DNA from: a virus
IMG/VR virus record: IMGVR_UViG_3300012920_003795
Location: 1-28,176 of that record
Direction: 5' to 3' (one strand)
Length of the DNA stretch: 28,176 bases
This document shows, one piece after another, positions 1-28,176 of the stretch; the stretch's first letter is position 1, and the number at the start of each line of letters is the position of its first letter. The notes under the pieces were generated by a model that was given only the letters and a program-made list of their open reading frames with translations, ran no database searches and was not told the origin of the DNA. Both the position numbers and the translations under genes were made by a program.

Positions 1-216
1 GGTGCTTTTGTTTTGGATGTTCAAACTGCGGTTGAAGAGAACTTTAATGAACCCCTAGATATATGTAAGAAGAAGGTGTATGAATCTTTCATCGCTCAGG
101 GTAGACCTAAGTGGGAAGCTGAATATGCCGCTGATACTGCTGAAGGGTACTATCAAGAAATCGTCAATGACTTTGATGAATTTTCTTATTTGATGGCCTC
201 TGAGGCGCTTAAATAG
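1..216 (+). CDS. Hypothetical phage protein, 5' end cut by window
   Basis: The frame is open from base 1 to the TAA at 214-216, so only the C-terminal 71 or so residues are present and the true start lies outside the window. A TTG at 13 is in frame, but nothing marks it as the start. The visible part is acidic and Tyr/Glu-rich (for example KWEAEYAADTAEGYY) with no membrane segment, cysteine cluster or known catalytic motif. It looks like one of the small helical proteins that are common beside phoH in marine T4-like phages. I do not recognise a function. Confidence 0.7.
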   Translation, partial: GAFVLDVQTAVEENFNEPLDICKKKVYESFIAQGRPKWEAEYAADTAEGYYQEIVNDFDEFSYLMASEALK

Positions 217-242
217 CATATATAGTATAGTGAGGTTAAGAA

Positions 243-671
243 ATGGAACCTATACAGGTTTTTGAGATTTTAGAAAAAATCGAAAACGAGAAGTCCAGAC
301 CCAAACGTCTGGAATTAATTAAACAATATTCTAACGTTCCGGCGTTCAAGGATGTACTGAGAGGAATTTTTGATGGTGGATTGGTATTCAACTTACCAGA
401 AGGAAAACCGCCGTACACGCCTAATATACCGGAATCTGTCCCATCTTCCCTACTTAAGAAGCATAAAGAATTTGGATTCTTTGTCAAAGGATTCTCCAAA
501 TCAGATGGCATGCCTTCTTACAAACGGGAAACAATGTTTATACAACTACTGGAATCCATCCATCCAGAGGATGCGGAAGTTGTGTTATCAATGGTGAGTA
601 AAAAATCACCGATCAAAGGTCTGACCAAGAAACTAGTAGAGGAGGCACTTCCAAACTTAATCAAATCCTAA
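243..671 (+). CDS. Conserved T4-like marine phage protein (DUF6433-like)
   Basis: A 142-residue soluble protein. The ATG at 243 follows a Shine-Dalgarno GAGG at 232-235. The middle part with LPEGKPPY and the C-terminal KGLTKKLVEEALPNL match my memory of a conserved small family in marine T4-like phages, which I believe is DUF6433; this was not checked. It has no membrane segment, cysteines or nucleotide-binding loop. The helical C-terminus suggests a binding or assembly role, but the function is unknown. It is the first of a run of small co-directional genes leading into phoH. Confidence 0.75.
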   Translation: MEPIQVFEILEKIENEKSRPKRLELIKQYSNVPAFKDVLRGIFDGGLVFNLPEGKPPYTPNIPESVPSSLLKKHKEFGFFVKGFSKSDGMPSYKRETMFIQLLESIHPEDAEVVLSMVSKKSPIKGLTKKLVEEALPNLIKS

Positions 672-696
672 ACGAAACCAACAAAGGAGTAGTCTA

Positions 697-849
697 TTGA
701 CAGCAGCCCAAATAGAGCGTTTAAAAAAAGATTCTCGTGAAATCAATCATGCGATCACGAGACTGAAGAAAAAAGGAAAGGACTCTAGAGCACATAAACT
801 AATGCTCAAAAAAGAGTTCCTCGAGCAATCGATACAAATGACTCAATAA
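697..849 (+). CDS. Small basic hypothetical protein with TTG start
   Basis: A 50-residue frame starting with TTG at 697. The start is supported by AAAGGAG at 683-689, about 7 bases upstream. The product begins TAAQIERLKKDSREINHAIT after the initiator and is Lys/Arg-rich and helical. The spacing to its neighbours (25 bases after the previous stop, 70 before the next start) fits a real small gene in the operon. No domain is recognised. The reading frame stays open for 28 codons past the TAA, which is expected by chance fairly often and is not treated as read-through. Confidence 0.55.
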   Translation: MTAAQIERLKKDSREINHAITRLKKKGKDSRAHKLMLKKEFLEQSIQMTQ

Positions 850-919
850 GGGGGTGATCCTATCTCTTCATCGAAAGATGTCGTAGTCTTGGATTTCGTA
901 ATTAAGTGTGAATTAGAAT

Positions 920-1153
920 ATGCCCACATACATTTTTAAACATAAGGATACGGGAGAGATCACGGAAGTGACTCTCCCTATTTCTCAATTAGACCAATAT
1001 AAGGAAGATCATCCAGAATTGCAATCCCAAATTACTGCACCCCAAATAATTACCAATGCAAAGTCTACACTAAGTATGGCTGGTAAAGATTGGGAAAACC
1101 ATCTAGACAAAATCAAGAAAGGTTCAGGTAAAGGGAATACTGTCAATTCATGA
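920..1153 (+). CDS. Hypothetical protein, FmdB-like N-terminus without cysteines
   Basis: A 77-residue protein starting MPTYIFKHKDTGEITEV. The start resembles the MPTYxF beginning of FmdB-type zinc ribbons, but the cysteines that would bind zinc are absent, so any relation is structural at best. The C-terminal half is polar, ending in a Lys/Gly-rich tail. There is no clear Shine-Dalgarno before the ATG. The stop overlaps the phoH start as ATGA at 1150-1153, so the two genes are probably translationally coupled. Function unknown; similar short proteins occur in marine T4-like phages. Confidence 0.65.
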   Translation: MPTYIFKHKDTGEITEVTLPISQLDQYKEDHPELQSQITAPQIITNAKSTLSMAGKDWENHLDKIKKGSGKGNTVNS

Positions 1154-1851
1154 GAAAAGAAAGAACGATGCCTCAAAGGTTACGCATCGACGATCTTCTT
1201 AGTTTCGATCCTATCACTGCCTCACAAGAGGAAGTTTACAAAGCATGGGACGAAGGTAACCATATCGTCATGGCAGGTACAGCAGGTACAGGTAAAACCT
1301 TCTCTGCATTATACTTGGCATTAGAACAAGTTTTAGACAAAGGCAATCCAGCACTTGAACGTGTTGTGCTCGTTAGGTCAATTGTACCTACACGAGAGAT
1401 TGGATTCTTGCCGGGGTCTATTGAAGAAAAGATAGAAGCATACACAGGCCCATATCGTGCGATATGTTCTGAACTGTTTGATGACAGTGAAGCATATAAC
1501 AAGTTAAGTGCACAAGGTCAAATAGAGTTTTCTTCTACGTCTTTTCTTAGGGGTGTCACATTCAGTGATTGTGTAATCATTGTGGATGAGATGCAAAACT
1601 TATCGTTCCACGAACTTGATAGTATCATAACAAGAGTGGGACAAAACTGTAGGATCATATTTTGCGGTGACTACTACCAGTCAGACTTTGTCAAGACACA
1701 AGACAAAAGAGGTCTCTGGAAGTTCTTAGACATTATAGAACACCTAAATAGATTCACAACAGTAACCTTTGGATGGGCAGATATTGTCCGATCCGACTTC
1801 GTACGTGATTATATCATGACGAAGGAAATGTTAGGAATTAACGATGAATAA
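1150..1851 (+). CDS. phoH: PhoH-like P-loop ATPase
   Basis: A 233-residue protein of the PhoH family, a cytoplasmic ATPase or helicase-like protein very common in marine phages and often used as a viral marker gene. The Walker A loop GTAGTGKT is at residues 43-50 and the Walker B strand VIIVDEMQN is near 142-150 with D146 and E147. The arginine-containing segments RSIVPTREIGFLPGS and FCGDYYQSD are typical of the family. The ATG at 1150 overlaps the previous stop; a second in-frame ATG at 1168 is an alternative start. The stop overlaps the lysozyme start by 8 bases. Despite the name, a role in phosphate stress is not established for phage copies. Confidence 0.95.
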   Translation: MRKERTMPQRLRIDDLLSFDPITASQEEVYKAWDEGNHIVMAGTAGTGKTFSALYLALEQVLDKGNPALERVVLVRSIVPTREIGFLPGSIEEKIEAYTGPYRAICSELFDDSEAYNKLSAQGQIEFSSTSFLRGVTFSDCVIIVDEMQNLSFHELDSIITRVGQNCRIIFCGDYYQSDFVKTQDKRGLWKFLDIIEHLNRFTTVTFGWADIVRSDFVRDYIMTKEMLGINDE

Positions 1852-2299
1852 AGAAACAAAAGAAGCGATATTCGAACAACTAAAAATCGACGAAGGAGTA
1901 GTTTATGAAATCTACAACGATCACCTCGGCTATCCCACCTTTGGAGTCGGTCACCTTATCAAAGAGAGTGATCCGGAATTCGGAGAACCAGTTGGTACAA
2001 GTGTCAGTGAAGAAAGAGTGCGGACGTGTTTTGACGGAGACCTTGAAACTGCCATCACAGAATGTGAGCACCTATACGGAGAACGGGAGTTTGGTGACGT
2101 ACCCGCAGAAGTCCAGCAAATCTTGGTTAATATGATGTTCAATATGGGACGCACACGTCTCAGTGGTTTTAGGAAAATGAATGCAGCTATCCTTAAAGGC
2201 GATTGGAAAACAGCCGCCGTTGAAGGACGTGATTCACGTTGGTACAGACAAGTTACCAATCGTGCAGAAAGATTGATGAGTAGATTAGAAAACGTCTAA
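1844..2299 (+). CDS. T4-type lysozyme (endolysin, GH24)
   Basis: A 151-residue muramidase that would cut the glycan strands of peptidoglycan at lysis. It aligns with T4 lysozyme from end to end: IDEG places catalytic Glu at residue 17, YNDHLGYPTFGVGH places Asp at 26 and Thr at 32, and the C-terminal SRWYRQVTNRAERLMS matches the T4 SRWYNQTPNRAKR segment. It has no signal peptide, so it should need a holin to reach the periplasm. Its short length argues for a free endolysin and not the tail-spike lysozyme gp5. Its start overlaps phoH by 8 bases. Holin and spanin candidates lie elsewhere (5490, 17363, 17712). Confidence 0.93.
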   Translation: MNKETKEAIFEQLKIDEGVVYEIYNDHLGYPTFGVGHLIKESDPEFGEPVGTSVSEERVRTCFDGDLETAITECEHLYGEREFGDVPAEVQQILVNMMFNMGRTRLSGFRKMNAAILKGDWKTAAVEGRDSRWYRQVTNRAERLMSRLENV

Positions 2300-2335
2300 C
2301 TCACAATATACCGTGAACTGAATAGGAGAAAAGTC

Positions 2336-2491
2336 GTGGCCAAGTATGGGCGACATGATACCCGAAACAAAAAAAGAAACAAACACAAGCAATTTGCGAA
2401 AGAAGGATTTAAAGGGAAGTTACATAATGTTGAACAAAAAGAGCGAATCGCCCAAAAATATAATCTTTCAGTATCTAATACTGAACGATGA
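2336..2491 (+). CDS. Small very basic protein with GTG start, hidden under the next gene
   Basis: A 51-residue frame starting with GTG at 2336, with AGGAG at 2324-2328 seven bases upstream, the best ribosome-binding site in this stretch. The product begins AKYGRHDTRNKKRNKHKQFA after the initiator and is strongly basic, like small nucleic-acid-binding proteins of T4-like phages. It overlaps the N-terminal part of the longer frame that starts at 2346. The quality of its Shine-Dalgarno suggests that this is the gene read from here and that the glycosyltransferase starts later. Function unknown. Confidence 0.6.
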   Translation: MAKYGRHDTRNKKRNKHKQFAKEGFKGKLHNVEQKERIAQKYNLSVSNTER

Positions 2492-3275
2492 TCTAGATCA
2501 AAAGAGAGGCCCTATACTGGGTCAATCACGATCTAAGATTTACTCAGAGATGGCAGACATCTCTCGTAAGTCCTTTGAGATATATGCCGATAAGATCGGC
2601 GCAGATTACTTGTATTCAGACGAAGCGGTATTTACTAAAGCAGTCTATGAGAAGGACACTACTGTATCTCTCTACGAATGTCTGAGAGTTATCTACGATC
2701 CATTCTTTGATGACTACGACAAGGTAGCATTCTTTGATACAGACATCGTTGCTAACACTGAAGAGAATATCTTTGATGCTAGTGACGCAGAAGTCTATGG
2801 TGTCTTAGAGTCTGATATCCGAACTTTCCACGGTGGTGGATACAATGGTTGGGATGGAAAACAAAGTGTGTATGAACAATACGTACGCAAGTTTGAGTGG
2901 GGTGGAGTACCTATCGTACCAGCGATGCCACCAAACCATCCATCTAAACTAACCATCATGAACACGGGTGTAGTAGTCTGGACAAAAGAGGCACGCCTAC
3001 GTGCACGTGAGATGTTTGATGATTGGCAGTGGTGGTTCTTCGAAGGCCCACAAGAACACATGTCAACCATGAATGATCAACCGTATATCTCTGGTCAGTT
3101 AGTTAAACATGATTTTGATATCGGTACACTAGACCAGACTTGGAATGATTCACCACACTACGAGACGTTAGAGGAATTCTTTGATATTGCGAAGTTCTGT
3201 CATTACACAGGTGGTGAGTGGAAGGTTGATATGATCCAACATTATCACGATAAAAAGTTCAAAATATTTGAATAA
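2427..3275 (+). CDS. Glycosyltransferase, GT-A fold (GT8-like)
   Basis: About 282 residues if started at the ATG at 2427; the frame is open back to 2346, but that stretch is covered by the basic gene at 2336-2491. An AAGGGA element at 2413-2418 precedes 2427. The key motif is KVAFFDTDIVANTEENIF, whose DxD (about D104 and D106) binds the metal and nucleotide sugar in GT-A enzymes. The later segment SKLTIMNTGVVVWTKEA is the usual acceptor-side strand, and DQPYISGQL resembles the DQ motif of GT8-like enzymes. The protein is cytoplasmic with no membrane anchor. It opens the glycan block and ends just before a promoter. Donor and acceptor cannot be told from sequence. Confidence 0.8.
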   Translation: MLNKKSESPKNIIFQYLILNDDLDQKRGPILGQSRSKIYSEMADISRKSFEIYADKIGADYLYSDEAVFTKAVYEKDTTVSLYECLRVIYDPFFDDYDKVAFFDTDIVANTEENIFDASDAEVYGVLESDIRTFHGGGYNGWDGKQSVYEQYVRKFEWGGVPIVPAMPPNHPSKLTIMNTGVVVWTKEARLRAREMFDDWQWWFFEGPQEHMSTMNDQPYISGQLVKHDFDIGTLDQTWNDSPHYETLEEFFDIAKFCHYTGGEWKVDMIQHYHDKKFKIFE

Positions 3276-3281
3276 AAACGC

Positions 3282-3310
3282 TTGCCAAAAAGGGTAAGAT
3301 GTTGTATTAT
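3282..3310 (+). promoter_or_regulatory. Host sigma70-type promoter before HAD gene
   Basis: TTGCCA at 3282-3287 and TATTAT at 3305-3310 are separated by 17 bases; an overlapping TATAAT at 3308-3313 is an alternative -10. The -35 sits in the context ACGCTTGCC, shared with other promoters in the window. Transcription should begin near 3317-3320, almost on the ATG at 3322. Confidence 0.7.
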
Positions 3311-3321
3311 AATGGTTGAGT

Positions 3322-3915
3322 ATGGAATTTGAAATGAATAGAAACGATCACGAAAAAGTCATTCTGACCGATGTTGACGGTGTCCTCTTAAACTGGGGAT
3401 ATGCGTTCGATATCTGGATGCACCAACATGGTCATGAGAAAGTCAAAGATGTCTATACTGTGAGTGATGCCTACGGTATTACTAGAGAAGCTGGTAAGAG
3501 ATTGACAAGGCAGTTCAACGAAAGCGCCGCCATTGGGTTCCTACCGCCTCTCAGGGACGCTATCCACTATGTGAGGAAGTTACACGAGGAACATGGATAC
3601 GTATTCCACGCAATTACTTCTTTGAGTCTTGACCCTCATGCGGGTGAACTCAGAACACAAAACCTAAAGAAACTATTCGGAGAGACTGCGTTCGAAAGAT
3701 TTGTCTACCTTGACACTGGTGCGGACAAAGACAAAGCTCTGAAGAAGTATAAAGATACTGGATACCTTTGGGTTGAGGACAAAGTCGAGAACGCAAATGT
3801 CGGAGATAAATTCGGTCTAGATAGTGTTGTAATGGAACATGGTTACAACATGGCAGATGAATCTTTCCCAATGATGAAAGGGTGGAAGGACATCTACGAA
3901 TATCTAGAGGGATAA
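3322..3915 (+). CDS. HAD-superfamily hydrolase or phosphatase
   Basis: About 197 residues from the ATG at 3322. The frame also contains TTG at 3316 and ATG at 3334; the promoter at 3282-3313 makes 3316 unlikely, and a weak GGA before 3334 keeps that start possible. Motif I is ILTDVDGVLLNW, with the nucleophile and acid/base aspartates typical of HAD phosphatases. AITSLS supplies the motif II Ser/Thr, a Lys-rich stretch follows, and YLWVEDKVENA gives the acidic motif IV. This matches small haloacid dehalogenase-like enzymes that act on sugar phosphates, nucleotides or phosphorylated DNA ends. It abuts the carbamoyltransferase start, so it may supply or remove a phosphate in the same pathway. 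The substrate is not known. Confidence 0.85.
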   Translation: MEFEMNRNDHEKVILTDVDGVLLNWGYAFDIWMHQHGHEKVKDVYTVSDAYGITREAGKRLTRQFNESAAIGFLPPLRDAIHYVRKLHEEHGYVFHAITSLSLDPHAGELRTQNLKKLFGETAFERFVYLDTGADKDKALKKYKDTGYLWVEDKVENANVGDKFGLDSVVMEHGYNMADESFPMMKGWKDIYEYLEG

Positions 3916-5466
3916 ATGACAAGGTATGTAGGATTTAGTGAGTTCTATCACGATGCGGGCGTATCCGTAATTGAAGAAGATGGAACTGTATCATATGCCA
4001 CCCACGCCGAGCGGTGGTCAAAGAAAAAGAATGATCCGGTAATTCCGGAGAACTTATGGGACTTCATTGGTCAACAAGACGATGAGGTCGTTTCTTTTTA
4101 TGAAGACCACAAGATTAAGTTTGGTATAAGGGGTGGTATTGCCGCTCATGCTGGTGTATACAATAGAGCCACAGGCGATCTATCTGCCGGTGGTGATATA
4201 GTTGACAAAAATGGATACACAAAATCTCTTCGCCATCACGTCAAGATGCCACTCTATGAATCACTGGTATATGACAACCACCACTTACACCATGAATCAC
4301 ATTGTGCGGGGGCACTCTATACCCGTCCTTGGGATTCTCTAGAAGACACTGTCTGTGTCTCTATCGATGGAGCAGGAGAAGTTCAGTGTTCCGTTATCTA
4401 CGATCACAATCTTAAACTAATCAAAGAATGGCACTACCCCAAGTCTATCGGGGTCATCTACGGAATCGTAACAAGGGCACTTGGTCTTAGAGTTCTTGAA
4501 GATGAGTATGTTGTTATGGGACTAAGTTCCTATGGTGAGGATGAGTTCTCTGATTGGATATACAATGAGTATCATAAGTTTAGTGATCATGCACACGAGA
4601 TTGATGCAGGCGTTCTTCTGTCAGGTGGAGAGTCTGCCAGAGAACAACAGAGAGTGCATTTCAGAAATCAACTCATGAAGAAAGTTACGGAAACAAAACC
4701 TGAAAACGCAGCTGCATCCGTACAAAAATTTGCAGAACGTGCCATCATGGAGATCATGGTAGAGGCACGTAAACATGGATCGAAGTTAGTTTACTCAGGT
4801 GGATGTGCACAGAACGTTGTTGCGAACTCTATGATTGCAGACCTATTCGATGAGGTACATATTGCTGTCGCACCGGCAGACTCAGGATCATCTCTGGGAG
4901 CGGCCGCAAAAACATGGGCAGAAGCAACCGGAAAGGATAAACTTATCTGGACTCCATACTTAGGGACTAATATTGATCGTGAGATTAATCCAAAAGAAGT
5001 TGTAGATCACTTGTTATCAAAGAAAGTTTGTGGTGTTGCAAACGGACGTGCAGAGTTTGGCCCACGTGCACTAGGTAATCGATCCCTAATTGCAGATGTT
5101 CGGTATGATGTCAAAGACACAGTAAACGAAATCAAACGCAGACAGAAGTATAGACCCTTCGCTCCTGCTATTCTAGAGGAGTATGTGGATGATTATTTCG
5201 AAGGTTATACAAACGAATACATGCAGTTCACATCAAAGGCACTGCATGACTACAAATCCGTTACACACGTAGACGGTACTGCACGTGTCCAAGTCGTACG
5301 CAAAGATTGTCAATCGATATTCAGACAGATAATTGAGGAATATTATGAGCGTACTGGCGTCCCAATGTTACTAAATACTAGCCTGAACATCCGTGGGAGA
5401 CCAATGGTTGATGATGAGAAAGATGCGAAACTTTGGGAGAGTAAATATAATGTCAAGGTGTTCTGA
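3916..5466 (+). CDS. Carbamoyltransferase, NodU/CmcH/TobZ family
   Basis: A 516-residue enzyme that would move a carbamoyl group from carbamoyl phosphate, through a carbamoyl-adenylate, to a hydroxyl on a sugar or other small molecule. The N-terminal ASKHA (Kae1-like) domain shows YHDAG at 11-15, the histidine-rich metal site NHHLHHESHCAGA near 121-133, SIDGAGE near 149-155 and VVMGLSSYG near 199-207. The C-terminal YrdC-like half shows GRAEFGPRALGNRSL, YRPFAPA and LLNTSLNIRGRPMV. All expected blocks are present and the length is near the family norm. The ATG directly follows the HAD stop. In bacteria these enzymes decorate Nod factors and antibiotics; a viral member has been reported to make carbamoyloxymethyl-cytosine in DNA, so the acceptor here is open. 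Confidence 0.93.
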   Translation: MTRYVGFSEFYHDAGVSVIEEDGTVSYATHAERWSKKKNDPVIPENLWDFIGQQDDEVVSFYEDHKIKFGIRGGIAAHAGVYNRATGDLSAGGDIVDKNGYTKSLRHHVKMPLYESLVYDNHHLHHESHCAGALYTRPWDSLEDTVCVSIDGAGEVQCSVIYDHNLKLIKEWHYPKSIGVIYGIVTRALGLRVLEDEYVVMGLSSYGEDEFSDWIYNEYHKFSDHAHEIDAGVLLSGGESAREQQRVHFRNQLMKKVTETKPENAAASVQKFAERAIMEIMVEARKHGSKLVYSGGCAQNVVANSMIADLFDEVHIAVAPADSGSSLGAAAKTWAEATGKDKLIWTPYLGTNIDREINPKEVVDHLLSKKVCGVANGRAEFGPRALGNRSLIADVRYDVKDTVNEIKRRQKYRPFAPAILEEYVDDYFEGYTNEYMQFTSKALHDYKSVTHVDGTARVQVVRKDCQSIFRQIIEEYYERTGVPMLLNTSLNIRGRPMVDDEKDAKLWESKYNVKVF

Positions 5467-5489
5467 AATGACAATAAAAGGAAAACACT

Positions 5490-5819
5490 ATGACAGAAGA
5501 AGAAGTCAAAAAGTCGGGGTTTCATCCCGCAGATAGTAATGGTGATGGTAAGATATCACCTGAAGAAGAAAAGATGTATTTGGAATTTAAGAGAAAAGAG
5601 CTTGAAGATGCAGACGCAATGCGTGACGCACAAAGATCAATGGCATGGTTTTCTCTTTGGGGAATGTTACTCTATCCAGTAATGGTAGTGGGTGCAAACC
5701 TAGTGAAATTGGATAGTGCCTCTAAAATCCTTGGCGATATGGCTGGGGTATACTTTATTGCTGTTGCTGGTATTGTGGCGGCATTCTTTGGTGCACAGGC
5801 ATTTACAAACAAAAAGTGA
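5490..5819 (+). CDS. Two-helix membrane protein with EF-hand, possible holin
   Basis: A 109-residue protein starting at ATG 5490 after an AAAGGA ribosome site. Residues 15-26 (DSNGDGKISPEE) form a complete 12-residue EF-hand loop with D, N, D, K, S and E at the calcium positions. A charged helix follows, then two hydrophobic segments near residues 50-70 and 84-104. Similar EF-hand plus two-helix proteins occur in marine T4-like phages without known function. Size and topology fit a class II holin, and no better holin was seen near the endolysin or the spanins. That role is an inference; a membrane scaffold for the neighbouring sugar enzymes is equally possible. Confidence 0.75.
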   Translation: MTEEEVKKSGFHPADSNGDGKISPEEEKMYLEFKRKELEDADAMRDAQRSMAWFSLWGMLLYPVMVVGANLVKLDSASKILGDMAGVYFIAVAGIVAAFFGAQAFTNKK

Positions 5820-5825
5820 GTATAA

Positions 5826-6734
5826 ATGATACAAGTTACATGGAGAGGCACGCCGGGAGTCGGTGATTTTATGATGGCTTTGAATGCATGTCACCAACAT
5901 GCGTTCACATGTAACGATAAAATAGAACTCACAATGCATTGGGAACATGATGAGAAGTATCTACATCATTTCGAAGACCCTGAAACTATCATTGAACGAA
6001 TGGAGTACATTCATAACTTCTACCATCGAAAAGATGATGTAGAGGTCAAACATGTATTTGAAAGTAAAGATAGGTATTCTGATTGGTCTTGGAAAGATGA
6101 TATTAAAGTTGTAAATGGAATACCAACGATACTTCATCCCAAAGAACTAGGCAGACCGGACGATATGGTCAGTAAAACTAGATATTGGTTTAGTGACGGA
6201 AGATATATCGACGGTGATGGGCATCAAAATACACCTGAAGGTAATGCACCACATAACCACTGGTTATTTCGAAAGGATGCTTTTCAAGATACAGACAAAC
6301 AGAAAGTTGTAGTCTGGACACCTGTGTCTAATGCCGAAAATCCTAGATGGTGGAAAAGAAAATTGACACCTAACGATTGGCGTGTTATAATAGATAAAAT
6401 ACGCCGACAGGGGATGAATGTAATTGAATTAGATTATAGAACACCTGTACGTGAAGCGATGTATCATATATCAAACTGTAGATTGATAGTTTGTTATGAT
6501 GGTATGTGGCACTATATGGGAGCCAACTTTGCAAAACCTATGATAGTAGTGAGTAAAGAAGGCGTCACTAAATATCACACTCCACACTGTGTTAGAGTCT
6601 GCCCTGATACACAAGAAGAAGAAAACATCTGGTGGTGGTTAGATAGACCCAACGACCTTTTTGGTCATCCAAAAAAGAAAGCGGTTGAATACGAAAGAAG
6701 TTTACGACATATATATGAGACAATTAGAAATTGA
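5826..6734 (+). CDS. GT-B-like glycosyltransferase (GT9/heptosyltransferase-like)
   Basis: A 302-residue protein starting MIQVTWRGTPGVGDFMMALN; the Gly-rich segment after strand 1 is where GT9 enzymes such as LPS heptosyltransferases hold the acceptor. The C-terminal part, near residues 212-242 with HISNCRLIVCYDGMWHYMGA then KPMIVV, copies the GT9 pattern in which an Asp-Gly and a His bind the nucleotide sugar (usually DSGPxHxAxAxxxP). It contains many Trp and His. No membrane segment is present. The similarity is one of pattern, so the family assignment is tentative. Its last 20 bases overlap the start of the next small membrane protein gene. Confidence 0.65.
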   Translation: MIQVTWRGTPGVGDFMMALNACHQHAFTCNDKIELTMHWEHDEKYLHHFEDPETIIERMEYIHNFYHRKDDVEVKHVFESKDRYSDWSWKDDIKVVNGIPTILHPKELGRPDDMVSKTRYWFSDGRYIDGDGHQNTPEGNAPHNHWLFRKDAFQDTDKQKVVVWTPVSNAENPRWWKRKLTPNDWRVIIDKIRRQGMNVIELDYRTPVREAMYHISNCRLIVCYDGMWHYMGANFAKPMIVVSKEGVTKYHTPHCVRVCPDTQEEENIWWWLDRPNDLFGHPKKKAVEYERSLRHIYETIRN

Positions 6735-6906
6735 TTTTAACAAACCCAGAGATGCCACACCAGAAGAAGTGGCAGAGTGGTATGAGACTGAGTTAAAGCC
6801 TCAGGGTGATAATGCAATGAAAATGGTTGTATACGCAACTATAATTCAGGCCACAGCATTAGGTTTCATGGGTTTGTGTATGTATGTAATAGGATTAGCA
6901 ACTTGA
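6715..6906 (+). CDS. Small single-pass membrane protein
   Basis: A 63-residue protein with start ATG at 6715; the frame is open back to a TTG at 6661, but that part lies inside the previous gene and has no ribosome site. Residues 1-35 are charged (MRQLEIDFNKPRDATPEEVA) and residues 37-60 form one hydrophobic helix. It overlaps the preceding gene by 20 bases and the radical SAM start by the TTGA at 6903-6906, so it is embedded in a coupled operon. It could anchor the neighbouring enzymes at the inner membrane, but no function is recognised. Confidence 0.65.
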   Translation: MRQLEIDFNKPRDATPEEVAEWYETELKPQGDNAMKMVVYATIIQATALGFMGLCMYVIGLAT

Positions 6907-7874
6907 AACCTATATCAATCGATAGAGCAGTCATCGAAATAAACGGTGGTTGTAATTATTCGTGTAGTATGTGTCCTCAAGATAGACGAACAGGTGGACG
7001 TGATAAAAGATTCCTCGCAAAGATGAGTCTTGAAGAATTTGAGAAGAATGTCATCGACTGTAAACAACATGGTCTACGTGTTGTCAACCTTGAAGGTTCA
7101 GGTGAACCTACTCTAAACAGAAACATGCCTGAGTATATCAAGATCGTAAAGAAACACGGTGCAAGTTGTTTTGCATTCTCTAATGGATTTCGTATGGAAG
7201 GTAAGTTCATGAGAGACTGTGTAGATGCTGGTCTTGACTTTTACAGATTCTCGTTTATCGGATCAGATGAACAAGACTACAGTAAGTGGATGCATAATAC
7301 AATCTCAGGTCACTACCATAAGATCAGAGAAAACATTCAAGAAATGGTGAAGTATGTAAAGGAGAGTGGTAGCAAGTGCGTCATTGCAACCTATCACTTA
7401 ATCACCGACAATGAAAATATCGAGAAGGAACTTGAACAATACAAGGAACTAGTACATGAACTTGGAATCAAAACAGAAATCTGGAAGATGCACAACTGGA
7501 GTGGAGTCTACAAACCAACCTACGGAAGAGAAGGTAAGGTTAAGACATGTGGTCGCCCTTTCTCTCCTGACGTTGTTATTCGTGCTGGTGGTCTGGAAGG
7601 GAAGCGAGGCGCAGTCGCACCATGCTGTCAAGTGCTTGGAAGAGATGAAGAGGCCGTGCTTGGTCATACCTCTACCAACACTATAGAAGAAATTATCCGT
7701 GGAAAAGAATACTCCGCATTGAGGGAAGGACACAGAACAGGAAACTATCCTGATTACTGTAAGTCATGCGACTTCCTGATTGATGATCCTGAAGTTCTCG
7801 TATGGACAAACCATGAAAGAGACCTATATAAAATGCATGGCACAGAATTCGATCTAAACGATTATAGGGAATGA
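6903..7874 (+). CDS. Radical SAM/SPASM-type enzyme
   Basis: About 323 residues if translation begins at the TTG at 6903, which overlaps the previous stop as TTGA and follows AGGA at 6891-6894; a GTG at 6876 is also in frame. The CNYSCSMC motif (C17, C21, C24) binds the 4Fe-4S cluster that cleaves S-adenosylmethionine. NLEGSGEPTLN is the SAM-binding GGEP-like motif. A C-terminal set of cysteines (about C216, C241, C242, C286 and C289) fits a SPASM or twitch domain holding extra Fe-S clusters. Such enzymes modify peptides, sugars or cofactors by radical chemistry. Its place between glycosyltransferases suggests sugar dehydration, epimerisation or methylation, but the substrate is unknown. Confidence 0.88.
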   Translation: MKPISIDRAVIEINGGCNYSCSMCPQDRRTGGRDKRFLAKMSLEEFEKNVIDCKQHGLRVVNLEGSGEPTLNRNMPEYIKIVKKHGASCFAFSNGFRMEGKFMRDCVDAGLDFYRFSFIGSDEQDYSKWMHNTISGHYHKIRENIQEMVKYVKESGSKCVIATYHLITDNENIEKELEQYKELVHELGIKTEIWKMHNWSGVYKPTYGREGKVKTCGRPFSPDVVIRAGGLEGKRGAVAPCCQVLGRDEEAVLGHTSTNTIEEIIRGKEYSALREGHRTGNYPDYCKSCDFLIDDPEVLVWTNHERDLYKMHGTEFDLNDYRE

Positions 7875-7875
7875 T

Positions 7876-8106
7876 ATGACTAAACTAATCAATTGGATCA
7901 AGACTTTACTTCTCGAAGAGTACGAGTTGACTGTATGGTACAAAGGTGGTACGGAGTTTGATCCTAAGACCACTAAGAGAGTTTACAGGTTAAAGTCTAT
8001 ATCCAAGAAAACGCAAACGCATTTCAAGGGAACCATGATGAATGGACATACTCTTGAAATCAAAACAACAGAACCTTTTGACTACCAGATAGAAAAGATT
8101 TATTAA
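7876..8106 (+). CDS. Conserved small phage protein
   Basis: A 76-residue protein starting at the ATG one base after the radical SAM stop. The N-terminal MTKLINWIKTLLLEEYELTVWY is amphipathic, the middle is basic, and the end ETKxxEPFDYxIxKIY-like pattern (here KTTEPFDYQIEKIY) matches a short beta-rich protein I recall from marine T4-like phages. There is no catalytic motif. It sits between the radical SAM enzyme and a glycosyltransferase, separated by 1 and 2 bases, so it is co-transcribed with them. Function unknown. Confidence 0.7.
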   Translation: MTKLINWIKTLLLEEYELTVWYKGGTEFDPKTTKRVYRLKSISKKTQTHFKGTMMNGHTLEIKTTEPFDYQIEKIY

Positions 8107-8108
8107 TT

Positions 8109-8894
8109 ATGAAAACATTGATATATCAGGTTGCGGTGGGCAAACCATCGAAACTATATGAACACTGTATTGAGAGTGTAGGTAATTACGCAACAAAGAT
8201 CGGATCGGATCACATTGTTTTAACTTCACCTAAACTTAGAATCAAACCTGATCCATTTAACTCTGGTCGATCCCGTGAATCATGGGAGAAGTACGGTGGG
8301 TATCTACCTATCTATGAGAAGGAGAATGCATTCGACTATCTCGAAGATTACGATAAGATCGCCATCATAGATGCAGACATCTACATACGTCCGAATGCAC
8401 GTAACATATTCTTAGAGATGGATTGTGAATGTGCGTTTGGTTGTGTCTTTGAACGTGAGATGGACTTACAATCTTGGTATCAAAAAAAGATTATTAACTA
8501 TTCTCAGATGCAGTACGGTCAGTTACATAGTAACAAAACCGACTTCAAACCAAATGAACTAGGATTTGAATTTGCTAACATGGGTATGATTCTACTCAAT
8601 AGTAAGTTATTTCTACCATATCTAAAAGGACAAACTGCAAGACAATTTATTGAACGTTCGGAGTTCAAAAACTTTGTAGATGGTGTGGGTACATGGAAGT
8701 GGTCAACAGATCAGACTTTGTTGAACTTCTTTCTAAAGAAATACAATATACCTACTACACACCTTAACCCTACATTCAACGGACTGTTCAGTGCAGTCAA
8801 CAATCTTGAGGAATGCGACTTCGTACATTTCTTCCTAAAGGACAAGTTACCTAATAGTGGAGAGAACGTCGAAGAACTCATGAAACAAATATGA
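8109..8894 (+). CDS. Glycosyltransferase, GT-A fold
   Basis: A 261-residue soluble protein. The segment YDKIAIIDADIYIRPNARNIF contains a DxD (D88 and D90) in the position and sequence setting of GT8-like glycosyltransferases. FANMGMILLNSKLF is the typical strand after the catalytic core, and WSTDQTLLNFFL carries the DQ element that in GT8 enzymes lies near the donor site. The same layout is seen in the proteins at 2427 and 16684, so the three are probably distant paralogues. Its end overlaps the next start by ATGA at 8891-8894. Linkage and donor cannot be assigned. Confidence 0.8.
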   Translation: MKTLIYQVAVGKPSKLYEHCIESVGNYATKIGSDHIVLTSPKLRIKPDPFNSGRSRESWEKYGGYLPIYEKENAFDYLEDYDKIAIIDADIYIRPNARNIFLEMDCECAFGCVFEREMDLQSWYQKKIINYSQMQYGQLHSNKTDFKPNELGFEFANMGMILLNSKLFLPYLKGQTARQFIERSEFKNFVDGVGTWKWSTDQTLLNFFLKKYNIPTTHLNPTFNGLFSAVNNLEECDFVHFFLKDKLPNSGENVEELMKQI

Positions 8895-9661
8895 GACCGA
8901 AGGTAAGATATGGATTGTGTTATCCGTCCGGTGCGGGTGGCATGTTCCTCACAGAGTTAGTAGACAATACCTCTTTTGAGGATTCGGGTTGTTGGATATC
9001 AGATACAAACCCCGGCTGTAATAGAAACACACTATTCAATGAATACGGTGGATCGATTCACTGTGTTCAGGTAGACGGTAGTACTCAAGCATTACCTGTT
9101 ACTGATCAATCAATCTTGGTTGCAAAACAAGACATACACAAATATCTACCGTTCTATGATTGTCCTACTGTCTATCAGATAGAGATTGATGAAGACTGTT
9201 TTGACTATACCCAAGAACTCATGTTTCTAAAGAAGTGGTGTGCTCCATGTAACTTTGCTTCTGAGATAAAAAATGAAATAGATAGTTCTGGTGTCACTAC
9301 TCAACTAAAACAGTATCAAAGTGTTGACCCACACAGCAAGATTGTGTTACAATACGTGCGTCACTATATGAGAGATGGACACTCTTTTGAGGACATCATG
9401 GTGACTATAAGAAATACATGGATTAGTGATGGACATAAGTTCACTCCAAAGGATGAGTGGGACAAGTCACATCATAGACAGACACAGTTCAACGCAGAAG
9501 AAATTGAAAAACATTCTGAGTTGAAAGTGGTAAACTATTCAGATTTATTTCTGTATGGTTTAAATACAGACAGTATCTTTGACAAGTATGAACAAGATAT
9601 TGCGGACTATCGTAAACGGAACGATAAATTACTTGATCTGTTTGCGTTAGAATTTTTATAA
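8891..9661 (+). CDS. Hypothetical protein with P-loop-like N-terminus, possibly sulfotransferase-like
   Basis: A 256-residue protein. Its N-terminus MRPKVRYGLCYPSGAGGMFL places a Gly-rich turn (residues 12-17) right after strand 1, which is where sulfotransferases bind the 5'-phosphosulfate of PAPS. I do not see a convincing 3'-phosphate-binding RxxxxxxxS element, so the assignment is weak. It contains several Cys but no clear metal site. The start overlaps the preceding glycosyltransferase as ATGA. The stop at 9659-9661 lies inside the late promoter box at 9657-9664, so this gene ends the first part of the glycan block. Confidence 0.5.
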   Translation: MRPKVRYGLCYPSGAGGMFLTELVDNTSFEDSGCWISDTNPGCNRNTLFNEYGGSIHCVQVDGSTQALPVTDQSILVAKQDIHKYLPFYDCPTVYQIEIDEDCFDYTQELMFLKKWCAPCNFASEIKNEIDSSGVTTQLKQYQSVDPHSKIVLQYVRHYMRDGHSFEDIMVTIRNTWISDGHKFTPKDEWDKSHHRQTQFNAEEIEKHSELKVVNYSDLFLYGLNTDSIFDKYEQDIADYRKRNDKLLDLFALEFL

Positions 9662-9664
9662 ATA
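9657..9664 (+). promoter_or_regulatory. T4-type late promoter (TATAAATA)
   Basis: An exact T4 late -10 consensus TATAAATA followed by ATAG, overlapping the stop of the previous gene. It lies 36 bases before the ATG at 9701, leaving a leader of roughly 30 bases that contains AGGAG at 9690-9694. The 12-base string TATAAATAATAG recurs at 19479. Confidence 0.75.
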
Positions 9665-9700
9665 ATAGCACTACATTAAGAGCGTGAACAGGAGAATCCT

Positions 9701-10399
9701 ATGCTAGAACCAAAAGACTTTGTGAAAAAGATTCGTGATGAAAACAAAGCACTCTTCGAGGCATCCAAGATGAATGTCAAGGCGTACTTCGAAGGAGACT
9801 TACCTAAAGAAGAGATGGTAGATCACTTCATTGGCCGTATGGTTAATGAACGTATGAACATGACCGAAATCTCTAAGCAAGTATCTCAAGTAGAAGATAA
9901 TGCTAACCCTAAAGAACTCGAACTTCTTACTCGACAGGCAGCTGATGAAGCTAAGCACTATCGAATGGTAAAAGAAGTTATTGAACATATCACTGGTGGT
10001 GAAATCGACGTTGCTGAAGCATTACGTAAAGAACGTGAGATGAACACTGCTAAGGGTGCTACACTTCTTGAGAAGTATGATGCTGAAGATGATGAGGCAG
10101 TATTAGCTGCATATCAACTTGTTGCAGAAGGACGTGCGGAAGCAGTCTGGAATCAAATGGCAGATACTATTCAAGACGAGTTTATCTCAACCCGCTATCG
10201 TCAAATTGCAAAAGATGAAGGCTTCCACAGTGGAATCGGTGGATGGAAACTACGTCAACTCGCAACAGATGCCGATACTCAGTCACGTGTACAACGTGTG
10301 ATTGAAGGTATGCGTAAAGACTTGTTTGAAATCTCATGTGCGAACACAGTTGAAGCAACTGGCTCACGTCAATTAGTTAACGAAGCATACGGTTGGTAA
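9701..10399 (+). CDS. Ferritin-like diiron protein
   Basis: A 232-residue, almost fully helical protein. Two ExxH motifs, EAKH (E83, H86) and EGFH (E173, H176), with additional Glu in the other two helices (E50 and E143 or E147), give the four-helix pattern of ferritin-like diiron proteins. Some members are oxygenases or N-oxygenases, others store iron; this one is longer than a plain ferritin and looks more like a diiron oxidase. It has its own late promoter (9657) and a good AGGAG, and leads into an amidotransferase and a cupin. That grouping suggests oxidation chemistry on a small molecule or sugar. A virion or stress-protection role cannot be excluded. Confidence 0.75.
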   Translation: MLEPKDFVKKIRDENKALFEASKMNVKAYFEGDLPKEEMVDHFIGRMVNERMNMTEISKQVSQVEDNANPKELELLTRQAADEAKHYRMVKEVIEHITGGEIDVAEALRKEREMNTAKGATLLEKYDAEDDEAVLAAYQLVAEGRAEAVWNQMADTIQDEFISTRYRQIAKDEGFHSGIGGWKLRQLATDADTQSRVQRVIEGMRKDLFEISCANTVEATGSRQLVNEAYGW

Positions 10400-10400
10400 A

Positions 10401-10973
10401 ATGAAAATTGGACTCACTCAAAGAGTCCAATTGCTTTCAGAACAGTCAGGGATCACAGGTGATTTTACCGATCATAGTTGGTATGTGTCACCTCTGACTA
10501 AAGATCATGAATTGATACCCGTTCCGAATCGATTGGACTTAGATTATGATGAACTTGCTGAAGAGTTAGACCTACTCATAATCACAGGCGGTAGAAACGA
10601 AGATGTTCGTGTCATTACCGAAACAGAACTCTCAACCTCAATGGTCTCTATGGGTAAACCCGTATTGGGTATTTGCCATGGTGCGTTCTTACTTACCTCA
10701 ATATTAGGTGGTGACGTAGCACCAGAGAAAAAGAATCATTTCTTTTCAGAACACCAAGTTTGGTATAGAGGAATGCCTAAGTGGGTCAATAGTTTCCATC
10801 AACCATACATAAACGAAAAACCTTCCGGTGCAGCTGTGCTTGCAACAGACCCCGAAGGTGATTGTGAAGCTTGGATAAAAGATAATATCTGTGCAATCGT
10901 ATGGCATCCCGAAAGGATGTTAGAACCTTTTGTACCTGAAGAAATACTTGAAGCAACAGGATTGACATTATGA
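10401..10973 (+). CDS. Class I glutamine amidotransferase-like protein
   Basis: A 190-residue protein of the GATase1 / peptidase C26 type. The nucleophile elbow GICHG contains Cys92, and the WHPE segment holds His169 and Glu171, completing the Cys-His-Glu triad; LIITGG near 59-64 is the oxyanion strand. Such enzymes release ammonia from glutamine for a synthase partner or hydrolyse gamma-glutamyl bonds. It starts one base after the diiron gene and overlaps the cupin gene by ATGA at 10970-10973, so the three are coupled. No synthase domain is fused to it; the partner could be a neighbour or a host enzyme. Confidence 0.87.
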   Translation: MKIGLTQRVQLLSEQSGITGDFTDHSWYVSPLTKDHELIPVPNRLDLDYDELAEELDLLIITGGRNEDVRVITETELSTSMVSMGKPVLGICHGAFLLTSILGGDVAPEKKNHFFSEHQVWYRGMPKWVNSFHQPYINEKPSGAAVLATDPEGDCEAWIKDNICAIVWHPERMLEPFVPEEILEATGLTL

Positions 10974-11644
10974 AGAATTTAATTTCAGATGAAACAGTTT
11001 GGTGTGAAGACGTTTGGAGATTTGGTGTTCGACATTACAAATCTAAAACCCATGATCACCAAGTAACTTTACCTGAGTTCGATGGAACTCGTTACATCAT
11101 AGCACACAACTGTGCCATTAGTACCGCAGTTATGAAGACTAATATCTTTGGTAGTGTTGCTATGCAAACAACACAAACTCCGCATATCAAGATGCTCAAA
11201 GATTCTTTCTTTGTTGATATCATGTTTCCCGGCTTGCAATTAAACGAAGATAAGGTATATCACATACCAAATCATCCTACCGGAAACTTATCATATATGG
11301 ATGGTGGTACAAACTCTACTGCAATCGAACCCGCACGTATGGGTCTGCCTGTAGTAAACTATGTGCACTTTCCTGAAGGTATGAATCAAACTCTACACAC
11401 CCATCCTAGTCAACGTATTGGTCTGATACTATCAGGTACAGGCGCAATTGAGTTGAACAATAATAAGTATTTCAGTTTAGCGAAAGGAACTGCATTCTGG
11501 ATGGATAGAAATGAACTACATAATTTTATGTGTAACAGTGGTGACGATGTAACCCTGTTTGTCTTTGCACCTGATTCAGGTATGGGGCCTACAGATGAAG
11601 TCAACCCTTTGAAAGCGAGAACCTATATTGGACAAACAAGATAA
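10970..11644 (+). CDS. Cupin-domain protein
   Basis: A 224-residue protein with a C-terminal cupin barrel. The first cupin motif is seen at TLHTHPSQRIGLILSG (H143, H145, R149), and the second around KGTAFWMDRNELHNF (H184), giving a three-His metal site with Arg where many cupins have Glu. The N-terminal 130 residues are unassigned and may form a second, degenerate cupin. Cupins here could be sugar isomerases or epimerases, dioxygenases or binding domains. It is coupled to the amidotransferase upstream and overlaps the next gene by 17 bases. Confidence 0.8.
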   Translation: MKNLISDETVWCEDVWRFGVRHYKSKTHDHQVTLPEFDGTRYIIAHNCAISTAVMKTNIFGSVAMQTTQTPHIKMLKDSFFVDIMFPGLQLNEDKVYHIPNHPTGNLSYMDGGTNSTAIEPARMGLPVVNYVHFPEGMNQTLHTHPSQRIGLILSGTGAIELNNNKYFSLAKGTAFWMDRNELHNFMCNSGDDVTLFVFAPDSGMGPTDEVNPLKARTYIGQTR

Positions 11645-12260
11645 AAAACTTATTATCATAACAGGCCCTCAAGGGTCTGGTAATCACTTATTCAGTAAAA
11701 TCTTTGCACTTCATCCAGATGTACAAGGATGGGACTTTGGTCACAAGTACTGGATACCTAGTGATGAGGAACCCTTTGCAGACGCATGGGTAGACGCTAC
11801 TAAAACAAAAAAGTTTCTGACAGACGATCTCATGGTCGCAAATGTCAGTGTACCATTTGTATATGATGGTGAAAAAAGAATTCCTGCCATCCAAGAAGTT
11901 GTGTATGAAGCACAGGATGCTGGATATAACGTTACGGTGTGTGTGATCGCTAGAGATCGCAACATTAATACACTACAACAAACACGAGTACGTGGTGAAG
12001 AAACACTGCCTATAGCATTACAGTATTATCGTTGTTTAGATGCAGACATGGCCTATCTCTCTCATGAGACATTGATGTTACATAAGACCTCGTACTTAAG
12101 ATGGGTGTCTAAGTATTTGGACTTTCCTATTGCAGTAGATGACAATAGAATATTCCAGATACTTGCGACAGATGAAAACGCAAAGTACGTTGAGTACGTA
12201 GAGAATCACTGGTTAGATAAACATGTCTGGATGGGAATTCAAAAAAAGAACCTCAGATAG
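11628..12260 (+). CDS. P-loop protein, sulfotransferase-like (first of a pair)
   Basis: A 210-residue protein beginning at the TTG at 11628, the only plausible start before the P-loop. The segment LIIITGPQGSGNHLFSKIF is a phosphate-binding loop of the type used by sulfotransferases for PAPS; VTVCVIARDRNINTLQ could be the strand carrying the 3'-phosphate site. An adjacent pair of such proteins (this one and the next) is, from memory, a recurring arrangement in marine T4-like phages. A kinase or another P-loop NTPase is possible, as the canonical Lys of Walker A is replaced by Asn. It overlaps both neighbours. Confidence 0.6.
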   Translation: MDKQDKKLIIITGPQGSGNHLFSKIFALHPDVQGWDFGHKYWIPSDEEPFADAWVDATKTKKFLTDDLMVANVSVPFVYDGEKRIPAIQEVVYEAQDAGYNVTVCVIARDRNINTLQQTRVRGEETLPIALQYYRCLDADMAYLSHETLMLHKTSYLRWVSKYLDFPIAVDDNRIFQILATDENAKYVEYVENHWLDKHVWMGIQKKNLR

Positions 12261-12828
12261 TTACCTATTGATGACAGGTGCGCCCGGCTCTAGATGGAGT
12301 GGGGTGGCAAATGGCATCTACGCATCTGTTGATTTCGATCATACGGACTCTTCAGGTGAGAGAAGTTATTCTCATCACAACGGACTTGTACATGGGGGCG
12401 CATACTTTGACCCAGAAATGGAGTTTGAGTTTCGCAAGGACAGGTGGGATCGTCCTTTCTCAGGTGACGGTGTTCGCCTGATTAAATCTCATACTTTAGC
12501 AACTCACCTATCAAACTATAGGAAGTACAATATAATTATGGTGTATCGCAACAGTTGGGATTGTTGGAAGTGGTGGAACGAATGCGGTGGTTTTGATATT
12601 GCGTATCCAAGTTATAAGTGGTACAGAAATCAAGATCGAATGTACGAACAGATTCAGTTACAAAATCAAGGGATAATGAGGTTCATATATAACTATAGAG
12701 AAAATGTAACAGAATGTGCAGATAATTATGAAGTGCTCACCACATTAGGAATGAACTTCACAGGTGTGAAGATAGAAGAGTACAAAGAGAAGGATTTGAA
12801 AGTTTATGTCTATCAACCCTCACATTAA
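12223..12828 (+). CDS. Sulfotransferase-like protein (second of a pair)
   Basis: A 201-residue protein. LLMTGAPGSRWSGVAN (about residues 15-30) is a 5'-phosphosulfate-binding loop, and NIIMVYRNSWDCWKWW (about 103-118, R109) resembles the 3'-phosphate-binding strand and helix of sulfotransferases. The substrate pocket is rich in Trp, Tyr and His, as in carbohydrate-acting enzymes. It overlaps the preceding P-loop gene by 38 bases and the next methyltransferase by 23. The role proposed is transfer of sulfate from PAPS to a glycan hydroxyl. The family is divergent, so the call is moderate. Confidence 0.65.
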   Translation: MSGWEFKKRTSDSYLLMTGAPGSRWSGVANGIYASVDFDHTDSSGERSYSHHNGLVHGGAYFDPEMEFEFRKDRWDRPFSGDGVRLIKSHTLATHLSNYRKYNIIMVYRNSWDCWKWWNECGGFDIAYPSYKWYRNQDRMYEQIQLQNQGIMRFIYNYRENVTECADNYEVLTTLGMNFTGVKIEEYKEKDLKVYVYQPSH

Positions 12829-13354
12829 GTTCTTAACGGACTATTTTACAAATACGTGGCCTTCGTCACGAACTGCGGGTCTGGATAATTATTACTGGAC
12901 TGGATTTAAATTAATAGATGAAATCAAAGAAAACGAACGTGTCTTGGATGTCGGTTGTGGAGTTAATCCTTTTAAGCGGCATATTCCTAACCTTGTTGGT
13001 ATTGATATCACCAACATAGGTGCGGACGAAGTGTGTCCAATCGAAGAGTACGAACTAATTGATATGTACGAGGAAAAGTATGACGTTGCGTTTTGTTTGG
13101 GTAGTATTAACTTTGGGAGTATGGAACTGATCGATCTCCAGATCGAAAAGATTGTAAACTGTCTCAAAGAGAAGTCAAGAATATATTGGAGATGTAACCC
13201 CGGCCATAGAGATCATGGCAACGACAGAGTCGGTGAAGTTCCGTTCTTCAATTGGTCACTGGATGACCATGTATTTTTCTCTAACAAATACGGTTATACA
13301 ATAACAGAGTTTATGCCTGATAGAAATAGGATGTATGTGAAATGGGAACGTTAA
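12806..13354 (+). CDS. SAM-dependent methyltransferase (class I)
   Basis: A 182-residue Rossmann-fold methyltransferase. ERVLDVGCGVNPF (residues 44-56) is motif I that binds S-adenosylmethionine; NLVGIDIT is the acidic loop after strand 2; YDVAFCLGSINFG is motif IV. The C-terminal half with FFNWSLDDHVFF resembles the cap of small O- or N-methyltransferases. It is short for the fold but complete. It overlaps the sulfotransferase-like gene by 23 bases and the next methyltransferase by 13. Most likely it methylates a sugar hydroxyl or amine of the phage-made glycan; DNA or protein cannot be excluded. Confidence 0.85.
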   Translation: MSINPHIKFLTDYFTNTWPSSRTAGLDNYYWTGFKLIDEIKENERVLDVGCGVNPFKRHIPNLVGIDITNIGADEVCPIEEYELIDMYEEKYDVAFCLGSINFGSMELIDLQIEKIVNCLKEKSRIYWRCNPGHRDHGNDRVGEVPFFNWSLDDHVFFSNKYGYTITEFMPDRNRMYVKWER

Positions 13355-13971
13355 GAGAATTATTTGATAAACATGGTTCGGATAAAGGATCGAAGAAACA
13401 CAAATATGATAGGTGTTACGAAGAATTCTTTGAACCTGTAAGAAACGATGAGATCAATCTTCTAGAGATTGGTTGTTTTAAAGGAGAGAGTACAACTGCA
13501 TTTCGAGAGTACTTCCCTAATGGAAACATCTACACTATCGATATCTTCGAAAGACATTCCGCTGAATCTATTGATGCGCTTAAAAAAGATCGTGTACATT
13601 GGTTGAAACATGACACCATGCATAAGGCACTTCCTCTAGCAATTAGAAAAGAATGGGGAGATATTGAGTTTGACTTTATTATCGATGATGGAGCACACTT
13701 CCCTATTGCTAACAGACTCACATTTGAGAACTGTGTGCAATTCCTAAAAGAGGGTGGATCGTATTTCATTGAAGATGTCTGGATGTTAGGTGGTGAAGCA
13801 GAATCAAAACAAGTAGTGAATAATAACTGGGTCAAACGTAAACCCATCATGTATGATGTTCAAGAACATTATCGTATGCTCGATACCATAAGAGAATGGG
13901 GTGATGTAGATCATTACGACTTTACAGGAAAGGGTGGGTATCCAGACGGATACATTTTGAGAGTATCATGA
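13342..13971 (+). CDS. SAM-dependent methyltransferase, MycE-like type
   Basis: A 209-residue class I methyltransferase. The opening LFDKHGSDKGSKKHKY and motif I LLEIGCFKGES (residues 40-50) are typical of sugar O-methyltransferases related to MycE and other antibiotic-tailoring enzymes. FIIDDGAHF holds D115, D116 and H119, the metal and catalytic site in that group. It overlaps the preceding methyltransferase by 13 bases and the following sulfotransferase by ATGA. The resemblance to MycE, which methylates a sugar on a macrolide, supports action on a sugar. The acceptor is unknown. Confidence 0.85.
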   Translation: MGTLRELFDKHGSDKGSKKHKYDRCYEEFFEPVRNDEINLLEIGCFKGESTTAFREYFPNGNIYTIDIFERHSAESIDALKKDRVHWLKHDTMHKALPLAIRKEWGDIEFDFIIDDGAHFPIANRLTFENCVQFLKEGGSYFIEDVWMLGGEAESKQVVNNNWVKRKPIMYDVQEHYRMLDTIREWGDVDHYDFTGKGGYPDGYILRVS

Positions 13972-14660
13972 TAGAGAAGTTATTCATCCATATCCCTAAG
14001 AACGGTGGAATGACTATTCGTAGGAATAGAGTTCTGAGACCAAAGGTTATCTTATCGACTCCAGATGTTCACAAGGATCGTGAGTATACTCGTGGTCTTG
14101 AAAGAAAGATGAATGAGACTGGAGATCATGTTGGATACGAACACGCACGTTGGAGAGACCTGAATCCTAAACTCACTAATAATGTACAGGCATTTGCATT
14201 TGTTCGTAATCCTTGGGATCGTGTTGTATCACGTTATTGGTTTGCAAAGAAAGTTATTGAGATCGAAAAAGAATCAGATCACTACGGTGAAACAGATTAT
14301 GCAGACACATCATCATTTGAAGCGTTCCTAGAAGAACGTCACAAGTGGGGTGGTCAAGAGTATATGTGGCATCGTGCAATTAGAAACTGGTATCCAGCAT
14401 TTGATCACGTTAGTGATCGCCATGAGACAGTAAAATGTGATATACTACGTTTCGAAAATTACAATGAAGATATTCGTGCGTATATGAATATTGCATTCGA
14501 TCCTCAACCAAGGAACGTGACTGCTGTATATAACGAACCGTATCAACAGATGTATACAGAAAAGACTAAACAGATAATCGCAGATTGGTATCAGAAAGAT
14601 ATTGATTACTGGGGTTTTGATTTTGATACTGGGGCGACAAAGAACTACTGGCAACCATAA
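13968..14660 (+). CDS. Sulfotransferase (Sulfotransfer_2 / carbohydrate type)
   Basis: A 230-residue enzyme and the clearest sulfotransferase of the window. FIHIPKNGGMTIR (residues 6-18) is the 5'-phosphosulfate loop of the PAPS site, and FAFVRNPWDRVVSRYWF (residues 76-92) is the 3'-phosphate site with R80 and S88 in canonical spacing. This HIPK...RNPWDR...S.Y pattern is that of eukaryotic HNK-1-type and bacterial carbohydrate sulfotransferases. It would move sulfate from PAPS to a sugar. It overlaps the methyltransferase upstream by ATGA, and its TAA shares a base with the next ATG (TAATG), so the set is coupled. No membrane anchor is present, so it acts in the cytoplasm. Confidence 0.9.
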   Translation: MIEKLFIHIPKNGGMTIRRNRVLRPKVILSTPDVHKDREYTRGLERKMNETGDHVGYEHARWRDLNPKLTNNVQAFAFVRNPWDRVVSRYWFAKKVIEIEKESDHYGETDYADTSSFEAFLEERHKWGGQEYMWHRAIRNWYPAFDHVSDRHETVKCDILRFENYNEDIRAYMNIAFDPQPRNVTAVYNEPYQQMYTEKTKQIIADWYQKDIDYWGFDFDTGATKNYWQP

Positions 14661-15619
14661 TGCATGATGCACTACACAATGTAACTGAGGCGATAGACTT
14701 GGCAAATAAAGTTGAACAACCAGAACCAACTCAAGTTGGATTAGATGGTAAACGTCATATCAAGGCGTTGATCATTACTCTGACTAATAATGGTGAAGCA
14801 ACTGCACAAGCACGTCGATTGATTAAAAGTATTCATGAGACTAAGTCACAGATCAATCCTCTTATCATGGATGCATCTACACCAGAGACCGCAAAAGAAG
14901 GTCTTGCATCTATCACCTACAAAGATTTTAGAAAAGCACCGTGGACATGGCCGATCCAGTCATCGCATGACGGTCTTGATATCAAAACAGGCCTGTACAG
15001 AAAAACGTACAGAGCAAACGATCATCGTAAAGTAATTGCATGTATGGTCTCGCATATGAGAGCATGGCAATACTGTATTGATGTAAACGAACCTATCATG
15101 GTTCTAGAGTCAGATGCAATGTTCTTCCGCAAGTTCAAGTGGGAACAGTTGGTCGATCCAAAACCCATAAAACTAAATGACACTTTCTTTGGTGCGTGGA
15201 GACAAACCAAGGAACTACAAGTACTCCAATGGAGTGAGAAAGAGAAATTTGTAAACCTAGAAAGTAGGATCAACAAAAAACCAGACACAAAATTCACTGG
15301 TGGTATATTAGGTCTCAACTCACCTATCGGTGCTACTCGTAAGTCAAGTGTATTTCACAATGCACTGTTTGGTAAGTACGGGTTCCATAAGGTTCCGTCT
15401 GTAGATCAGATGGGAGACGATCCTTTACCGCAAGGTCTAGCAGGGAACTCTGCATATGTACTCAAACCTTGGGCTGCAAAGAAACTACTAGATAAAGTAG
15501 AAGAAATTGGAATGTGGCCTAATGATGCATTGATGTGTAAACAATTCTTTCCGTGGATGCAAGTCTGCTGGCCGTACTACACTGTATTACAAGGGGGACA
15601 GTCAACAACGACTGGTTAA
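14660..15619 (+). CDS. Glycosyltransferase family 25-like protein
   Basis: A 319-residue protein. The GT25 signature is present: CMVSHMRAWQYCI followed by PIMVLESDAMFF, with S131-H132 and the metal-binding ExD (E150, D152), then GNSAYVLKPWAAKKLL and WPNDALM, matching the LgtB/LpsA type of LPS glycosyltransferase. The first 35 residues have no match to that fold and could be an extension or reflect a later start. GT25 enzymes commonly transfer galactose or similar sugars during LPS outer-core synthesis. It is joined to the sulfotransferase upstream by TAATG. Confidence 0.87.
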   Translation: MHDALHNVTEAIDLANKVEQPEPTQVGLDGKRHIKALIITLTNNGEATAQARRLIKSIHETKSQINPLIMDASTPETAKEGLASITYKDFRKAPWTWPIQSSHDGLDIKTGLYRKTYRANDHRKVIACMVSHMRAWQYCIDVNEPIMVLESDAMFFRKFKWEQLVDPKPIKLNDTFFGAWRQTKELQVLQWSEKEKFVNLESRINKKPDTKFTGGILGLNSPIGATRKSSVFHNALFGKYGFHKVPSVDQMGDDPLPQGLAGNSAYVLKPWAAKKLLDKVEEIGMWPNDALMCKQFFPWMQVCWPYYTVLQGGQSTTTG

Positions 15620-15621
15620 AC

Positions 15622-15798
15622 ATGGGCGAATGGTTATACAAAAAATTAGCACCATATCGTGAGTGGCAAGATACACTACCGTTATGGAAAAGGATACTCG
15701 TAGAATTACTGGGTATTATTATTATCACCTCACCGTTCACACTATTCATTTGGTGGTTGACAGGTGAGACTTATATATTTCTTCCGGTGGCACAATGA
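15622..15798 (+). CDS. Small membrane protein
   Basis: A 58-residue protein starting at the ATG at 15622, two bases after the GT25 stop; the frame is open further upstream, but only inside that gene. A charged N-terminal helix with EWLYKKLAPYREW is followed by one long hydrophobic segment (about residues 25-47, LVELLGIIIITSPFTLFIWW). There is no strong ribosome site, so re-initiation from the GT25 gene is likely. It overlaps the next gene by ATGA. Function unknown; it could be a membrane anchor or a holin-like protein. Confidence 0.6.
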   Translation: MGEWLYKKLAPYREWQDTLPLWKRILVELLGIIIITSPFTLFIWWLTGETYIFLPVAQ

Positions 15799-16037
15799 AA
15801 CATAGAACTAAACTTATTTTAATAACAATATTATTTACCTTGGTCGCACTTTGGCCAATGGATACTCTCGCACACTCTTCATACTGTGATGGATTTTATG
15901 AAGGATATAAAATGGTAAAAGGTGAATTCGTAACACTACCAATATGTCCGATAGAACCAACAACGCCAGTTGGGTCTACTCCGTTCAGAGAAGGGTTTAA
16001 GATGGGTATTAAATGGGCAATGAGGGAAGTTGCGTGA
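15795..16037 (+). CDS. Small secreted or periplasmic protein
   Basis: An 80-residue protein with a clear signal peptide: Lys/Arg start, hydrophobic core near residues 7-20 and a likely cut after TLA at residue 26. The mature part holds two cysteines (C31 and C51) that could form a disulfide, and two similar pieces, DGFYEGYKMVKG and REGFKMGIKW. It is the only predicted periplasmic product within the sugar block. It overlaps the previous gene by ATGA and the next by GTGA, so it is made with the glycosyltransferases. The role is unknown; a superinfection or envelope function is a guess. Confidence 0.65.
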   Translation: MKHRTKLILITILFTLVALWPMDTLAHSSYCDGFYEGYKMVKGEFVTLPICPIEPTTPVGSTPFREGFKMGIKWAMREVA

Positions 16038-16687
16038 AGGCATATGTAATCACAATCAAAGACAATGAGAAGTCTGTAGAGGCAGCTAAACGTTGTATTG
16101 AGTCTGGTAAGAAGTGGGGTGCAGATATTGAAATGTGGACTGCAACAACACCACAAGACGCACCACGTGGAATTGCAAAAAGAAAAGGTTTTGCAGTAGA
16201 AGGATTCGAAGAGGTGTACTCACGTTTCGATAATTGTCTAGCCGCATTTTGTTCACACTATTCTCTCTGGGAACAATGTCTCAAACTGAAACAACCTATC
16301 ACAATCTTTGAACATGATGCAGTAGTGACGGATCAGATTCCTGAGAGACCATTCAAAGGTGTTATGAATATAGGTGCACCAAGTTACGGTAAGTTCAATG
16401 AACCTCAACACTTTGGTGTAGGGCCTTTGACAACCAAAAGATATTTCCCCGGCGCTCATGCGTATCAGATCACACCAGCGGGTGCAAACGAACTTATAAG
16501 TAATGCGAAGATGGGAAAGGCAAGACCCACAGACGTGTATATAAATCTTGACATTTTCCCTTGGTTGCAAGAGTTCTATCCTTTTATCGCAAAAGCAGAT
16601 GATAGTTTTACTACAATTCAGCGAGAAAGGGGATGTTTAGCAAAACACAATTATGGCGATGACTATAAAATTGAGAAGGTGACATGA
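16034..16687 (+). CDS. Glycosyltransferase family 25-like protein
   Basis: About 217 residues from the GTG at 16034, chosen because it overlaps the previous stop as GTGA and follows GAGGGAAG at 16022-16029; an ATG at 16013 would add seven residues but has no ribosome site. MKAYVITIKDNEKS is the usual GT25 first strand. SHYSLWEQCL (S74, H75) and PITIFEHDAVV (E93, D95) repeat the GT25 signature, and GAHAYQITPAGANELI matches the later conserved strand. It is a shorter relative of the protein at 14660. Likely a sugar transferase of the same glycan. Confidence 0.85.
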   Translation: MKAYVITIKDNEKSVEAAKRCIESGKKWGADIEMWTATTPQDAPRGIAKRKGFAVEGFEEVYSRFDNCLAAFCSHYSLWEQCLKLKQPITIFEHDAVVTDQIPERPFKGVMNIGAPSYGKFNEPQHFGVGPLTTKRYFPGAHAYQITPAGANELISNAKMGKARPTDVYINLDIFPWLQEFYPFIAKADDSFTTIQRERGCLAKHNYGDDYKIEKVT

Positions 16688-17373
16688 TAGAAAATCTTTT
16701 CATTACAGGGTGTGACCGCAACACAGAGTGGCAGTTACCTTGGTTCTGGGAAAACTACAGTGAGTACAATGATACTCCATTATTATTTGTAGACTTTGGT
16801 GTATCCGAAGGAACAAAAGAATGGGTCAAGTATCATATCGGTGAATCTATGTTGCTTCCAGAACAAGAATATAATGTCACTGCACAAGAGATGAACAAGA
16901 AGAGTTGGTTCAAGAAACCATCGGCAATGGAATCATCCTGTGGACGTGCAAAGAAAGTCTGTTGGTTAGATACTGACTGTCAAGTGTTTGGTGATATCTC
17001 TGGTATCTTCGATCTCACTGTACCGAATAAAATCTGTATGGTAGAAGATAGACCGTGGACAAAGAGACGTGGTGAGTATGGCACTTGGTACAATTCAGGT
17101 GTTGTATGTTGGGAAGGTAAACCAACTATCCTGAGTGCATGGAAAGAGATGTGTATTACTCAGGGATGGCATGGTGACCAAGAAACTTTATATGCCATGA
17201 TGGGTGGTGATGAGATCATGAAAATGTCAATCATAGAACCATTACCGCATAAATATAATACGTTACGGTTAGATTACACTGATAAGATCGCCGTAAAGAA
17301 TCCCTTGATCGTACATCATACAGGTGACAAGGGAAACAAAGTTATAAAGGAGCAAATCAATAATGTTCAGTAA
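16684..17373 (+). CDS. Glycosyltransferase, GT-A fold (GT8-like)
   Basis: A 229-residue protein. KVCWLDTDCQVFGDISGIFD carries the DxD (D96, D98), WYNSGVVCWEG is the strand after it, HGDQETLYAMM the DQ element and LIVHHTGDKG the His-containing loop near the donor phosphates; together these give the GT8-like order seen at 2427 and 8109. It overlaps the GT25 gene upstream by ATGA and the i-spanin gene downstream by 11 bases. It closes the main glycan block. Confidence 0.83.
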   Translation: MIENLFITGCDRNTEWQLPWFWENYSEYNDTPLLFVDFGVSEGTKEWVKYHIGESMLLPEQEYNVTAQEMNKKSWFKKPSAMESSCGRAKKVCWLDTDCQVFGDISGIFDLTVPNKICMVEDRPWTKRRGEYGTWYNSGVVCWEGKPTILSAWKEMCITQGWHGDQETLYAMMGGDEIMKMSIIEPLPHKYNTLRLDYTDKIAVKNPLIVHHTGDKGNKVIKEQINNVQ

Positions 17374-17767
17374 AATGTTACTAGGCGTTGTAGCTGCGAT
17401 GGGAGTGACCGGATACCTATACTATATGGCATCCGAAAGCAAGATCGCTAGTATGAACGCACAACTGCAAACTCAAGCAGGAGTTATTACTGCGTTTGAG
17501 ACTAGACAAGCAGAACAAGTGAGAACCATCGAAGCACTTGAGGGAAACCTAAAAAAGACTACGGAAGCACTGCAAACGCAGAACGCACGTAATCAAGAGA
17601 TCGAAGGTGAGATGCAGAGATATCTGAATATTTTTGCAAGACATGATTTATCTAAACTGGCAGCCGCAAAGCCGGGACTGATCCAGACACGAATTAATAA
17701 GGGGACGAAAGATGTATTCGACACAATTGAAAACGATTCTGTTGTTATCGACTCTGTTGATGACTAG
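17363..17767 (+). CDS. Rz-like inner-membrane spanin subunit
   Basis: A 134-residue protein with one N-terminal hydrophobic segment (about residues 5-22) and a long coiled coil (about 25-92) rich in Gln, Glu and Ala, the layout of i-spanins, which sit in the inner membrane and reach across the periplasm. AAGGAG at 17347-17352 precedes the ATG. The next gene, a lipoprotein, starts inside this gene in another frame, the classic Rz/Rz1 arrangement. Together they would fuse the inner and outer membranes in the last lysis step. Spanins share little sequence, so the call rests on architecture. Confidence 0.75.
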   Translation: MFSKMLLGVVAAMGVTGYLYYMASESKIASMNAQLQTQAGVITAFETRQAEQVRTIEALEGNLKKTTEALQTQNARNQEIEGEMQRYLNIFARHDLSKLAAAKPGLIQTRINKGTKDVFDTIENDSVVIDSVDD

Positions 17768-18137
17768 TGCTTGTTCGATTTTACCGTTCAACCAGAAACC
17801 ACCAGCACCAATCCCTGTAGAGATAAAAACAGTTGAGGTACAGATTCCGATTACGCATCCTACGATGCCTCGTGCAATCGATCTCAAAGAACCGCAGTGG
17901 TATGTAGTATCTGATAAAAATATAGATACTTTCTTGGAAGATATTCGCAAACAGAATGCGGGTGGAATTGTCTTTGTGGCAATGTCAGTAGGTGACTACG
18001 AACTCATGTCATATAACATGCAAGAGATTCGTCGTTATGTTAACCAGTTGAAAGAGGTTGTGATATACTATCGCACCATCAACACCAAGGAAGAGGAAGA
18101 AGTAGTAGATGAGAACGCAAATACTGAAGAGTCTTAA
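17712..18137 (+). CDS. Rz1-like outer-membrane lipoprotein spanin
   Basis: A 141-residue protein with a lipoprotein signal: hydrophobic residues 8-17 and the lipobox MTSAC ending at Cys21. Right after the Cys comes a Pro-rich stretch (PFNQKPPAPIPVEI), as in o-spanins. AAGGGG at 17699-17704 lies about 7 bases before the ATG. The first 56 bases lie inside the i-spanin gene in a different frame. The mature part is longer than classical Rz1 and ends in an acidic tail, so it may do more than bridge to Rz. A plain outer-membrane lipoprotein is the alternative. Confidence 0.75.
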   Translation: MYSTQLKTILLLSTLLMTSACSILPFNQKPPAPIPVEIKTVEVQIPITHPTMPRAIDLKEPQWYVVSDKNIDTFLEDIRKQNAGGIVFVAMSVGDYELMSYNMQEIRRYVNQLKEVVIYYRTINTKEEEEVVDENANTEES

Positions 18138-18312
18138 GGCACAGGCAGAAGGCCAAATTGAAGTCCATAAGACTAACGTAGAAGTTTATTTAAAGTTTCC
18201 TGTGGGTGTCGGAGAACATTCTGATATTCTAGAAACTATTAGTAAAGAATTGGCACAGATCGCTGAACTAGAAGATCAGTTATTCGTGCTGGAGAAGCAT
18301 TTCGATGCATGA
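18109..18312 (+). CDS. Conserved small phage protein
   Basis: A 67-residue helical protein starting MRTQILKSLKAQAEGQIEVH. The ATG at 18109 lies within the end of the lipoprotein gene (29 bases shared). I recall similar proteins, with the same KAQAxxxIExHxxNVE pattern and central VGVxEHxD, in marine T4-like phages, where no function is known. No membrane segment or cysteine. It overlaps the nuclease gene start by 8 bases. Confidence 0.7.
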   Translation: MRTQILKSLKAQAEGQIEVHKTNVEVYLKFPVGVGEHSDILETISKELAQIAELEDQLFVLEKHFDA

Positions 18313-18733
18313 GTACCGTTGTAAAATTGTACGGGTTGTCGATGGCGACACCGTGGACGTGGACATTGATTTAGGCTTTGGTGTATGGATGCACAAAGAA
18401 CGTGTACGCCTATTAGGCATAGACACACCTGAATCTAGAACAAGAGACAAAGTAGAAAAAGTCTTTGGTCTCTATGCAAAGGAGTTTCTAAAAGATGCTC
18501 TGGGTAAAGAATCTATACTCAAAACTTTTAAGGATAAGGCAGGAAAGTTTGGTCGTATCCTTGGAGAGTTTATTGTTTACGATCCTGATACTGATTCACA
18601 TCGATCTGTTAATCAAATAATGATTGACAAACACATCGGAGTAAGGTATCATGGTCAGTCTAAAAATGATATTGAGGATGAACACCTTCGTAACAGAGAA
18701 GTGTTATTGGAGAACGGAACTATAAAATTATGA
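18305..18733 (+). CDS. Thermonuclease-like (SNase) endonuclease
   Basis: A 142-residue protein of the staphylococcal nuclease family. VVDGDTVDVDIDLG carries the calcium-binding Asp, RVRLLGIDTPES provides R35, D40, T41 and E43, and GKFGRILGEF provides the second catalytic Arg (R84), so all catalytic residues are present. There is no signal peptide, so it acts inside the cell. A role in host DNA breakdown or in DNA processing is plausible. It overlaps the next gene by ATGA. Confidence 0.92.
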   Translation: MHEYRCKIVRVVDGDTVDVDIDLGFGVWMHKERVRLLGIDTPESRTRDKVEKVFGLYAKEFLKDALGKESILKTFKDKAGKFGRILGEFIVYDPDTDSHRSVNQIMIDKHIGVRYHGQSKNDIEDEHLRNREVLLENGTIKL

Positions 18734-19359
18734 GAGTGAATGTTTTGGGAAATGGCCCTAGTAACTTTATGTTTAAAAGAGGTACTAAGGGAAAACTTTT
18801 GGTATGTAACATGCCACCTTTTGAACTGAATAACAAAGAGGTTCATGCTTCCTGTATGGTTGACTTCAAAATGATGAAGGCACTTCAAGAAGGTATAGTC
18901 AGACTTGATATGTATGACTGGGTACTTGGTGCGAGACCAAGAAAGTGGATGGAAATGATGCCAAATTTTTATCTAAAATATTCTCAAAACATAAGGGATT
19001 TTCATCAACATATCCCTAAATATGCTCAGCTGCCCGGCCAATCCGAAGGTCAAGCAGCGACTAATTATTCGTGTGGTCATATGGCAGTTGACTACGCCTG
19101 TAGAAAGATGAATGCGGATGAAGTACATCTTTACGGGTTTGATTCTATATTTGAATTAGATTTGGCTAGTAGTACAGATTTAATTCTAGAGAGTGATCGG
19201 ACTACGCAAAATACGTACCGTCTCGCAAATAACTGGCGTCCTATATTCACTATGATGTTTCAAGAGTTTAAGGATGTTCAGTTCTATATTCATCACGGGC
19301 ATGACAATGCTAAAATTAAACTGCCTAAAAACGTTACGATAATTAAAGGGGGAAAGTAA
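18730..19359 (+). CDS. Conserved phage protein with sialyltransferase-like (GT42) pattern
   Basis: A 209-residue protein. It starts with MRVNVLGNGPSNFMF, and the VxGNGPS turn is the hallmark of bacterial GT42 sialyltransferases such as Cst-II. The later SCGHMAVDYACRKM followed by EVHLYGFDSIF (136-141) parallels the GT42 block in which a Gly/Ser-rich helix leads to a GxD strand, and a His-rich YIHHGHDNAK lies near 187-195 where GT42 has its catalytic His. I recall homologues in marine T4-like phages annotated as hypothetical. The similarity is by pattern only. If correct it would extend the glycan set beyond the spanin genes. Confidence 0.55.
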   Translation: MRVNVLGNGPSNFMFKRGTKGKLLVCNMPPFELNNKEVHASCMVDFKMMKALQEGIVRLDMYDWVLGARPRKWMEMMPNFYLKYSQNIRDFHQHIPKYAQLPGQSEGQAATNYSCGHMAVDYACRKMNADEVHLYGFDSIFELDLASSTDLILESDRTTQNTYRLANNWRPIFTMMFQEFKDVQFYIHHGHDNAKIKLPKNVTIIKGGK

Positions 19360-19360
19360 C

Positions 19361-19483
19361 ATGTGGAATAAAATTAAACAATATCCATTAGAAGTCTGGG
19401 AAGATTTTAAATCTGTCTGGAACGTTTATCCAGCCGTACTTGTATGGTCTGGTGTCCTTGTGTTGATTGCTCTATTTGTATAA
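19361..19483 (+). CDS. 40-residue membrane protein
   Basis: A short frame of 40 codons from ATG 19361 to TAA 19483. A strong AGGGGG ribosome site at 19348-19353 sits 7 bases upstream. The first 24 residues (beginning MWNKIKQYPLEVWEDF) are amphipathic and the rest (VLVWSGVLVLIALFV) form one membrane helix. Its stop codon lies inside the late promoter box at 19479. Function unknown. Confidence 0.65.
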   Translation: MWNKIKQYPLEVWEDFKSVWNVYPAVLVWSGVLVLIALFV

Positions 19484-19486
19484 ATA
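19479..19486 (+). promoter_or_regulatory. T4-type late promoter (TATAAATA)
   Basis: An exact TATAAATA, again followed by ATAG, 25 bases before the ATG at 19512. It overlaps the stop codon of the small membrane gene. The same 12 bases occur at 9657. Confidence 0.75.
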
Positions 19487-19511
19487 ATAGAAAACAATCA
19501 GCGGACAATTC

Positions 19512-20423
19512 ATGAAATCCTTTAACTCGTTTTTAAACGAAGAAATCCAACTTGCAGAAGAACAAGCTGAAATCCTTATGGAGAAACTTATCACCTTTGG
19601 TGGTAAGGCGTATCCTAAGTATGGACACATTGTTCTCATGGCAGGTGGAGCCGGTTCCGGTAAGGGTTTCATCCTTTCAAATCTTGTAGGGGTTGAAGGT
19701 AAAGTCTTTGATGTTGATGAACTAAAAGCATTGGCATCAAGGACTCCTACTATCAAAAAAAGAATTAAAGATGAATTAGGTGTTGACATGGAGAACCTTG
19801 CCAACAATCTAAAAGACCCTAAGAACGTAGAACAACTCCATGACATTATTGCGAATGTCCTACGTGTAGATAAAAGAAAAGAACAAGCATTCTATCGTGG
19901 TGTCCTAGCCGCTCCCGCAGATAGAAAACCAAATATCATCTTCGATATGACACTCAAGTCTCTAGACAAACTAGAGAAGATCGCACGTGATGCCTCTATG
20001 TTAGGTTATGATAAAAAGAACGTGCATATTGTTTGGGTAGTCAACGATATCGAAGTTGCAAAACAACAGAACCAGAAACGTGCACGTACAGTGCCTTCTG
20101 AGATTCTGGTCAATACTCACCGTGGTGCCGCTAACACTATGGGTGACATCATCAACATGGGTTCTAAACTACGTAGATACATGGATGGGGATATCGTATT
20201 CGCATTCAATAAAGTTGGCGTAGATGCAACTCTACAGAAAGGTTCTGGTGCTGGTAGAAAGATCGGTATGAGAGGTAAGACCAGTGGTGGTATAGCTCTT
20301 AAAGATGCGAACTACTTCTATGTGAAACGTGCTGGTAAGAATCCTACAAGTGTAGATAAGTTAGATAAAGAAATCCGCATGAAGATCAAGTCATACGTTC
20401 CGAAGAACGTAGACTGGAACTAG
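19512..20423 (+). CDS. P-loop kinase (zeta-toxin-like) with capsid-targeting N-terminus
   Basis: A 303-residue protein. HIVLMAGGAGSGKGF (about 39-53) holds a Walker A loop, and FDVDELK near 66-72 resembles the substrate Asp region of zeta-toxin or polynucleotide-kinase-like enzymes; IIFDMTLKS and VHIVWVVNDIEVAKQQNQKR give later core strands and an Arg-rich lid. The first ten residues, MKSFNSFLNE, closely match the T4 capsid-targeting sequence (MKTYQEFIAE in internal proteins) with an L-x-E cut site for the prohead protease. This and the late promoter 25 bases upstream suggest that the enzyme is packed in the head and injected. The target of phosphorylation is unknown. Its stop overlaps that of the opposite gene. 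Confidence 0.78.
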   Translation: MKSFNSFLNEEIQLAEEQAEILMEKLITFGGKAYPKYGHIVLMAGGAGSGKGFILSNLVGVEGKVFDVDELKALASRTPTIKKRIKDELGVDMENLANNLKDPKNVEQLHDIIANVLRVDKRKEQAFYRGVLAAPADRKPNIIFDMTLKSLDKLEKIARDASMLGYDKKNVHIVWVVNDIEVAKQQNQKRARTVPSEILVNTHRGAANTMGDIINMGSKLRRYMDGDIVFAFNKVGVDATLQKGSGAGRKIGMRGKTSGGIALKDANYFYVKRAGKNPTSVDKLDKEIRMKIKSYVPKNVDWN

Positions 20424-21280
20424 AACCACTTAATAAGATTTTCCCAAGCTGAGAACTGTACTTCTCTTCCTGTAGTAACTTCCTGATCCCACTCTGCACG
20501 TGTAGAGAATGCTTTCTGCACTAGAGGTTCTGGGTTTTTACAGTTATGTCTATCAACATATCTCAATGGATCATCTTGTCCATAATTATAAAAGAGATCG
20601 ATAATAGGTACTTCAGGCCCTAAACAATAAGGTTGGAAGTTTTGTCTGATATTCCAAGTATTAAATGTAGTACTATCGTATTTCTTTGGTACATGACCTA
20701 AGACCACCGCATCAAAGTTGACAGCAGGACTGGTCATAGTCCAAGAACTTGTACCGTGTTTGTATTGTTTGTTTGTATCTAAGTAAGGGATTTCCCATTC
20801 GTCATACAAGTGATGAATACATCCTTGATGTCTAGACTCAGGCGGTCTTGCGACAGTTAGGTTGAATTCATATCCGTACTCTTTATGGAAGATAGGTAAG
20901 AACTGAAAAGAGACTTCTGGTTTCATTACTTTTGAAACATTTCTATTTTCGTACTGCACTCTTTCATTAACTTCTTCAGTTGGTACTAACCAGTCTAACA
21001 TTTTACCCTGATCATAATATCCTACGAATAGGACATTCTTATATCCAGCAGCTGCAATCATATTCAACGTTAGAGGACAACGAACAAACGGAGTGTTCAT
21101 TCCGTTTACGTTTTCGTCTTGAAAAGTGAGATTAGACTCGTGGTCTTCTCTATAATCTTTGATGCGTCCTACGAGTGTACCCATAAAATGATCTTTGACG
21201 CCGTTGTCAACCATCTTGCCTTTTGCAATACCGTTGTCGGATGTTGCAACGATGAACTCAGAGTTTTTGTTATATAACAT
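20420..21280 (-). CDS. Hypothetical phage protein, minus strand
   Basis: A 286-residue soluble protein on the minus strand, beginning MLYNKNSEFIVATSDNGIAK, with AAGGGA a few bases before its ATG. It contains many aromatic residues, scattered Cys and His, and a segment MIAAAGYKNVLFVGYYDQ that looks like a Rossmann-type helix and strand, but no catalytic motif I can name. It lies two bases downstream of the 87-residue minus gene and should share its promoter. Its stop overlaps that of the converging kinase in a CTAG, leaving no room for a terminator. Function unknown. Confidence 0.75.
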   Translation of the reverse strand: MLYNKNSEFIVATSDNGIAKGKMVDNGVKDHFMGTLVGRIKDYREDHESNLTFQDENVNGMNTPFVRCPLTLNMIAAAGYKNVLFVGYYDQGKMLDWLVPTEEVNERVQYENRNVSKVMKPEVSFQFLPIFHKEYGYEFNLTVARPPESRHQGCIHHLYDEWEIPYLDTNKQYKHGTSSWTMTSPAVNFDAVVLGHVPKKYDSTTFNTWNIRQNFQPYCLGPEVPIIDLFYNYGQDDPLRYVDRHNCKNPEPLVQKAFSTRAEWDQEVTTGREVQFSAWENLIKWF

Positions 21281-21282
21281 GG

Positions 21283-21546
21283 TTATCCCTTGTAAATGTT
21301 CTGTATATGGTCTTCAAACTGTTCAATCTTTTCCAGTCTGTTAGGCCATAGTATATATTCTTTCTCAGGGTTTCTCTTGAGGTTGTTCAATAACGGTGAA
21401 ATTGCATTGTACAACTTGTCAAGTTTTTCCTGAGTCGATATTACCGCAGTTGTATTCAACTGATTGGTTTGTTGTGCCTGTTGCACTACTTCGAGTTCAT
21501 CTTCATTTGCGAAGGTAAACCCGAAATCGAATAATTCTTCACTCAT
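21283..21546 (-). CDS. Conserved T4-like marine phage protein
   Basis: An 87-residue acidic protein on the minus strand. It begins MSEELFDFGFTFANEDELE and contains TQEKLDKLYNAISPLLNNL and EYILWPNRLEKIEQF, a pattern I recall from a small conserved family in marine T4-like phages, without known function. AAGGA sits about 8 bases before the start on that strand, and a late TATAAATA box lies 39 bases upstream. It is the first gene of the two-gene minus-strand unit. The C-terminal helix suggests a protein-binding or structural role. Confidence 0.8.
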   Translation of the reverse strand: MSEELFDFGFTFANEDELEVVQQAQQTNQLNTTAVISTQEKLDKLYNAISPLLNNLKRNPEKEYILWPNRLEKIEQFEDHIQNIYKG

Positions 21547-21585
21547 ATTTATAATCCTTGGTTTGAAAAAAAGTTACCTTTTTTC

Positions 21586-21593
21586 TATTTATA
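21586..21593 (-). promoter_or_regulatory. T4-type late promoter on minus strand
   Basis: TATTTATA on the + strand reads TATAAATA on the minus strand, 39 bases before the ATG whose first base is 21546. This leaves a leader of about 30 bases with AAGGA. It would drive the two minus-strand genes late. Confidence 0.75.
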
Positions 21594-21596
21594 CGC

Positions 21597-21630
21597 TTGC
21601 CTTTTCCTAAAATAGCTGGTAGCCTATACT
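21597..21630 (+). promoter_or_regulatory. Possible host-type promoter with poor spacing
   Basis: TTGCCT at 21597-21602 in the shared ACGCTTGCC context, and TATACT at 21625-21630, but the spacer is 22 bases, longer than normal. At 17 bases only TAGCCT is found. The ATG of the next gene follows TATACT by one base. Confidence 0.35.
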
Positions 21631-21631
21631 T

Positions 21632-21946
21632 ATGTTTAATGATAAAAGAGATATCCAATACGAAGGGTACGAAGCCCACATTGACGGTGAATTCCATCAT
21701 GGAATCATACTAGAAGTAACTGAAGATGGTCTTATGGTAAGACCTTTCCACAAGGACTTTGTAATTCCACCATATGATGATAGTTATGAACCATACTGGA
21801 TTGCAAAGGAAGATTTCGACAAAGTCAAGTTAGAAATCTGGGATGATAACTGGGGTTGTGATAATAGTGCGATAGGCCTTGACGGTTGTTTTGAACCGTG
21901 GAGACACGTTTGGGATGAAAATAATTTGAAATTTTCTTACTATTAG
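21632..21946 (+). CDS. Hypothetical acidic phage protein
   Basis: A 104-residue acidic protein beginning MFNDKRDIQYEGYEAHIDGE. It is rich in Asp, Trp and Tyr, with beta-strand-like segments (HHGIILEVTEDGLMVRPF) that could form a small barrel. No ribosome site precedes the ATG, which lies next to a -10-like TATACT; either it is leaderless or the promoter is placed differently. It is the first + strand gene after the divergent 85-base gap. I do not recognise a function. Confidence 0.65.
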   Translation: MFNDKRDIQYEGYEAHIDGEFHHGIILEVTEDGLMVRPFHKDFVIPPYDDSYEPYWIAKEDFDKVKLEIWDDNWGCDNSAIGLDGCFEPWRHVWDENNLKFSYY

Positions 21947-21949
21947 GGC

Positions 21950-21978
21950 TTGCCAAATGGTAATTTTTTTAGTAATAT
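21950..21978 (+). promoter_or_regulatory. Host sigma70-type promoter
   Basis: TTGCCA at 21950-21955, 17 bases, TAATAT at 21973-21978. A weak stem TTGCC/GGTAA followed by seven T overlaps the -35 and might end the upstream transcript. The ATG at 22008 is 29 bases downstream with GAGAGAGG before it. Confidence 0.7.
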
Positions 21979-22007
21979 AGTATAGTAATTTATTGAGAGA
22001 GGTAATT

Positions 22008-22403
22008 ATGTTAAAAGTATATCAATTCGGACTGTCCAAATCAGAGGGTGACCTAGTCAACTCTAAAGGATGGGACGCAACCCCTAAGACCGAAGCTTAC
22101 ATTGGTAAGTGGAAAGGTTATCAAGAAGGTACTGGTCAGTACTACACTTACGTTGCTAACGTTCAATCTAATGAACTAGAAGAGGCATTTCACTTGATGA
22201 ATGCTTGGAATGATCTGGACAAGGTTGAGTGTTACAGAGACGAAACAGGTTTCGCACCACACATCTACTCTATGTCAGTAGGTGATGTTGTGGAGAAAGA
22301 GGGTGAATTCTATTCGTGTGAACCAATGGGATTTGCTAAGATTAACCCGAATGAGTACGACTCATTCCCAACACAGGAGAATTATGCCACAGGTAACGCC
22401 TAG
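22008..22403 (+). CDS. Hypothetical phage protein
   Basis: A 131-residue protein starting MLKVYQFGLSKSEGDLVNSK. The ATG at 22008 is chosen over the in-frame TTG at 21993 because TGAGAGAGGT at 21994-22003 is then a proper ribosome site. The C-terminal half, with YSMSVGDVVEKEGEFY and EPMGFAKI, looks like a small beta domain seen in other phage hypotheticals. No catalytic motif. Its last 20 bases overlap the bS21 gene, whose ribosome site lies inside it. Confidence 0.7.
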   Translation: MLKVYQFGLSKSEGDLVNSKGWDATPKTEAYIGKWKGYQEGTGQYYTYVANVQSNELEEAFHLMNAWNDLDKVECYRDETGFAPHIYSMSVGDVVEKEGEFYSCEPMGFAKINPNEYDSFPTQENYATGNA

Positions 22404-22632
22404 AAGAGTTGGTCATAAGGGCAAGTATGTCGAGTCCTTTGACAAAATGTTAAACAGGTTCAAGAGAGCTTGTAACAAAGCTGGAATCGTATCGGAATGT
22501 AAGAAGAGACAATTCTACGTCAAACCGAATGAGACCAGAAATCAAATCAAAATGAAACTCAAGAGAAAGCAGAAACTCGCTAAGTTCAAAGCTGCTAACT
22601 CTGGGTACAGGAGAGGGACAGGAAAGTTCTAA
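22384..22632 (+). CDS. rpsU: Phage-encoded ribosomal protein bS21
   Basis: An 82-residue basic protein. The ATG at 22384 follows AGGAG at 22375-22379; the longer open frame upstream is inside the previous gene. Residues 17-50 (SFDKMLNRFKRACNKAG, then ECKKRQFYVKP) align with bacterial bS21, whose core reads FDVALRRFKRSCEKAG and RRREFYEKP, and the Lys/Arg-rich C-terminal helix is also kept. bS21 binds the 30S platform near the anti-Shine-Dalgarno end of 16S rRNA and affects start-site choice. bS21 homologues have been reported in other aquatic phages; this copy could replace the host protein and favour phage messages. Confidence 0.9.
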   Translation: MPQVTPRRVGHKGKYVESFDKMLNRFKRACNKAGIVSECKKRQFYVKPNETRNQIKMKLKRKQKLAKFKAANSGYRRGTGKF

Positions 22633-22919
22633 TGGGAATGATTTACGGATCAATGCGTCATAGTTCTACTGGACGCAAAAAGAAAAAGAACTACTGGACT
22701 ACCAAATCACGGACACCGGAGTTTAAACCCTACACGCCTGCCAAGGTGGTTCGTAGAGAAACTCCGGAATATCCTTCTCACGAGTTGACCACCTACACCC
22801 CTGAGAAGGATAAGTCCTACCAGTTGGAAGAGTCTAAGAAGTTTACAGTGGCGCCTGCATATAACAAAGGTGCTTATCAGGTTATTCCAAAAAGTGATAT
22901 CAAGCACATTGGTAAGTAG
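22632..22919 (+). CDS. Conserved small basic phage protein
   Basis: A 95-residue protein beginning MGMIYGSMRHSSTGRKKKK, coupled to bS21 by TAATG at 22630-22634. It is rich in Lys, Pro, Thr and Tyr and probably largely unfolded, with patches EYPSHELTTYTPE and KSYQLEES. I recall proteins with the same start in marine T4-like phages. Basic, extended proteins beside a ribosomal protein suggest RNA binding, but that is only context. Confidence 0.65.
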   Translation: MGMIYGSMRHSSTGRKKKKNYWTTKSRTPEFKPYTPAKVVRRETPEYPSHELTTYTPEKDKSYQLEESKKFTVAPAYNKGAYQVIPKSDIKHIGK

Positions 22920-22939
22920 AAAATATTCTAAAAAAACGC

Positions 22940-22968
22940 TTGACTTCACACCAAGTTTATCCTATAAT
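22940..22968 (+). promoter_or_regulatory. Host sigma70-type promoter, near consensus
   Basis: TTGACT at 22940-22945, 17 bases, TATAAT at 22963-22968, in the context ACGCTTGAC. The next start (23000) is 31 bases downstream with TGAGAGAGGT, the same ten bases that follow the promoter at 21950. Confidence 0.85.
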
Positions 22969-22999
22969 GGGTACATAGATTGATGAGAGAGGTTTGGTT

Positions 23000-23128
23000 A
23001 TGTATGATGATTTGATGAATGAGTTGATCTGCCTCTGTGAGGTACGTGGTGAGTTAGATGCGGAAGGCAATGCTCGCCTAGAGCAACGCATCGTTGAAAT
23101 CAAAAAGCAACTAGAGGAGTTGTCATGA
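23000..23128 (+). CDS. 42-residue acidic helical protein
   Basis: A short frame from ATG 23000 to TGA 23128, with GAGAGG before the start. The product begins MYDDLMNELICLCEVRGELD and continues as a charged helix ending KKQLEELS. It is the first gene behind a near-consensus promoter and is coupled by ATGA to the next one. It may be an early inhibitor or adaptor of a host protein, as many first phage genes are, but nothing in the sequence shows a target. Confidence 0.65.
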   Translation: MYDDLMNELICLCEVRGELDAEGNARLEQRIVEIKKQLEELS

Positions 23129-23328
23129 ACGGTCAAGGATTTACTGTGAACCCTACCAAGCCAATGCATATGGTTAAGTCAATCACTGAGAAGGAACTTG
23201 GCTTCCTTCAACGTCAATGGACATCTAACCAGAAGCGTATCGACGAACTCGTCACCCACCAACAAGAGATCGATAAGTTGTTCGACAAGATCGATCAAGG
23301 TAAAGTTTTAATTGAGGGAGAAATATAA
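23125..23328 (+). CDS. Small helical hypothetical protein
   Basis: A 67-residue protein beginning MNGQGFTVNPTKPMHMVKSI. GAGGAG precedes the start within the previous gene. Residues 20-60 form one long helix with heptad-like spacing (ELGFLQRQW, RIDELVTHQQEIDKLFDKI), so a coiled-coil dimer is likely. It is joined to the next gene by TAATG. Function unknown. Confidence 0.6.
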   Translation: MNGQGFTVNPTKPMHMVKSITEKELGFLQRQWTSNQKRIDELVTHQQEIDKLFDKIDQGKVLIEGEI

Positions 23329-23639
23329 TGAACGGTAATATTGTTCGACACTTTTGTGTCACGCCCGGCCACGGTTATCTACGTGTGCCTTTGTCTGACT
23401 TGGAGTTTCTGGGTATTGAGAACCAGATCACTCCATTTTCATATAAGAACGGAACCCATGCGTTCCTAGAAGAAGACTGCGACTACGAGACCTACATGTC
23501 TGCGGCCGCAGAGAAAGAAGTTATGGTCAATGTTGTAGAACGTGGTGCGCCATCTGGTCTAGAGACATTCGATCCATTCCCACGTCCCACAAAAGGGATG
23601 TTCGCCAAACTGTATGAGAATCCGCAATTCCACTATTAA
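23328..23639 (+). CDS. Hypothetical phage protein
   Basis: A 103-residue protein beginning MNGNIVRHFCVTPGHGYLRV, with GAGGGAG before its start. The beginning resembles the start of phage proteins that fold as small alpha/beta domains (PGHGYLRVPLSDL). No catalytic motif is clear: the His and Cys could bind a metal, but this is not supported by a pattern. It ends the three-gene unit that begins at 23000, and the next promoter starts 56 bases later. Confidence 0.65.
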   Translation: MNGNIVRHFCVTPGHGYLRVPLSDLEFLGIENQITPFSYKNGTHAFLEEDCDYETYMSAAAEKEVMVNVVERGAPSGLETFDPFPRPTKGMFAKLYENPQFHY

Positions 23640-23694
23640 TCGATTTTATCAATGAGAAAGTGGATAATAATCGAAAAAAACCATGAAGAAAGGG

Positions 23695-23723
23695 TTGCCA
23701 ATCCACCCGTTTTTCGAGATAAT
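23695..23723 (+). promoter_or_regulatory. Host sigma70-type promoter inside an open frame
   Basis: TTGCCA at 23695-23700, 17 bases, GATAAT at 23718-23723. Transcription would start near 23730, just before the ATG at 23751, and it lies downstream of the alternative ATG at 23652. Confidence 0.6.
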
Positions 23724-23750
23724 AGTACCCTAATTGATGAGGACTACAGT

Positions 23751-24188
23751 ATGGAATTCGAGATCACAGGACAAGTCAAGAACAAACGACTCGTTCACTT
23801 CTACGTGAAGCAGATGATCAAGGAGTTGGGTTTGAACCGACTCCGCAAACCAGTTATCAAAATCAAATTTGTGACCAATGCAGACGGAGCAGATGGTCTT
23901 TGCGATGGTGAAAAAAATAAATACGCAGAGATACTAATTGCTCGTAAGTGTCCTCACACTGGTCGTAAGTTTGGATTTGTTGAGATGATGCAAACTCTCG
24001 CTCATGAGATGGTGCACGCTCGTCAGTTTATCCGTGGTCAACTTTTCAATCAAGGTGGTTGGGCATGGAAGGGTCGTAACGCTGATGGTTACGAGTATGA
24101 GAATCAACCTTGGGAGAAGGAAGCATATCGTCTAGAAAAGGAATTGTTCATGGAGTGCTTTCCTCACTTTGCGGGGTTCAACAACTAG
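23751..24188 (+). CDS. SprT-like zinc metalloprotease-domain protein
   Basis: About 145 residues from ATG 23751, which follows GAGGA at 23738-23742 and the promoter at 23695-23723. A start at 23652 would add 33 residues, but has no ribosome site and lies upstream of that promoter. LAHEMVHARQF carries HExxH (H85, E86, H89), and a downstream Glu in PWEKEAYRLE is the likely third zinc ligand, as in SprT/Spartan domains. The host and viral SprT family acts on proteins, including those crosslinked to DNA. A role in clearing host proteins or repairing DNA is an inference. Confidence 0.83.
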   Translation: MEFEITGQVKNKRLVHFYVKQMIKELGLNRLRKPVIKIKFVTNADGADGLCDGEKNKYAEILIARKCPHTGRKFGFVEMMQTLAHEMVHARQFIRGQLFNQGGWAWKGRNADGYEYENQPWEKEAYRLEKELFMECFPHFAGFNN

Positions 24189-24196
24189 GAGAGAAA

Positions 24197-24370
24197 ATGG
24201 ACTTTGAAAACTTTTGTCGAGAGATGTATACTGAGAATCAGATTGAACGTCAACAATGGCATGACGAACCAATCACATTCGAAGATTACAAATCTAAGTG
24301 TCGAAGTTTCTTAAAAGAGGCTTATGAAAAACGTAACAAAGAAAAATCCGGTGGCGAAGAACTTGAATAA
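24197..24370 (+). CDS. Small hypothetical protein
   Basis: A 57-residue protein starting at ATG 24197 with AGGAG overlapping the SprT stop codon. The product begins MDFENFCREMYTENQIERQQ and is highly charged and helical, with a single Cys near each end (KSKCRSF). No domain is recognised. The next small gene begins inside it in another frame. Confidence 0.6.
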   Translation: MDFENFCREMYTENQIERQQWHDEPITFEDYKSKCRSFLKEAYEKRNKEKSGGEELE

Positions 24371-24455
24371 GTTCAACAAACCAGCTACTCACGTGGATCG
24401 TAAGAAACGTGATGCACGTGGGTATCGCAAACATAAAGGGGAGAGTGCTGAGTGA
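24324..24455 (+). CDS. 43-residue basic protein overlapping its neighbours
   Basis: A short frame from ATG 24324 to TGA 24455. AAAGAGG lies just upstream. The product begins MKNVTKKNPVAKNLNKFNKP and ends RGYRKHKGESAE; it is very basic and matches my memory of a tiny conserved protein of marine T4-like phages. It shares 47 bases with the previous gene, and its stop overlaps the next start as GTGA. The composition suggests nucleic acid or ribosome binding, without proof. Confidence 0.6.
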   Translation: MKNVTKKNPVAKNLNKFNKPATHVDRKKRDARGYRKHKGESAE

Positions 24456-24976
24456 ATATATTTGGAATTGAATATGATGATAAACGTGGTTTCCTATTTC
24501 CAGATGCGATAGACTCAGCACGATCTCAATGCGATAAGCACGTGGTCAAAATGCCGCTCGAAAGCGCTCAGATGCTCTGTACGGCACACCGACTACTGGA
24601 TGGTGGTAACGAAGACCTATACAAGATCGCCCACCCTAAACACCCGTCTACACTTTGGACTATTGAGTCTGAAGACAACTACATGTGGCACTACCGTCAT
24701 TGGATGGAACTCTGCAAAGAGTACACGTATAGATACGGTAAAGTACACAAGTCATGGGAGAAGTTCGGTATCCGACTCGCCCGTCCACCTAAAAATATTC
24801 CCAAAGGAATGTTAACCCCATTCAAATTGGCGTTCAAGAATTACCCCGAATGTGTTGTTGAAGGAGACCCTGTACAATCATATCGGAATTTTTATCAGAC
24901 CAAACAGGATCGATTCAAAATGGTCTGGACAAAACGTCGAGTACCAAATTGGTTCTTGACAAGTGATATCAGTTAG
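24452..24976 (+). CDS. Conserved phage protein, CDKHVVKM family
   Basis: A 174-residue protein with GTG start. The segment QCDKHVVKMPLESAQMLCTAHR and the later ELCKEYTYRYGKVHKS define a widespread phage family that I remember both as hypothetical and, in places, as related to the pyrimidine-dimer glycosylase family. The Lys/His-rich helices and the conserved Cys could belong to such a DNA-repair enzyme, but the T4 endonuclease V active-site start is not visible. Function therefore open. It ends ten bases before the next start, with a promoter overlapping its 3' end. Confidence 0.7.
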   Translation: MNIFGIEYDDKRGFLFPDAIDSARSQCDKHVVKMPLESAQMLCTAHRLLDGGNEDLYKIAHPKHPSTLWTIESEDNYMWHYRHWMELCKEYTYRYGKVHKSWEKFGIRLARPPKNIPKGMLTPFKLAFKNYPECVVEGDPVQSYRNFYQTKQDRFKMVWTKRRVPNWFLTSDIS

Positions 24977-24985
24977 GAGTATAAT
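24956..24985 (+). promoter_or_regulatory. Consensus host promoter touching a start codon
   Basis: Perfect TTGACA at 24956-24961 and perfect TATAAT at 24980-24985 separated by 18 bases. The ATG at 24986 directly follows the -10, so transcripts from here should start inside that codon region, near 24992, and would use the internal ATG at 25016. Confidence 0.8.
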
Positions 24986-25225
24986 ATGGCAATTTCAAAA
25001 GAGGAGCGTTACGCTATGATTCGAAGAGCTGCACTTAAGTTGCAACAACGTCAACAGAGTCAGAGGCGTGTGTCTCAACTCCAAAGAAAGAAATATGAAA
25101 AGGCAATAGAAGTGTTAGACGATCAGTCTGACATGCATTGGGATGATACTGATAAGTATCTTAACGCTCACTACGGTGAGATTTTTGAAGGAGAAGCTAA
25201 TGATGGCAATCGATATGACTCGTGA
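24986..25225 (+). CDS. Small basic helical protein with two possible starts
   Basis: A 79-residue protein from ATG 24986, preceded by AGGAG at 24975-24979 for transcripts coming from upstream. A second in-frame ATG at 25016 has GAGGAG at 25001-25006 and is the one that the consensus promoter at 24956 would expose, giving 69 residues. The N-terminal half is basic and Gln-rich (LQQRQQSQRRVSQLQRKKY), the C-terminal half acidic. It might be a DNA- or RNA-binding protein. No family recognised. It overlaps the next gene by 26 bases. Confidence 0.65.
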   Translation: MAISKEERYAMIRRAALKLQQRQQSQRRVSQLQRKKYEKAIEVLDDQSDMHWDDTDKYLNAHYGEIFEGEANDGNRYDS

Positions 25226-25463
25226 TGATATGTTAACAGCCCTACGTGAGGGTACTGTTAATCTTTCATTTGAGAAAGTAAAGGACGGTCAAGTGCGTGA
25301 GATGAACGCAACCTTGGTAACCGAAAATATTCCAACAGACAAGATGCCGAAAGGCGGTACTGTGGATCAATCTGTCGGCGGAGACTCTACAATTCGTGTA
25401 TTCGATACTGATATACAGGAATGGAGAAGTTTTCGTGTTGACAAGGTTTTATCATTTGGATAA
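25200..25463 (+). CDS. WYL_2/DUF2693-like SH3-barrel phage protein
   Basis: An 87-residue protein; ATGATG at 25200-25205 offers two adjacent starts and AAGGAG at 25188-25193 supports the first. The pattern MTRDDMLTALREGTVNLSFEKV (in two pieces), a central MNATLV strand and the end IRVFDTDIQEW then RSFRVDKV match a T4-like phage family (WYL_2, earlier DUF2693) predicted to be a small Sm- or SH3-like beta barrel. Members are thought to bind nucleic acids, but their role is unknown. Confidence 0.78.
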   Translation: MMAIDMTRDDMLTALREGTVNLSFEKVKDGQVREMNATLVTENIPTDKMPKGGTVDQSVGGDSTIRVFDTDIQEWRSFRVDKVLSFG

Positions 25464-25466
25464 ATA
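25438..25466 (+). promoter_or_regulatory. Possible weak host-type promoter
   Basis: TTGACA at 25438-25443, 17 bases, TAAATA at 25461-25466. The -10 is poor. A GATAAATA at 25459-25466 resembles the late box with one mismatch, but lies only six bases before the ATG at 25472. Confidence 0.35.
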
Positions 25467-25471
25467 GAACT

Positions 25472-26125
25472 ATGACTAAAGGACAGAAAGCGGCAGAAAC
25501 TCGAAAGAGAAAACAAGCAGCTGCTCTAAAAGAATTAGGTTTCGAACGCAAGAAGATCAAGCGTAAACGCAAACCTATGACTGAAGAGCAGAAGGCAGCT
25601 GCACGTGAGAGACTTGCAAAGGCACGTGAGAAACGTGGCGTAACTGGTCTCGCATCTGTCCATCCGTCATTACGTGATTTACCAGAAGACCACTTTATAC
25701 ACCCGTTAAAGGTCAAGTCGTGGATCAAAGATAATGAGATGAAGTTAAAAGGGATGACGGGTATGAAACACTCTTCTAATGCAAAGGAGAGAGGTGCATA
25801 TAATGATCTCGCAAACTACATCAAAAATATGAAGAACTATCTGACCAGTGCTCACTGGGGAGATTTCCGTTATGGTGCCGATGGGGAACATCGTGTGCAA
25901 CGTATATGTGTTGCCATGGCCTACTACCCCGATGGAGAACCTAAAAGATCATACGGTATCTACTACCCTGATATTGGACAGGTATGGACTAAAGAACTTG
26001 AGGTAATGTGGTATGGTGAAAACTATGAACCCCGAAGAGTCGCCGTCGAAAAACTTTCTGACGAAGAAGAACTTCTCGAAGATGGTGGAAGAGACGGTGA
26101 AGAAAACGGAGATGAACTATATTGA
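25472..26125 (+). CDS. Conserved phage protein with basic N-terminus
   Basis: A 217-residue protein. The first 60 residues are extremely Lys/Arg-rich (RKRKQAAALK, KKIKRKRKPMTEEQKAAARE) and probably bind nucleic acid. From residue 60 on, a folded domain follows with HPSLRDLPEDHFIHPLKVKSW, the NYIKNMKNYL helix and YYPDIGQVWTKE; I recall this same set in marine T4-like phage hypotheticals. No ribosome site precedes the ATG. Its last 113 bases also encode the start of gp33 in another frame. Function unknown; a replication or packaging accessory is a guess. Confidence 0.72.
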   Translation: MTKGQKAAETRKRKQAAALKELGFERKKIKRKRKPMTEEQKAAARERLAKAREKRGVTGLASVHPSLRDLPEDHFIHPLKVKSWIKDNEMKLKGMTGMKHSSNAKERGAYNDLANYIKNMKNYLTSAHWGDFRYGADGEHRVQRICVAMAYYPDGEPKRSYGIYYPDIGQVWTKELEVMWYGENYEPRRVAVEKLSDEEELLEDGGRDGEENGDELY

Positions 26126-26270
26126 TTCTATAGTACATCTGTGTGAAAAGAACAACATTGAAGTAGAAGACATCAAGAAGTATCTGAATGATCAGATCAA
26201 AGAACATCTTGAAGCAGAAGCAATGGGTCTTAACTTTATTAGAAATACGTCAACTCAATTAGATGTCTAA
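26013..26270 (+). CDS. 33: Late-transcription co-activator, T4 gp33-like
   Basis: An 85-residue protein. In T4, gp33 binds the beta-flap of host RNA polymerase and links the sigma-like gp55 to the sliding clamp gp45 to fire late promoters. The match covers most of the protein: SKMVEETVKKTEMNYIDSIV parallels the EKMVEEFGMSYLEATTAF of T4, followed by LCEKNNIEVEDIKKYL and IKEHLEAEAMGLNFIR in the same order as the T4 helices. The ATG at 26013 has GAGGT at 26000-26004; a later Met at 26082 is possible but lacks a good site. It lies just upstream of two oxygenases and gene 32. It fits the TATAAATA boxes found here. Confidence 0.85.
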   Translation: MVKTMNPEESPSKNFLTKKNFSKMVEETVKKTEMNYIDSIVHLCEKNNIEVEDIKKYLNDQIKEHLEAEAMGLNFIRNTSTQLDV

Positions 26271-26838
26271 GATTAAATTTAAACCACAAGTCAGACGCTT
26301 GTTATCAGAAGAACAAATTCAAGAACTCAAGGATATTGAAGCTCCTTGGGTTCAGTCACATTCTGCAAAAGGTTCTACAGAAGAGACCTATGTAGACATG
26401 GTAAAAAACAACGCTGAATATGATAACGTGTATGTTGACGGTCAGGCATTTAGATTAAGTAAAAATAAAGTGATCACAACTGCAATGATCGATGATATCA
26501 ATTATGAGTTCGATCATGTTTGGGCAGATGCTGGTCTTAAAGTTGTAGACACAAACTACTTGAGATATGAAGAGGGTGATTGGTTAGCACCACACAATGA
26601 CGCATCTCAATATGTTGATAAGTATGGTGAACATCTGGATCGACAGATAACAGCAGTGACAATGATTGATAAGTCAGATGATCTACGTGGCGGAACCCTG
26701 TGCGTTTATCAGAAAGGATTACGCATGGAGTTTGACCTAGAGATAGGTGAGACAGTATTCTTTCCTGCCGAAGACTTACATGAATGCACAAAAATACGTA
26801 GAGGTTTTAGAGAGATATTAGTTTCGTGGATGGCTTAA
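26263..26838 (+). CDS. 2OG-Fe(II) oxygenase (first of two)
   Basis: A 191-residue protein of the 2-oxoglutarate-Fe(II) (prolyl 4-hydroxylase-like) superfamily. The iron ligands are visible as HND (H111, D113) in WLAPHNDAS and H173 in DLHECT, and R183 in FREILVSW would bind 2-oxoglutarate. RGGTLCVY and IGETVFFPAED are the typical strands between them. Such phage enzymes may hydroxylate proteins, nucleic acids or small molecules. It overlaps gp33 by 8 bases and the next oxygenase by 13. Confidence 0.9.
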   Translation: MSKIKFKPQVRRLLSEEQIQELKDIEAPWVQSHSAKGSTEETYVDMVKNNAEYDNVYVDGQAFRLSKNKVITTAMIDDINYEFDHVWADAGLKVVDTNYLRYEEGDWLAPHNDASQYVDKYGEHLDRQITAVTMIDKSDDLRGGTLCVYQKGLRMEFDLEIGETVFFPAEDLHECTKIRRGFREILVSWMA

Positions 26839-27428
26839 AAAAAGGATTTGTACTTTCCGAAGAATCAAAACAAGAACTTCTTGATTGTTTGGATTCCGAT
26901 GCATTTCTACACACACAGGCAACTATCTTTACTAAGAAAAAAGAGGATGCCCTTAAAGTTGCTAGAGTAATGAGGGGCACTACTCAAAGAGTATTGTTAC
27001 ATGCAAGTATGTTTCCTGAAGCATGTAAACAATTTGAAGAATGGGTCGATGATGGAACTGTAGTAAGTCAGTTTGATTTATTGGTTTATAGAAAAGATTC
27101 TAGGTTCTCACCTCACACTGACAATTACGCCAGTGTAAAAGACCCTGAGAATGAGAGACCTATTCGAGGAACAGACAGAATTCATTCAACTAGTACGGTA
27201 CTATATAAAAGTGACGATCTAGTTGGTGGGGACTTAGTTCTCTATGACGATACAACTAGCACTTGTCTTCGAGGTAGTGAACTAAGGAGCAATGGCAACG
27301 TGGTAGATTTAGAAGTAGGGGAAACCGTACTCTTTGAACCGGATCGTTGGCATGAAGTAACTAACGTAGAAAGCGGAACAAGAATCTGTTTGATATGTTG
27401 GTTAAAAAACCCTTCAAGTCTTTTTTAA
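26826..27428 (+). CDS. 2OG-Fe(II) oxygenase (second of two)
   Basis: A 200-residue protein with GTG start at 26826, overlapping the previous gene. It repeats the same plan: HTD (H97, D99) in FSPHTDNYA, H176 in RWHEVTN and R186 in RICLICWL. The middle strands STVLYKSDDLVGGDLVLYD resemble VTMIDKSDDLRGGTLCVY of its neighbour, pointing to an old tandem duplication, with an insert of about 15 residues before the second His. It ends next to the gene 32 promoters. Substrate unknown; the two may act on different targets or as a pair. Confidence 0.9.
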   Translation: MDGLKKGFVLSEESKQELLDCLDSDAFLHTQATIFTKKKEDALKVARVMRGTTQRVLLHASMFPEACKQFEEWVDDGTVVSQFDLLVYRKDSRFSPHTDNYASVKDPENERPIRGTDRIHSTSTVLYKSDDLVGGDLVLYDDTTSTCLRGSELRSNGNVVDLEVGETVLFEPDRWHEVTNVESGTRICLICWLKNPSSLF

Positions 27429-27437
27429 AAAAAGTGC

Positions 27438-27467
27438 TTGACACACGGGGTATAAATAGTGTATTAT
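27438..27467 (+). promoter_or_regulatory. Host sigma70-type promoter of gene 32
   Basis: A perfect TTGACA at 27438-27443 in the context GTGCTTGAC, 18 bases, then TATTAT at 27462-27467. The leader to the ATG at 27530 would be about 56 bases. The late box below lies within its spacer. Confidence 0.7.
27451..27458 (+). promoter_or_regulatory. T4-type late promoter inside the gene 32 promoter
   Basis: An exact TATAAATA lying in the spacer of the TTGACA/TATTAT promoter. Transcripts from both would start within about ten bases of each other and share the gene 32 leader, giving early or middle and late expression. Confidence 0.65.
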
Positions 27468-27529
27468 ATCATGCAATACGTGGATAAAACGTTAATACAA
27501 ATATATACGAAAATATACGGAGAAAATAT

Positions 27530-28176
27530 ATGAGCTTTGCTGATCTTAAGTCCAAATCAATGGACGTTTCAAAACTGGTAACTGCCGCTAACGAAATGAC
27601 TGGTGGCACTACTGAGAAAAAATCCTACGGTGATGACCGTTTCTGGAAACCAACAGTTGACGAAGGTGGTAACGGGTATGCCGTTATCAGATTCTTGCCT
27701 GCTGGTGAAGGACAAGAATTACCTTGGGTACGTTATTGGGATCACTTCTTCAAAGGCCCTTCTGGACAGTGGTACATTGAGAAGTCTCTGACTACAATTG
27801 GTCAGAATGATCCTGTGTCTGAATTGAATTCCCGTCTGTGGAATTCTGGTGTCGAAGATGACAAGGAGATTGCACGTAAGCAGAAGCGTAGACATCACTA
27901 TGTGTCTAACATCCTAGTTGTTAATGACCCATCCAACCCAGCGAACAATGGGAAAGTATTTCTCTATGATTTTGGAAAGAAGATTTTCGACAAGATCATG
28001 GATAAGATGCAACCTGAGTTTCCCGGCGAGGAACCAGTGAACCCATTCGACTTCTGGAATGGTGCAGACTTCCAACTCAAGATTCGTAACGTTGCGGGTT
28101 ACCGTAACTATGACAAGTCTGAGTTCAAGGCTCCGTCTGCATTGTTTGAAGCGGATGAGGTAAAACTCGAAGCAAC
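27530..28176 (+). CDS. 32: T4 gp32-like ssDNA-binding protein, cut by window end
   Basis: The first 215 residues of the helix-destabilising protein that coats single-stranded DNA in replication, repair and recombination. The ATG at 27530 follows CGGAGA at 27519-27524. YAVIRFLPAGEGQELPW, then WYIEKS, and SNILVVNDPSNPANNGKVFL, FGKKIFDKI line up with T4 gp32 (AVIRFLP, WYIET, ANILVVKDP, GKVF, FGKKIWDKI). Where T4 has the zinc-binding Cys77, Cys87 and Cys90, the segment SLTTIGQNDPVSEL has none, so the zinc subdomain is replaced or collapsed. The C-terminal acidic tail, which binds partner proteins, lies beyond the window. Confidence 0.95.
   Translation, partial: MSFADLKSKSMDVSKLVTAANEMTGGTTEKKSYGDDRFWKPTVDEGGNGYAVIRFLPAGEGQELPWVRYWDHFFKGPSGQWYIEKSLTTIGQNDPVSELNSRLWNSGVEDDKEIARKQKRRHHYVSNILVVNDPSNPANNGKVFLYDFGKKIFDKIMDKMQPEFPGEEPVNPFDFWNGADFQLKIRNVAGYRNYDKSEFKAPSALFEADEVKLEA

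Follow-up and report, generated by a model that had tools for sequence, protein, structure and literature searches.

The stretch 2427-17373 of the window, the whole 28 kb fragment of viral DNA analysed here, is two joined modules. Module A (2427-8894 and 13968-17373) is an LPS-type glycan set of three GT8-like, two GT25 and one GT9-like GT-B enzyme, together with a NodU-type carbamoyltransferase, a radical SAM/SPASM enzyme and one confirmed sulfotransferase. Module B (9701-13354) encodes a diiron oxidase-like protein, an amidohydrolase, a cupin, two P-loop proteins and a methyltransferase; it is separable from module A, is found again as one set in distant phages, and is preceded by a conserved late promoter site. 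Statements about whole genomes rest on the genomes of relatives.

Organization of the block

All genes described lie on the + strand in a tightly packed block of enzymes. Nine junctions within 8109-17373 overlap (-1 to -38 bases), and at most of the rest 0-40 bases separate the genes. The block genes are under purifying selection, with median pN/pS of 0.19-0.51 against orthologs for each gene tested. Dozens of IMG/VR loci from Kyanoviridae-type T4-like relatives share the gene order, as shown by the synteny comparison that the initial annotation had called for. Since pN/pS falls in the purifying range and the order is kept in so many loci, the one-strand block is real and not a product of chance. 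Its features are as follows.

2427..3275, +, GT8-like GT-A glycosyltransferase, module A (PF01501, E 0.019)
3316..3915, +, HAD-type protein, PHROG 420 (phrog_420 1.1e-34)
3916..5466, +, NodU/TobZ-type O-carbamoyltransferase, module A (PF16861 5.8e-47, PF02543 4.6e-30, phrog_1601 4.1e-79)
5490..5819, +, small protein with EF-hand-like loop (EF-hand 4.5e-4, under cut-off)
5826..6734, +, GT-B-fold, GT9 (heptosyltransferase)-like glycosyltransferase, module A (fold comparison of AlphaFold model)
6715..6906, +, small ORF that begins inside the last part of the GT-B gene, one hydrophobic stretch (read from sequence)
6903..7874, +, radical SAM/SPASM enzyme, module A (PF04055 3.8e-15, PF13186 3.9e-7)
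8109..8894, +, GT8 glycosyltransferase, module A (PF01501 in 18/20 family members, best 9e-6)
8891..9661, +, P-loop protein, possibly sulfotransferase-like (YPSGxGGMFLTEL motif)
9657..9664, +, T4-type late promoter TATAAATA, start of module B, 44 bases before the start codon of 9701
9701..10399, +, diiron oxidase-like protein, heme-oxygenase/ferritin-like fold, module B (metal-ligand pattern and model)
10401..10973, +, class I glutaminase-type amidohydrolase, module B (Cys92, His169, Glu171 invariant)
10970..11644, +, cupin-domain protein, module B, facultative (PF07883 9.6e-8; metal-site histidines invariant)
11628..12260, +, P-loop protein ST1, module B (GPQG(S/A)GNH loop)
12223..12828, +, P-loop protein ST2, module B (PGS-x-WS loop, R109; both invariant across 20 sequences)
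12806..13354, +, SAM methyltransferase MT1, module B (VLDVGCG motif invariant; PF13489 0.0035)
13342..13971, +, SAM methyltransferase MT2 (PF13578 2.8e-7, phrog_21658 1e-17)
13968..14660, +, PAPS-type sulfotransferase, module A (PF03567 2.7e-7, phrog_3347 1.9e-8)
14660..15619, +, GT25 glycosyltransferase, module A (PF01755 7.6e-13; ExD invariant)
16013..16687, +, GT25 glycosyltransferase, module A (PF01755 1.5e-9; EHD invariant)
16684..17373, +, GT8 glycosyltransferase, module A (PF01501 1.4e-5; DTD invariant)

The glycan module

A glycan-building core is well supported, because the block holds six glycosyltransferase-type genes and relatives carry sugar-nucleotide genes elsewhere in their genomes. 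The GT-A, GT-B-like and GT25-like enzymes of the initial annotation were recovered, GT8 and GT25 by Pfam and GT9-like by a weak fold match. The 2427 protein has a DxD invariant in 32 sequences, and its family profile matches the 8109 and 16684 families in hhalign at 94.8% and 88.6%. Its start, an internal ATG (M28) of ORF 2346-3275, is backed by relatives: the protein of a 147 kb relative, G001, starts MSKEKEGSVKNLIFQY and the window protein, from M28, starts MLNKKSESPKNIIFQY. Both aspartates of the DAD motif of the 8109 enzyme are invariant. Structure prediction, which had been proposed for every enzyme, was run on two proteins and gave a GT9-like GT-B fold for 5826 and a heme-oxygenase/ferritin-like fold for 9701, both weak matches (E >0.001). 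The 5826 protein has no Pfam match, and the best PDB folds for its model (pLDDT 88) are TibC, WaaF and WaaC (E 2e-3 and up, TM 0.41-0.48). PDB profile searches with the 5826, 8109 and 18730 families found nothing significant.

The carbamoyltransferase, radical SAM enzyme and two methyltransferases named earlier also hold, the latter as the PF13578 protein at 13342 and a motif-I protein at 12806. The carbamoyltransferase keeps its GPRALGNRS and HH-x-SH residues invariant. The radical SAM enzyme has 388 relatives in IMG/VR; its CxxxCxxC motif and SPASM cysteines are kept in all of 38 sequences, and relatives favour a TTG start at 6903. Four genes had been missed, namely the oxidase-like 9701, amidohydrolase 10401, cupin 10970 and HAD protein 3316, the last with an invariant HAD DxD motif. 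The 5490 protein has hydrophobic stretches, judged by eye.

Of the several sulfotransferase-like genes first reported, one stands: 13968, the only such gene in the block above the curated Pfam cut-off, with conserved PAPS-binding loops HIPKNGGMTIR and RNPWDRVVSRY. A P-loop is present in each of the 8891, 11628 and 12223 proteins, but only the last two show what may be a 3'-phosphate loop. None of the three gave a significant sulfotransferase family, PDB or profile-profile match where tested; profile-profile comparison with the confirmed sulfotransferase stayed below 5% probability in every pairing, and assignment as sulfotransferases on this basis was dropped. The 8891 motif is conserved in 5 sequences, and the Pfam search gave this protein no family match.

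Module B and its promoter

In the 9701 protein, E50, E83xxH86, E143, E147 and E173xxH176 are invariant, with a mean column identity of 88%. Its model (pLDDT 88) resembles UndA, CADD, PaaA and AetD at E 0.02 and up; the matches to UndA, CADD and PaaA have probability 1.0, yet E is 0.02 or more. A PDB profile search with the family found nothing significant. The closest family of the 10401 amidohydrolase is gamma-glutamyl-CDP-amidate hydrolase, NF045546, which matched 21 of 21 members (best 2.2e-31), the window protein scoring 37.7 bits against a cut-off of 250. In ST1, the P-loop and R109-Q117-R120 are invariant or nearly so across 21 sequences; there is no family match, and the top hit of a PDB profile search, tyrosine sulfotransferase, is not significant (E 0.45). 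ST2 is joined to a 2OG-oxygenase-type ORF in one locus (L320), and in the majority of distant loci MT1 is encoded on the other strand.

Ahead of the 9701 gene, 26 of 27 close relatives have the late promoter site, as do 5 of 29 distant loci, against an expectation of 0.0043 per region. The remaining such sites in G001 mainly precede structural genes. Within the window, no module A gene before 9657 is preceded by a separate late promoter octamer.

Additional evidence for separability came from 20 distant loci with full flanks, in which the amidohydrolase was found in 19, the methyltransferase in 19, ST2 in 18 and the glycan core in none. The initial annotation had assigned all tailoring genes to one glycan. 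The glycan core of that claim stands; the single product is weakened, because 9701-13354 recurs in distant phages without the core and lies behind a conserved late promoter site of its own. One apparent archaeal copy (L162) was rejected: its contig seems to combine genes of a phage with Nitrosopumilaceae genes and therefore does not point to a cellular origin.

Comparison with known systems

The T4-like cyanophage P-SSM2 carries an LPS/O-antigen cluster of 15 genes (PMC7824862). Such clusters share with the block a large contiguous multi-family glycosyltransferase set, sugar-modifying enzymes and a Kyanoviridae-type genome. P-SSM2 also encodes carbamoyltransferases, to which that of the block is only 30% identical. 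The block differs in its GT8/GT25/GT9 set and in that epimerase and dehydrogenase lie outside it, in relatives' genomes; the module B oxidase and ST1 have no match in T4-like cyanophages with LPS/O-antigen clusters. The 10-gene amino-acid/sugar secondary-metabolite cluster of cyanophage S-SSM6a (PMC7824862) likewise combines carbamoyltransferase, methyltransferase, cupin-like and oxygenase genes with HAD proteins, but as described lacks the diiron oxidase, amidohydrolase and P-loop pair, and the block's oxidase and ST1 have no match in a phage collection that includes S-SSM6a. Phage C48C1 (OQ984149, Kyanoviridae) keeps the core in the same order (lysozyme, GT8-like, carbamoyltransferase, GT-B, radical SAM, SNase, 18730 gene), whereas in its corresponding region nothing matches module B, the two methyltransferases, the sulfotransferase or the pair of GT25 genes. 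Its record lists no host.

The O-methyl phosphoramidate donor pathway of Campylobacter jejuni comprises Cj1415-Cj1418 (PMC11800397). Module B resembles it in its methyltransferase and, probably, in the 10401 amidohydrolase, which appears homologous to the family of Cj1417. A possible further parallel is an APS-kinase-family gene, the family to which Cj1415 belongs, in 9 of 12 distant records bearing module B; ten neighbourhoods carry one, and in two sampled copies the second half matches a HIGH-type nucleotidyltransferase. In contrast, PF01326, the family of the L-glutamine kinase Cj1418, exceeded its cut-off in none of 15 records, the cytidylyltransferase family was essentially absent (NTP_transf_3 in one of the 15), and module B adds the oxidase, cupin and P-loop proteins. 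Membership in the phosphoramidate pathway was rejected on the glutamine kinase. APS kinase was found in none of 11 block-bearing relatives of the window, and PAPS synthesis by these phages themselves was also rejected.

What is decorated, and with what

We tentatively propose, at slightly below even confidence, that both modules feed one late-made product, a decorated glycan on a cytoplasmic acceptor. Module A would draw on UDP-sugars of the host and on others made by the phage to assemble, in the host cytoplasm, a short oligosaccharide of LPS type, and would carbamoylate and sulfate it; a uronate may be among these sugars, since relatives encode UDP-glucose 6-dehydrogenase. Besides this dehydrogenase, G001 carries outside the block an NAD epimerase, a further GT25, a weak GT2-like match and two more sulfotransferase-like genes. 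The epimerase family occurs outside the block in 8 of 11 relatives, and no NAD-dependent epimerase/dehydratase was found among window ORFs. Module B would oxidise a substrate with its diiron protein (in other phages also with a 2-oxoglutarate oxygenase), hydrolyse a gamma-glutamyl amide, methylate, and transfer a small group via the two P-loop proteins. Its product probably decorates the same glycan, because in this lineage module B sits inside the glycan operon behind the late promoter. Chemistry, acceptor and shared product are thus inferred, whereas gene content and order, purifying selection, the separability of module B and the conserved late promoter site were observed.

A cytoplasmic protein made late is the most likely acceptor, with the Ser/Thr-rich, repetitive tail fibres as best candidate. 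Such an acceptor is favoured by the late promoter and by the lack of export genes of the families sought: unlike Wzx/Wzy-type export systems, 11 relatives have neither the initiating phosphoglycosyltransferase PF02397 nor the flippase PF01943, in searches with positive controls. Repetitive fibres occur in all 14 records tested, all with the block's radical SAM gene. Against a fibre acceptor, this co-occurrence is within one phage group, and common ancestry explains it equally well. In G001 fibres, N-[FY]-S/T occurs in 33/63 against 3/36 for D-[FY]-S/T; N-glycosylation sequons were rejected, as across 55 fibres the figures are 35% and 36% and the enrichment is gone. No collagen-like Gly-X-Y acceptors of note were found for the GT25 pair.

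The main alternative for the target is the host envelope, with module A extending lipid A-core or O-chain in the cytoplasm and the host exporting it, so as to block superinfection or re-adsorption of progeny. Authors have so read comparable cyanophage clusters (PMC7824862), and an outer-spanin-like lipoprotein gene adjoining the block implies a Gram-negative host. GT8, GT25 and GT9 are also standard families of LPS core synthesis. The absence of the export families sought weighs against this alternative, as does the late promoter inside the block, exclusion of rival phages being usually an early function. We regard envelope modification as rather unlikely, and virion fibres as a more likely target than host LPS. 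Hypermodification of phage DNA bases by the amidohydrolase, P-loop proteins, methyltransferase and glycosyltransferases is highly improbable. Known base-hypermodification systems do include glycosyltransferases, carbamoylation, P-loop kinases and oxygenases, and module B adjoins DNA polymerase genes in some contigs; however, thymidylate synthase/dCMP hydroxymethylase (PF00303) is absent from 11 relatives, the promoter is late, not early, and six glycosyltransferases exceed the need of a base.

For module B itself, the argument against a glycan role is that it works elsewhere without module A and need not act on a glycan. An independent pathway for a small molecule or nucleotide-activated group (for example phosphoramidate-like, or sulfuryl carried on a 3'-phosphonucleotide), merely parked in the glycan operon, would fit its occurrence without glycan genes in 19 of the 20 distant loci, the amidohydrolase family and the APS-kinase-family genes with their nucleotidyltransferase-like halves. 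It is nonetheless unlikely, given the results for PF01326 and NTP_transf_3, the lack of APS kinase in the window's relatives and, near one distant copy (L161), a dehydrogenase-like ORF that by eye resembles UDP-glucose dehydrogenase. A phage-restricted system making and attaching a previously unknown group to glycans of the virion or to some other late product of the phage is possible, if doubtful; it would comprise the diiron oxidase, gamma-glutamyl-amidate hydrolase, 2-oxoglutarate oxygenase, two P-loop group transferases and methyltransferase, and the group would be of phosphoramidate, sulfuryl or amine type.

Implications

That marine T4-like phages carry sugar clusters has been known for two decades; the target of the decoration is, to our knowledge, still unsettled. 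With a late promoter site, a candidate acceptor in the repetitive fibres and a short gene list, the block makes this target testable. Moreover, the module B oxidase has 237 matches in IMG/VR yet none among 50,697 annotated phage records, and a metabolic unit common in phages may thus have escaped notice.

The phage and its relatives

The window is an entire IMG/VR virus record of 28,176 bases that encodes PhoH, lysozyme, DUF6433 and a gp32-like protein. IMG/VR records are fragments, and genome-wide statements about the window phage rest on relatives as stand-ins. Among named phages, the window's nearest relative is Phage C48C1, listed under Kyanoviridae, and the closest long relative is G001 (also L004), a 147,636-base contig that has the block genes in the same order and a gp32-like protein 93% identical to that of the window. 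The host is implied to be Gram-negative by a predicted outer-spanin-like lipoprotein at 17712, with the lipobox LMTSAC read from the sequence. At 17363-18137, two spanin-like genes overlap, one coding for a coiled-coil protein that has a hydrophobic stretch at its N-terminus and the other for a lipoprotein.

Two modules in one block

The initial annotation described 2427-17373 as a single phage pathway that builds and decorates a glycan, and the gene block itself was confirmed. Nine gene junctions overlap between 8109 and 17373, and purifying selection acts on all 21 genes tested (median pN/pS 0.19-0.51). Invariant catalytic motifs comprise the DxD/ExD sites of all five GT-A enzymes, the signature of the carbamoyltransferase, the cysteines of the radical SAM and SPASM motifs, the triad of the amidohydrolase and the histidines of the cupin. 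All functions in the block are inferred from families, context and promoters.

Features of the block (genes by start coordinate) and of its relatives
2427, 8109, 16684; + strand; GT8-like genes, module A
14660, 16013; + strand; GT25 genes, module A
5826; + strand; GT-B protein, model weakly resembling the GT9 enzymes TibC, WaaF and WaaC, module A
Other module A members; NodU-type carbamoyltransferase, radical SAM/SPASM enzyme, sulfotransferase (13968)
9701, 10401, 10970; + strand; diiron oxidase-like protein, amidohydrolase, cupin, module B
11628 (ST1), 12223 (ST2); + strand; P-loop proteins, module B
12806 (MT1), 13342 (MT2); + strand; methyltransferases
G001 2775-6209 (L167), C48C1 141011-151054 (L183); repeat tail fibres, hundreds of residues of short YTRTSTRTS- or GNYSRTF-type repeats

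Module B is a separable part of the block. Among 44 distant loci whose oxidase is 59-70% identical to 9701, the neighbours include the amidohydrolase in 43, ST2 and MT1 in 35 each and ST1 in 27, and the glycan core is present in only three. When only distant loci with 4.5 kb or more to each side of the oxidase are counted (20 loci), the amidohydrolase and MT1 each occur in 19, ST2 in 18 and ST1 in 12; no locus has as many as three glycan-core genes, and 19 lack them altogether. About 26 distant loci have an additional oxygenase-like gene, usually directly after ST2 and, in one locus (L320), joined to ST2 as a single ORF; the sole phage-record match of its product is a Synechococcus phage 2OG-Fe(II) oxygenase (3e-6, partial length).

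The glycan core

Module A is credible as an LPS-type oligosaccharide set. The resemblance of the 5826 model to TibC, WaaF and WaaC is weak (E 2e-3, TM 0.41-0.48). Outside the block, G001 encodes a UDP-glucose/GDP-mannose-type dehydrogenase, an NAD epimerase, a further GT25-like gene, a weak GT2-like match and two sulfotransferase-family genes, one of them under its cut-off. An annotated nucleotide-sugar epimerase adjoins a UDP-glucose dehydrogenase in C48C1, and the epimerase family was found in 8 of 11 relatives. Neither the initiating transferase PF02397 nor the flippase PF01943 was found in the 11 relatives searched, with positive controls.

Directly after the lysis cassette, a gene at 18730-19359 is kept in C48C1 and many relatives. 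Its pattern GNG...CGH.A...YGFD, together with weak MptE-like (PF01973) matches in 3 of 18 relatives, suggests a candidate MptE/Maf- or GT42-like transferase. Two adjacent oxygenase-like genes by gp32 (26263-27428), prolyl-hydroxylase-like by eye, are conserved as a pair in G001. An AMP-dependent ligase adjoins a QueC-like PP-loop protein at G001 67338-69251, another possible small biosynthetic unit.

The enzymes of module B

The gene of the 9701 oxidase-like protein is the slowest-evolving of the genes measured (median pN/pS 0.19), and its ligand pattern ExxH/E/ExxH is invariant in the alignment. Its model (pLDDT 88) resembles heme-oxygenase-like and ferritin-like diiron enzymes such as UndA, CADD, PaaA and AetD, with E of at least 0.02. 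An IMG/VR scan with the alignment yielded 237 relatives; two different queries found no match among 50,697 phage records, and ST1 had none in the phage-record search. Among 84,980 bacterial and archaeal genomes scanned, two oxidase relatives were found: one lies on a T4-like phage contig, the other on a contig that is an apparent phage-archaeal join. In L162, a GTDB contig from a Nitrosopumilaceae MAG, phage module B genes are seemingly joined to archaeal genes, possibly through misassembly or contamination. For the amidohydrolase, all 21 members together gave gamma-glutamyl-CDP-amidate hydrolase as the best family (best 2.2e-31, versus 3e-14 for GMP synthase), with the two families level for the window's own protein.

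Of the several sulfotransferase-like genes initially proposed, only 13968 was confirmed; 8891, ST1 and ST2 had no significant sulfotransferase match by profile, PDB or profile-profile search. All three have P-loops, and ST1 and ST2 also have an arginine loop with sulfotransferase-like spacing; the top PDB profile match of the deepened ST1 family, a tyrosine sulfotransferase, was non-significant (E 0.45). APS kinase (PF01583) was absent from all 11 window relatives searched, with positive controls; therefore, the sulfate donor would have to be host-supplied. An APS-kinase-like gene is present in ten distant module B neighbourhoods, and PF01583 scored above cut-off in 9 of 12 distant module B records. 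Of the copies that were scanned, two show a nucleotidyltransferase match in the second half.

Timing of expression

The logic of T4 late promoters is well established. The 9701 start has a T4-type late promoter sequence, TATAAATA, 44 bases upstream (9657-9664). When distinct regions upstream of 9701 homologs are compared, the exact octamer occurs in 26 of the 27 from close loci and in 5 of the 29 from distant ones, whereas chance would give 0.0043 per region; most of these sites are 35-62 bases upstream. The loci are not independent, though the binomial test treats them so, and the excess does not hinge on that test. The remaining octamers in G001 mainly precede structural genes. On these grounds, module B is probably late, as would be any genes behind it that are reached by read-through (MT2, the sulfotransferase, the GT25 pair and GT8).

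Two opposite-strand genes (20420-21593) kept in G001 and C48C1 have a pair of exact TATAAATA copies upstream, spaced 40 bases from each other. A Zeta-toxin/AAA_33-type kinase (19512-20423), conserved in G001, also has an upstream late-promoter octamer.

A candidate acceptor

The relatives encode very long repetitive fibres rich in Ser, Thr, Tyr and Asn (1,144 aa in G001; a 3,347-aa gene in C48C1). Among 50,697 annotated phage records, C48C1 alone has this repeat type, and it is also the sole carrier of the GT-B gene or of a close homolog of the radical SAM enzyme. The fibre is present in all 14 block-bearing records tested, and the radical SAM gene in all three fibre-selected records longer than 130 kb. 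This co-occurrence fits glycosylated fibres, but shared ancestry is a confounder. A sequon test on the fibres failed, with no enrichment of N-x-S/T sequons.

Comparison with known systems

Module B has one or two enzyme families in common with the C. jejuni phosphoramidate pathway (PMC11800397). Membership in that pathway was ruled out because its glutamine kinase is missing from the module B records searched. In P-SSM2, Iyer and colleagues described LPS clusters, and in S-SSM6a an amino-acid/sugar cluster (PMC7824862). Module A adds another variant to clusters of this kind. Module B shares types of chemistry with them (oxygenase, cupin, methyltransferase) but not, among the genes tested, the genes themselves.
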